NCBI GenBank assembly: GCA_947034895.1
Contig: OX344762.1
Span: 14,141,501-14,205,500 of the forward strand
Source: Rhytidiadelphus loreus
Lineage: Eukaryota > Streptophyta > Bryopsida > Hypnales > Hylocomiaceae
Length of the DNA: 64,000 bases
Direction of reading: 5' to 3'
Under the pieces are notes generated by a model. That model saw only the letters and a program-made list of their open reading frames with translations, did not search any database and was not told the origin of the DNA. Below, piece by piece: positions 1 to 64,000 of this stretch. Positions within the stretch are counted from its first letter, which is position 1; every line of letters begins with the position of its first letter. Made by a program: the position numbers and the translations under genes.

Positions 1-1173
1 TCAATCTGCCCTGCCAACTGCGGAAGAACACACAAACAAGGTGCCAATAGAATACAAAAGAAGTTTGAACAAAAGAAGACTCTCATTCTCCTCCGCAGAG
101 AATGAATTTATATACACTATAAAGCGCCAAAAAGCGAAAAGCGCCCCAGAAAATCCTCGCAGGCAACCCACGCTGGATTTCCGGGATAAGCCTCGCTGGC
201 AAAATCAGAATGCTAACCCGGTTCAAAACCCTAGTAGACCAGAATACTAATCCGGTTCCTAACTATCAGACCGGGATCCAATCCGGTCCGGTTCCTAACT
301 ACAATCCGGTCATAACACCCGGTATTTACAAAACTACTTTACACTAAGACCCCATGCCCATCTTCAATGTAACGCTGACGGTCTCAGGCGGAAGCTCGTC
401 GAAGACCTCCTGCAAGTTCCTGGCCCTCTCACCAGTAGGAGGATCCGGTCGCTCTGGCGATGAATCCAACTCGATGTGCTCAGCAGATCCGGTCCCTCTC
501 GGCTTCCGCTCCTTCTTCGACTGGGGAGTAACATCCTTCCTCCGGTTTAACTCTGTTCTTCCCGGAAACGACTCAGGCAAGGAAATATCCGAAAGACGGA
601 TACTCCTTGAGAGTACAGTTCCGGTCAGCTTCACGCTGCTCATCTCCATCCGGTCCGCAGCTTCCCGAGCTTCCCTCATAACTGCCTCAACCTTCTCGGC
701 GAAGTCTGTCAAGATCCGGACCATCCGGGAACCGGATAGCTTCTTGTACATAACTGCGGCATGGGCGCATTTCTGAAGCGTTCAAGCACCTCCCAAAGAC
801 TATCTCACTTCCACTCCTAGCCGCACGTCCCGTTCCTTACTTTCCCTCCTGGTCCTGACCGGAAAGCAACAAATTGCAACTGCGGATGACCAACCCCACA
901 GCGCCCAAAAGAACTACTCACTAATGACGCCCTACCTCACAAATCTAAAGAGAAATCACAAAGACGAAACACAAAACAGCCCCAAGCGTGAAAACAAGCC
1001 TCAGCGCTCAAGGTAGAAAAGGGATACTAATTGGCAAGGCCTCTCCTTATATAGTCCCAGGCTCTCAGCGCCGCCAGAAATTAGGTCAAATGACCTAATC
1101 CGGTTAACCCTAATCCGCTCCTGACCTAATCCGGTCCTCCAGATCTGATCCGGACAGAACCAATCCGGTTCGG
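1..1173 (-). mobile_element. Truncated, internally deleted copy of the CCGG-motif transposon
   Basis: The stretch is nearly identical to 55591-57997, in the complete element at 54653-58191. It is collinear from base 1 to about 747, then lacks about 1.24 kb that corresponds to 56338-57575, then resumes and stops at about 1173. Motifs of the form AATCCGGT and CCGGTT recur in its non-coding parts, as in the full copy. Neither transposon end is visible: one side runs off the window and the other breaks inside the element. It is a degraded non-autonomous relic. Strand is given as the coding strand of the element's ORF. Confidence 0.85.
344..751 (-). pseudogene. C-terminal remnant of the CCGG-transposon protein
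   Basis: An open frame of 135 codons matches the C-terminal part of the protein encoded at 55934-57586. The internal deletion has removed most of the N-terminal and central coding sequence. Its value is comparative: it reads CGA where the other copy reads TGA (56039-56041), so that stop is a recent C-to-T change. Both copies end at the same TAG (344-346 here, 55934-55936 there), which suggests the ancestral stop. The residue composition is charged and probably coiled coil. No known domain is recognised. Confidence 0.7.
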
Positions 1174-1201
1174 GGGCGAATGCACACTACGCTGGATCAA
1201 T

Positions 1202-1220
1202 ATGGACTGTCACAGTCCAT
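1202..1220. repeat. Perfect 19-bp palindrome
   Basis: Nine-base arms (ATGGACTGT and its reverse complement) flank one central base. Looser GGACT and AGTCC words recur nearby (around 1380-1410) and in the intron at 3310-4023, so this may be a degenerate member of a palindrome class associated with the transposase gene downstream. Otherwise 1174-1740 is AT-rich and shows nothing else. Confidence 0.5.
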
Positions 1221-1739
1221 ATTTCAGTGGGTGTAGGTGAAATTCTTGTAATTTCAAATGTATAAAAGTTGTGGAACATTAAAAAGGACTCATATTAATG
1301 TTGGATACTTTATGATGTATGAAATCAAAAAGAAATCTTTGCAAAATTGTTTATACTTTAATAGTAAAGGACTTTGAAATGGACTCTTCATATACTATCA
1401 CAGTCCACAGCATTTAAGAGAAAGACTCATTGATCTATTAGGAATTCAAATATTTTGTAATAGAAGGAATTATATTTTCATAGGTATATATGTGATGAAA
1501 TGACATATTGGGGAATATGTAGGGTTGTATTTCTAAATTTGTAGATATGGACTATTATTCAGGCAAAATTACATCCAATTTTTGGGGCTTCATTTCACCG
1601 TTTTAAAGTTGAAATTCTTATATGTTGGCTTTGCTAAATGTTTCTATAAAGTCTTTTTCTAAGGTGGTATGTTCTTAAATTTTCGTTTCTGTCTTTTTCT
1701 ACAAAGTTGCAGTGGCAGGTGTCGAGCTGGTCAGACCCG

Positions 1740-2448
1740 TGGCTCTGTACACGTGTTTGACAGGGATTGGGTTTAGGGGGACTCGGGAGATTGCTCTATA
1801 GCTTAGGGTTAGGGTTCGGGGTTTAGTTGTGTTCCTCCTTTCTGCTTGACGACTTGCATTTCTGTTGAGGCTCGTATTCGGGTATGGTGTAGGGTTGTGG
1901 TAATTATGCTGCACTTTCATCTGGCTACCAGGGCTACTTGCAATGGTTTCAGAATCAATGCATCTGAGGAGGGTTGGACACAATAGTTGTGGGAACAACC
2001 CCGATTGTCAAGTGTGCAAATTTTGGGCGTGAATTGTGGAAGTTGCAAGTTGGTCGAGAATATTGTGGTTTAGCGTCAAGCATGTTGTGATTATGGAAGC
2101 TGAAGGTTGGCTTAGGGTTAGGGTCACTACTGTTCAAGCGTGTTGCATCGTCTGAGAAATTCATTGGGTGGGTGTTGTCAAGGGTTTAGTGTCTTAGGGT
2201 TTAGGGAGATGGATGTGGTTTGTTTGCATTTTGTATTGAAGTCTGGAAGCTTGGCTATGGGATTCTGGTTTAGGGTTTAGGGTAAAGTCTTTGGGGTCAG
2301 GGTTTACGGCCCTTAGCTGGGTCATGGGGTTCGTTTTTTGCAAGATTGTCCTCAGATTTTGCACAAAAATGGGATGTTTCTCTAAGGCGGTGGTCTCGTA
2401 CCTATCCTCCTACTGCATCAAAGTTGAGTCTCAAACCCACCAGTTCTG
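1740..2448. repeat. 5' region of the transposase gene with telomere-like TTAGGG/TTTAGGG words
   Basis: Scattered units such as TTAGGGTTAGGG and TTTAGGGTTTAGGG occur near 1783-1822, 2112-2125, 2191-2206 and 2268-2283. They are far too few and interrupted to be a telomere. No open frame here is convincing. The region lies directly upstream of the ATG at 2449 and is presumably leader, promoter or element flank, but no promoter element could be assigned. Confidence 0.45.
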
Positions 2449-5400
2449 ATGGGTTCGGCCAAGGTTAGAGAGACTAGGGCTGGGCGTGGGAGGTTGCCTC
2501 CTCAAGCACGAGCATTGCACGATGTCCAGAAATCAGGACAGCGGAGATTGGACTATATTGCAACAGAATGGATCAAGTCATCTCAAAATGCAAAGAAATC
2601 AAAGTCACGAAGACAACTTGCCGAGGCTAATTCAATTCGGGACAAGGACGGTGACTGTGAGTCGCATGAGTGTACAGAAATAGATCGGTCTTGTATTATA
2701 GAGGACCAGATTGTAGATAGAGAGGAGCGTAGGGCTGCATTGCTGATTGTTGAATTCATTAGTTCAAAGCTCTCTATTCTTCCAGGGCCAAACAGTAGAA
2801 AAGCAGTCTTTGCAAGAGTTTTGGATCACAAGAAAGTGTGTGCTCATCTTCCAGATCACATTCTTCCCTCAAAGGTGTTGGCAGCATATGAAGAAGTACT
2901 GGGAGGTGTTTCAGCCCGTTTAGATCTTGTGAAGGGAGTGAACAGTGCAGCAAAGTTGGCAACTAAGCACGCAATTTTAGATGCTGCAGTGAGTTCCAAT
3001 ATTGGTTTAGGATTCGGGACAGGTGGACCATCGCTGAGACAAATAGGAAGACTGTTACGAGTTCACCCGCGCAATCTCGCAGCTGCCATTTCCAGACGAG
3101 AAGTTATGGACAGTAACGGGGTGTTTGTATGCATGCTAATGCTCCGGAGAAAACGCACAGACGGACTCAACCTAGAAGAACGCACCCGTATCATTGAGTG
3201 GTGGGTGGTCGAGAGCCGAGTCTCACCGAATAAAAAGGATGTAACCCGGAAGTGGCGGTCACCGGGTGTTTACGAAACGAAGCCGACGCATTATTTGCAA
3301 GAAACACAAGTAAATTGTTGCCCTAAATCCATGGTTGTAATAAACTTTGGGGTCTGTTGATGCTTGGATACCTTAGTGAATTGCATGTAGTTTTGTGTAG
3401 GGTTGTAGTATAAAGTTGTAGTGTGAGGCTTGTACCATCTAGAAAGTGTGAATAGTGGTGAACTGTTCATCTAAAATTTTGTTAAGTACTCCATACATTT
3501 TGACAATAGTCGTAGTTTAGGATTGAGTACCCAATCATTTTTCATCTAAAGTCCGCTGGAGTCCTGGGGATTACATGAAATGGAAGTGTGCAGTACTCTT
3601 CACATGTTGAGTCCAGTATGAGTAGTCTGAGGTACCATAAAAGTACTCAAAATTTCACTATGAGTCTTTTGAAGTGCACGTTGAGTACTGTGAGGATGGA
3701 TTAAAGTCCTCGGCAGTCCATTATGACTTGACTAACGTACCGAGCGGAACTGGGATTCAGTCATTTTCATTTGAAGTCCATAGGAATTAGTATTCACGCT
3801 TCAATTCTTGTGGTTGAATTTAGTAGTGCAGGTGGAGTACTTTGAGGATGGATAATGGTACTAAATAGTCCACTGTGAACTTAGTGAAGTACACATTTTT
3901 AAATAGGACTAAATGGCCTTCCTTTGCAGTGCATAGGAATCAATACTTACACTTGTAGGGTTATGGACAAATCAAATGTACTTAGTAATATGTACTAACA
4001 TTGACTTTGTTGTTGTTTTGTAGACACAATTTTTTATTCGCTTTGTAGTAGCCTGCCCAGAAGTGTCAGTTGCAGAGAGGGCATTTGGGATGTTGAAGCC
4101 CTTCTATGTCAAGAGGCTAAGTGAACGAAACACTTGTTGCTATATTTACCATGTTGAGTTGCATGAGTTGCTTGTTGCTCTGAACAACATGCGAGCAGGT
4201 AAGTTCTGGATTATAAATTGTCGATGTGTTGTAGACAGGCAATGTGCGGCTTGTATCATTCAGTACAACGGCTTGACTGAATTGTGGCAATCTATAGTGT
4301 GCACAAAGGGAGAATTTGATGAATGGCATAATGTCAAATGCTTGTATGGTGAATGCCCCCATTGTGGGGTAGACACTCTACCACTTTGTCCAGACGAGGC
4401 TGAAGGGTATGAGGGTCAATTACTGGAATGGAGGAGGTTTGCCCTAGAAGAGACTATTTCGAAGAAGGGGAAGGTCTTGAAAAAGCTAAACTTGGTCTAC
4501 AAGAAGACCACTTCAGATGTCTTCCTAGATTACTTGAAGCCAAAACTTCAAGCTTTTGTTACCCACAATTTTGTAGCTAGGTGGGAGGACCAGCAGTTCA
4601 AACGTTGTTGCAAGGCATTCCCTGAAGACACAGTAGTCTCTGTTGTCGACTATGCTGAGAACTATAAGTTCGAGATTCAAGACGAAGTGCAAAGTATGCA
4701 CTGGCACTCGTATCAGGTGAGCATTTTTGTCCAAATAACTTATCGGCACAACCCCGAGTTGGACCTCTCTGACCCTGAGACATGGATACTAACGGAGTAC
4801 CACTTTTACATTTCGGATGACAAAAATCATGACTCGGAGTTTATCCAGTACTGCTTCGGGATGCATTGGGATCACATGGCGAGATCTGGATTTGCATCGA
4901 AGCAGCATTGGGTATGGAGTGATGGATGTGCTAATCAGTTTAAATCCAATAGACCTTGGTATTTTGTGTCTAGATATCCAAATTATGACAAATGGATGCT
5001 CAATGCTGTGGAGTTTCTTTGGCAGTGGTCATGGCAAGGGCCCTCATGACGGAGCAGGGGCTGTTGTAAAGTCTTTCATTCGAAGAGAACAACTAAAGTC
5101 TCATGGTGTTCAGTTGCAGTGTGCTAATGATGTTGTGGTTTTCTTGCAAGCTTATTTGACTGAGAGAACAGAGACTACGTACTCTGGTCGCAAAAAGCCG
5201 ATGAGACGGTATTTCCACGAAGTACTAGAATCAGATGTCCAACCTCTTCGTGACAATAGGCACAAATGTGATGTTGTACATGGGACTAGGAAAATTCACT
5301 CAATAATGGCAACAAATAAAAACCAAATTACCCAGATAATGGTGAAGCCATTGGCTTGTTTCTGTGCATTTTGCATTGACAACGATTGGGCAAGATGTGT

Positions 5401-5917
5401 AAATTTGCATTGGACAGGAGAGTGGGAACCAAAGTTCTTGCAACCAGGTGACACTGAATTTGTAAGACGTGCAATGGTTGAGAGTTGGGATGGCGTTTGG
5501 CAATGGGGAGACGATGGAGAGCTAATGGCTGCCACCCTAGATATTGGTGACAACTTTGCTGTCAATGCTGCAGCAGGCAATAGCGAAGGGCAAGATTTCT
5601 TGCTCATCCGAGTTACGAAGCCTTTGCACCCAGCTAAGGCTGCTTTTACTTGTAAGTGGGGCACTGAATTTCAGCAAGGAGATCTTGTCGTGGCTGGACA
5701 TTACTATCAGGTGTGGGGATCTTCGGAGAGTTCTTATATGCTATTGCGGAATTCCAACATTGTCTATATGCATGCTGCACACATTCGTGCAGTGAAGTTC
5801 ATTATGCCTCCAAAAGACCATCGGGTTACTGGCAATGACATGGTTTTCAAGTTGGCGGAGGAGGTAAGGACCAAAATCATGACTGTGCTTGTGAATTTGA
5901 ATCTGGAAGAGGATTAA
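2449..5917 (+). CDS. DDE-like transposase with HGKGPHDG motif (two exons, one frameshift)
   Basis: Exons are 2449-3309 and 4024-5917, joined in phase 0 by a GT-AG intron. The product would be about 917 residues. The second exon carries a pattern I know from uncharacterised, transposase-like proteins of plants and many invertebrates: an NTCC block after LKPFYVKRLSERN, then VVDYAENY (about residue 495), WSDGCANQFKS (about 585) and GSGHGKGPHDGAG (about 622). The three acidic positions are plausible DDE catalytic residues. A CxxxxCPHC cluster may bind zinc. One extra base near 5010-5015 shifts the frame just before the HGKGPHDG motif; exon 2 is 1894 nt, one more than a multiple of three. This is either a recent lesion or a sequencing error. 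It ends at TAA. The superfamily is not assigned. Confidence 0.75.
3310..4023 (+). other. Intron of the HGKGPHDG transposase gene
   Basis: A 714-bp intron starts GTAAAT after a CAA codon and ends TTTTGTAG before ACA, in phase 0 on both sides. The reading continues without a break from the HYLQETQ end of exon 1 into TQFFIRFVV at the start of exon 2. The intron is full of short AGTACT, GAGTCC and AGTCC words of both orientations. Whether these are functional sites or a decayed minisatellite cannot be told. Confidence 0.7.
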
Positions 5918-5965
5918 AGACTCCAATTACATTTGCACAGTACAATTTTGTTTTTGGTTTGGGGG

Positions 5966-6043
5966 GGGTGCACAGGTGGAGCGGGGGGGGGGGGGGGGCA
6001 CGCATGAATTGGATGCCATCAGGGTTCAAGTCCCTGTGTGCCC
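5966..6043 (+). tRNA. tRNA-like sequence, probably a pseudogene or SINE head
   Basis: A perfect T-arm (CAGGG, 7-base loop TTCAAGT, CCCTG at 6020-6036) carries an ideal B box GGTTCAAGTCC. GGGTGCA at 5966-5972 can pair with TGTGCCC at 6037-6043, using two wobble pairs. A GCAT/ATGC anticodon-like stem lies between them. The D-arm region is a poly-G run of about 17 bases, and position 33 is not T. I see no clear anticodon, so a working tRNA is unlikely. A tRNA-derived SINE or decayed tRNA is the better reading. Confidence 0.3.
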
Positions 6044-6369
6044 GATTGGGGCCTTTGCATCAATGCAAAGTAATTTGTCTTTCCCTTGCCATCAAGGGTG
6101 TTCTCCAACTCATGACCGGAGGTGAGTACTTCATAATCATTAGCTGGGTCTCGGATTCTTGATGAATATAATAGCTATTATTGCCTCAATTCAGAATTTG
6201 AAACCAGTGCTGATGTTTGATGGTTTAGGTGTTTGCATCATTGTTTTCAAGTGTAATTGTGATCTAAACCCATTTAATTTTGGTACTCATGATGCAGGTA
6301 AACCAAGCGGTTTATGACGTATAAAGAGCTGGGATTTCAGCTTCACCCTACCCTAAACCCTCTTCTTAA

Positions 6370-6530
6370 CCCCTGCTCTTAAGTCCAAGGTAGTCTTATT
6401 TAGATGCATAGTGCTCACTGCAGTCCGAGGCAGTTGTTAGGATGTAGCGTAGTGGTCGCTCCAGTTTGAGGCAGTCTGATTTAGTCCTAAACCGCTTGGT
6501 CCAGTCGAAGGCAGTCCTTAGGATGTCTCT
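6370..6530 (+). repeat. Degenerate short repeats with CAGTCCGAGGCAGT core
   Basis: Four or five loose copies of a word like CAGTCCGAGGCAGT, followed by TTAGGATG, occur at about 6385, 6420, 6455, 6500 and 6540. They lie between the transposase gene and the next ORF and run into its putative start. The remaining 6044-6369 shows no gene. Confidence 0.45.
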
Positions 6531-7062
6531 CCTCCCACAGTCCAAGTCTACTTTGCAAGAATACTTGGCAAGTGTCGATGAGGTAGTGGAGAGCCGAAAG
6601 GGGAAAGTTCCTTACTTTGAGGATTCACACGTGAGAGCTCTTCTCACGCACGGACATGGTGAGGATGTGCTGTGGACAGTGGCTGCAAACCGGGAGTTCA
6701 GGCAGATGGAGCATAGTGTTGGTGTACCGTTCTATGGGCAATTTGGAGACAATGACCTGATGGAGGATGATTGTTTTGGATACAGGGAGTACTCCGAGGT
6801 AGAGTCAGAAGGCGGTAGCCGACGATGGGTGCTCTCATATGAGTACTTCCCCGACTCCAACGTTCATCGGACGGAACGTGGTGGTGAAGACAACACGCTT
6901 GAAGAGGTTGAGCAGCCGCCTTCTGAAGAACAGTGGCAGAATATGACATATCGGCCAAGTATGTGGAATTTTGATACCAACGCAGATGTTCATACCAATG
7001 CGGATGTTGCATATTCCCCCCAAGGTAGTAGGGATGTTGCATATTTCCCCCCAAGGCAGTAG
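6523..7062 (+). CDS. Hypothetical acidic protein, 179 residues
   Basis: The ATG at 6523 is the first methionine of an open frame that ends at TAG 7060-7062. An alternative is that the frame is an internal exon, because CTCCCACAG just after this ATG would be a good splice acceptor at 6538. The product is rich in Glu, Asp and Tyr. It has a short repeated tail in which NADV, DVAY and PQG/PPR words recur. No domain is recognised. It lies 600 bp downstream of the transposase on the same strand and could be a second gene of that element. The short repeat words of 6370-6530 lead directly into it. Confidence 0.45.
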   Translation: MSLLPQSKSTLQEYLASVDEVVESRKGKVPYFEDSHVRALLTHGHGEDVLWTVAANREFRQMEHSVGVPFYGQFGDNDLMEDDCFGYREYSEVESEGGSRRWVLSYEYFPDSNVHRTERGGEDNTLEEVEQPPSEEQWQNMTYRPSMWNFDTNADVHTNADVAYSPQGSRDVAYFPPRQ

Positions 7063-7707
7063 GCTTTAGGCGTTGCATTAGGCATTACCCCAATTTCAGT
7101 GTAGGCTTGCTTTCAAAGACACTAGTGTGTCTTATTTTCGTTTTGGCACTTTCATGCAACCCTAAATCCACTATAAGCAGTTATACAGCTTTACAATGCA
7201 CTGTGAAAATGCAGTTGCAATTTTGCTTTATAAATGACACAAGAATTTCCTACCTTGTCTCCTCCATTTTTTGGCCTCAAATGTTTGTTCTGTCTGTCAA
7301 ATTAGTTAATTAATTTCAAGACAGCTTAGTAATTGTTAGCCATTATATGGGGCAGTAGCATTGGAGGCTACCCAAATAAAATCGCAGAAAGGTCGATGCT
7401 TCCCGCCTCCATCTCAGTCATGAAGCTAGCCCACAGCCTGGCCTCCCAAAATTGAACCCTGTTCTATTTGGAGTTATGGCTTCTTGTGGTTAATGGATTG
7501 AGATGGACTGCTATTTATTCTTGTCATAACCCGGAATTGGTCCTTCTCTGGGGTTGTTTAGGGTCAAGGGTCTATGTGCTAGGCCTCTGTAATTTAGAAA
7601 CACATTGACTTTGAAGTCACCATTTCTTTGAAGACATTTATCCTAAAGTACTCTCACACCAATACATATAAAAATTCATTTTGCCTCAAAATTTAAATTA
7701 AAATGAC
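7063..7707. other. No gene seen
   Basis: Moderately AT-rich sequence without a coherent open frame, RNA motif or repeat that I can support. Confidence 0.5.
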
Positions 7708-8106
7708 ATGTTTGAAGCATCACTTATTCACTCCCCCAAGTGCTAATTATTTAACACAAGAGGAGTTGTCCAAAAAAATATACTACTTCAACTGTGGCCC
7801 CTCTGTCCACTAATATAGGGTTAGGAATGAAATTCATAAAATGTTTGAAGCATCACTTATTCACTCCCCCAAGTGCTAATTATTTAACACAAGAGGAGTT
7901 GTCCAAAAAAATATACTACTTCAACTGTGGCCCCTCTGTCCACTAATATAGGGTTAGGAATGAAATTCATAAAATGTTTGAAGCATCACTTATTCACTCC
8001 CCCAAGTGCTAATTGTTTAACACAAGAGGAGTTGTCCAAAAAAATATACTACTTCAACTGTGGCCCCTCTGCCCACTAATATAGGGTTAGGAATGAAATT
8101 CATAAA
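7708..8106 (+). repeat. 133-bp tandem triplication
   Basis: Three almost identical head-to-tail units occupy 7708-7840, 7841-7973 and 7974-8106. Each begins ATGTTTGAAGCATCAC. The third differs at only two sites (ATTGTTT for ATTATTT and CTGCCC for CTGTCC). Such low divergence indicates a very recent expansion or an assembly duplication. No coding function is apparent. Confidence 0.95.
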
Positions 8107-9400
8107 ATGATCAAATATTATGATCCTAATACTGAGATAATTAACTCGAATTGACACTAGATTTATACATTAAACTTCATGTGGGCACATAAGAGGAGCC
8201 CTGTCCAAGCAAATCTGGATTGTGTTGTGCACTGAGTATATTGGAATCTATAAATCACGAAGCTCCGCAGCTTAACTGCATTCATTACCTCCAGCAGCGT
8301 TAGCTTCTTTAACGTTCAACAACTCGTACCAGACTGCCAGAGTATCCATGGACATGGATCATTGTCTAAGCATCAAGCATTACCTGCTGTTGTGTCATAA
8401 ATGCCCGATGATTGCCTACATGCAATTATTTACTGAAGTACAGTGTAGTGTTGAAGGAATGTTGGCAAGGTAGAGTGCACAGTTGTACTAAATAGATAAT
8501 TGTACTCCATAAAGGTCCTTATATGTCGCTCATGACCAATCTCCATGTACAGCAGTTTACAATAAGTGCACAATCAGAAATGTTTCAAGTCCACGCAAAT
8601 TTTCACTACTTATGCATGCAATTCCACATTTATAACCCCATTTAAAAAGGATTACAGCTGAAGACCATACGGAATGGAAATAGATTTATATTGCAAACTA
8701 GTCTGTCCATTGTTTGACATTGGTCTCTATTAATTCTCATACACACCCTAAAGTACCAAAAGAACTAAGGTAACGTTCCGGCCAAAAATCCCTACGGGAA
8801 TCTCTAATTTATAGCGACTCATTTGCACCCTAAAATCGGAATGCCAATCAATTTAAGTCCCGGTGCAGTGCTGCTGGGCGTTTGTGGAAGACCATATGCT
8901 GTAATTATAAAGGAGGACTTGCTTGCACGTAAGGCCCTCTGCAAAATCGGGATTAATGCATGAAATCTCTTGCATTCACAAACGGAAATCCAATTGCAAA
9001 ACTTCAGCACTTGCACCCTTGCACATCCTATAACAAATTGGGGTGCCAACTGAAGACCCCATAACTACAAAGAACCAATCTGCACACCTAAACACAGAGC
9101 TAATCTAAAATTCAGATTCATACCTTAAATACTAACTTCGCAGCTTTGGCAATGGAAGGCACTGCTTACCCTCAGCTGATCTGGAAATGAACAAACATCA
9201 AGTTCCAATTATTCACTGAGATGATGGTTTCATGCCTGTATCAAGTGCAGCTGCTAACTACTTCACCTAAACACATTATGGAGTTCAAACTCTAAACCTA
9301 CATTCCTAAACCCTACTTCAAAATCAAAGTGTTGCAATCAAACTTGGACCCTAAAACTCTGCAAAAGGCATGATTTGCTCACAACAATGGGATGATCTGG
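8107..9400. other. No gene seen
   Basis: AT-rich sequence with no convincing coding frame on either strand. It is the 3' flank of the minus-strand gene that follows. Confidence 0.5.
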
Positions 9401-10156
9401 TCATTTGGCGCTCTTGCTAGCTGCCCGAGTGTTGGACGCCGTGGACTTCCGGGCTTCAACAGGCACCTTCTTCCGCTTAGAATTTGCCCCCACAGTCGCC
9501 CTCATATGAGCATTGTTCTTCCTCTTAGTTCCGCCTCTGCTACTTTTCTTTGACTTTCTCTTGGCCATATCGTCCACCTTGGCCTCGTCTTCAGCTGATT
9601 CCTCGTTATACTCTTCTCCCTCTTCATCGTCACTCTCTGAAGCTTGATCATCGCCCACTGTTTCTTGAAGTTGCTGCCCATCTTTATTGTGATCCTCATC
9701 ACTGAAATCGCCACCTACGGGAACAAGGTCTTCTGGCTCCACCTTAGTGACTGCCCGGTCACTCTTGGATCGTGAATTCTTGCCCTTTGAATTGCCTCTC
9801 ATATGAGATCCGAGGAGAATTGACTGTGGGCCTAAACTGTGTACTCGGTCAGTTTCCGACATGCTCTGTACTTGTGGTGAAATCTCTGTAGGCACTCCTG
9901 AGCGCTCATCTAGTCCCATGCTTGTAGGTGACCCTTGTATACCTGTGGACTTTGGAGGTCTTGATGGACTCAGGTTGGAGCGTGTAGGTACATCAGAAGT
10001 GTTTCCGAAGTCCGTAGTACATATAGTACGTGCTGATGTGCAAGATGTAGGACCTTCAATGGACTTTTCACCTAGATTGAGTCCTTCAGTCACCTGGTCA
10101 TCTTCCCCCTGGCTTGCAGTGGGACTTTCAGGGACTTCTACAGTCCAAAAAATCAC
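9401..10156 (-). CDS. Hypothetical low-complexity nuclear-type protein, probably a last exon
   Basis: An open frame of 251 codons ends at TGA 9401-9403. It has no ATG near its 5' end. CTGTAG followed by AAGTCC makes a splice acceptor at 10138 plausible, so the exon is probably 9401-10137, entering in phase 2. The N-terminal half is Ser/Pro/Thr rich. The centre is very acidic (a DDEEGEEYNEE type stretch around 9600-9650). The C-terminus is strongly basic, with KRKSKK, GGTKRK and NSKRKK clusters typical of nuclear localisation signals. No enzymatic domain is visible. It may be the 3' part of the RING-like gene upstream, but I could not find a donor in compatible phase. Confidence 0.5.
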   Translation of the reverse strand: MIFWTVEVPESPTASQGEDDQVTEGLNLGEKSIEGPTSCTSARTICTTDFGNTSDVPTRSNLSPSRPPKSTGIQGSPTSMGLDERSGVPTEISPQVQSMSETDRVHSLGPQSILLGSHMRGNSKGKNSRSKSDRAVTKVEPEDLVPVGGDFSDEDHNKDGQQLQETVGDDQASESDDEEGEEYNEESAEDEAKVDDMAKRKSKKSSRGGTKRKNNAHMRATVGANSKRKKVPVEARKSTASNTRAASKSAK

Positions 10157-10735
10157 TCAAATGTGAGAGTCTAAACACCCTAAGCACAATTGTACAGTGA
10201 CATGTACAACACTTCACTTGTAATTACAAAATGGACTCTTATTACAGTAAACTTGTAGGATTATTTACTCTCCAAGCACTCGTGGCCACTTCTACAATTC
10301 TATGCCACATACTATGTAATTGCTAAGTGCTGAAAAGGATTTTGAGACAGTTCTATGGAATTGTTGCTAAGTAAAATCTAGTATTTAGCACCAAAATGGA
10401 CTAGTTTGGGAATTCTGGTTCTTCGAACTAGTCAATCCTCCTCTCGCACGGACTAAACAGCACTACTAGGATCTCAGAATGGACTAATGCGTTGTACAAT
10501 ACTCATGTTGCACCCATTTACCCAAGTACACAATCATATTCTGATTGATTCATATAAAATAAATAAATTATTAATGGACCCCTTCCCAAAACCCTAAACC
10601 CTAAAGGAACAAAGCATGAGCTCATTGAACCTACTGATTGGCCAAGAAAACAAGGAGACCCAAACCAAAAGCTGCCCGAATCTATTGCAAACACCAACAA
10701 AGCAAGATAAAACCGTTGTTCATTGCTAACAAGGA
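10157..10735. other. Non-coding gap with one telomere-like word
   Basis: Nothing coding is seen. AACCCTAAACCCTAAA occurs at about 10590-10606. The stretch may be an intron between the flanking minus-strand reading frames. Confidence 0.45.
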
Positions 10736-12334
10736 TTACAGTTTTGGCTTACAAGACCCTACCCAGCTCAATTTCATATCCAAATTGTGACTTAAATGAT
10801 TGAATACATTGCAATCCCCAAATAACTTTGTAATGCACATCTCTAAACAAGGTTGGGAGTTCAACAGACCAGTAATTGTGGCTGGTCTTGGCTTCATCTT
10901 TGGCAATCCAGATTTCAATATCATTGATCCTGGCTTCACAATCCCTTGAGCTGCCCACCACTCCTGGTGCATCTCCTTCTTGCACTTCCCTGAAATGCAG
11001 CTTGTGAACTCTTGGAAGTGATACCTACAGCAGATCGGGTGGTATGCACATTTGCAACTTGCGAAAACAATGGCCCACACGGGGTCAAATCCTAAGCCGC
11101 AATAAACACAACCTTGCACCTCAAACCATTCGGCCGAACTGGGAACAAGGACAATCGAAATCGGCTGTGGCGGCACTGACCAGAACAATTTAGACCCTGA
11201 TTCTAGTCGGCTAATGCAAATCTTTATTGCCGCTTCGTGCCGGTCAAGCTGTAACACTTCTTCTTCTAAGCAAATCACTCTAGCTTGGACTCCGGACTCC
11301 GTTGCCTTCACTTTCACATAACCGCATTGGCCATCACTTGCCCAAGTCTCACAAAAAGCCACAATTTTCTTTTGGCCATCAATCTCCTGCGTCAACGAAT
11401 CTAGTAAAGTACTCTCGCACCCTAAATCTAAACCGCTCTCAGAAATCTTTTTGACTTCAGTCTCTTTCAATCCCTCCAGGGATTCAAGTTTCCCAAGTGC
11501 ATCAAACAACTTTTCTAAACAAAATTCCATCTGACCCTTGGCCCATGCATCTGCTACGGTGTAATCTTGTTGGGCTTGTCTCTCTCGAGTTAGGGATTGT
11601 ACCTTCCTCCCATGCTCCTGGCTGATTAACCCTCCGTAGATCTTCCAAGACTGAAGAGCTGCCAACAGTGCACCGGGACCTCCAAAACCCTTGTAACCAA
11701 GACGATCTCCTGAAACGCTCTCCTCCCGCGAAGGACTGTCCAGTTGACTGAATGTTTTCGACCCAGTAGAACCGCCATCTTCACCGGGCAAGTAGCAATC
11801 TTCATCGTCTAAAAAACAAGACTCTTCCGACACCCTCCCTTGCTTCATCCGCTTCTGTCGCCGCCTTAGTTGTTCAGTGTTTGTCCACTCAGCGTAGGCG
11901 GCCCAATTCAAGTTGCAATTTTTTTTCTCTTGGCAGTAGAAGCCTCTGGCCATGCCCAACGAGATTAACCGTGATGACAACAAACAATGTTTTTGATGAA
12001 TCTACATCCACAAACTTTCTAACTTCTTCACAGTCTCTTCATCCCTCAAAAACATATATCGGTGTCCGTTTTTGTTCACTACAGGACCTAAATATGCTAA
12101 GAGGTCTTCTTCCATATAATCGTCTGGCTGTTTCAAGTGCTTGGGATTAATGCCAGCACAATTCAACCCATACTTCTCGTGAAACTCCTTCCGATTGTAT
12201 GATCTAGAGTTGCAAAGAGGAAAAAGGTCAAGCGCTTGTGCGTACACTGGAGCGCTATACCCTTGCTTCGAACGCCCTAAAGGAGATCCCTCTAACTTAA
12301 TCTTGGTCCTTCTGTTCTGACCTAGAGTAGCCAT
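10736..12334 (-). CDS. Hypothetical protein with C-terminal RING-like zinc finger (two exons)
   Basis: The proposed exons are 12334-12006 and 11945-10736, giving about 512 residues. The ATG at 12334 starts MATLGQNRRTK. A 60-bp GTAGAT...GCCAG intron joins the exons in phase 2, and the reading passes from KKLESLW into GFYCQEKK. Without splicing the first exon would stop at 12002. The central part is charged and Leu-rich, perhaps coiled coil. Near 11113-10970 the product shows CxxC, then CxCxxHPxCC, then H, then CxxxxC, a spacing that resembles RING or PHD-like zinc ligands. Such fingers occur in ubiquitin ligases and in transposon-encoded proteins. Which applies here is not known. It ends at TAA 10736-10738. 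Confidence 0.55.
11946..12005 (-). other. Putative 60-bp intron
   Basis: On the minus strand the segment starts GTAGAT and ends GGCCAG. Removing it fuses two open frames (phase 2) and bypasses a stop at 12002-12004. The length is at the low end for plant introns, so this rests on frame logic only. Confidence 0.5.
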
Positions 12335-12474
12335 GATCAACCAACATGAATAGGAAACCAATGCAAGCGTCCAAAAACAGAACCAGAAACAGGACTTCAC
12401 ATGATGGAAGTTGAGCGGCGCAAGGAGAAAAAACAAAACCCGAGAGGGCAAATTCCGAACAGGACATCCAAACC

Positions 12475-13392
12475 CTAGCCGATAGATCTGTTTGAATCAA
12501 CGGTCGACCCAGACCCCAATATCGGCTCCCGATTCCTTGTTCCGTCACCCTTGCTGTAGGCAACGTTCTTCTTGGAGTTCCAAAAAGGACTATTAAGCCG
12601 CCAAAAATGGAACACCCTAGTGTGCATTCGCCCAATAAAGCGATAGGGCGCCTTCTCTCTTCCACCCAGATAGGCCAGAGGATCTTGTACATCAGGGAAG
12701 GCGGCGAAGTGATCCAATGTATCCTTCAGACACCGACCACCAGGGAACCAGCAGTCCGAAAGGGGCCACCGATCATGGGTCATGATCGCGTCTGGATTAC
12801 CCACAAAAATGTCAAGCACTGTCACACCTACGTGGTCGTCACCAAGGGTAGAACTCTGAAAGTAATCGTCCGCCCTCCAACAACTTATTCGCCCAGATGA
12901 CATAAGCACACCAAGGGAATCCAGTCGATGCACCTCTCGGCCGGTCCACTCTATCTGACGAATAAATGGGCTTCCGTCCACATGGGGATCCGTACTAAAT
13001 TTGACAATGTCGGCGGCCCTCCACAGCACTGTCCGATTTAGAACATCCATTAGCGTCCGAACACCTCTCTAGCAAAGAGTGATTCTGAGGCGCTCAGCTT
13101 CAACGACGATCAATGAAGGCCGTATGAGAACAAATATCCACGGCTCCAACGGGATCGGCACACCAAGCCACTCACCCTGCGGTCGAGTCTCCACAACAGA
13201 CCCCAGTCCAACTTCGCCGAATCCTGGAAGATAAAGCTTGACTATGTCACCATTATTGAATGGTGCAGTCCCTGCGGAAGATTCTTGAGAGTCAGACTCC
13301 CTAGTATATTCGCCAACGTATGGGGTGATGGCATCATTGAAAGATTCGGAGGCCGAATCCATTGTCTCCGATTCACTGACTCCAGAAAACAT
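12475..13392 (-). pseudogene. Broken ORF of a transposon-type protein, 305 codons with internal TAG
   Basis: The ATG at 13392 opens a frame that meets TAG at 13069-13071 and then continues in the same frame to TAG at 12475-12477. The 107 codons before and the codons after the stop read as one protein. Around the break, a run of the type GLGSVVET, GVPIPLEPW and then RTVLWRAADI recalls a small domain found in proteins of plant CACTA-like elements (GxGxV, GxPL, W and a final WP block), but only faintly. Further on, DDHVGVTVLDIFVGNPDA followed by RWP and DHF resembles part of the intact transposase-like protein at 47948-51245. No catalytic function is assigned. It is the first of three minus-strand frames. 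Confidence 0.5.
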
Positions 13393-13647
13393 ATTGCGAA
13401 GAAAGGTAATGAATATTTAACCTGCCAAAGAAAAGAGTCCATGTTAGTCCGCACAATAGCAGGAAAGACAACATTGTGTAAACGTTGGTGGATAAACGAC
13501 GTGCATGGATACCATGTGACCCACTACCAGAGAAAGAGAAGAACGAAGAAGAAACAGAAATGGAAAGGATAGCCCCAACATAGGTAACAACAGAAGTTTC
13601 CCATTAGGATTGTGGACATATGCTTGACATCAGGTCAATTGCAGGTG
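13393..13647. other. 5' flank of the minus-strand gene group
   Basis: No gene. This gap separates the ATG at 13392 from the palindrome array. Confidence 0.4.
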
Positions 13648-13872
13648 GTAACAACGGGAGGTCTCCCGCTGGTAAGAACAGGAGATCTACCTCTGGAAAC
13701 AACGGGATATCTCCCGCTGGTTAGAACGGGACTCCTCCCTCTACAAACAACGGGAGATCTCCCGTTGGTTAGAACGGGACATCTCCCGATGAAAACAACG
13801 GGACGTCTACCGATCGTTAGAACGGGACATATCTCGTGGAGAGTTCTTGACAGCGGGATATCTCCCGATGTT
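13648..13872. repeat. Array of CGGGAGATCTCCCG-type palindromes
   Basis: About nine units of 23-25 bp follow one another, most with the form AACGGGA..TCTCCCG. The alternating spacers (CTGGTTAG and ATGAAAAC types) make a dimeric period of about 48 bp. One unit (about 13750-13763) is the perfect 14-bp palindrome. Because 48 is a multiple of three, the array is open in several frames and mimics a repetitive protein on both strands. It lies about 260 bp 5' of the minus-strand gene group. The same motif recurs at 52-63.8 kb. Confidence 0.85.
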
Positions 13873-13984
13873 TCGAACGACAGATCCGTCGATAGAAGTA
13901 AGAGGACATCATCTACTATCGCGGATTCAGGGATCCAGAATATAACATTCACTACGTACGAAAGTCAATACACGTAGTATACGG

Positions 13985-15145
13985 CCGTATAATGTACGAT
14001 ACGGCGACGACTGCACCACTACGGCATACGACTTCGTTGCTTTGTCCAGTGGCGCAGTGAACAGTTACGGTCTCCACTCAGGAGAACATATTTATGGACG
14101 GCCTTTGCAACTGGGATGCACACTGACGTTTACAGTAGTACCCTCAATACAAGAAAACTTATGTGGGCACATTTCATACTAGTTCAGCATTGCACGCAAG
14201 AATCCTCCTTCACCAACTAGCACTCACACGTTACTCAACTGATGTTTCAGTATCAAACTAACAACTTCTTAAGGGAGGACAATTAGATGATTAGAGAAAG
14301 TGACCTTCCGCTCGTTCGTCACAGCTGGATTCAATTGACCTGTCATTGCTCCTCTGAACATTCTATAATCTAATGGAAATACTGAATTGTCCGTGAAAGC
14401 ATGTACCTCTGGCGAATAGGATTGGAACAAATCATACCTGGTGAGAAAATCAAGAACTATGACGGATCTTCAAGCGCCTCACATTCCACAGGCGCTAGCA
14501 ACGACCGACGCGATGGTATCCACACTCCTTGATCGCCACTGCTCGGCTCGTTCACGTTTGCTCCAAAAGAAGAAGCAACGTCGAGCGGGGGATTGCAAGA
14601 ATACATTGGGTTGGATTCTGGAGCTCTCGTTTCCCGCCTTGATTTGGAAAGGATCTACCGGTCCAACATTTTGACTTCCACGTGCGCTCTTCAAGGTTGT
14701 GCAGCACTGATGAGCCCAGGTAGGATTTTAAGATGCGGTCTTGTTTGGGAATGTTGACTGCATTCTTGGACAGTGCGCTTCACTGACTGCTGAAATGCCG
14801 CGCATGAATTACCTTGCTAGAAATTCGAGCCCTTTCTAGAACTTCATGGGAGTACGTGCAGCCTTTGAATTCGACTGTCATTGAGATTCTTCAAACCCGC
14901 AGCATTCACTGTGGCTATCAACGGTTAGTTCCAACTCCAACCTCGGCATTTCTCGGGTTCTTTATTCAGCATTGAACACTTGTGCATTCACTCGTCTGTT
15001 AGTGCATGCGGTCTACTCTTCTTCATTTATTGTGGACACAAATCAAACGGAATTTCATTACTAACACAGGAAAAATTTAAAAGGCACAAGTTGCCTATTA
15101 AAGAGAGCGGTTTGCTTTGGGTCAATCTTCAGGGTTCAGGATTCA
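13985..15145. other. No gene seen
   Basis: Mixed-composition sequence. Open frames here are short, lack any recognisable motif and show no splice-supported continuation. Confidence 0.45.
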
Positions 15146-15195
15146 GGTTCAACGGTCTAGGGTTTAGGGTTTAGGGTTTTTAGGCTTTAGGCTTT
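15146..15195 (+). repeat. Short interstitial telomere-like tract
   Basis: A few TTTAGGG units in a row (about 15160-15180) are followed by diverged copies (TTTTTAGGCTTTAGG). This is the plant-type telomere word but only about 50 bp long, so it is an interstitial relic, not a chromosome end. Confidence 0.7.
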
Positions 15196-15249
15196 AAGGT
15201 TTAGGTTCCACGGTTTTAGTAAACCCGTGTGGGTGGGAGCCGCTGGGAC

Positions 15250-18240
15250 CTATTCTAAGATAAGAAGGCAAAAAGGCAAAAAGGCAAAAAGAAGGGGAGG
15301 GGGAGGGAAAATAGAAAAAAGGAGGGGGAGAGGAAAAAGAAAAAGGAAAAAAACATAAAAATAATTGTGCTTTTAAATCAATTAACAATTAAAAACAACA
15401 TTCTAACATCAATACCTTAAAGAAGTTAGAGAGTTTGACCTCGTCATTCATTATCAATCACAAATGTAGTGGCTTTGCTCGCTTCATTTAGTTAAGTGTG
15501 CAAAGTAAAAGTTGAATAAAAGTAAAAAAAAAAATACTATGGTAATATTTGTTCGAATTTCTTTTGTATGTAACATTGAGATATCCCTAGTTGTGTGTTC
15601 ATTGATCATTCTCTTTATACCATTGGAGAGTTTGACTTAATGAGGGTTGAATGTACTAGTAAAGTTGTATCATTGCTAACCTTCTAGATGTATGATGGAT
15701 TTGTAAGAAATTTTTAAGACTATAAAATTAATGGAATTAAATTATGAAAAATAGAGTATAGGAGTTTTTGATGTCATTCTTGGCATTGGCAGAAAAGCTT
15801 TCAATGAGTACAAATACACCAAAGTTGTTTTGCACTTTTGGTTCTTAAGTGTGAATTCAAAGTTAAAGGGTTCCAATTGAATTTTGTTTTTATAAATTTA
15901 ATTTAATTATGGATAAATTATTCTAAAAATTTAAAATTATAAGAATATGTAGAGAAATCACATAAAACACTTGAACAAGTTAGTACAATGCCACACAAGT
16001 TGTTTATAAGTCAAACTTTGAAAAATTACATTGATCTTAAATTAAAAAAAGATTATAAGAAAAATTTCTTTGTATAATAATAATAAGAAAAGTTTAAAAT
16101 TCAATTCATAAATCAATTAAAATTTATGTAAATAATTAAATAAATCCTTAATAGAATTTAAAAATAAAAAATAAAAATTTCTAAAACAATGTTCAAATGA
16201 ATGCATTGTAAAATAATATTATTTGCAGTTTAACGGTCAATGTTCTTCTATTATTATTTAATTAGAGTACTTTCAAATTAAGATAATAAAAACATTAATA
16301 AAATTATTAAGCATTGTTGAAGGAAAAACAAATCAATAATGATAAATTGATTAAAAATTCAATATAGTGAATGAAATTATGTAAAATGAAGTGAAAATAA
16401 ATGAAATCGTATAGTGAAGTGAAGGAAATGTAAAATGATTGCAATAAAAGTTGTCATTTTATTTTTACAAAATAAAATATGTGATTGTTCAAATAGGAGC
16501 ATACATAAATGAAAATTATTGCTTTGTGAAAGCATCAATAATTATGATTGACAGATAAATTTTCTAAATCATCATAGTTTTATGTGATTGGTAAATCATT
16601 CTATATATTAATTCTGTCATGTCCTAAACTACGTTTTTTAATAACATGGCAATTTGGGGCAACTCACTACACCTACTGTTTTAACAACATTACACCCATT
16701 GAGATGTTCAATTATTTTTCAATTCCATATTAACTACATTGTTAACAATCATTCTAGTATTTTGAATCATTCTTTACATTTGTCTAGTTACCATTTTTTT
16801 CCTATATGTTGTACAATTTCAAATGATCTGTTTTTTTTGAAGCATGTACTAGACAACTTGTCTAGAAGAATGAATCCAATGAAGAACCACCATTTTGGAC
16901 ATTTTTTCATACAAATATGACCTTGTGAAGTGCAGCTACCCTATTTTTAGTAGGGCCAAATTTGTTTTTTTGTCATTTCAAATGTTGATATCTTGTAATC
17001 TACATTGTGGAAATTTCTGAAAATTTTTCCTCATCTTCTGAAACCAACATAGTAAAAGATCCTATGGTTACAAGTGTCTGAATTTTTTTTCTCTTCTAAA
17101 TTTGATACTTGTACTAGAAATGGCAGTTTTGGAGTAGTTTTGGTGAAAACATAGTAAAAAAACTGTAGGAAATAAAATGAGTGGATATGAAGGAATCTCA
17201 TGTGAATTAAAAGAATCTTCATCAAAATTGTGCTCTCGTAAAAAATGAATCTCATGGTTGAATCGTAAAAAAGTAATCTGATGATTACTGAGCTTATTAC
17301 TGTGCAAATTGAGATGATTACTGTGCCCGCAAGTAGACCATCCAGGACTCAGTCTTGAATAAGCTTATTGTTCATCACTTTAAAGTATTGGCCTACTTTG
17401 ACCTATCTGAGAGTGAGACCCCACGGGGTAGGAGGGACATCCCTTTATAGTGCCTTCCCTATCAATAAAGTAAAAATCAGAAACTTTGCAAGACTACCAA
17501 TATCTAAACTAAAATGAACATGTAAGACAACTCCAAACACGTCACTTAGATCAAATAATTAGCCATCATAAGCTACAACTCATCATAACTTGTAAATAAA
17601 CTATGCAGAGTCGTGTCTGAAACTCCGAGATCACATAGATCACATCACAGTCACTATATGATAGAGTTACCAAAATATCTCTGTCAATGTAGTCATACTA
17701 AAAATTCTAAATCTTGCCAATAGAATTGATGTGGCCGCGATTGTGCCACGTCAATTGGTATTAATTAATTATGCATTGTAGGCGTTGCACCAACCAAGAC
17801 GGCTTCACCAAAGCAATTTGGTGTGGAAAAAGAAAATATATTTTTTTGTTGAACGATGGTTGAAAAAAAAAAAATTCTAAAAAAATAGGATGTGGGAAGG
17901 CCCAAAAACATTCTTTGCCATGTCATATGAACAAGTATTGGGATAATACATCAATAATTGACAAGTCAAATGAATTGATTTCTACACATATTTCTTCTGT
18001 GCTTATTCATCTATAATTACCCATTTAATAAAAGCTTCATTTATAGAATTTCAATTCCAATAATCTTAGATAATCCATAGTCCATAATGAACATTGCATG
18101 TACAACTAGATGAAGAAAATATGATCTCTCTACATATATAGACAAGTATTGTCTGCCTACGAAGACATTTTCAATTACAAAGAATGTCCATTATCCGTGG
18201 ATAAGCCCATGTTGATTAGTTTAATTGGAGTTGTAGCTTT
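15250..18240. other. AT-rich, gene-free stretch
   Basis: A purine-rich tract (15265-15360) is followed by about 2.9 kb of very AT-rich sequence. Around 16645-16675 (GGCAATTTGGGGCAACTCAC) it resembles 63897-63927, which is inside a terminal-inverted-repeat element. No coding frame or RNA gene is supported. Confidence 0.5.
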
Positions 18241-18319
18241 TTGGTGTCCCCACTTTCATCACATGCATATGAATGCACATGAAATTAGGCTTAATTGAAT
18301 GGATACTAGTTGAATGTTT
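18241..18319 (+). repeat. Dispersed repeat, copy 1
   Basis: About 80 bp with the words CACTTTCATCACATGCATAT and TACTAGTTGAATGTTT match 38216-38295 with few differences. The copies share no longer homology, so this is probably a fragment of an AT-rich element. Confidence 0.75.
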
Positions 18320-18374
18320 AGGGTTTCATTATACATTAGATGGTTTTTGAGGCCTCTAAGAGACTGCGGGTTCC

Positions 18375-18981
18375 CCTGCTACGAGAACGCAGCGAACAGA
18401 ACAGTTGGCTCGCTACCTCAACATCCGGCATGGTCAAGAGGCGACCATGTCATTTCCGGAATTTTTTTTATTTTTTATTTTTTATTTTTATTTTTATTTT
18501 CTACTTCTTTTACCATTTGAAGAATTAAATTTCTTTTTTAATTAATTAATTAATTCTTTTTTTCGACAGTCAGTTGTCCTTCACTATGGGGAATAGTGAA
18601 GGGGAACAACCTTGAAACGGGCTCTCCCAGGCCTCCAAAAAAATGTAATGCTTTATTCATGCACCTCACTTATCCTGCTGCGAGAACGCAGCGAACAAGA
18701 CAGTTGGCCTACCACCTCAACGTCCTGCATAGTGGAGAGGCGACCAGGTCATTTCCGGAATTTTTATTTTTTTTTATTTTTTATTTTTTATTTTTATTTT
18801 CTACTTCTTTTACCAGTGGAAGAATTAAATTTTTTATTTTTTATTTTTTTTATTTTTTTATTTTTATTTTTCAACAGTCGGTTGTCCTTCACTATAGAGA
18901 ATAGTGAAGGGGAACAACCTTGAAACAGGCTCTCCGAGGCCTCAAGAAACATGTAAAGCTTTATTCATCCACCTTGCTTAT
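18375..18981 (+). repeat. Tandem duplication of a ~300-bp unit with hairpins
   Basis: Unit 1 starts at 18375 and unit 2 at 18674. Both begin CCTGCTRCGAGAACGCAGCG, continue through a long T/A homopolymer-rich part, and end with an inverted repeat (18573-18610 and 18881-18918). In that repeat GTTGTCCTTCACTAT pairs with ATAGTGAAGG..GAACAAC around a short loop. The second unit has some substitutions, so the duplication is older than the one at 7708. No open frame of meaning is present. Confidence 0.85.
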
Positions 18982-20880
18982 CCATTGTCATCTTCTCCTT
19001 ATAAAGAATATAGCTAACAAATAAATGCATGGACAAAATGTAGGCTTAGTTTTCAAAAAAATAAAGAATGAATGCTTGTATTTTGGCCTCAGTCTTCCAA
19101 TAGGAGATATACTTCATGTAATTATGTTCTTCTTCCCATCCTCAATATTTTTTTTTGACTTGTATATTTTAGCCTACCTCTCATTTTGTTTTTCACCATT
19201 CAATTTTTGTTTCGACATTGTATTTCATTTTTCACATCCTTTATTTTTTTCCTCTCTCTCTATTATTTTATGTCGAACCTTTAAAATATACAGTGAAGTC
19301 CTCATTTTTCTCACGTACCCTATATTTTTCATTTTCATATTTTCCATCCTTTACATTTATTGACACCTTGCAATTATTTTCCACACCAATAGGAGGTCTC
19401 TCAATGAAGTCTCCCCGGCCAAAGTCAATAATTCCTCAGAAAGTCCAGAAGTAGTTAAATATGGCATACACCCTACATTAGTTTCAATCCCTTATATTTT
19501 TCCACCTTCTACAATTTTCGTAAACGCTTTATATTTTTTTCCAACTTAGATGACGTGTGTTGGCCTCCAAATCCTATTCAATAGATCACCCTTGAATTTA
19601 ATAATTATTTTTATAAGTTCTATACTTTATTTTGTAGCCCAATTTATTTTAAGTCACTACTTTATACAATATTTTAAGAGAAGTGAGAATCTATTGTGCT
19701 TCTTTTATCTAGGAAGACATTGGATTCAATCTACTTCTCGAATTTGACGTTTGAGAAGGGTTTCAATTCATATTTGATTGGTGCTTTTCAAAACTAGAAG
19801 TACTAACTTACTTGAGTCTCTTATATTTGTTTCAAATGTCTTTTATGGATAAGATGGCTTATTTAACTATTTTTGGACTTTGCAAAGTCCAAAATTGGTA
19901 AAGGGACATCTAAGACAATTGTAGACTTTGACTTTAGTCTATAGATTTTAAGAATCTAGAAATGATATAGATTTTGGACTAGGTGGTTTGAAAAATGTAC
20001 AACAAGTTTAGATTTTAGATATCTATGACATTGGGAGATCCCCCAATGTACAAAGTCCAGAATTCCCTTAAAAGTCCAAGAGTAGTTAAATATTACCTCT
20101 GAGGTGACATTCACATTCATTCAATGATTTTATTTATATCATAATTGTATTGTACATAATCATGAGCCCTTATATTAATGAAAGCAATATATTTAGCAAT
20201 GATGAATTGCAGGTATTATTTAGGATGAGTTCCATGTAGGATTTAGGCCTACATTATAGTGCAAAACTAATTGCAAGTATCCACGCACATTTTCTTTTTC
20301 CAAATTTAGGATACATAAAAAGTCAAGGATGATTGCAACAAATATCCTTGCACATAATTGGAAATAGAAAAATCATCACCATCTATTTTTCTAATCCATT
20401 TTTTTCTCCTGAAAGTAGACTTTAACAAGAGTTTTCCAAAAATACAAAGTGCTAAGAATATAAACAACTTGGCTGCATTTTAATTTAACTCCAAAATAAT
20501 TGGGTGCCTTGGGCATTTAGGGGTGAAGGAGTGTGGAATTACAATTCACACACGATCATGACTTAACGGCCCGGAAAAATTGACCCCTCATTGCCCTAGA
20601 TAAGGGTAAATGTAAAAATTGCCCCCTATTTTGTGCCGTACTAATTTTGTATATCTTCACCTCCCACAGATAATTTGGGACCTTTGATTGCAAATATGAA
20701 TTCAAAATTGGCAAATTTTATAATGTGACTGTGGGAAATAAAAATTTCCAGTGTATTTTGCAAAGGTTCAATACGGGGCAATGAGGGGGTCACTTCTCCT
20801 TGGCCATGACTTGACCCCTACTCATTTGAAGTGTAGGTTAATTCACATCAAAAGAATTACCCCCCCCCCTTGCATAGTGA
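18982..20880. other. AT-rich stretch with two dispersed-repeat fragments
   Basis: Segments 19391-19464 and 20031-20095 share the pattern GGGAGRTCYCYCAATG, AAAGTCCAGAATTC and AGTAGTTAAATA with 63731-63810. The first words look like decayed CGGGAGATCTCCCG palindromes. The rest is AT-rich and shows nothing coding. Confidence 0.6.
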
Positions 20881-23110
20881 ATGGGGATTTAGTTGATGAT
20901 GGCCATAATCATGCGCCATTTGCATAATGATGCCCCCCTCCCGATGCACATGATCATGACCCCTGACGCCTTGTCAGGGCCGCCAGCACTGGACCCTTTT
21001 CCAAGGAGTTCCACCTGGCTCTCCCGTTCGTTTGTCTTCCTCCCGCTGCTTCGCGCGCCTGCAGGACTTCCGTTGGGTTCGCGCGCTGCATCCACCCCAT
21101 GCAGCTAACTGCTGCTCGTGTATTTCTCCGCTTGGGTTCGCGTGCCTGCGTTTGGTTCGATTTTGTGGGGACGTGTGAGAGCAGACGAGTCCGGTTGAAG
21201 TGAGAAAGCACGGGAGTTTGAAGCGCACGTCGTGGAGGCACAAACTAGGAGGCGTTGGGAATTTGAAGCCCAAGAGTTCCAGGCTGCAAGGAGAATTTCG
21301 CGACCAGCGATACCCTGCGCTTCAGATGCGGTAACTTACCCTAGGCTTCAGACGCGGTGAACTGTTGCTGCAAGCGGGTAAGAAGGTTGACAGCAAACTG
21401 ATCCTCCGCACGCCCCGGAGGTCCTACCCACGGCACTTCGTGTCCCACACTCGTGCCTCCGCTTGAGTCACAGGCAAGCGCTACCTTGTCCGGATTTTGT
21501 TGTCTCACTGTGATGGAATAGCATGATAGTACATTGTTTATAATTTGTAGTCACTTGCAAAGTAGGTTCTTTGTTAGACTCTTGGCAATCTCTTAGTACG
21601 TAAATGCTATCATGCTATGTAAGCGCAGTTATGCGTCTTTGTTGTTGTAGTACAAAATCTAGCGCATAGAGTGCAGGCAGGTAGGTCAAAGTCGGAATCC
21701 GTTTTGAGTTTGGTGAGGGCATTTGGAGCCCGTGTGCAGTGAAGCAAGTTTAGGTGAAGCTTTAATGAGCCCGTTCCTGTGAATATTGTCCATCACCGAG
21801 TAGGTGTATACATTGTGCTGTTTTACTCTACTCATTCAATAGCAATCTCTAAGTGTGTCCTGAAACTGATTTGTATTGTGTAGGAATCAGTGAACAGTCT
21901 GATTCACAACAAGTTCACAGCAGGGACGAAGGGACCAAGTGTAGCATACTGTGCGCGTAGACGGCAAGAGTCATGGCAATCACCTCGTTAGCAGAGTGGA
22001 ATATCCCGTAAGAATCGAGTCCTCTTCGTCAATGTATTTGTGGTTGTTTGTAGTTGTAGAGAAAGTGGTTGTTTATTGTTCATGTTAGGAAAGACACTAT
22101 CAATTTCACTTTCTAACCGACAGTGATGGCCAATTTCGTTAAAATGGCGGTATTCCATTATATTGGCGGTTTTTGGGATGGCGGGGGGCCGAAATTGCGT
22201 TTAGAGATGGGAGTGGGGGTAGAAAAATACGTGTATTTCCGTTGATTTCTCCGCATGTGGGTCAGAATCAAGCCCATACGTACGTGCCAAACTCCTTATG
22301 GGCGCTATGTGACGTAGATGTCCATCATGGGGCATGTCCAGCATCGTGTTCTAAGGTCTAACACGTCGTCCTCAGAACAAGACGGTCAGGTAATATGCTC
22401 TGAAACCGGCCATTGAAGGACAGCTCCACCTTTTTCATAGATTTTCACGATTAAAAATCGCTCAGAGATAGAAAAAAAGTGGCCGAACCTAACACAAGTG
22501 GATTCGAAGTTTTAGATGCATTTCTGAATTATTTACGGATTTCCAAAGAAATCTGTTGTATTCACCAATTTGTGATCCTTGGAAGGAAACTGTGGATACC
22601 CAGGCCGTTGATGGACTCCTGCAATAGAGAACACCTTTTCCTTAATTCAAGCAAAAGTCGTTAAGGTCCATTTCAAGACGAAATCATATCCATTTAGTAC
22701 CTTTTTGTAGGAGCCCGCTCAAGAAGACGGGCGCTTTTAGAGTGTTCTACCTCAATGGAAGTTCCAAAACATCTCTAAGCGCCATAATTTGTGCAAGGCG
22801 TGGATGACTATTAGGATTTGTGGTGGATCACAAAGACACATAACATCACCACTTGGGTTATTGGCAAAGTGGCGAAGAGGAAACCAATTCACTGATTTGG
22901 ATGCGTTTGCATGCATGGAGAGAACAGGGGCACAAATGAAGTCGCGGCCATTGTTTAAAGAAGACACACTTTATTGAATAGGGTCATAGTGGATTTTGCA
23001 TAGGGATCCAACCCCGTTTACAACATTCCTAGCTCTCTCTTCTACCGGTTGCCGTGTATAGTAAAGGTACAGTCCGGGAAGAAACTATTTACGCCGAACT
23101 TTTGGGGACC
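20881..23110. other. Higher-GC intergenic stretch, no gene assigned
   Basis: 20,950-21,480 is richer in G+C than its surroundings and has several overlapping open frames on both strands. None contains a recognisable motif or a clear start and splice structure. It could be the remnant of a host gene or an element. 22,130-22,400 and 22,500-23,110 likewise show only short unrelated frames. Confidence 0.4.
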
Positions 23111-23111
23111 A

Positions 23112-23240
23112 TGTGCTGCAGGACAAACTATAAAATGGGGGAAAGTACAATGTTAACTAAGTTCACGCCGGGACAAACTATAAAACGGGGGAAGGTACAA
23201 TCTTAACTAAGTACATTCTAAGTTCACGCCGGGACACACT
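23112..23240 (+). repeat. Short tandem repeat, about 60-bp unit
   Basis: GACAAACTATAAAA, GGGGGAA, GTACAAT, TTAACTAAGT and CACGCCGG follow in order twice (about 23122 and 23171), with a partial third copy at about 23220. It lies upstream of the fold-back repeat. Confidence 0.65.
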
Positions 23241-23545
23241 ACTTCAGTGTTCATTCGCCACCGCATAGGGTTGGATCTTCACTCCACATTCTCCAATTGC
23301 GCCTCCAAAACCGCCTCCAACCAACTTCGAGTGAAGGGTCTTGAGCTTCATGAACAAAAGCAAGCGCCTATTTGCCAATCATGTCTTTGTGAGGTCTTAC
23401 AGCGCATTCGGAGATTTGCAGACAAATGCTCGTCAATTCCGCCATGGACCAGTTCCGGCGTCGCCTCTTTGCCGAATACATCATGGTTGAACCGGTCGAC
23501 TGTGAGGAATACAAGCAAGAGCACTCACAACCCATCCTCGTTCAC

Positions 23546-24945
23546 AGGGGAAGTCAACTTCCTCTTCGAAAGAGGTTGACACATGGTCACCGCTGAAACA
23601 CAACAAGACCCACCTCGCGAACAGGGTGTCACCGGCATACAAGGAACTCATCGGCGTAAGGAAGGACGGCGTTGTTATACAAATTTTCCTCCAGCAGTTT
23701 CAGTGTACTTGGTGGGAGCGATGGCCATCCACCGTCCATGTCCTAGCATCCGAAGTTTTTGAGGGTGGGAACCAGAAACGGTCGACTTTTCCCGGGAAGT
23801 CCACCGATGTGATGAGGCCGTTGATCGTAATACCTATTGGCTGCTCATAATTCAAGCCGTCGAGCGGATGTGGGGTCGTCCGTATTCAAGAATGCACGTA
23901 GAGAGCCAAGTTGAATACGAACGACCCACATCCACTCGGCGGCTTGAGTTATGAGCAGCGAATAGGTAATCCGATCAACACCCTCACCACACCGATCCAC
24001 CGTCCCGAGAATAGTAGACCGCATCTGGCACATGCCCACAAAAACCCCGGATGCTTGGAGACGGAGGGTGGATGGCGCTCGCTCCCACCAGGTACACTCG
24101 AACAGCTGGAGGAAAATCTGCATGACAACGTCGTCCTTCCTTGCGCCAGTGAGCACCTTGTATGCCGGTGACGCCCTGCCAAGAAGAGGGCCATTGATTC
24201 CAGTGCCATGAATCCCCCGTGAATATTCATGTCCGGACAGAAGTTCATAGGGGAGTCAACTTCCTCCTCGAAAGATGTTGACACATGGTCACCCATGAAA
24301 CACACCAAGACCCACCTTGCGAACAGGGCGTCACTTGCATTCAAGGAGCTCCTGGGCGCAAGGAAGGACGGCGCTGTGATACACATTCTCCCCAAGTTGT
24401 TCGAGTGTACTTGGTAGCAGCGACGGCCATCCACCGTCCACGTCCTAGCATTCGGAGCTTCTGAGGGTGGGAACCAGAAACAGTCGACTTTTCCCGGGAA
24501 GTGGATTGGTGTGAAGAGAGTGCCCATCGGAGTACCTATTGGCTGCTCATAACTCAAGATGTCAAGCGGATGTGCCGTTGTCCGAATACCACAGTGCACA
24601 GCGAGAGCCATGTTGGTTTACAACGACACGCATGCACTCGACGGCTTGAGTTATGAGCAGTCAATAGATACTTCGATGGACATCCTCCCCACACCGATCC
24701 ACCGTCCCGAGAATAGTAGACCGCATCTGGCACATGCCCACAGAAACCTCGGATGCCGGGAGAAGGACGGAGGATGGACGTTGCTGCTACCAAGTACCTT
24801 AGAACAACAGGAGGAGAATGTGCATGACAACGTCGTCCTTCCTTGCGCCGAGGAGCTCCTTGAATGCAGGTGACACCCTACGAAGATCAGGGCCATGGAT
24901 TCCAGTGCCATGAATCCCCTATGAATATTCGTGTTCGGACAGAAG
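23546..24945. repeat. Duplicated fold-back repeat: four alternating copies of a ~350-bp unit
   Basis: The unit appears forward at about 23546-23905, inverted at 23906-24245, forward again at 24246-24595 and inverted at 24596-24945. Landmarks include GGGGGAAGTCAACTTCCTC-like, GACGGCGTTGT, GGCCATCCACCGTCC and TATTGGCTGCTCATAA in forward copies and their reverse complements in the others. The direct period is about 700 bp, so a fold-back was formed first and then tandemly duplicated. Open frames in it encode one decayed polypeptide on alternating strands and are not functional genes. A transcript would form long near-perfect hairpins. Confidence 0.85.
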
Positions 24946-25825
24946 ATGGGCCGCGAGCGTCCCTACTTTTTTGCTCTACACAGTCGGCAAGTTCAACCAT
25001 GAACGAGCCAACACGATAACAACGCCAGAATGGATCCACACCGGAGTTGACGAGCATTGGTCCGCCTTTCTCCGAATACACTGCAGGGTCTTCACAAGAG
25101 ACATGAATAGCAAATAGACGCTCGCTGTCGTTGGTGAAATGGTGGTTCGTTGACGATCTAGAATTTTGCAAGCTAGAGGGGGCAGTAAGCAATGTGGATA
25201 CGTATATGTCTATAAAGAATGTGGGGATGCCCTACAATTTATATTTAAAAAGACAGAGAAGCATTCGTACAATGTAATAGTCCTAAAGTACTCTCTAGAC
25301 ATCCCAAATCCTAAAACATAATCTAAATGGATTAAAGTCCTGACGTCGAAGACAAGAGTTTGGCGCAACGGGACGAGGATGTTGTCCAAGGTTTAGGGCG
25401 GGCGCCCTGAACCATTCGCCTGGACGAGTAACTCACCCAGAAACTACATCGCCCTTGCTGTCGGATAGAGACCAAGTAGCCTGCACAAAGAGGCCAACGA
25501 TCAGTTGCGGACTGCGAGAGGGCCAGACAGCGACCTCAAAGACATTCCGCTGGAGCATCAATTTCAAACAGCCGATGGAGGTAGTGATAAGCCGACCTTA
25601 CGATACACGTAGTCGTCGACAACCTCATTTACAATCCCGCCGACGTGACGTCGACGCCTTCCTCCTCTGGGGCGACGGAGCCGGAGCAAGAGCCCACTTC
25701 CTCCGTCATCCGCGTCCGCCGTTGCTTAGAGTGGCTCGTCTCCTGCCGCGGGCCGTCGCCAGAGGGCCCTCCCGGCGCAGAAATGCGGTGACGGCCCTAC
25801 ACAAGCATCGGTACACGAGTGGGCA
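24946..25825. other. 3' flank of the large minus-strand gene, with one palindrome
   Basis: 25390-25413 is a CAGAGCG-class palindrome (GGTTTAGGGCG arm, GG centre, one mismatch in the other arm). The remainder holds no supported gene. Confidence 0.5.
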
Positions 25826-26861
25826 TCATGTCATTTTCTTCCCTTTATTCTCTCTTGGAGATCTTCGGGGGATGAAATGATCGTTCCCGTGCCTAGTGTA
25901 CTTTTTCACGACATCGGGATACTCTAGCAAGAGGGACCCGTCTTGCCATGAAGCGCACGCGCGCACTCTGAGTCCGAGCTTCGTCTGCCTCATCGGAAAG
26001 TCGGGGGCCCAACAGAAGGGGTTACTGGACAGGTATTGCGACACGCTAAGACCGGAATCTAGCAAGTCGCGGAGATACGAGGCCAACGTCCCCAACAGGA
26101 TTCTGTCGTGTTCGCTGCCGGCATAGGACAAGGGGAAAATGGCGTTGTAGAGTGGATTGAGGATGGTGCTCTCGGGCGAGCAATCGACGAGCAGGGTGTT
26201 GGTGGAATTTGCCCTGAAATTCGGCGCCCTGAACCTATCTTTGTCCCAGACGCCCTTGTGCAGGACTTTCAGCCGCAACTGCCCCTCGGGATGATCGGGG
26301 AACTGAATGTAAATGTTCTCCTCGAGATCGGGATCGGGCGAGACGTGGATGGGGTGCGCGGGGCAAGGTGCGTCCGGAACATACGGCGGAGGCCTGCACC
26401 TACACGCATTCGCCGGCCGTCTCTCGACTATGGAGATTCAGGCGCAAGGATTTCAGGCACTCCATGCCGCGGAAGAGGAAGTCCACCACCGGTCTGGCGA
26501 TTGCGGCGGGCAGTCTGGTCCACACGGACAAGTGGAACTTCTCGTCCAAGTTTTTCAAGAACTGGCGCATGTGCGGACGGCAGTAGAGGGTGTACTCGCC
26601 GAAGATGTGGCGTCTACTCGGGTTGTATTCTTCCTCCGATGGGGCCTCTCCCAGGGGCACGGGATTGTGCAGGACTCGTTGAACGTGCTGGGTTCGACAC
26701 AACACCCCCTCTACCTCCAGGATCAGGAAATAACTGAAGGAGGGAAGGGCGACGGGAGGGGGCGTCTCGTCGGGCGGCTGCGAGGCCTGCGGATGCGAAA
26801 CCCCATGCTCAAAGTGGACTTCAGAATGAATGACATCGATCCAGAACAACAGACATGCGTG
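25826..26861 (-). pseudogene. Exon 5 of the large minus-strand gene: FCP1/NIF-like HAD phosphatase, degenerate
   Basis: SYFLILEVEGVLCRT corresponds to the HAD nucleophile block, normally DxDxT, but both aspartates are glutamate. YCRPHMRQFLKNL and HLSVWTRLP match the next conserved block. After a one-base frameshift near 26400, the sequence LLVDCSPESTILNPLYNAIFPLSY (26160-26190 and on) followed by a YLRDLL helix matches the C-terminal FCP1 motif (DDSP, then N..AI..P..Y). FCP1/NIF enzymes dephosphorylate serine in proteins such as the RNA polymerase II tail. This copy lacks the nucleophile and is broken, so it is a pseudo-enzyme or pseudogene. It ends at TGA 25826-25828. Confidence 0.65.
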
Positions 26862-26990
26862 CTAATGGAGATGTGCCGGGAAGTCTTCCTCATCGACGAG
26901 CTAATTCAATCGGACGTGCTATTTCTAACGGACGCGCAAACCCGATACAGACAAGCTAGGTAAGAGAGTTGGAGGGAAATGGAGCCTCAC

Positions 26991-27179
26991 CTTTCTTACA
27001 TCCGTGGGGGTGGCGACCTGGACCGCAGGCACTACTCGCCCAATGGCATCGGGAGTGTCGACTTCCATGGGGATGGCGACGGTTTCCTTCCGGCGAGGGG
27101 ACAACGACCGACGAGGTGGAGCAACCGAAACAGGTGGGGACATTGCAGACGCGTCGCCCAGTACAAGAGCTTTGTCACC
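26991..27179 (-). CDS. Exon 4 of the large minus-strand gene
   Basis: Sixty-three codons in phase 0 lie between a GGGTTCAG acceptor and an AAG|GTGAGG donor. The peptide is Pro/Arg/Val-rich linker (SVAPPRRSLSPRRKE) without a recognised domain. The call rests on splice sites and phase only. Confidence 0.4.
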
Positions 27180-27567
27180 CTGAACCCAAAATCAAAAGAG
27201 CGTAACTAGATTGCACATAATCAATTGAAAAGAAAAACGTATTGCGAAATGGAATGCAGTCACCAGAGATTGAGCAATTTATGTTTGTCAACAACACATC
27301 CAATATATTACAAATATAACAATGTTTTACAAACGGACCCACTCTCACAGAAGAGATTTTCACATCCTAAGCCCACGTCTACGCTCCATGAATATGACAA
27401 CCGAAATCCTAGCGAAGACAAAGAGAACCCCTATGACTACGGACCCATAGCCCCGTGGACTCGCCAGGATCTGGACGAACTCAAGGCCCCGGCGTAACGC
27501 CCTCACATAGCGTCCACACCTTCACGACAAACATAAATGATGGGAGCTATGTCGAAGGGTTACCCAC

Positions 27568-29767
27568 CGCGGGAGCCTCGTCGACATTGACTGGCGCCTG
27601 CTCCTCCTCCGTCTCCGGGCTCTGCTGCGTCGCCATCGCGGCCTGTACGCGGGGCATATTGCTCAGTCAAGTTAGTGAAGGACTGTTCCATATCTCCCAA
27701 GTCCACGTCGAGGTCGTAAGGGTCATCGTTGTGCATGATAGGACGATGGGAGAGTTCATGGACATGCACAAACGGAAATTGACTGAGGGCCAGGTCATCG
27801 ACATCTGGCTCGTGAGTGACACTCACCCCGGTTTGCGTTGCCTCTCCGGAGGCCAGGTACCGAAGGCCAGATGCCGCGGACGCCGTCGCCGAAGCCGAGT
27901 TCGTGGAGACTCCCGAGACGTTGTGAAGCTCGCTCGCTGGAGTTGGAATCGGAGAGACGGGAGGAGGAGAGGGAGAAGGCGCCGTCTTGGAAGTATGGAT
28001 TTGCGACTTCATTTCCCTCATTTCCCTTATGAACTCCATGTTCTCCTTCCAAGCCGCTGCGTTTAGCTCATCCTTCTCAGCCTGTTTCCTCCTCTCCTCC
28101 GCGAGTTCCTTCTCCCTGACTGCTTTCTTCGCCTTTCGCCTCGCCTTCTTCTCCGCCTCCTCCTGCAGCCATTGTTGCCTCTCCCGCTCCATTTTCTCCT
28201 CCCTCAGCTGTTGTTGCTTCCTCTCTTCCTCCTTCTCCCTCCTCAACGCATCGATTTCTTCAATGCACTTGTCCATCTTCCCAGACTCCTTCCTCCTGAC
28301 CTGTTCGGCAATTCTCTCCGCGAATGCGACGTTGATCCCGACCTTGACGTCCGGCTTCGTCTCCGCAGTCGCCGCGACGGAACTCCCCCCGACCCCAGGT
28401 ACAGTCCCCGTGTCCGATGATGATGCAGCTTGGGCGACCCTGAGAGTCTCGTCATACCCCTGCCTCAGCTTGACCGAATTGGACAAGCGCGTCTCGAGGT
28501 CCAATTCATCCATGTCATCGAGTTCGATCGGGCTCTCCTTGGAATTCTTAACTCTCGACAGTTCTCTCGCGCTTGCCGTAGCATGGGCGCACATCGCTTG
28601 CTCTTCAGGGCTGGGTTCAGGGATCTCCAACTCAAGAGCGTCGACGGCGACCTGCACAAGCGTCAATGTCGTCACGCTCACTTCCTCTCTAAGAGCGGAC
28701 GCGGGATGGAGGGACTTCAAGTCCTTGACGATGGTCCGCGACTCCTGGATCCTCTCTTTCATCGTCTTCTCGGAGGGCGTGGCGGGGGTGTGAATCAGAT
28801 CAAGCCTCGCTTTCTCCATCTCGTTTTGCTGCTCTTCAGAGAGTCGTGACCTCAGCAGACCCAACTCTATCTGCAGGTCCTCTATCTGCATCCTGGGTGG
28901 AGTGGATGGCGTCACCCATTCCGACTGATGAGAGCTCGCGGTTCCGATCGATGGAGTACGGGAAGCAGGAACGCGAAACAGGTGAGCTCGCACATCAGAG
29001 CGCCCGCCCTGAACCTGTTGGGATGGCGGAGGTCGACGCCAGGACTGCGGGGAAAGGGAAGTAGGCAAGCGGGAGTGGACCAGTCCTGAGCGGGAGCTCC
29101 CAAGTGGCTGAGATGGTCGAGGCGGTCGGGCAAGAGATAGAGGATCAGACTGGGATTGGTGCGGACAGGAATCAGTCCGCCCGCTCTGATCTGCTCCGGT
29201 CTGAGAAGGAGAAGACGGAGGAGGAATGGGATCAGAGCGCCCGCTCTGATCTGCTCCAACTTGAGATTGAGAAGATGGAGGTGGGATGGGATCAGAGCGG
29301 GCGGTCTGATCTGCTAGAGGAGTGGAGTGAGACGGCGACGCCGGAGGAATTGGATCCTCCGGCTCATCATGGTGAGAGTCCGGCCTCGGCTGCCTGCTCC
29401 GGTCAAGCTGCTCTGATTGCTCGGTCGCATCGCTGTTAGCACGATCCAACGACGGCTCCCTGTTTCCCTAGACGCCTTCCTCGTCTGGCCGATTCCCGGT
29501 CTGCTCACTTTGTTCATCTCCTTCTTGTTCGTCCGCGTTGATGTCGGGGTGCTCGATTTCAACGTGGTCGACGTCCACGATGTTGAGGGCCTCGTCCGCT
29601 TTCGCTTCCTCGACGGTAGGATTGGGCTCCTCGTCCAGCTCCGGCCGGGTGGCTCTCGCCGGTGTCGGGGTGACATAGCTGTAACGCAACGTCCAGCCGG
29701 GGACTAGAATATCCGGCCACATCTCCGCGCCTTTGCGATTATGCTGGGATTGACGCAGGAGGGCCTT
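27568..29767 (-). pseudogene. Exon 3 of the large minus-strand gene: low-complexity, coiled-coil region
   Basis: It begins at a CACTCAG acceptor (29768) with KALLRQSQHNRKG and is open to 27560 except for TAG at 29468-29470. The first part is acidic. 29310-28900 encodes Ser/Pro/Gln-rich repeats with ADQSGRSDPIPPP units that contain the palindromic DNA motif described separately. The middle is a long charged helix (EEKMERERQQWLQEEAEKK type, about 28280-28050), very likely coiled coil. Near 27650 a different frame gives a more natural ending (ATQQSPETEEEQAP) and a phase-0 donor GCG|GTGGGT at 27567, so a one-base insertion there is inferred. Confidence 0.5.
29188..29310 (-). repeat. 60-bp coding tandem repeat that contains the CAGAGCG palindrome
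   Basis: The word GATCTGCTCC recurs at 29188, 29248 and 29308, an exact 60-bp (20-codon) period. Each unit ends in the palindrome GATCAGAGCG, SS centre, CGCTCTGATC (29230-29251 is perfect). In the minus-strand frame it encodes repeats of the form ADQSGRSDPIPPPSS. Diverged units continue to about 29150. This places the non-coding array motif inside an exon. Confidence 0.8.
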
Positions 29768-29920
29768 CTGAGTGGAGATGATCAGAGTGACAGAGCTACG
29801 CGACAACATCTACGGGCATTCAAAGGTTTTAGTCATTACTGATATTACAATGTCTAATGCCCGCTACATCGAGATGTACATCAGAAGAACTATGAAAACA
29901 CAGCGTGGTCAGGTGCTCAC

Positions 29921-31363
29921 CGTGCACGCCGAAATTGGCTTCGCACCAGCGAAGACCAACATGACGGTTCCTTGATCCCTACAGAACTTGTCGATGAAGT
30001 GCAGATACACCTCGTATCGGAGCTCATACTTCGACAAGGTCCTCGGATTGTCGTGACGACAAACCTCTCGATTCATGTAGATGGTTTCCTCATTGGTCAG
30101 GTCCTCGTCCTCCTCAACATACAGCGAGGGCACCTCGTCGTTCGTGTTCACCACACTCGAGTTGACCCACCTCCACCGGGACCTCTGTAGGTACATCACG
30201 GAGACCTTGTTCTTCTCCTTGTACGTAGGTTCCCCCGCCCGACATACGTACTTGCACTCCCGCCGCATGTTGTAATCAGGAAGCAGTTCCTTCACAGCTT
30301 TGTCCACATCAGCCGCCCGCTTCGAAAAGAAGATCAGCATCCAAGTGTGGACGGACAAGGACATGACGGACTGCGACACCACCTCCACCTCCTCGAGGAT
30401 TTTCTTGTTGGCGGAATTGATCTCCATGGTCTCCACACCCGGAAACTGGCGGAAATCGATGATGCCCACCTCGCAGTACTTGAGGTTAGCGGGTCCGTCT
30501 ATAGCGCGTTGGGGGACCCAGTTCTCCCTCTTGTAGACGTACAGCGTTGGGTCGAACCTGCTTCCGGCTCGAAGCCAGCGGCACATTGAGGCCCGCGAAT
30601 ACCTCCGCACATACTCACAGCGTTCATAGTTCACCATGACACGATCGAAGGTGGCAAGGAGCTCATCGGACGGTAGGACGCTCTTCTTTCCTGAGCGCAC
30701 CTCCGACTTCAGGTACTCCGGATTGATGGTCTGGAGGTACCAGGTGTGGAAGCCGTTGATGCGCAACTACGTCTTGAAGTCCTGCCACGCTTGCGGTTCA
30801 ATGTCTCCGGCTGCGTTGATGACTTCGCCTGCCGATATCATGCCGCTCGACTTGCCCCTGTCTGTCAATTCCCTCGCCAGCACATTCTTGTACTTTCTGT
30901 TCGTGCACCACATGGCGATGGGAATGGCCGAAGTCCACGAATTCGGCTTCTTGTTGAAATAGACCTTTGGTGGTATATCGAGGATTTTCCGCGCAAGCTC
31001 ACCCACCGCCGCATCATCGAGGCCGTGCAGGTTCTTCATCATATTGCTCGTGATGGGGAGGAACTTGTACAACTTCACGTTCCCCTCGGTCGTTGCTTCG
31101 TTGAAGGGTCCCCCGGAGTCAATGTCGTGAAGTGACCCCGACTCATGACCTTGGAAAACCTTCTGCCATGTGGCCCAAGTCTCCTCCGAAGCCATGATCA
31201 CCTTCCGCTCCCCCATCCGGTCCAGGTCGGAGATTCGTTGGGAGTTGCCCGACGGCTTGAGAAGACTAGTCGATTCGAAACTCTGCTCGGCTTTGACACG
31301 AAATTCTTGCAGGAAAATTAACACATTTGAGTCGGACTCGGAAGTTGGATCCGAGTAGACCGA
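29921..31363 (-). pseudogene. Exon 2 of the large minus-strand gene: methyltransferase-like domain, internal TAG
   Basis: The exon runs from a CTCAG acceptor at 31364 to an ACG|GTGAGC donor at 29920, 481 codons in phase 0, with one TAG at 30767-30769. The C-terminal half follows the order of a beta-class N4/N6 DNA methyltransferase. EVGIIDFRQFPG stands where DPPY (motif IV) is expected. VHTWMLIFFSKRAADVDKAV matches the strand-helix after it. LSKYELRYEVYLHFIDKF followed by GTVMLVFAGAKP resembles the F-x-G-x-G motif I at the end of the domain. Both signature motifs are altered, so catalysis is doubtful even without the stop. ParB-methylase fusions are known from phages and bacteria. Confidence 0.5.
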
Positions 31364-31556
31364 CTGAGGTTCAGCGGATCAGAGTGGGCGCTCTGATCCT
31401 GCCAGTCCTAATTCCTCCATCTCGGGGAGGGCAGTTTCCTATCCATAGACGGTATCCTAACCAAATCGATTCAGAGCGCCCGCTCTGATCTTCAGACTCC
31501 CAGACTTAGATTCAACATGAATTGAATGGGCAGGATGGATCGACTAAAATGCGTAC
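31364..31556 (-). other. Intron 1 of the large minus-strand gene, with two palindromes
   Basis: A 193-bp GTACGC...CTCAG intron in phase 0. It carries two CAGAGCG-class palindromes, at about 31377-31399 and 31470-31490. The paralogous gene has an intron at the equivalent place (53983-54242) that carries palindromes of the other class. Confidence 0.65.
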
Positions 31557-33314
31557 CTCGTAGCGAGCAAATTCTTTGCCTTGTTCTTCCTTCCTCAGGT
31601 TCTTCCACTGCTGCGCCGGCCTTCGAGCATTGTCCCACATATAGCGACAATGCTGGATTGTAGCCGGCAGCGACGACAGATACGGACCTGTCACGTTCCC
31701 GTCGTTGCACTTGCACGACAGCGCGTGCAAGTGATTCTTGTTGTCGGACCATACGACCTCGCATGTCCACTTGCGCACCTTCTTCTTCAGCGCCTCGTCG
31801 TCGACCGATGCCTCTCCCGAGATGATTTCTTTGGCCGCTTTCCAGGTGTGCTGGCCGTTGATGATCTTCAGCGGAAAGGACTTGACGCAATCCGCCCAGC
31901 ATGTTGGCCTAGCCTCCGTGTCCGGCATCACGGTCAGGATTTGCTTGGTGAAGTTGACCTTCACCATTCGATCAAGCACGGCCATCACACCCTTCTTCTC
32001 CAAGGGTCGAAAGATCATACCCGACTTCTCGTCCGCCTGAATCATGTCGTCGACTTCGAGCTCAAAGAATGTCCCCCGCCCGAATATGTACATGGACTTG
32101 GACAGTTCTTTGAACTTCTTATTCGCCACAGCCTCGGCCTTTAGTCGCTTCCTCGCCTCTTCTTCCTCCGAGCGCTTGGCCTCCCTCTTCAAGACGAGAT
32201 CCACAAACAGCTTATCCGGAACGGCGTCGGGATCGTAAGGCACGGTGTCTGGGTTGTCCAACCATTTCCCATTCACCTTCTTGATCGCCTGCTTCTGCGC
32301 GACCTCCTCGGAGACGTCAGTGTTGTCCGGCAAGTCGCTCTGCTGTGAGGAGCTGGGCGACTCAGCATCTGCCCACCGTTGCCTGACCATCCTCGCCGCA
32401 TCTTGCGATGATCCGGCCGCGACCTCAAGTTGAGGATTCCTCTTCCTCGTGGCTTTTCTCTTTTCCCGCGACCTCGGTCCGGAACGCCCCGCAGATTCTT
32501 CGGCAAGCTGCGGAGGGATGATTGGGTCCCTCTCTGCCTCCGGGACGGTTGGTGTGTCACCAGTTCGAGCTGCCGGTTGGGCTGGGATGTTCGCGCCCGT
32601 CTCGGTTACCTCTGACGCGAGAGAAGCATAGGGTTGAGTTTGCACCACGTTAGAGGCTCCAGCCAGGGCCGATGCGGCCGGCGGTCTGGCCCGCGTGGTT
32701 GCGCTGGAGCTCGATGCTCCTCCCCTCTTGGATTTCTTCTGCTGTCGACCTTGCGAGTCCATTTTATTTACTTGCTTCTGCTTGGACTGGAGTTCGACTA
32801 TTACCGCAGCCTGTAGATTGTTTGCATTGGTGAGAAATGATTTTACTGCCTGACCAATTGCTACAAAATCGTCTAAATGAGCTTCTACTCTACCTTTGAT
32901 GTCGAGCATCAAGGTTTGGAATATATGGGGAACTTGCTCGTAATTTTTCAGGATGCGTTCGTGACAGAACGTCATCTCATCTTCTACCCTAATGGCTAGC
33001 ACTCCGAATGCGTTGTTCGAAGTGTTCACTACATCTACCAGAATGGCCTCGCGCAGCACATTCACATTGATGACTACGAGTTCCCTGAATGTTTTCCATC
33101 TGGGGTCTCCGTTACTCGTGAAGCCTAGTTCTAAACAAAATACGGGGGAGCCCTCGAGGTAGCTCATCTCCACGGTCCACAGGGCCTTGGATGCGACAAA
33201 CTCCAGAGGAGTTTTCCCTTCGACGAGTGCCGTCCAGGACTCGTGCACTCTCTCTGACGCAATTGGTTTGATGTACCCGGTGAGGTGTGGCGTACTATCG
33301 AGGAAGGACTCCAT
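31557..33314 (-). CDS. Exon 1 of the large minus-strand gene: novel N-terminus and ParB-like domain
   Basis: The ATG at 33314 starts MESFLDSTPHLTGYIKP; 586 codons are open to a GAG|GTACGC donor at 31556. Residues 1-200 are unrecognised. Residues 200-370 are low complexity and basic, with an SREKRKATRKRN cluster like a nuclear signal. Near 32060-31700 the layout is that of a ParB/sulfiredoxin-fold domain: ELEVDDMI, IFRPLEKKGVMAVLDRM, TKQILTVMPD, then PLKIINGQHTWKAAKEI (about 31880-31830), which corresponds to the ParB GxxR / DGQHR signature, followed by a CEVVWSD strand. ParB domains bind DNA and CTP or act as nucleases in bacteria and phages. What this one does is unknown. Confidence 0.65.
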
Positions 33315-33479
33315 TGCACTGTGCACACACACTGGTACAAATCAGACCGTGCGCTCTAATCCGCACCTGGATATAAAGCAGTGGCGGTACTACTAATTAT
33401 GAAGTAGTTTTCGACCGAGGGGCTTTACTTGATTCATCATTTGCTTGGAGACTGAATTCTAGTCTATTCTACTTGGTTA

Positions 33480-35165
33480 GACTGCGGGCCCGCTCTTCAT
33501 GATTCGTCATTTATATTCACGGGTAAGATCAGAGCGGGCGCTTTGAATCTCTCTCGAGTATATCCTTCATGGGAGATGAATTAATAATCACCAGCAATAT
33601 TTCATTAAACTGAGTTGGGGTCTAGGGCCATTACTATGGAAGGTTTACCATGATCTATGTCTAATTCATCTCTGGTAATCGAATGCACCCTCGGTAAGCG
33701 GAGTGATGTTCAGCTAGACTCCGCGAAGGAGGTTTAGAGCGGGCGCTCTGATCATCCCCTTGTTTATCTGGTACTAATGAGGATCTGATTTCCCTTCTAT
33801 CCTATCCCTACAAAAGTGATACTTCACTATATACAATGCGGTCAGTTATCTCTTCGACTGAATCAGAGCGCCCACTCTGAACCGCTTTGTGTTATTCCCT
33901 TTTGGTGAGGTTTAGGACGCCCACTCTGAACCAGTTTCTAATATGCTCGACCTATTTGATTTAGAACGCCCGCTCTAAACCTGTTTTGAATCTGCTCGAC
34001 CTATTCTGTCCAGAGCGCCTGCTCTGAACCTAACTGAGCGCTATAGCTTGTAGGGTGTTTGGAGGATCAGAGCGGGCGCTCTGATCCTGCACTCCTTTGA
34101 TTGTTTCAAAGCGCACTCTGATCTTCAAAGCTGAAAGGCTTGCTCTGGTAGGTCCTGTGTGGGAGCTCGATCCTCCCCGACAACGAATATTTAATTAAGT
34201 CTCTATGATTCGAAACAGGCTTCTGAGAGGATCAGAGCGGGCGCTCTGATCCTCTGGGCTTTGAGTTGGTTCATTGCGCCTGCAGTGATCCTCCCGCCTC
34301 GCATGGTCTCTCTGGTAGGTTTAGGTCGGCCGCTTTGATCCTCCCCGACTATGTTTGATACAACAATATCTCTTTCGTTCACTACAGCATTCTGAGAGGA
34401 TCAGAGCGGGCGCTCTGATCCTGTAGGATTAGGATTGGTATAGAGCTCTTGCTTTGATCCTCGAAGCACCGAAGATCGATCTGGTAGGTTCAGGGCGGGC
34501 GCTCTGAACCTCCCCTACTATGTCAAATTCAGTGCGCTCTATTTCATCCAAAACAGTATTCTGAGGATTAGAGCGGGCGCTCTGATCCTCCCCGACTACG
34601 TTTGATACAGCAATCTCACTTTCGTTCAATGCAGCATTCTGAGAGGATCAGAGCGGGCGCTCTGATTCATCCCGACAACGTATGATTCTATAATCTCTCT
34701 CTCATTCAAATGTGCATTCTCAGGGGTTTAGGGCGGGCGCTCTGAACCTCCCCGGCTACGTAGAATTCAACAATCTCTCTTTCAATCAAACAACATTCTG
34801 AGAGGATCAGAGCGGGCGCTCTGATCCTCCCCAGTAGGAATGATTAATTAATTTCACTTTCGTTCAAAGCTGCATTCCGAGAGGATCAGAGCGGGCGGTC
34901 TGATCCTCCAGGATTTGGATTGGTTTAGGGCGCCCGCTCTGATTCTCCATGCACCCAACATTGCTTGGGCAGGTTCAGAGCGGGCGCTCTGAACCTCCCC
35001 GACTAGGTACAATTCACGTCGCTCTCTTTCATTCAAAACAGCATTCTGAGGATTAGAGCGGGCGCTCTGATCTTCCCGGGCTTGGAATGGTTCAGAGCGC
35101 CCGCTCTAATCCTCCAAGCACCCAAGAAGGCTTGGGAAGGTTTAGGGTGGGCGCTCTAAAGTATT
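33480..35165. repeat. Array of about 25 CAGAGCGGGCGCTCTG-type palindromes
   Basis: The core has 7-bp arms CAGAGCG/CGCTCTG around GG or CC. Arms reach 14 bp in the best copy (34226-34255). From about 34390 to 35150 the copies are spaced by about 80 bp within a tandem monomer that also holds words like CATTCTGAG, CCTCCCCGACTACG and CTCTCTTTC. Some copies have GGATC...GATCC arms (34064-34087) and others GGTTC...GAACC (34972-34995), so both arms change together. The array starts about 170 bp 5' of the ATG of the large minus-strand gene. Confidence 0.9.
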
Positions 35166-36650
35166 ATATGCGGCTTTGAATGCGCGCGGTTAAAGGCACC
35201 CATAGTCCTAGTGCGATTTCTATGTCGTTCTATGCTCAATCTGAAGGGGTAACAAATGTACCTGGTATCACTGAAGTCGCTGCAATTTGCAAATCCTGCT
35301 TTCTCCAAGCTACAGATTTCGCCCCTGCACCAGAACTGCAGCAATGCCAATAGTAATGCACTCACGGTAATGCCTTCATTCGAGGTTCACCAAATCCAGA
35401 CCTACATTCATGAATCAAATCCCTCATAGTTTAGAAACACAAGTGTTGTACAAACCCTGGCTTCCGCTTAGCCGAATCCTAAGCTAACCGGAGGATTGAA
35501 GAAATGATAAACTCCCGATATATTCACAACTCACGCCGAACACTCACACTAAAATTTCACGCGCATAGGAATTCCTGGCACTGAATGTAGAGTTCAATGA
35601 GACCCTAAGCAAACCAAAGCAAATACAGACATTCCAAACCCTAAGACAACAATAGTAAACCCTGAAATCGAAATTATAGAGTTCCAGACAATTTCATCAA
35701 TGCAGCAAACAAAAAAAACATCAGAAATCCAAGCTCTGTCAAATCCTAAGCAAACCCAGGCACAGACAGACCATAACATATTGGACATCCAAGCTTAGCG
35801 AAAACCTGAGCAAATCCTAAGACTGAAGAAAAGATGAACTCACCGTATATTTACAACTTGTAAACCCTCCGCGCAAAATCAGTCCGCTGCTGCACTTCCA
35901 CGCGAACTCTCACAGAAGAAAGTAAAACCCTCCAAACACGAACTCAAGCACGGTGAACCCTGAAAGATGCAAACACCGCAATTGATTCAATGATCAAAAC
36001 TAAACTCCGCAGTGTGAACTCTCGCTCCGCCCTTTAGTCCAAAAGTCTCACATGCTAAACCATCACGCAAACAAAAATTTCTGGCACTACATTGCAAAAA
36101 CTAGAAAGAACTGGAAGAATCGATTGTACCTTAAACCCTCCACAACAAGCACCGTGGTTGATTGAATGATCGAAACAACTCCGCAGTGTAGACTATCGCT
36201 CCCTTCAACCCCGAACATTCACAGCCCCGCACTTTCACGCGCACAGGAAAAGCGGACCCTCAATCGCCGAAACTGGAACTAACTTAGAGAATCAATCGCA
36301 AAACCCTGCTGTAGCACTACCGCGCCTTCGACTCTCCCACAAGAAAGTGAAATTCTCCAAGACCGCTCTCTCTGATCCAAACAGCGTGATTGAACCCTAA
36401 ACACACGAACTCCCCCAAGGCGGACTCTCAAAACAAACAAATGGCACTGAAGAACTGCCAAATCATGAGCCCGGAGCAAGACTGTGAAAAAACAAACAAA
36501 ACGCTTCTTTCAGGAGTACCAAACCCTATGTGTGGTCTCACGCAACTGGCCCAAATTGATGACCGGCCCTCCTGGTACTTGGACAGCCTATACCCGGACA
36601 CTCTATACCCGACCTATACCCGGATCCGAGCCTACGGCCTATTTTGATTA
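35166..36650. other. Gene-free stretch with diverged internal repeats
   Basis: Phrases such as ACTCCGCAGTGT, CTCTCGCTCC and TTCACGCGCATAGGA recur at about 35530-35580, 35880-35910, 36005-36030, 36180-36210 and 36230-36250. This suggests an old, decayed tandem array. No supported coding frame. Confidence 0.5.
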
Positions 36651-36875
36651 ACTTGGAATTTCCTATAAATTAACCAAAATGCCAACATCTCCATATTAAG
36701 TTGTATAAATTCCGTAAAATTGTAACCGTAGGAATTTCAACTTGACCTCATGTTGGAGATCTCATAGGAAAGGTAAAGAAAACAACATCACTTAGACAGT
36801 GAAAGATTATAATGTTTGACCGTGAGGGTGTTAAAACTGCAAAAAACTTTTAACCTTCTTCTCACAAGTCAAATT

Positions 36876-37819
36876 TAACCCCTAAAGGACCAAGCCCTTT
36901 TTTCTACCTAATAACACTCAAAACTGCCATATCTATGGCAAGGAGTAAAAAAATTGAAAAATTGTTATTTTCTCATATCTAACCGTAGGATCTTAAACTT
37001 AACTTGTATGAGAGTGTGTGGCAAAAATTTCAGAATTTTTGCCCGCTTAGATTGAAAGATATCTGCGTTTAAAGTGGGAAAAAAAAGTTTTTCAGCACAT
37101 TGCGGGACTAGATTTTTTGACTTTGAACATTTTTAACTTAAAATTTTTGCACTACAGAGTTTGAGCTTTAAATCTTTATAGTGAAAAATTGAGTTGAGAG
37201 TCTAGAGAAAAAAAAAAGTTCAAAAAAAAATTAATTATCATTCTTAAAAAAATTGTTAAGTAGATGTAGGTACGAGATAGAAGGAAAATCTAAAATATTC
37301 TTATATTTCACATGGAATTCAAATGCACTAATCCCTATGGTGAGATTGTTCTAGCAAGTAAATCAAACCATGCAAAAAAAAAAAAAAATGAAAAATTTGA
37401 GAAATTGCATTCATAAATGAGTCCTACAAGTAATTTTTTTCAACTATGAAGATGCTCTAATCGCCCGAAAAAAAAGAATGTCCATAACTTTCTCATCACA
37501 TATCCAAATGAAATGAATCAAAGCTTTCCAGATACAAAAAAATATAATCTATGAGAAAAAATAATATTAAAAAAAAAATTCAAATTTTTGTCCATTTTTT
37601 CCGGCTGCCCGAGCTACCCGCCGTCCCCTCGTTTCAGCTTATTTGGTCATAACTATTGTTCCTAGGCACCGATTTTGAAAAAAATTATATTCCCACAAAG
37701 CTAATCAACTTTTCGACGTGCAAATAAAATTTCAAAAAATTAGGAGAAAATTTCAGCCCGTAGGTACCTGCCCGAAAACGCATTTGTCCCCCGAAGGGAC
37801 AATGGTCCTTTAGGGGCTA
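36876..37819. mobile_element. Non-autonomous TIR element, copy 1
   Basis: TAACCCCTAAAGGACC at 36876-36891 is matched by the inverted GGTCCTTTAGGGGCTA at 37804-37819. The 944-bp interior is AT-rich and non-coding. It has internal words (AAACTGCCATATCTATGG, TCTAACCGTAGGATCTTAAA) shared with the copies at 40776 and 44376. No clear target-site duplication is seen, so the superfamily is left open. Confidence 0.65.
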
Positions 37820-38170
37820 CAAAATACGAAGTCATAGAGTTCCAGTAAAAAGAAATGGAAAACACGTGGTGCAAGTTGCAATTATTCCTAAACCACCCTA
37901 AACCCAAAAAAAGATGCAATTGGTGGTCACATGAAATGACCTTGTACGTGAAATTAACAAAATGTGGGCAACAACCTTGCCTTGTACTTTAATGTCCAAA
38001 AAAATATAATGTATAAGGACCAAAAAAATTCCGAATTGTAATTCTTGCAATACAAAAATTTGTTGCCCCCTCTCCCTTGTTTTGAGCTTATTTGGGCATC
38101 ACTTTTGTTCCTGGGCACCAATTGAAAATAATATATATTCCCGTGAAACAAATCCGTTTTTCTATCTCGA
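37633..38170 (+). repeat. Pair of diverged AT-rich direct repeats
   Basis: 37633-37735 and 38081-38170 share CAGCTTATTTGG/GAGCTTATTTGGG, CATAACTATTGTTCCTAGGC/CATCACTTTTGTTCCTGGGC and ATATTCCC. The first lies at the end of the TIR element, the second just outside it. Confidence 0.6.
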
Positions 38171-38215
38171 TAGAAATATTCAGTTTTCTGCAGTTGTGTC
38201 CTTTTATACAAATTT

Positions 38216-38295
38216 ATGGTGATCACACTTTCATCACACGCATATGAATGCACATGAAATTTGGCTTAATTTAATAAATACTAGTTGAATGTTTT
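38216..38295 (+). repeat. Dispersed repeat, copy 2
   Basis: This copy matches 18241-18319 (CATATGAATGCACATGAAAT and TACTAGTTGAATGTTT). Confidence 0.75.
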
Positions 38296-40775
38296 CATGA
38301 TTTACAAATTTTTAACCACATAATCATATTGGACGTGAAAATGCTATTTGAATAGTGAAATAAATAATGAATCACATTATTTAGTATTAGTTGTGATGAC
38401 TCCTATAGAAATTAAAGTATAAGATTTTTCAGTAAATGGAATACACTGAAAGTGAACTTTTCACTGTACATATAGATTTTTTATTATGGGAACTTGAATG
38501 AAATCGACGATAAATGTAAATTAGGTTTTATCGTAACTATATGTTAATTTTGGTATGCTACTCTTTCTTTATAATTGTATTTTTTATCTTTGACTCAAGC
38601 TAAACACTATACGAAATTCAATGCAATACATGTGGGAGGATGTGTCACTCCAATTCACCCACAAAAAGAGCAATTGACCGTGGATGTAATAACAAATTCT
38701 AAGGAAAAATTACATGAAGGATACAATTTCAAGAGTCTACCTTCGCGGTAACTAAAAAGAACACGTGCTTTATTCAATAAAGTTGCCTATGCAGTTGGAG
38801 TGAAACATTATTGGAAGAGAATGCTTGCACATGGCAACTGAAGTCACAATCAATTCTAATTTTTTAATATACTGCGTTAGTAGTCCGAGGGAATCTTTAC
38901 TTTGTCTTCTATTGACCCTATTAACCTCTAAAACACCGTCATTTTTATATTAACAAGTACCAAAAAGACACGTACCAAAAATTAATTGAGTAAGATAAAA
39001 GACTTCAAAGTTTACTTTAGACTATTGAATGCAAAACCAACAAAGCCAAACAAAAAAATCCTCATGAATTTTGACTCAATCATAAAAATAGACTGATTCA
39101 ATATTCTCCAAAAATATACAAATATAGAAAACAATTTTTAAACTGAAATCTTTTCGAATGAAGAGCTTTTTTTTAATCTACCTAGACTGCCATTTTAGAA
39201 AAACAAAACAAAACATATTTTGCCATAAGTTTTTATGAATATTTCCAAGGAAATAAATAATAGGTGGTTACATTTCATTTGGTTATGAAGTCTACAGGAT
39301 TGTTCTTAACATGCATTTACAAATTATATATATTATTTTCATGTTCACTGTCCCACAAATTTTGAGATGTTGGAACTTTCGGTTTAGGGTACTATCAAAC
39401 ATGGCTCATCATTTTCATACAGTACATGGATACCCAAAAAAAATTCAAATTCTCAAGAGATATTTTAAACTAGTTCAAAAATAGCAAAATTAAATATAAT
39501 CAGCCACTTCAATTGGAAAAGCTACTGAATTGCATAAAACATAGATAGACATCATGTCCATTAGAAGAGATTTCAGCCCTGCAGAAGACTCTGAGTTATT
39601 ACAACGTTCCCAAGCACTCCCATGCTGCCAAATCAACATGCTGATGTGGTCAGGAGATGACCTCATCGGCAACATATTCTTTAATTATTATTTTTAAATA
39701 AAAGCATATAAATAAAAATTATAAATTGCAAATTGAATTTTTGAATATTTTAATTTCTAAAATTTTAAAATTTCTAAACTTTAATTTCTGAATCTCTGAA
39801 ATTTCTGAAATTTTTAAAATTTCTGAATTCTTTAAATTATTGAATTCTTTAAATTTTTAAAATTTCTTTAAATTTCTTTAATTTCTTTAAATTTTTTAAA
39901 TTTCTTTAAATTTAAAAAAAAAAAATAATTTTAAAATTTGGTAATTTCTTTAAATTTCTTTAAATTTCTTTCAATTTTTGTATTCCTTTCAATTTTTGAA
40001 TTTCTTTAAATTTCTGTAATTTTTAAAATTTTTAAAATTATTAAATATTATGGGCAACAGAACAATCTTCATAGAATTGGGATGAAACGGCCTTTTTGAG
40101 GCTTGAAAACTCGCTTAATGCACCTCTCGGCATCCTAAGGCATGATTACAAGCATGAATGGCTTCAAATAAGAGCATTATTGTTGTACATTCCAATGATT
40201 GAAGGCATTCATTGGTACCATTCTATCAATAGGATTCATAATGTAAAAGCAATGGAGCATTCATAGTCATCCTTTAATCTCACGCTTTAAGGAATTCTAT
40301 AGAGTTTGACTGATGGTTTTCAAGTTGTAAACTATAGAGTTCAACTCATGGTTTTCAAACTTACTATAAACTATAGAGTTTGACTCATGGTTTTCAAATT
40401 GTATGTCCAAAACCAAAAATAAGAAGGTATTAAATAAAATTTGGTCTTGGATTATACATCTTCCGTACGATTATGACATAAGTATTATTTTCCACTTCAT
40501 TGTCACCGCCATTTATACGGTTTTGGGAAGTGCAATGGTCTAAATTATATACAGGGTTTTAACTGAACATGATTTCTGAGCACCACCTTAAAATTGATTA
40601 TTATAGTGGTTCAACATTTAATTTGATCATAAATTCTACATGTCCTATACATTAACATCTTCTCCAAATTATGTTGCTTCCCCCTCATCTCTTTGGATTT
40701 CATTATATATAGTTCCTTGTCATAATTATTTTTAGTGAAAGGTTTAAAAAAATTACCGAGATTTGAGATGCTCAT
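38296..40775. other. AT-rich, gene-free; A/T minisatellite at 39740-40050
   Basis: 39740-40050 is built of AAATTTCTTTAAATTTC-like words with no longer-range structure. 40290-40400 contains a three-fold repeat of TATAGAGTTTGACTCATGGTTTTCAA-like phrases. No gene is supported. Confidence 0.55.
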
Positions 40776-41683
40776 TAACCCTTAAAGGACATTCACTATA
40801 TATTCACCAGAAACGCTCCAAAACCGCCATGTCTAGTACAAGTACCAAAATTTTGGTTTTTTTTTTGGGACATATTTTACCATAGGATCTTGTATTGTGT
40901 ACTATCAAAATCATGTGGTGGCAATTTCAAACATTTCGACCAGGTGGATTGCAAGATATAAGCATTCAAATGAACTAACATCTTTTTTTTTACCGGGTCC
41001 CTAAGAAAAGAAGGGCAATTGCATTTCACAAGCTCACATTTTTAATAATAAAATGACGTAAATGGTGGTGCTTCCTTAGATTTGTTTTCTTAGACAAGTT
41101 GGCCACATGCTTGAAGAATTCAGATACTTTGGAATAGTACAACATATAGGAAAAAATTAATAAGTAGTAGAGAATGATTAAAAATACTATATTATTTACA
41201 ATTTCAATATGGAATTGAAAATTTCCAACCCCAATGGTCTAAAAGTTTTAATAATGTATCTACATCCTACGATTTTATTCTTGTCCCAAAATATTGAAAA
41301 TGGGGTAAGATAAAGGATTTCAAAGTTTATTTTAGAGTATTAAGTAGGAAATCCAAAATTGCCCCCAAACAAAAAATCCTCATAACTTTTGACTCATTGA
41401 TCTTAATGTCATGATCCAAAGCTTGTCCAATATATGAAACTCTAGAAAATCAATTTCAAATTTCTATATATGAAAAAAGTGATTTTTTCTGATGTGCCCA
41501 AACAGCCCAGTTATGATAGAAAGTAACCTATTAGGCTATAACTTTTGATTTGTCTTTCCAAATGTAATGAAGTTTGGTGCGTATGAAAGATCTTCTCACC
41601 CCAAATATGAAAATTTCCACTCGAAGGCACCTACCCAAAATTTCTATACAACCAAAAAACACAGTCAGATCCTTTAGGGGTTA
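40776..41683. mobile_element. Non-autonomous TIR element, copy 2
   Basis: TAACCCTTAAAGGAC at 40776-40790 is inverted at 41668-41683 (GATCCTTTAGGGGTTA). The 908-bp interior is AT-rich and related to the copy at 36876 (ACCGCCATGTCTAG, ATAGGATCTTGTA). It is non-coding. Confidence 0.65.
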
Positions 41684-44375
41684 CTTAATTTTAACTCTTT
41701 TAAATATAGAAGGCTTAGAAGACCAAAAGGTTCTAGAAGTCCAAATTTAACAAAAATGGGATAATGCACAACAAGTCGGATTACTCCTAATGAACTCATA
41801 CAGGACCAAGGAAGCTCTACAAACAATGAAGAACGATACAATGTCATGTTAAAAGTGTTTGTACACATTAACCCATAAAGTACCATTTTCCCTTTGGGAG
41901 ACAATATGGTCATTGGACCGGGACCTCGAGTCTCAATATAGTACATTATTTTCTAAATGAATTTCTACTTTAATTTCTACATTGTACACATAATATTTAG
42001 TAACTTAGTTATTAATATGTACATGGGAATCTATGATTTATTCCAGTCATATCTATTTCATGAAAATTATGAAAATTATGAACAATATTATTTTTTTAGG
42101 ATTTTTTTAGGATTTTTTTCTCACCTCCATTTTTATATTTGGAAAAAGAAAGTTGTTCACATGGTCAAGTTTTGAAGCTCCAACAACCTCACAATAGACA
42201 TTGGTGTATTTCAATTCTACCGTAAAACACAAACAATTTTCTTGAATCTATTTCTTGAATCTATTTTCTATTGAATTTTTTTTTAATGAGTAGAAACATT
42301 CATTTGTTTTTTTATAATTTTTAGTACATCATTAACTTATAATTATCCTTATTACAAAAGATTAGAAAGTCAAAACCAATAGAGCAAAGGTTATAAGTTA
42401 AGTTCTGAGGAAGTTGAACAAGGTGAAATCTATTCCACACAGTCAATCTTATAATAGTCTAATAGAAGTTCCCACGGATAGATATGTGTAAGATACAATT
42501 TTGGTCCTTGTTATAGAAATTGCATTCTACAGTGTTTTTTGGCTAGACAAATGATCTTGGGACTTTGGTGAATAATATTTTCAAGTTGCACTTCAATTTT
42601 GTGCTTTGCTAATCTACAAGGTGATTGTATTTCTAGTACTCTATAATTAGATTTGAACTTAATTTCCTTGAACAACCTTACCACTTAAGCGTAGACCTTA
42701 CAGTTGCCACGAACTCAAAGCCCTTAACCCCACAATACAAAACCTATATCAACCTATAACCTATAACTAAAAGTAGCAGAACAGTATAATTATTAACAAA
42801 TCTGTCTACTAGAAGTTTTATAATGGTGGAAGCTCTACTTTAAGAAAGAATGTAAGAACACCGTCCCTTTATCCAATTTAAATCCCATATTAGCTGTAAA
42901 GTACAATGCAAAGTTCCATTCGCAAATCCATCTAAATTTCTCAAATTTCCATCAAATTCAATCCTCCAAAAAACATCGGTGGACTGACCCATGTCACTGT
43001 TCAAAGGTATCTATTTCAATTATTTCAATTGTTATATATTTCTGCAGTAGTTGCGGAAGCATGAGTCCCTCGCAAGTGACATCTATAATTCCTTTTGCCT
43101 AAAATAAGGACTGACAAGGTGTGCTCGCGGCTGCAAAATCAAATCCCATTGGAAATATTCGAGGTTTGTCGTTGTATTTGTCAAGTCCTGCCTTTGTCAT
43201 GTCCAAATGAGGTCAGGTTTTAGAACGAATTTTAGTAAACCTAGTTAGTACTATACTAGTTAATGAAATGAGGTGGCTTTGTGCTAGAACATTCAATTTG
43301 ACTTTTGACACTATTAGAATATATAGCATTCATATACAAGAATCTAGTAGTACTAATTTATGCTAATTCTATTTTTTACTTTGATAATTTGTTATAGGAC
43401 CACAATATAGTCCAATTGCCATCAGAATTGTATGTATTCATTAAATTGAGTACACCTTTGGCGAACTCTAAACTTTATATATAGATTTTTTATTACATAA
43501 TTATAGATTTTTTATATACTATCTATTAGATAGGCCTGTTTTGAGAAGCCAGTGAAACCAAAAGTATGTAATTTTACTTTCATGGCTAGAGGAAGAAGAG
43601 GAGCTCTTATTCCGTGTGTTTTTCAGAATTTTCGCAGTGAAAATGAAATTTTGGCGATTTTATAAGCCAAAAGTGCATCTGTCGCTCATTACGCACGTAG
43701 ACTGTAGCTGTAAAGAATATAGAAACTACAGTGAATGGATCAAATGACAACTTCAACTGTTCATGACGCTTTCTAAATCATGCAAAATACATATCAATTC
43801 AATTTAACCCTAGAACGTCTGGATCCATCTCCATAATTGGCTACTTGGAAAAAATCATTATAAAGTACTATTTGGAAGAATATTTTGGACATGATATACA
43901 AGTAAAAGTTGTAGATTATGAATTTCAGATTCCATCTCTGCGGTTAGATTCACCTATGCTACCATCAATATTTTTTGCAAAATTTTGGAAAAAAAAATTC
44001 ATAATTTCTTCTGAATTCAATTACAAGCAGACTATTATCATTTTTTGAGTAAAACTTGTTGGAATGGATTCCAGATGAGGTTCTCTTCATGGGGTGATTT
44101 TTTGAATTTTTTTTGTTCTTAAAATCTATGACCTCAGTCTTGCAAACTCAGTTTTGAACAAAAATCAATGCAATTTTTGGCTTGATAAACTTTCACATTT
44201 ATAATTTAAGAAAAATATGAACTCTAGTAACACCAAATCCAACCATTAGATAGGCCAAAAACTTGACAAAGTATCACCACAAATTAGATGACTTTCATCC
44301 AAACAGTGATGAGAAAGAAAACTCCATTTTAGTCTGTACATCGTCCAAAAAATGGACGTCGGAGCGCTCCAGGGT
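41684..44375. other. AT-rich, gene-free stretch
   Basis: No coding frame with recognisable features, RNA gene or clear repeat could be supported. Confidence 0.5.
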
Positions 44376-45183
44376 TAACCCCTAAGTGCCTAAGCCTTTT
44401 CAAGTGTGTTTTTCCCATGAAAAAAGAACATGGGCTTATAGTTATCTCCATTGAAACAAAATGATCTTTTTTCAAAATCTAACCGTACGGATGTTTAAAG
44501 AGCTTGCTTATTAGTATGTACACCAATTTTGAATGCAAAATTCCATAAGAGTTGTGAGATTATAATAAGAGAAATGTACATTTTCTATTTTTAATATGTT
44601 GTCCCTCTCCACAATGTTTCAGAAATTTGCACATAAAAGCTTTTTGGGATTAGAAGTAACATGAACAACTACAAATTGTGTTAGCACACTAAAATACCCT
44701 TTCAAAAAACTTAATATCACTTGAAAAGCTATTAAACTCATTACACAATCCACCTTGCAATTGTTGAGATGCAATTTTTTTAATAAGTATAATTCACAAA
44801 TTCCTCCAAATCAAGACTTGCTTGTTTAAATTTTCAATGGTGAAAATCATGAAAACACTTCACTCTTTCGATTGGGACCATTTTCAAAGCAAATGAATAA
44901 GTGAAAGTTTTTAGATCTCAAATCAAGTGAAATTGCTCAAAGTTGAAAAATGAAGTAAAATTAGCAAGCTTTACTCTTCCATTAACGGACATAAATGGCT
45001 TTGGAGACCTCTCAACACTCAAATATGTACCTTTTTCAGTGAAAAATGAAAGTTTTGAATAGTAAACCCTAAAAATTGCCCAAAAACAATTTTAAAACGG
45101 GCAAATGAATTTAACTGCCCACTTCAAAATGAGCCTGAAATTTCAGATCGACCATATATGGTCGAAGAGGCAGTTAGGGGTTA
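44376..45183. mobile_element. Non-autonomous TIR element, copy 3
   Basis: TAACCCCTAAGTGCC at 44376-44390 pairs with GGCAGTTAGGGGTTA at 45169-45183. The interior (808 bp) shares AATCTAACCGTACGGAT with the other members. Its right end abuts a separate MITE. Confidence 0.55.
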
Positions 45184-45507
45184 AGGTGGGAGCACCCAAT
45201 ATGACACCTGTACCTAATCCCTGTTCCTAGATGGACATCAAACCGTCCCTGGGCTTTTATTGAATGGTCTTTGACAAGTGTCATAACGTTTTCTCCTCTC
45301 TTCACTGTGATTGGGTAAGTGCTGAATTTGTCAGAATTCAGATTTGGGTCCACGTTCAGGACGGTTCCAGTGGTCTAGAGGACTGAAACTTTGAAAGTCC
45401 CAGAAACCTCTTCATTTTTTTGAACACCACGAAAATGTTAATTTCCTGAAATGTTGTCTCCAAATATGCTGAATTCTTTAAACTGTCGATTTGGGGTGCT
45501 TCCACCT
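45184..45507. mobile_element. MITE with 14-bp or longer TIR and TA target duplication
   Basis: AGGTGGGAGCACCC at 45184 is inverted as GGGTGCTTCCACCT ending at 45507, with one mismatch. TA flanks both ends (45182-45183 and 45508-45509), as for Tc1/mariner-type insertions. The 324-bp interior has no coding capacity. It sits exactly at the right end of the preceding TIR element and probably inserted into its terminal TTA. Confidence 0.65.
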
Positions 45508-45509
45508 TA

Positions 45510-46530
45510 TTAGTTCCAACTTACAATTAAAAATTACGTTAAAATCGGATTAACTACCTTTCACTTCCAGTGTGAGGTTGGCGTCCTCTTTCCTCTTCGT
45601 CGCATATTATCGGCGGTTTTAGGTTTTCCGGTGTCAAAGTGTATTCCTGCCTTTTTTTTGGGAGACACACAGAAGTTGCGAAGCAACCTTCGGCAGTTCT
45701 CCACTGAAGTGTACGGTGATTTCTCAGCCTTCGCGTTCGACCCGTCGACCTCTCCATTCCGTTTGCTTAGCTTCCTTCATCACCCTGGAAGTGAAAGGTG
45801 CTTTTCATTTTGATTGTTTTCCTCTTGAAAGGCTCGATGTTTGATTTTCAATTTTCGACAGCCTCGTCTATTTGCGCTTTATTGTGGTGAATTTCATGTC
45901 TTGCAGCTTTGCGCGTAGGAAGTTGGGAAGTTCGAATTTCTGCTGCTGGTGGACCTCCACCGAATCGGACCTTGATAATTGGAGGTACGCTTCCATTGTT
46001 TTTCACTCCATGCATTTCATGTCGCGTTCGTGCATTGAGACCGATTAGGGTTTAGTCTTGGTACATGCGTAGAAGTCGTTCATTTAGAGGTTCATTGTTT
46101 GAATGATTCCTTGATTGCGCTTGCCTATAGCGTCTTCGCGAATTGCAATTCCCGAGTGATTGAATCGCAAATGGCTAGTAGTACTACGTAGTGGACAGCT
46201 TAGATTTCCTTTTCCTAGAATTATGAATTCTCGGAATCCGAATTCATGTGATGAGCGCAATTCCTTTTCGTGCTTTCCTTCAACTCATGATCAGTGTAGC
46301 CTAAGAATTGGATTCCTGCGTTCACAATAGTTGCATCATCGACGTGTGAAGATGGTGTCTCGAAATCCAAAAACATTCTTGATAGTATAGTTCATTCACT
46401 TGTTATTTATCCCGAAGCTGCATATGTGCTTATGACCATAGTGAATGACCGGAGTGGTTGGGCCCCGCATAGGTCAGTGGGGGTGCCTTGACGGGTTTCA
46501 ATATTAGTATTGTCTTCCACTTGGGGCGTC
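45510..46530. other. No gene assigned
   Basis: Normal-GC sequence between the AT-rich block and the satellite. A 15-bp inverted repeat (45556-45570 and 45785-45799) is present. Short frames around 45550-45810 show no recognisable motif. Confidence 0.4.
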
Positions 46531-46537
46531 AGAATGG

Positions 46538-47600
46538 ATCAGTGCGCCCGCTCTGAACCTTTTTGATGCCTCCAAAGTCGCGTTCGTGATTGGTGCCTTT
46601 TTCAATTCAGAGCGGGCGCTCTGAACTGAATCGTGAGGTCCACACTGTGCCGGCAATGAGTTCAGGGCGGGCGCCCTAAACCTTTTTTTCGTAGACGTGG
46701 ACTTAGTCATTTTTCGGTCCAATTCAGTTCAGAGCGCCCACCTTGATTTGGATTTCCGTGGTCACGGTCTCGCCAATCTGTAAGGACCCAGTTCAGAGAG
46801 GGCGCCCTAAACCTATTTTTCGTAGACGTGGATTTAGTCATTTTTCGGTCCAATTCAGTTCAGAGCGCCCACCCTGATTTGGATTTCCGTGGTCACGGTC
46901 TCGCCAATCTGTAAGGACCCAGTTCAGAGAGGGCGCCCTAAACCTATTTTTCGCAGACGTGGATTTAGTCATTTTTCGGTCCAATTCAATTCAGAGTGCC
47001 CACCCTGATTTGGATTTCCGTGGTCACGGTCTCGCTAATCTGTAAGGACCCAGTTCAGAGAGGGCGCCCTAAACCTATTTTTCGCAGACGTGGACTTAGT
47101 CATTTTTCGGTCCAATTCAGTTCAGAGCGCCCACCCTGATTTGGATTTCCGTGGTCACGGTCTCGCCAATCTGTAAGGACCCAGTTCAGAGCGGGCGCCC
47201 TAAACCTATTTTTCGTAGACGTGGACTTAGTCATTTTTCGGTCCGATTCAGTTCAGAGCGCCCACCCTGATTTGGATTTCCGTGGTCACGGTCTCGCCAA
47301 TCTGTAAGGACCCAGTTCAGAGAGGGCGCCCTAAACCTATTTTTCGCAGACGTGGACTTAGTCAGGTTTCAGTCCGATTCAGTTCAGAGCGCCCGCTCTG
47401 ATGTGGATTTCCTTGGCCACGGTCTCGCCAATCAGTAACTTGGATCCAGTTCTGAGAGGGCGCTCTGAACTAAATTGGAGAGACCAGAGACCTGACAGCT
47501 TTCTTGGAAACAATTGTGAGTGGGCACTTCAAGCATTGATCCTGTTTATCCTGTGTGACACGACCGAGTCTAGTTGTGTTCATGGCGGGCGCTCTGATCT
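46538..47600 (+). repeat. 131-bp satellite with CAGAGCG/GGGCGCCC palindromes
   Basis: CAGTTCAGAGAGGGCGCCCT starts units at about 46789, 46920, 47051, 47182 and 47313, with a first, more diverged unit near 46659. Each unit holds two palindromes: one with a GGGCGCCC centre, and one of the form TTCAGAGCGCCCACCCTGA. Isolated CAGAGCG-class palindromes flank it (46540, 46612, 47392, 47584). It ends about 350 bp before the start codon of the transposase-like gene at 47948. Confidence 0.9.
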
Positions 47601-47947
47601 GTCGAATCGGTTTATTTCTTCTTGCATTGGCAGTCACCATATTTTTCTGGTTTGTACCCTTGACTGTCTGACATTTCGCTCAGTAGTTATGTACATGAAA
47701 CTTTCTTTTTTATCTTTGTCTTTATGGAATACCGAGATTTGAATTGTTTCTTCAAGAGACTTGATTCGTGCCTATACGTCATCTGATTTGCCTTCGCGTC
47801 TGGCAGCCACGCGTCGGCAATTACTTCGTACAAGCTGTGGGCCCCTGCCAATTCTTTGACATTTCATTCTATGACCGCGACCATCCTGTCAACAGCCCTG
47901 AGTATATCTTCCACGCGATTCCACTGCAGGAATCTTTGTTCTGGCGT

Positions 47948-50900
47948 ATGACTTCTTCTAGCGAATCCGACGGTGACGAGGTGCAGCGTTTTTTTATCGA
48001 GCCCATCTTGATTTTTCTATCGTTTGCAAGTCTTCGTTTCGTTTCGCTTACATCGTGCAAATGTCATTCGTGAATCCTTCGACGCTCAGGGTTTCGAAGA
48101 ATGTGAAGAGGAAGATGTGGACTTGGAGGCAGTTGCCGCGGAGGACGAGGACACTAGTCCCATTCCGGATTGCGAAGGCATTACCCGCGACGGATGGTCT
48201 GGTAAGGCCCTACTCGCACGACACACGGACGGCTCGGACTTCGCGGAAGTGATCATCATCACTGCCGACCCAAACGCTTGCATTGATGGGAGGAACAGGT
48301 TGGGTAAGGACGACGTGGGCATTGTTGTACTGGAAGTTCGGAATGGGGACCCCAATGCTGGGGACATGTGTCTGCGTTGGCCTATGCGCCAAGTGTTTTA
48401 TCACGGGCAAAATGGGTATGTTAGTATGTACGACCATGCTCGTAAACGAGTTGCTATGGATGAAGAGCTACAAGGAAATCGGAAAAGGACAGACGTTCGG
48501 AAGTACCGCTATGATAGGAAAACCCGTGCTGCCGCATTGGTGGATCGGAGGACACAGATGGTGTCGTATGAATCTATCGCAGAGGTTTTCACAGAACTCT
48601 ACTGCGACATGGAGTGCATTCGGAAGTTTCGTCCTTCGACGATCCGTATGCTTCGCACGGAAATGCACATGCAGTCCTTTAAAGTCAAGTCTAGCAAAAA
48701 TCTGGATGTGCATAGAGCGTTTCATGAAGAAGTTGGAAGGGGGAAGAAGCTTGTCACCGTGGAGGGCATAGACATTTGTCTATGTGCTTGGCGGATTCTT
48801 CACAACATCCCTCTCCGCACGTTTGAAAGATACAAGGCTAGGGCAGATTTCGGCGTCAGAGGTGGTCCTCATGGCAACCTGAAGAGGACGAAATTGAGGA
48901 GTGCCACTGTTCAAGGCATCGAGACTTTGCGCTCATTACTGGAAGCAGCGGCCGACCACATGCCCCATTTGTCTCGCACGTTGCCTACCGGCGAAAGGGT
49001 GGGCTTAAAAGTTCTTCCATTGGGTACGGAATGGAAGCAGTTCTTGGCGAGTGTGAATGAGGTAGGAATGGGACATGCACTCGGCATCACACATGGGTTT
49101 CCATTGAGTATGAAAGACAACTCTCGGTCACTTGCTATCGATCAAATGATAGAAGAATGTATGGTCCGTTCATGTCTATTGAAAGTAGGGACCTAGAACC
49201 GTCCAAGTGTAAAGAAGTCCTGAAGTAATTCATAGAGATTTTGGGAAATATGTAACTCCTTGTGTTACATTTTCCATCCATTTCTTTGAAAAGGAATAAT
49301 GTGGGAACATATTTCAGGCACAAGTCACTTACTTTACTGGTTGTCTGGTCGGCTTTGTTTGCAGGCGAACGAGGAACTCGGACTGTCCCCTTTGTCGCAA
49401 TCATGCTTTAGTAAAATACGTACAAAACATTTTCCGGAATACGTCATCAAAGGAAGAGGTGACTCGTTTGCGAGATGTAGCATTTGCGACAACTTGAAAC
49501 AATTGAGGGCATCTTTTGCACCTGGGTCAGAGGACTATGGTCGCATCCAAAGGCGTTTTGAGAAGCACTTGTTCTTGCAGGAAGCGTGTCGGCATGCCTA
49601 CTACCGCAGTAGGCAGTTGTCTAGATTACGACCGAAGCAACTGCTATCCATCATGCACGACAAGATGGACCATTCAAAAACAGCATGTCCCGCATTGGCG
49701 AGGAAAACAAAGGCACTAGATGGATTCATGAAGTTACCCGTGAAGGTGTCAGGAATTTTTGCACACGGACACGGGGATGGCAAGTACGCACACTACAATT
49801 TGGATGTCTTTAAAAGCGACAGCAACTTCACAGTGGGATCGGTGGCGAAGTTGTTGCGAGATTTGGAGGACCCCCCTGCAAAGTCTTCACGATCATTGTT
49901 TCGCGGATCCGGTAGCACGCAATTGTATCGGGCGTTGCTGAATGGTAGCGATATCTGTGTGGATGCGTTGGGAGAGATTCCGTTTCCACCTATCGAATCC
50001 ACACCATTGCCACCGGTGTTACACATTCAAATGGACAACTCCTGGAGGGAAAACAAGAACAGATACGTCTTTTGTTTTTGGTCCCTCTTGGTGGCTAGGC
50101 GGATTGTGAAAGAAGTGGTGGTATCCTTCATGATTGTGGGACACACGCACGACGACATGGATGCGTCATTCGGTCGGTGGAGTCAACAACTCCGCGAAAA
50201 GGACCATCCTACTTTGCCGTCGTTGATGGAGTCGTACATGAAAATGGAGCAAGTTCCTTTCATTCCCCACCTGGTAGAAGAAGTGCCCGATTTCAAAGCT
50301 TACGTCAAACCGTTTATTGGGATGAAGAAGCAGCAACTCGTGGGCCACTCCAACGGAAGGCAATACAAATTCTTCATGGATGACAAGGGCTGGCCAATCA
50401 TGCAATACAAACTGGCATGTACAGACATCCCGTGGTTGCCCAAAGCGGGCTTGAAGTTATGGAAGGAAGATGCAGAGCACAAACCGATCCTTCCCCAAGG
50501 TGATCCGCCGTGCGTAGCTCCAAAGAAAATGACCAACGAAGCAGAGATTTTGCGTGGACTCGATGGATACATCCAACATTGGACGGACATATCTCAAGAC
50601 GACGCTCCACTGGAGTACAAGGCCCGACTTGCACACTTGATCATGTACTGGACCGGAGTGAGAAATGCCTTGGGCAGTGGCGCCGAAGAAGATCTTCCTC
50701 AATCCAATGAATTGAGGCATGGATTTTGGCCTCGAACTCGACAACCCGGGGATCTTACGACGGATTTAATGCAAGATGGAAGGACGCGGGAGGAGGTCGA
50801 CATGGATGATCCTTACATTGGCACTCTGGAGGGGAGGCCACCACCAGCATACAACGTGGTCACCGATGTCCGCGAGGGGTTCTACCTCTTTGTGAGGCCC

Positions 50901-51245
50901 GGATTGGATTGTGAAGAGCCCGTGTGGCTTGCTAGGGCAGTTGAAAATCCGCAATTTGATCCAATGGCGGAGCACTTTCGTGAAGTTTTGGTACAATGGC
51001 ACACCCCATGCGGAGCATCGAAGGACCCTCAACGATTGTACGCAAGCTGGGACACGAAGACCAATTTCAGATGGAGGGTTGATCGTACGGCCGAGAAGGC
51101 TGACTACATTTCTACGGACAGTATAATGGCATCGTGGAAACCAAAGAAGAATGATGGGAACAGTTTCATTGCCCCCCGTCAGCAAGTGCAATTTGCAGTG
51201 GATCATTTACGTCGAATTGCAGAGGACGAACAACGAGGCTCTTGA
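47948..51245 (+). CDS. Transposase-like protein with HDKMD / QMDN / GHTHDDMD motifs, apparently intact (three exons)
   Basis: Exons 47948-47980, 48090-49184 and 49365-51245 join in phase 0 through introns of 109 and 180 bp (GAG|GTGCAG...CTCAG and AAA|GTAGGG...TTGCAG). They give 1002 residues and a TGA stop. The N-terminus is acidic (MTSSSESDGDE then EECEEEDVDLE). The C-terminal exon has IMHDKMDHSKT (about residue 474), LHIQMDNSWRENKNRYVF (about 599) and VSFMIVGHTHDDMDASFGR (about 635), the pattern of a large uncharacterised plant, oomycete and algal family that I know as DUF7869-like. The spaced Asp residues suggest an RNase-H-fold DDE nuclease. A CxxC pair (SICDNLKQ region) precedes. It is the only large gene in the window without a visible lesion. 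Confidence 0.8.
47981..48089 (+). other. Intron 1 of the HTHDDMD transposase-like gene
   Basis: 109 bp, GTGCAG...GCTCAG, phase 0. The short first exon codes 11 acidic residues that continue smoothly into the acidic start of exon 2. The small exon makes this model less certain than intron 2. Confidence 0.5.
49185..49364 (+). other. Intron 2 of the HTHDDMD transposase-like gene
   Basis: 180 bp, GTAGGG...TTTGCAG, phase 0. Read-through would stop at 49194, while splicing fuses two long frames. Confidence 0.7.
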
Positions 51246-52100
51246 TTTTTTTTTAGGGCGGAGGGCTCTTGGTAAAAAAATTTTTGTTGCTTACAATGCT
51301 CCCGTGCACTGTAGAAGTCAGTAGAGTGGCAGAAGATGCAAGAAATGGTGCTCATTTGCATGTTCATCGACATTTGTACCCTCCAATTTTATTAAAGTCC
51401 AGAAAATCAAGTTCCCGCACATGCCTCGTTTATTCTTCTAGGCCCTACTCCAAATTCAATCTTTGCGGTCCTCACGATCCTCAACAATGCAAATCTAAAG
51501 ATTTTCTAAAACTTCTGCACATCATGACTCCTAACCAAAATGTAATCCAATGTTTGCTTTCCTTCCATTCTAGAGGTCGACATCTCTCGCGCCCACACTA
51601 GGAAGTATCATGCAAAACTCGGACAACTATATAAAATTCAAGGCACTTTCTTCCTTACAAGTCCTACAAAGAAATCCACACCCCTCTGTTTCAAAAATCG
51701 CACTTTGCCAAACTTCCATGTACAAATGGCACATGGAATACCGCCATTTTAACGAAATTGCCCATAGTGATAAAGAAACGCCTGTGGTAGCTAGAAATTG
51801 TGTATGATACATAGTGAAATCGGAAGTGCACGCAGAAATGCCAAAATGCCTTGAAACCTTACAACCAAACATTCCAGTCGTTATTATTATTGGAAGAAAT
51901 GGCAGTTGCAGACCATAAACCCTAATTTCATGGGCACATCTCCCGATGAAAAGGTACAATATACTGGAAAAGCACTTCTGCAGAAGTCTATGGAGGGTTC
52001 TCCCTTAAGATTCATAGTAAACGAATGTTAAAAGAAAGAGAACGTCTACTGGAAAACCTTGAACCGACAATCGTCGCAAAATAAAACGAAGAAGCCAGAA
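51246..52100. other. No gene seen between two plus-strand genes
   Basis: Short unrelated frames only. TCTCCCGATGA (about 51942) and CGGGATCTCCCG (52109-52120) are the first members of the palindrome class that follows. The missing 5' exon(s) of the next gene could lie here but were not identified. Confidence 0.4.
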
Positions 52101-52206
52101 CAAAACAACGGGATCTCCCGATGAAATTGACTAGTATATCGAGTTCTGGTTAAGCAGTCGTAGCCATTATAAGAACTCAGGTGTATGTGTTTACATAAAC
52201 GACGAA

Positions 52207-52604
52207 CTCAACGGGAAAACTCCCGATGAAAAAGGTATGAAGATAGAGTACAACAAGGATGTTCAGTAGGAGGGCTTAGAAAATCAACGGGAAAACTCCC
52301 GATGAATAAGGTATGAAGATTAAGTTCAAAGAGGATTTCAGTATGGCTTAGAATATCAACGGGATAACTCCCGATGAATAAGATACGAAGGTAGAGCTGA
52401 ACAAAGATAATCAGTAGGAGGGCTTACAAAATCAACGGGATAACTCCCGATGAATGAGGAATACAGACAGAGTTGAACAAGGGTGTTCAGTATGAGGGGT
52501 TTGAATATCAATGGGATAACTCCCGATGAATAAGGTATGAGGGTAGAGTTCAATAAGGATGTTCAGTAGGAGGGCTTTGAATAACAACGGGATAACTCCC
52601 GCTA
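52207..52604 (+). repeat. 75-bp minisatellite with CGGGATAACTCCCG palindromes
   Basis: Six units start with ACGGGAWAACTCCCGATGA at about 52211, 52287, 52359, 52435, 52510 and 52587 (spacing 72-77 bp). Between them run AAGGTATGAAG, AGAGTTCAA and TTCAGTAGGAGGGCTT. The array ends 50 bp before the acceptor of the first identified exon (52661), so it is probably intronic or leader sequence. Confidence 0.9.
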
Positions 52605-52661
52605 ATAACTCAAAACAGTGATGATAAAGTGAACGTCTAACTTTTGTGTCACATTGCGCAG

Positions 52662-53982
52662 AGCGAATACCTTGAAGGAACTGCCTTCCACCCTGTCACC
52701 TATAAGGTTGTACAAGTTCATAGATTCATTCGTGCATACGTTTGAATACACCGGAGACCACGATCCAGGAGTAGTGTTCCGATGCGATCGAAAAGTGACA
52801 GCGTGGGGCTTCGAGTGGATGGACCAGCCAGATGGGTCCGTAATCATATGCCCGAAGCTTTCCTTCGAGAAGAGGGGTCACATTACGACAGGTTTAGACG
52901 TGTTGCAGCTTCTTGGGCTAGATAACTCCACAGTCCTTGTCATTGTTCGCGAGATGGTTCCTAGGACCCAAGACCCAAGAACATATGGGTTGATCCTTGA
53001 TTATGCCACTATGGATCTCGACATGTGCGAGACCATCACACGGAAGGGGATCTTAGACAAGCCAGGCGGTTGCCAGTCCTGGACCTTTGAAGAGATGAAG
53101 AATGAGTGGGACCTTATTGACGACCTCCATAACCAGGCAAAGCCCTCCACTGTAGCAGTTGTACAAACTGCAACACAATCTCCTTCGAAGAAGCCGAAAA
53201 AGCGAAAATCCATTGCGGGAGCACCAGATGATGAAGTTGTGGAAGAAGATGAGTCAAAGGGCAAGGGCAAGAAAAAGATGAAAGTTGTTCCACTCACTAT
53301 TCACCGTGCTGTGAACATGACGGATGTAGAGGTCAGGAAGCTCCAACCTGCAGAAATAAGAGAAATCAACAAGTTGTACAACCAGGTTTTCAAGCCAATG
53401 TACAAATGGGAGAAGAAGCCATTAGCCAATGCAAAAAGTGAACTCCTCCGAGTGAGCTACAAGTTCCTGCACAAGGCTCCTCCTGGAGTACTTGTGTACA
53501 GAGGGATTGAGCCGACGCGATTGGCCGGAATAAAAAATCGCATTCTCGTAGATTGCGACTACCACTCGGAGAACCGGTACATTACTGTTCTCCCCTTAAA
53601 GCGAGGACCTTACGGTCCTGACAATAAGGTGACCTTCTGGGACTCGTGTCCAAAGAAGGAGAGTCTAACCGCCAAAACGCACTACTACATTATTGGTGGT
53701 CAGTACACTACGCAAGCGCATAGGGAGTTGATTGAGAATGGAGACATCCCCGAGGCTGACAAGTCAGAGGCGTCCACCTTCAACATCATTCCCATATGGG
53801 CACCGTATGATACCAAGAAGAATGAAATCATGCACCTTTCCAAAGCTCTAAACCAAAACGTTGCTGGTGAGCAGAAGGAGCAGAGCTTCACTCAGCAGCT
53901 TGCACACGCTCGAATAAAGTGGAAGGACATGGGCAGCCCGGTGCCATCATACGGAGGACGAGCGCACTCAGAAGTGTACAAT
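52662..53982 (+). CDS. Exon of the second ParB-like gene: N-terminal region and ParB-like domain
   Basis: It runs from a TTGCGCAG acceptor to an AAT|GTAAGT donor. The first 170 residues are unrecognised and do not resemble the paralogue. A basic linker (KKPKKRK, KGKGKKKMK; about 53190-53280) looks like a nuclear signal. NRYITVLPL, then HYYIIGGQYTTQAHREL (about 53680-53735) and NIIPIWAP..KKNEIMHLSKALNQNV line up with the ParB-like block of the paralogue (IINGQHTWKAAKEI). The GGQ signature has Tyr in place of the usual His. Confidence 0.6.
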
Positions 53983-54242
53983 GTAAGTTCAAAACACGAA
54001 ACTTTGAAATGCTTCACGTACTCTTATTTTTCCTCAACTGCAATTCCAGCGGGAGAACTCCCGTTGTCCTCAGACTTCTGAAGAAATTTATAGTCGTTGA
54101 GGTGTAGCTCGATGTTTATGAAACAAGCATGCATGGACCTGAAATAGACGAACAACGGGAGTTCTCCCGATGGTCCTGTGTGTCACAATCTACTGAAGTC
54201 GCCGAAACCTTCCCAATTAATAGTGTCGTCGTTCTTGTGCAG
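53983..54242 (+). other. Intron with two CGGGAG-type palindromes
   Basis: 260 bp, GTAAGT...GTGCAG, phase 0. Palindromes: CGGGAGAACTCCCG at 54050-54063 and CGGGAGTTCTCCCG at 54156-54169. The position corresponds to the palindrome-bearing intron 31364-31556 of the paralogue. Confidence 0.7.
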
Positions 54243-54652
54243 GATTTCTATCCGGTGATGTTCTCTATCTTTACAGGGTTCAAGAATCCTGACAACCCGG
54301 ATTTGAAGATTCCGCTCCTCTTTATGGAGAAGGACGAGGATGTGAAACGTTGGATTCAGATTGACATGGACTTCCTCAGCTTCAAGCTTCCCGACGGTAA
54401 CGGACCCAAATCCAAGGGCAAACGCAAACCGTTGGGATACACCGACTTCAAACCCTTGTATGGAGTGCGCGATGAGGATTTGAACTACTTGGCGGGCCAA
54501 GTGGAGAAGGGAATTGTGTGCATGAAGAAAACGGTTCTGAACATCGATTTCTTCAGAAAGTCAGTCACTCCAATCGCTGTGGCAGCAGGCCGGGAGAAGA
54601 AGGTGCGGGCCATGAAGAACGAGCTCATGTGCCACTACAGGCAGCACCCCCT

Positions 54653-57600
54653 GTCGCAGCACAGGATACGCAATTCCCATGTTATACTACCAAAAACCAC
54701 TCTAAAGTATAACAAAAGTGACTTTAAAGATCGAACCTACGAGATTCTGTGAAGTATTCACCCTATTTACGATTCTAAGCTAAGTCAGTCTCCAACTACA
54801 CCTTTCCGGTCCTACTCCTGCAACCGGAAACAACAAAACCCACAGAAGTAACTACCAGACTTCCTACAACCTTCCGGTCCCAGACCTAATCCGGACCAGG
54901 AAGTAATCCGGTCTGTTAACCTGCAACAAAACCAAGACCTTTACACTTCCGGTCCTGGGTACAACTCTTAGACCTATAACTTCCGGTCTACTCCCACTCG
55001 ATCCAGTAACCAATCCGGTTTAATTTTGCCTCTGTTTTACCATCAGAGGGATCGCCGCTTGAATTTGAGAGTGGCAGGCCCGCCGCTCCTTCTGTGACTT
55101 ATAGTGGCTGAAGACCCACTTCTTCTACTCTACTCCCCTACTCTAATCCGGATCCGGTTTGATCTTTCACAGTAATCCAGAAAACAATCCAGATCACAGG
55201 TCACACAAAGACCCCCCGTACGATCCACACATACTACAATGACCTTGATGCCAAGTTCCGGCCGTACTAAGATAGGTGTCTGCAAGTACAACCGTCCATA
55301 CCAACATCAACTAAGACTCTTCCGTTCGCCACTACAGCAATGAGGCCTCACAACAGTTCGAACACTCGACCGGATTTCCTATCCAGGAGTTCTAGCGTGC
55401 CTAAGGACTCCTTCCCTATACGCCTAGCCTAGCAGTGGCTTCCTCAACCGGAATACTGAATCCTAGCAATGCTGAGGCACTAGAAAGCACTCCCAACTCT
55501 TACTACCTGCCTTCATGTACTCAAAACCAAAACAAGAACACAAAGGGGAGAAATCCCAATCCAAACTCTAAATGCGCTCCTAACTCCTCATCAATCTGCA
55601 CTGCCAACCGCGGGAGAACACACAAACAAGGCGCCAATAGAATACAAAAGAAGTTTGAACAAAAGAAGACTCCCATTCTCCTCCGTAGAGAATGAATTTA
55701 TATACACTGTAAAGCGCCAAAAAGCGAAAAGCGCCCCAGAAAATCCTCGCAGGCAACCCACGCTAGATTTCCGGGATAAGCCTCGCTGGCAAAATCAGAA
55801 TGCTAACCCGGTTCAAAACCCTAACAGACCGGAATACTAATCCGGTTCCTAACTAACAGACCGGGATCCAATCCGGTCCGGTTTCTAACTACAATCCGGT
55901 CATAACATCCGGTATTTACAAAACTACTTTACACTAAGACCCCATGCCCATCTTCAATGTGACGCTGACGGTCTCAGGCGGAAGCTCGTCGAAGACCTCC
56001 TGCAAGTTCCTGGCCCTCTCACCAGTAGGAGGATCCGGTCACTCTGGCAATGAATCCAACTCGATGTGCTCAGCAGATCCGGTCTCTCTCGGTTTCCGCT
56101 CCTTCTTTGACTGGGGAGTAACATCCTTCCCCTGGTTTAACTCTGTTCCTCCCGGAAACGACTCAGGAAAGGAAATATCCGAAAGACGGATACTCCTTGA
56201 GAGTAAAGTTCCGGTCAGCTTCACGCTGCTCATCTCCATCCGGTCCGTAGCTTCCCGAGCTTCCCTCATAATTGCCTCAACCTTCTTGGCGAAGTCTGTC
56301 AGAATCCGGACCATCCGGGAACCGGATAGCTTCTTGTCCACCAGAAACCCTTCATCAAACAGCTTTGCTTTGGCGACCAACGTTCCGGATTCTCCGAACG
56401 TCTCCTTCATCATCTTCGCTGTCTTCTGGGTCGCATCCGCCATCTCCCTAGTGGCGGCTAAATCTTCTTTGAAGGTGACGATCTCCCCCTTCAATGAGTC
56501 GACTTCATCCTACAGCCGACGATTCTCTTCCCTCAGTTTCCGGTTCTCCTCCGGATTACTGATGTAGTCTGCTACCTTTTCGGGTAACAGACTATCCGGT
56601 TGGGCTCCAATCAGTTTCCCAATCTTCTCCAACGTGATCCTCTTACACTCCCAGTCTCCCCGGATCATGGAGAGGCTCTCTACCAATTCACCGAAAGGGT
56701 CAGCCGGATTACTTCCTTCTGCGACCGGCTTCTTATCCGGTCGGCGTTCCGGTTCTGAAGTCTCGCCCCGCGGCGTTCCTCTTCCGTGCGGAGGTGTCGT
56801 CTTCTGCCGTTTCGTCCTCTTCAACGACTCCTCCTCTTCATCTGTCTCGTCATCTTCCGGTTCCATTCCGGAACCTTCTTCTTCCGGTTCATCATCCGTC
56901 TCCGACTCTCCATATTTCAAAATCGACTCCTGAGATCGCCAGGTCTTCTCCTCCGTATCAGTCAGGACTTGATCGTGATGATACATGTGAAACAAGTAGG
57001 GGGACAGAGGCGTGGGCCTACTCTTCCCTACCCGAGGCACTAAATTGGAAACCAAGTCACTGATGATCCGCGCCCAATCTGCTTTCCGCTCTCCGGTTAG
57101 CGCACCAAAAATTGTGTTGCCGAGAGTCACCGTCACTCTTGTCGGCTTCTCCGGGTGGAAGATCGGAATCAGGAACTTGAGTAGGTTCCGGTTCCGGTCA
57201 TCCTCACAATCATCCACCGCGTATCCATCCTTCGGGTTCGCTGGTCCCGAGAACTTGTCCTTGATGTACTCGTCCTTCCGGCTGGCCATCCCTGAGCCTC
57301 CCGACCGGAACTTGTAGACTTCCCTCCACTTCTCTTCTGTCCAGCGACCAGGACTTCCTCTAACCGTATTATCGAATTGGTTCGATAGCTTCCCCAACAG
57401 CTCGCGGACGACCCGCTCTTCCTTGAAACCCCATGGCTTCTCAGCCAGACCAGTGCACCCCATCTTCGCGAGATCCTCCATCAGCGCGGTCTTTTCCGGT
57501 TCTGTCGAAGGAATAACCGGAACCACCTTCCGGAGTTTAACTTCTGTCAAGACCGGGCTAAATCTTGACTTGCGTAGCTGCGGCATGGACGCGTTCCTGA

Positions 57601-58191
57601 GGCGCTCAAGCACTTCCCAAAGACTACCTCACTTCCACTCCTAGCCGCACGTCCCGTTCCTTACTTTCCCTCCTGGTCCTGACCGGAAAGCAACAAATTG
57701 CAACTGTGGATGTCCAACCCCACAGCGCCCAAAAGAACTACTCACTAATGACGCCCTACCTCACAAATCTGAAGAGAAATCACAAAGAAGAAACACAAAA
57801 CAGCCCCAAGCGTGAAAACAAGCCTCAGCGCTCAAGGTAGAAAAGGGGTACTAACTGGCAAGGCCTCTCCTTATATAGTCCCAGGCTCTCAGCGCCGCCA
57901 GAAATTAGGTCAAATGACCTAATCTGGTTAACCCTAATCCGCTCCTGACCTAATCCGGTCCTCCAGATCTGATCCGGACAGAACCAATCCGGTTCGGACT
58001 GCCCAATCCGATCCAAACCAATCCGGTCCAAACAGATTCCGTAACAGACTAGAATCCGGTTAGTTCCTTAATTGCATTCCTCAACTAATTTCTGGTTCTA
58101 ACTTATCCCTAAACCGGATTGGTGTTCCTGCAGAGAACTTCCGCTCCTAATTTTAAGATAACTTGACAAAACCAAAAATTCACACTGCGAC
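54653..58191 (-). mobile_element. 3,539-bp DNA transposon with 7-bp TIR and 7-bp target duplication
   Basis: The element starts GTCGCAG (54653-54659) and ends CTGCGAC (58185-58191). It is flanked by ACCCCCT on both sides (54646-54652 and 58192-58198). The insertion splits a coding exon, and excision with one target copy restores the frame, so the boundaries are firm. Beyond the 7 bp the ends diverge quickly. The outer 400-500 bp on each side are filled with AATCCGGT/ACCGGA words, like subterminal transposase-binding repeats. It encodes one broken protein on the minus strand that is not a recognisable transposase, so it is probably non-autonomous or of an unfamiliar class. 1-1173 is a relic of the same family. 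Confidence 0.9.
55934..57586 (-). pseudogene. Transposon-encoded protein, 550 codons with TAG and TGA
   Basis: The ATG at 57586 (MPQLRKSRFSP) is the first in a long frame that ends at TAG 55934-55936. It is interrupted by TAG at 56510-56512 and TGA at 56039-56041. The N-terminal 200 residues contain WTEEKWREVYKF and LTGERKADWARIISDLVSNL, followed by a PLSPYLFHMYHHDQ block. This faintly resembles the plant mobile-element protein domain often annotated as putative plant transposon protein; I am not sure of this. The centre is acidic (about 56900-56800). The C-terminal third is charged coiled coil (NPEENRKLREENRRL and on). The relic at 344-751 keeps CGA where this copy has TGA. Confidence 0.6.
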
Positions 58192-59221
58192 ACCCCCTCC
58201 CGAGTAAAAAGCCTGAATACATTCTATACACAGCAGCAGCGTGGGATGAATTTGCAGATGAAAAGAAAATCACCAGGGAGCAACTTGAATGGTGGGTGGA
58301 TAAGAGCATGGACACGGAGCTGGGAAAAGAGTGGCTGGAGGGTCGAACAAAGGCCCTCAACAAGACTAACAATCCAGACAACTGCCCAAATGCTGTGAAG
58401 AACATGTGGGAGTCGTTCATGAGCGCTCGTACGGAAGAAGTGGAGGCCGTGGTTTTGAAGGACTTCGTCAAGGACTACCTCTACAAGGTGATGGACGACC
58501 AATGTTGGGACATCACTCAAATTCTGACAGAGGCTTCCGTGAAGGCATGGCGGGGTGAAGCAAAGACCCACATGTACTTCTGGTTCATGTTTGAAGTGTC
58601 AAGTGCAGGCCCCCATGCGAAACTCCTGGAGCAACGCAATTTGAAGCGGCTGTTCGATGCACTGGAGTACAAAGACACCACTCGACACCTTGTGAGAGCC
58701 CGTTCACCAGTAGTTCTCATCACGGATGCTGCTGGATTCCACGACATTCTTGCACACTTGCAGAAGAGGCGGGAGGAGACGAAGGTTAGGGTCTGGGATT
58801 GGTATGTAGTGAATTACATTGCCGACAAAGAGGACGGCTTTCCCAAACAGGTTTCCGGAACGCAGTACAACGTCTTCTTGGTCTTCCTCTTCACCTACGA
58901 CGACGTCCACGGTTCAACGAGCAGCTTCCACAATTTCTTCCCGGGTGCACAAGACATTTCTGCTGTGTACCTCTCCAGGGATTTGGAGGAAGTGGATACT
59001 TTCTACAGGCGTCCAATGATCCCTTGGTTTTCAATTGCGGCGGCACTCGAAATATTCTCTGACCTCATGAGCGACAATATGGTCATTGTAAATGTGAACG
59101 GTGGTCCGGAGTTCACGTCCCTTGGACTGGTAATCTCCTTGATCTTTTTTCTTCAACTTTCTTTTCCTATTCAGTCACTTTGAAGATAGTGCACTGACAT
59201 ATGTTTCTTGAATTCTATCAG

Positions 59222-60854
59222 GTCCACTCGACTAAGGTACTCGAAGTCGTTTTTGACGTGGACACACAATCAAAGACAATCACGACTGCGAGACAGATTT
59301 GGGACCAACTGCATACTGAGAACATTCCTCGTCAGTTGGATGACGACGATGATGCGGAGGAGGACCAGCATGTAGGCAACGAGGAAGCTCAGAACAGTCT
59401 TGCTCATCAGTCGGATGAGGACGATGATGCAGAGGAGGACCAACATGCAGACAACGAGGAAGCTGCGAACAGTCCTGCTCGTCAGTCGGGTGACAATGAG
59501 GACGCGCAAGATCAGTCGAATGACGACGATGACGCGCAGGACCAGCATGGAGGCAACCGAGAAGCTGAAAACAGTCCTGTACAGGACACGCCACATCTGA
59601 ATGACGCGGAACGTAATGATAGAGCTTTGGACAAGGAGAGAAGTGCCACTCGCATCGCGGAGGAGACGGAGAGTGATGTGAATGAGGAAGAAGTTCTGAA
59701 GCCACCTCAAGTGAACCACCCATCAGAGGATAGGGGCAAACATGGAAGCGTTGAGAAAGATCCACCCCAGAAAAAGGTTAGTCACTGTATCTAAACAACG
59801 GGAGATCTCCCGCTGTCAGTTCCGAATTCCGCATGATAGTGATCACTTGAGGAAATCTTACGTGTTGCACTCGCAGGATAAGTCAGCAAGGCCAGTGCTG
59901 CCTCCGGAGGGCTTGGTGCAGTCATCTTCAAGACATGCCTCACATAGTGGAATGTCTGGAAAACGACGTGCACAGAAGAAGACGGACACGGTCAAAGTGA
60001 GGAAGGTTTCAAGCTCTGCACCAGTGCAGAGGATTTCAGGAAGGCGGGCGGAGTTGAGGACGAAGCGCAAGCTGGATGTACACCTCAGTGATGCTGACCC
60101 TCCTCACATTCCTTCGCATTCAAATGTGGAGCCTCGAAGGAATGAGGGCGCAAGCATGTCCTCTCCTAAACCGTCAGGGACAGAGGGTGCTGCAGGTGGG
60201 ACTCCGGAATCGACCAACGCGGCGTCTATTCTTCTGACTTGTTCAGGAAAAGTTGTTGGTGCTTCTCTTATTGCCCCTTCGAGTGTGCCTTTGCCTAAGG
60301 ATGGAGGGTCACTAGGTAAAGAACCCTTTCCGGCTGAGCAATGCTTTGGTGCAGCAGGAGATCTCCTGATGCCTGCTGACCGGGTTAGAAGTCGTCATAA
60401 TGAACGAATGGACGCGGAGCAGCATACTGATGCATCGCGAGATCTCCCAATGCCTCCGACCGAAGAGGTCACCCATGATGCGGGAATGGCCGACAATATA
60501 ATGCAGGATACTATGGCGGACTTGACTCAAATGAGTCCGAAGGTCAATCCGCTGGTAGCTGTCCCACACCCTGGACTAACGCATGCGGACAGACTTAATA
60601 TCAGGAATACATTTCAGAATTTAAGTGATTTCCCTAGTTTTCATGCTAGCCAATCGCCCAATTTGAATAGTAGAGCCTCTCGGGAGGTGCAGGCCGTGTG
60701 GGCAGCGCACTCATATATCTTTAACGACATTTTCCAGATTGTCTCTGACCGTGGACCGCTGAAAACAGAGGGGAAGGGCGTAGGACATGGGGATGATTTA
60801 CCTGGGGGGTCGTTGACGTGGAGGACACAAAGCCTGCGAAGGACGTCGTGAAAG
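59222..60854 (+). pseudogene. Acidic and basic linker exons of the second ParB-like gene
   Basis: Exon 59222-59776 encodes VHSTKVLEVVFDV and then an Asp/Glu-rich block with imperfect 60-90-bp repeats (DDDDDAEEDQH units at 59340-59540). Exon 59877-60854 is Ser/Pro/Arg-rich with a basic patch (KRRAQKK). Introns are 59130-59221 (92 bp) and 59777-59876 (100 bp), both phase 0. A one-base deletion in the G run at 60804-60809 shifts the frame. In the restored frame VEDTKPAKDVVK reaches an AAAG|GTACTT donor whose phase fits the next exon. Confidence 0.6.
59777..59876 (+). other. Intron with a perfect CGGGAGATCTCCCG palindrome
   Basis: 100 bp, GTTAGT...CTCGCAG, phase 0. The palindrome is at 59799-59812, only 22 bp from the donor. 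Confidence 0.7.
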
Positions 60855-61118
60855 GTACTTCTGTGGACACCCTGCGTAGTTCTAGGTCTTCTGTTGAAAG
60901 ATCTAGTGAAACAGTCAATGATCTGTCCAAACATTGACACATAATCAACGGGAGCTCTCCCGCTGTTAATCATTCGATGATCTGTCTAAACATTGAGAGA
61001 TAATCAACGGGAGCTTTCCCGATGTTTTCTTCATAATTCATTTAATAGTCTACTACTTAAATGATCACGCTTCTTGAAGGACTGATCTCTAATTACATTA
61101 TGCTTTAATGTACTGCAG
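60855..61118 (+). other. Intron with two CGGGAG-type palindromes
   Basis: 264 bp, GTACTT...CTGCAG, phase 1 once the upstream G-run frameshift is taken into account. Palindromes lie at 60949-60962 (CGGGAGCTCTCCCG) and 61008-61021 (CGGGAGCTTTCCCG), inside a 58-bp duplicated phrase (GATCTGTCYAAACATTGA). Confidence 0.65.
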
Positions 61119-61774
61119 ATTGTGGCGGACCGTCGATGACCCAACCAAAGACATTGAAAAAGGTAGCTCAGCGCAAGTACTCAGTGGTACTTGACCTCAA
61201 TGGAGTTCTTCTTCACAGGTCCTATAGCCATAATGAAGTCCATGTTGAGCGTCGCCCGCAGGTCACCACGTTTCTGAATTGGCTGCATGGTAGAGCGAAC
61301 GTTGCATTCTGGAGTAGTGTAAGGGCAAAGACCATGGACAATTTGTTGGACCTTGTCCTTGAAAATTGCTCCTTCAGCTGTCGGGATGTCATTTGTCTAG
61401 CTCAGGGGGCATGCACGAAGTCCACGTACAGGGCCCCAGCTGCACCAAATAAACCTATCTTCTTGAAAGAATTGTCGGAATTTCTGCGCCTCCTTGGTTC
61501 ATCTTCTTGGGACAATGTTCTTCTAATTGACGACAGTCCAGAAAAGAACCTCTTGAATGATCCACATAGCGCTGTTCACCCTTAGTCCTTCCGCGGTGAA
61601 ATGAATGACAACTACCTCTGCATGCACTTGATGCCGTGGCTTGATGGCCTCCTGTTGTCTAATGAGGCGGTGCCCGTGTATGTGAGGAATAATCCACTTC
61701 CTGGCGGGCAGTATCCTGTGGATCCTTTATCCAGTTTGGGCTTCGAAATCATATCGGGAATTCAACGTGCTTGA
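61119..61774 (+). pseudogene. FCP1/NIF-like HAD phosphatase exon, internal TAG
   Basis: From the CTGCAG acceptor, GAT (split codon) leads into CGGPSMTQPKTLKK. The HAD nucleophile block is VVLDLNGVLLHRS: the first Asp is present, the second is Asn. RRPQVTTFLNWL and VAFWSSVRAKTMDNLLD match the family. DNVLLIDDSPEKNLLND is motif III (DD). TAG follows at 61583-61585, and the same frame continues with SFRGEMNDNYLCMHLMPWL to TGA at 61772. In the paralogue the TAG position is occupied by Leu. The shortened protein would keep the core motifs but lose the C-terminal helices. Confidence 0.7.
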
Positions 61775-62340
61775 TTCCTATTTGCATGGGGCTTTATCGG
61801 GAGAGCTCCCCTTACTAGATGCGGTGTTCCACTTCAACGGCATTGTATGTAGATTAGAGTACAAATTGTAATTTAAATTGTAAATGCATTTGTAAATTGT
61901 TGAGTAGACATGTTCTTGAACTTGTAAATGTCTAATAGTCAAAACATTATAAAATTAGGATCACTAGTGAATTGCTACCTCTCTGTAAATCATTGTAAAT
62001 GCAAAATCCATATTTTCTGTAATTATGGTTTCTCATTTACACCCTTTGTAAAATGTATGAGTTCTGGTCCTAGGATACTTTTAGCTCCTTACTGCTTCCA
62101 TGCAGAGGTTTTGCGCGTAGGTGTAAGTCATTCATCACCTCTTCATTCCATATGTTTTACATATAGATATACGTAGCGAACAATGCCCACAATGTACATG
62201 TTCTTGGTATTTTAGCTGCAAGATATTGCAATTCCGAAATGGTGAGTATGGACTGTTTTCCTTTACGGCTTTGAAAATACATAGGCTACCTTCAATCTCT
62301 TTGATATCCAATTTCTAGTAATATTAGATACTTTTTCTAC
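61775..62340. other. 3' flank, no gene
   Basis: CGGGAGAGCTCCCC at 61798-61811 is a palindrome of the same class just after the stop. The rest is AT-rich with no supported feature. Confidence 0.45.
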
Positions 62341-62344
62341 TGTA

Positions 62345-62725
62345 TAAAGAGATTTCCCGTTTGGTGGAGGTTCCCCGTTTTGTTGAAGTCTCCATTTCAA
62401 CGTGATCATAAGATCTCCCGTTGTTTGGAGTTTCTCCGTGTAGTTTACTGTCCATTTTAACCAGATCGGGAGATTTCCCCTTCTTTTAGGGTTCTCCCTG
62501 AAGTTTAGTGTCTACTTTGACCTGGTCGGGAGATCTCCCGTTCTTTAGAGTTTCTGCCTAAAGAGAGTGCCCTTTTAAAGCTTATCGCAAGATCTGTTGA
62601 GGTTTGTTGGTTCTCACTGAAGTGAGTGTCCATCCTACATTCATCGAGAGATCTTTGGTTGTTTTAAGGTTCTTAGTGAAATCAGTTTCCTTTTAAACAA
62701 CATCGGGATATCTCCCGTTGTTTAG
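62345..62725 (+). repeat. 60-bp minisatellite with CGGGAGATCTCCCG palindromes
   Basis: Six or seven units with TCGGGAGATCTCCCGTTCTTT and GTTCT...GAAGT..AGTGTC phrases start near 62345, 62406, 62464, 62526, 62582, 62643 and 62703. Several palindromes are intact. It ends 45 bp before the next open frame, where CTCTCGATGCAG would be a splice acceptor. Confidence 0.85.
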
Positions 62726-62769
62726 GGTTGTCCTTTGTTTGATGAATTCACTTCCTTACTGTTCTCTCG

Positions 62770-63240
62770 ATGCAGAAGGCGGTTCTCGTTGTCCTGACAG
62801 GTGCTTTATGCGTTGAAGGAGGTGTTTTGGATCTTCCTCAAATAGTCGACATTCCTTCTGGTTTTTGTCACTTTCTTAGACAGCTTGTTGAACAAACTCA
62901 CTGTGGGTTGTGTTCCTCCATGCATATGTCCACTTTGGGAGAGCTTGTACGGCGTCTACTCCCATGAAAGACTTTGAAGGGGTTTCTCTTTTTCGCCGGT
63001 TTGAGCAACCCTAACAAGAATGATCCTTATCCAAACCGTGCTGGATTACTGAAGCGTATCTTAGGTAGCCCTAGAGAGCGCAGCATTCTTTGGAATCAAA
63101 CTATTGTACTACTTGAGTTAGATCCTTTGAAGTGGCCACACACTAATTTGATAGGTCCCTCCATACGCGTGAGGGATAATATAGATCTTTTGAAAGTAGA
63201 AGCTCCGTGTTATGTACACAAGGAGCTAGTTATTCACTAG
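62770..63240 (+). pseudogene. Small hypothetical ORF or exon, internal TGA
   Basis: ATG at 62770 (or an exon entered at the CAG acceptor 62775) opens a frame that stops at TGA 62965-62967, continues in the same frame (KTLKGFLFFAGLSNPN) and ends at TAG 63238-63240. Together that is 156 codons. No domain is recognised. The palindrome minisatellite upstream mirrors the arrangement of the larger genes, so it may be an exon of a further member or of the same gene group. Confidence 0.4.
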
Positions 63241-63730
63241 CATAGATATTGTAGGAACAGCCTTTATTTATTTTTGTGGGCAATTTCTTGTCACCTTCTT
63301 TATCGATATAAATAAAATGGAGTGAACCCACCCTAAACCTTTTAATAATTACTTCCAAGTTTCATTTGACCGTACCAACAGTTCTCTTGTACCGTAGGAA
63401 TGAATGCGGGATTATATCGGGAGATTTCCAGATCCTAAGTAACTATGTGAAGAAATACTAACAGTCTATTGCTTACTTAGTTCTTCTAATAATGTAAGTG
63501 AATAATAACCGTTTTCATCGATTTTTGGTGACACTAAAGATCCCAATGTCTTCAATATGCACTACATCGACAAATCTCCCGATGATTCATCTCAATGTGT
63601 ACGAATAAATGTTCAATAGGTGAAATGTCTTAGTTATTATGTCTCTTTGTCCTCTTCAAGGGTATGCCCAGAGGGGACTTCATTCTTTTTTTCCCACTTT
63701 CATAGGCGTTGTGGTCTCCAAAACCTAAGC
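63241..63730. other. No gene; scattered palindromes
   Basis: TCGGGAGATTTCC (about 63419) and CAAATCTCCCGATGA (about 63570) are decayed members of the palindrome class. Nothing else is supported. Confidence 0.45.
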
Positions 63731-63810
63731 AACGGGAGGTCTCCCAATGAAGTCTCCATCGACAAAGTCCAGAATTCATTGAATAGTCCAAAAGTAGTTA
63801 AATAGGGCAT
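63731..63810 (+). repeat. Dispersed repeat with palindrome head
   Basis: ACGGGAGGTCTCCCAATGAAG, then AAAGTCCAGAATTC and AGTAGTTAAATAGGGCATA, matches 19391-19464 and 20031-20095. Here the palindrome is best preserved. Confidence 0.75.
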
Positions 63811-63867
63811 AGCTACAAAGTGTGATTCCTCCTTCAAAACTTTTAAAACTTGAGTACAATCATTTTA

Positions 63868-64000
63868 ATCCCTAAAGGACCAAATTGTGTTTTTTGGCAA
63901 CATAGCAATTTTAGGTGACTCACTACAATAGGAATTTTCATTTTTTTTATGCAAATTTTCACACAACATGAGCATGAGGGGTAGCTTGAATGCACAACAA
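63868..64000 (+). mobile_element. Left part of a fourth TIR element, cut by the window end
   Basis: TAATCCCTAAAGGACC near 63869 matches the terminal repeat of the elements at 36876 and 40776. The following GCAACATAGCAATTTTAGGTGACTCAC resembles 16645-16675. The other end would lie outside the window. Confidence 0.45.

Follow-up and report, generated by a model that had tools for sequence, protein, structure and literature searches.

Introduction

In the literature that we found, sequence-specific anti-silencing by transposons has been documented for the VANDAL elements of Arabidopsis. According to the available parts of two reports, VANC proteins bind short motifs and lift silencing there; in the VANDAL element to which a given VANC protein belongs, these motifs have been multiplied as tandem repeats, both within introns and in upstream regions (PMC5735166, PMC10398659). 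VANC21 binds the motif, arrays of which occupy introns of VANC21 and VANB21 as well as the region upstream of VANA21 (PMC5735166, available part). DNA transposons may also carry epigenetic enzymes, e.g., TET/JBP in fungi, as stated in the accessible text of PMC12730594. Proteins with the ParB-CTPase fold, which have the ParB/Srx fold, are described in the available sections of PMC12704722 as often located on mobile elements, with phage and archaeal fusions to methyltransferases and with DUF6551 named as a fusion partner; a word search of the main text of this paper gave no matches for phosphatase, plant or transpos. Literature searches retrieved no paper on DUF7869 and nothing related to ParB combined with a CTD phosphatase in plants, while those for a eukaryotic or transposon-borne fusion of ParB, methyltransferase and phosphatase only yielded BREX work.

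Here, we analysed a single stretch of plant DNA of 64 kb (in the following, the window), which contains two related genes, M and P, each surrounded by copies of a palindrome of its own. We tentatively favour, at slightly less than even confidence, the explanation that these genes do not belong to the host but serve an accessory function in two large DNA transposons (elements A and B), each of which has two genes, and that the palindromes are bound for self-activation or anti-silencing. As far as VANDAL elements are described in the text available, the locus shares with them element-specific short motifs in tandem arrays, located in introns and upstream of element genes, a second gene besides the transposase, and the family specificity of the motifs. 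It differs from them by palindromes of 16-18 bp instead of a directional motif of nine bases and by a DUF7869 partner instead of a MuDR-type transposase. A further difference lies in the ParB fold and the NIF domain found here, which the VANC domains are not known to resemble. The ParB-CTPase proteins of PMC12704722 have in common with the genes described here the ParB/Srx fold and, judging by the available sections, DUF6551, to which these genes show a weak Pfam match. In our genes, the Box II arginine is replaced (GGQHT), introns are present and a NIF domain follows. This domain gave a Pfam match above the cutoff in both genes like the NIF/FCP1-SCP HAD phosphatases (PF03031), but reads DLNGV or EVEGV and ends a ParB-containing gene. 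The fungal TET/JBP transposons likewise possess an added gene potentially acting on silencing; their enzyme belongs to another class, and palindrome arrays are not mentioned in the accessible text (PMC12730594).

Results

Two paralogous genes with a common order of domains were identified on opposite strands (Table 1). Their exons were open and bordered by GT-AG at the positions that the original prediction had given. Judged by their sequences, M and P are true paralogues, each composed of a ParB-like exon, a conserved second block, a charged linker and a NIF domain. The relationship, which had been proposed before, was confirmed by the ParB exons (hhalign E 6.2e-5 in a single comparison, Prob 65%, 165 columns) and by the NIF parts (38.7% over 62 aa, E 4e-7). 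Exons 1 and 2 of gene M have whole codon counts and GT donors, and a phase 0 intron follows the ParB region. The ParB exon of gene P also ends in phase 0, at 53982. Its beginning at 52662 looks like a splice acceptor and not like a start; since an AG (52660-52661) directly precedes it, a further 5′ exon probably lies upstream. The predicted exon set stood with respect to its open coordinates; a 5′ exon is probably lacking from the gene P model.

Table 1. Positions of genes, palindromes and repeats in the window
Feature	Position	Strand	Remarks
Gene Q exon, relative of gene D exon 1	12397..13416	-	two TAGs in frame; adjoins B palindromes
B palindromes upstream of gene Q	13654..13868	.	8 sites
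Left arm of 33-bp inverted repeat, candidate left end of element A	22126..22158	+	AGTG just outside
Gene M NIF/HAD domain, split over two frames	25826..26861	-	PF03031, 28 bits + 16 bits
Gene M charged linker exon(s)	27560..29809	-	in-frame TAG at 29468-29470; 3′ border provisional
Gene M exon 2, conserved block	29921..31363	-	in-frame TAG at 30767-30769
Gene M exon 1, ParB-like region at C-terminal end (GQHT)	31557..33314	-	open over 586 codons; GT donor
A palindromes upstream of gene M, many in tandem arrays	33342..35109	.	19 sites starting at 33342-35092
A palindromes upstream of gene D	46539..47597	.	16 sites
Gene D, DUF7869 protein	48012..51245	+	PF25273, 150.8 bits, E 4.4e-44, in 49290-51245
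Right arm of inverted repeat, candidate right end of element A	51733..51765	-	AGTG just outside
B palindrome tandem array directly upstream of gene P	52208..52608	.	6 sites
Gene P ParB-like exon (GGQYT; ALNQN)	52662..53982	+	20 relatives; AlphaFold model
Gene P exon 2, first part	54243..54652	+	
3.5-kb transposon inside gene P exon 2	54653..58187 (about)	.	ends set by inspection
Gene P exon 2, second part	58188..59129	+	11 relatives
Gene P charged linker exons, two	59222..60850	+	GT-AG borders, by inspection
Gene P NIF/HAD domain	61117..61774	+	in-frame TAG at 61583-61585; PF03031, 43.3 bits, E 4e-11

Both copies are damaged. Gene M is interrupted by its two TAGs and by a change of frame within 26400-26437, which represents either a frameshift or an intron, and gene P by a TAG and the 3.5-kb insertion. 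As all three stops in the models of M and P are TAG, its use as a sense codon was considered. This idea was dropped since the relatives of gene M exon 2 are open without it; two out of six have a glutamine at that stop. Decay is the simpler account. The insertion in gene P, which had also been predicted, is real: eight of the eleven relatives, among them P0027, are uninterrupted at this site. It has the termini GTCGCAG/CTGCGAC and a duplication of ACCCCCT or CACCCCCT (by inspection). The insertion is a recent transposon, as two of its parts (55591-56340 and 57575-57997) share 96% identity with positions 1-1173 of the window.

The ParB-like exon belongs to a family with many diverged members (20 matches, identity 36-74%). 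An AlphaFold model of 52666-53982 matched ParB/Srx at about residues 250-400 and supports a ParB/sulfiredoxin fold of this exon. By this structure comparison, the ParB-type block recognised earlier by GQHT (M) and GQYT (P) was upheld as a fold. Among the Pfam/NCBIfam matches of 21 members, no ParB model (PF02195 or similar) was present up to an E of 5; the weak DUF6551 match reached 0.029 at best and concerned two of the 21 rows. ParB proteins have a Box II of the form GERR. With GGQHT set equivalent to GERR by inspection, the arginine of this nucleotide motif was absent from all 20 rows covering the position (T in 19, M in one; the remaining one of the 21 rows does not cover it). A PDB sequence search with the profiles A1, A3 and A5 gave no ParB, methyltransferase or phosphatase. 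In a viral structure library, no match attained an E of 0.001 or lower and none was named as a ParB; for two targets without a name, the probability was 0.95-0.98. IMG/VR, which was searched by short patterns (two for the ParB profile, two for the second-block profile and six for the DUF7869 protein), yielded no relatives of them.

The second block is conserved within each family separately, with six relatives of gene M exon 2 (P0021-P0026, identity 44-56%) and eleven of the gene P block (42-66%). Between M and P, the blocks showed no significant likeness (hhalign E 0.024, Prob 2%), an observation that counts against our own reading. The proposal that this block is a beta-class methyltransferase was not supported by sequence. 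There was no profile match, and a DPPY-type motif IV was found in none of seven rows (A3) and none of 13, many of them partial (A5). Against A3, A6 and A5, a profile of 31 beta-class methyltransferases gave a Prob of 0.1%; it comprised 23 of 81 yhdJ or yhdJ-related loci and eight phage genes picked from the 60 entries listed among 1505 matching phage records. The sole local match of A3 to this profile lay in the stretch formerly taken for motif I and was not significant. Structural support was weak and ambiguous: for a model with a pLDDT of 45, VIA listed MTA1, METTL3 and M.MboIIA, while Foldseek favoured acetyltransferases.

A NIF domain is recognisable by sequence in both genes. PF03031 (cutoff 21.8 bits) was exceeded in gene P as well as by the first piece in gene M, the second minus-strand piece remaining below. 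The catalytic signature of NIF/FCP1 phosphatases is DxDx[TV]. Both genes deviate from it, with VLDLNGVL (DLNGV) on the plus and ILEVEGVL (EVEGV) on the minus strand, and by this reading the phosphatase domain is degenerate. The predicted FCP1-type HAD domain was retained, with an altered DxD signature in both copies. Overall, the original prediction was supported in its ParB and NIF parts, while its methyltransferase part found no support in the sequence and a weak, ambiguous one in the structure.

Each gene is accompanied by a private palindrome. Palindrome A (TCAGAGCGssCGCTCTGA) has 42 sites with up to three mismatches, of which 26 surround gene M and 16 lie upstream of gene D; within the window, it is confined to 25.4-35.1 and 46.5-47.6 kb. 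Palindrome B (ACGGGAGnnCTCCCGT) has, at the same threshold, 24 sites, 16 around gene P and eight near gene Q, confined to 13.65-13.87 and 52.2-63.7 kb. One hundred shuffles in 500-base blocks produced a mean of 0.04 A sites (maximum 1) and 1.56 B sites (maximum 5), so that a few of the B sites may be due to chance. None of the 16 sites at gene P (exons 0.60 of the span) or of the 16 at gene D (0.59) but four of 26 at gene M (0.66) resided in exons, whereby these exon shares rest on models made by inspection and the sites are not independent, since many belong to tandem arrays. Four A palindromes lie inside the coding frame of the gene M linker, and one B palindrome in the linker intron of gene P (about 59776-59876). 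The arrays holding palindromes have periods that include 76, 80, 131 and 167 bp. Thus, as in VANDAL elements, family-specific motif arrays occur in introns and upstream regions.

Each palindrome links one ParB-type gene with one divergently transcribed D-type or D-related gene. Gene D, whose first exon (48012-49196) was assigned by inspection, is a candidate for the transposase of element A. Apart from DUF7869, no family was detected at E 0.1 among nine ORFs, a MuDR-type transposase was not found, and a further Pfam scan of ORFs gave no family above the cutoff. Gene Q is similar to the first exon of gene D (29% over 69 aa, E 8e-5); none of its three ORF pieces matched DUF7869, and the exon itself gave no Pfam match. 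It was the B palindromes that first hinted at a partner of gene P near 13.6 kb, and the exon located there later matched gene D.

Genes M and D are enclosed by a 33-bp inverted repeat, the arms of which are identical at 32 of 33 positions. Its core of 28 bp is exact, and no exact inverted pair with more than 200 bases between its copies is longer in the window. Genes Q and P lie outside the repeat. An insertion of element A between these two genes of element B would produce this arrangement, and one element probably lies within the other. No convincing end repeats were revealed when they were searched for in element B, which makes B less certain than A, whose anatomy is fairly well supported. 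The AT-rich centres of both elements have two inverted patches and one direct patch in common, which would fit nesting but are too little to count.

Discussion

According to the explanation we favour, element A (about 22126-51765) would carry gene M and the divergent DUF7869 gene as its transposase, and element B, into which A would have inserted between the two genes, would carry P and Q. In each element, copies of a private palindrome would have built up on the 5′ sides of its two genes and within the introns of the ParB gene. The palindromic sites fit a dimeric binder, as ParB proteins are, and a dimer of the ParB-fold protein may bind those palindromes that belong to its own element. The second block and the degenerate NIF domain might then keep the promoters of the element accessible to RNA polymerase II. 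The outcome would be a sequence-specific anti-silencing or self-activation, functionally like that of VANC on VANDAL transposons; it is from the similar layout that we infer that the ParB-fold protein addresses and protects its own element. If this is true, a second anti-silencing system exists that employs other proteins and long palindromes, private DNA addressing evolves repeatedly, and the ParB fold gains an intron-bearing, transposon-borne branch. The private palindromes suggest how an element of this kind may tell its own DNA from other DNA and withstand silencing.

The chief alternatives are that the palindromes serve transposition or that they are mere local repeats. Both the presence of the same palindrome at the 5′ sides of the two genes of each pair and the possible transposase partner (DUF7869) are compatible with sites for transposition itself, on which the ParB-fold or the DUF7869 protein would assemble during excision without any anti-silencing. 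However, the sites are concentrated in introns and near internal promoters, away from the 33-bp repeat at 22126 and 51765, and we regard this role as unlikely. The palindromes might also stem from a satellite or miniature element which has no relation to the genes and multiplied locally; the ParB/NIF family would then be an ordinary host family among repeats. Many sites indeed lie in tandem arrays of differing periods, and A sites occur in coding sequence, too. On the other hand, the two palindromes are divided between two pairs of related genes with no overlap, their sites avoid the exons in P and D, and the gene family has many diverged members; we consider this alternative quite improbable.

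Other doubts concern the genes. Because the borders of the linker exons were set by inspection, the exons could be parts of separate neighbouring genes; given the identical order and strand at two loci that are about 22-25% alike, and the phase 0 intron after the ParB region in both, this is very unlikely. We attach hardly any probability to an active DNA modifier which, like the phage ParB-methylase fusions, marks its own element. Phages frequently possess fusions of ParB with N6/N4 methyltransferases (PMC12704722, available sections), and the VIA output for the second block contained MTA1, METTL3 and M.MboIIA; against this stand the missing DPPY in the relatives examined, the lack of profile similarity to the 31 methyltransferases, the low pLDDT and the leaning of Foldseek towards acetyltransferases.

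To go beyond the anti-silencing explanation, a class of large plant DNA transposons may have captured a ParB-fold protein for self-recognition, which co-evolved with its own palindrome in each lineage in the style of ParB/parS. It would load there and keep the chromatin active by spreading, the methyltransferase-like and phosphatase-like parts serving as binding modules. We consider this scenario rather doubtful.

Some further repeats were noticed. AGTACT, in the first 8 kb, was considered as a fourth palindrome and dropped because of its low enrichment (about 4-fold). The insertion in gene P has a dense motif of its own, TCCGGT. Of its 67 sites in the window, 39 fall into the insertion and 14 into the copy with which the window begins. 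This third transposon shows that the build-up of motifs is not limited to the elements A and B. Interstitial repeats of the TTTAGGG type, which together with the GT-AG introns suggest a plant or green alga, are located at 15154-15205.

Minor features of the two paralogues and their surroundings

In gene P, the plus-strand paralogue, there is no ATG at the position matching the start of P0001, a relative. A splice acceptor likely precedes the ParB-like exon of this copy directly. The coding frame of the minus-strand gene M holds A palindromes (TCAGAGCGssCGCTCTGA sites, up to three mismatches), which give rise to repeated peptides such as DQSGRSDPIPPPSS.

The AT-rich centres of the proposed elements B and A, which carry gene P and gene M, respectively, have inverted patches in common (454 bp at 70% identity, and 106 bp) and one patch of 82 bp in direct orientation.

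The transposon inserted in exon 2 of gene P is present twice in the window, with 96% identity across the shared parts. In both copies TCCGGT/AATCCGGT is a dense motif, in coding and non-coding parts alike. An ORF in it gave no match above the cutoff in a Pfam search. ORFs elsewhere in the window, including the peptides SDGCANQFKS and GKGPHDGAGA, look by eye like a transposase of another type; a Pfam search at 0.1 disclosed no match. Interstitial repeats of the TTTAGGG type, that of plant telomeres, occur at two sites, and the units of a 704-bp tandem duplication (83%) also hold long inverted repeats.

Coordinates of the features in the window
Feature	Position	Strand	Remark
ParB exon start, gene P	52662-52720	plus	
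A palindromes, gene M frame	28995-29309		
AT-rich centres	14.2-22.1 kb; 35.2-46.4 kb		two proposed elements
TCCGGT transposon	54653-58187; 1-1173		
Transposon ORF	57628-56039	minus	one TAG
Transposase-like ORFs	2428-5917	plus	by eye
TTTAGGG-type repeats	15154-15205; 10588-10605		
Tandem duplication	23540-24945
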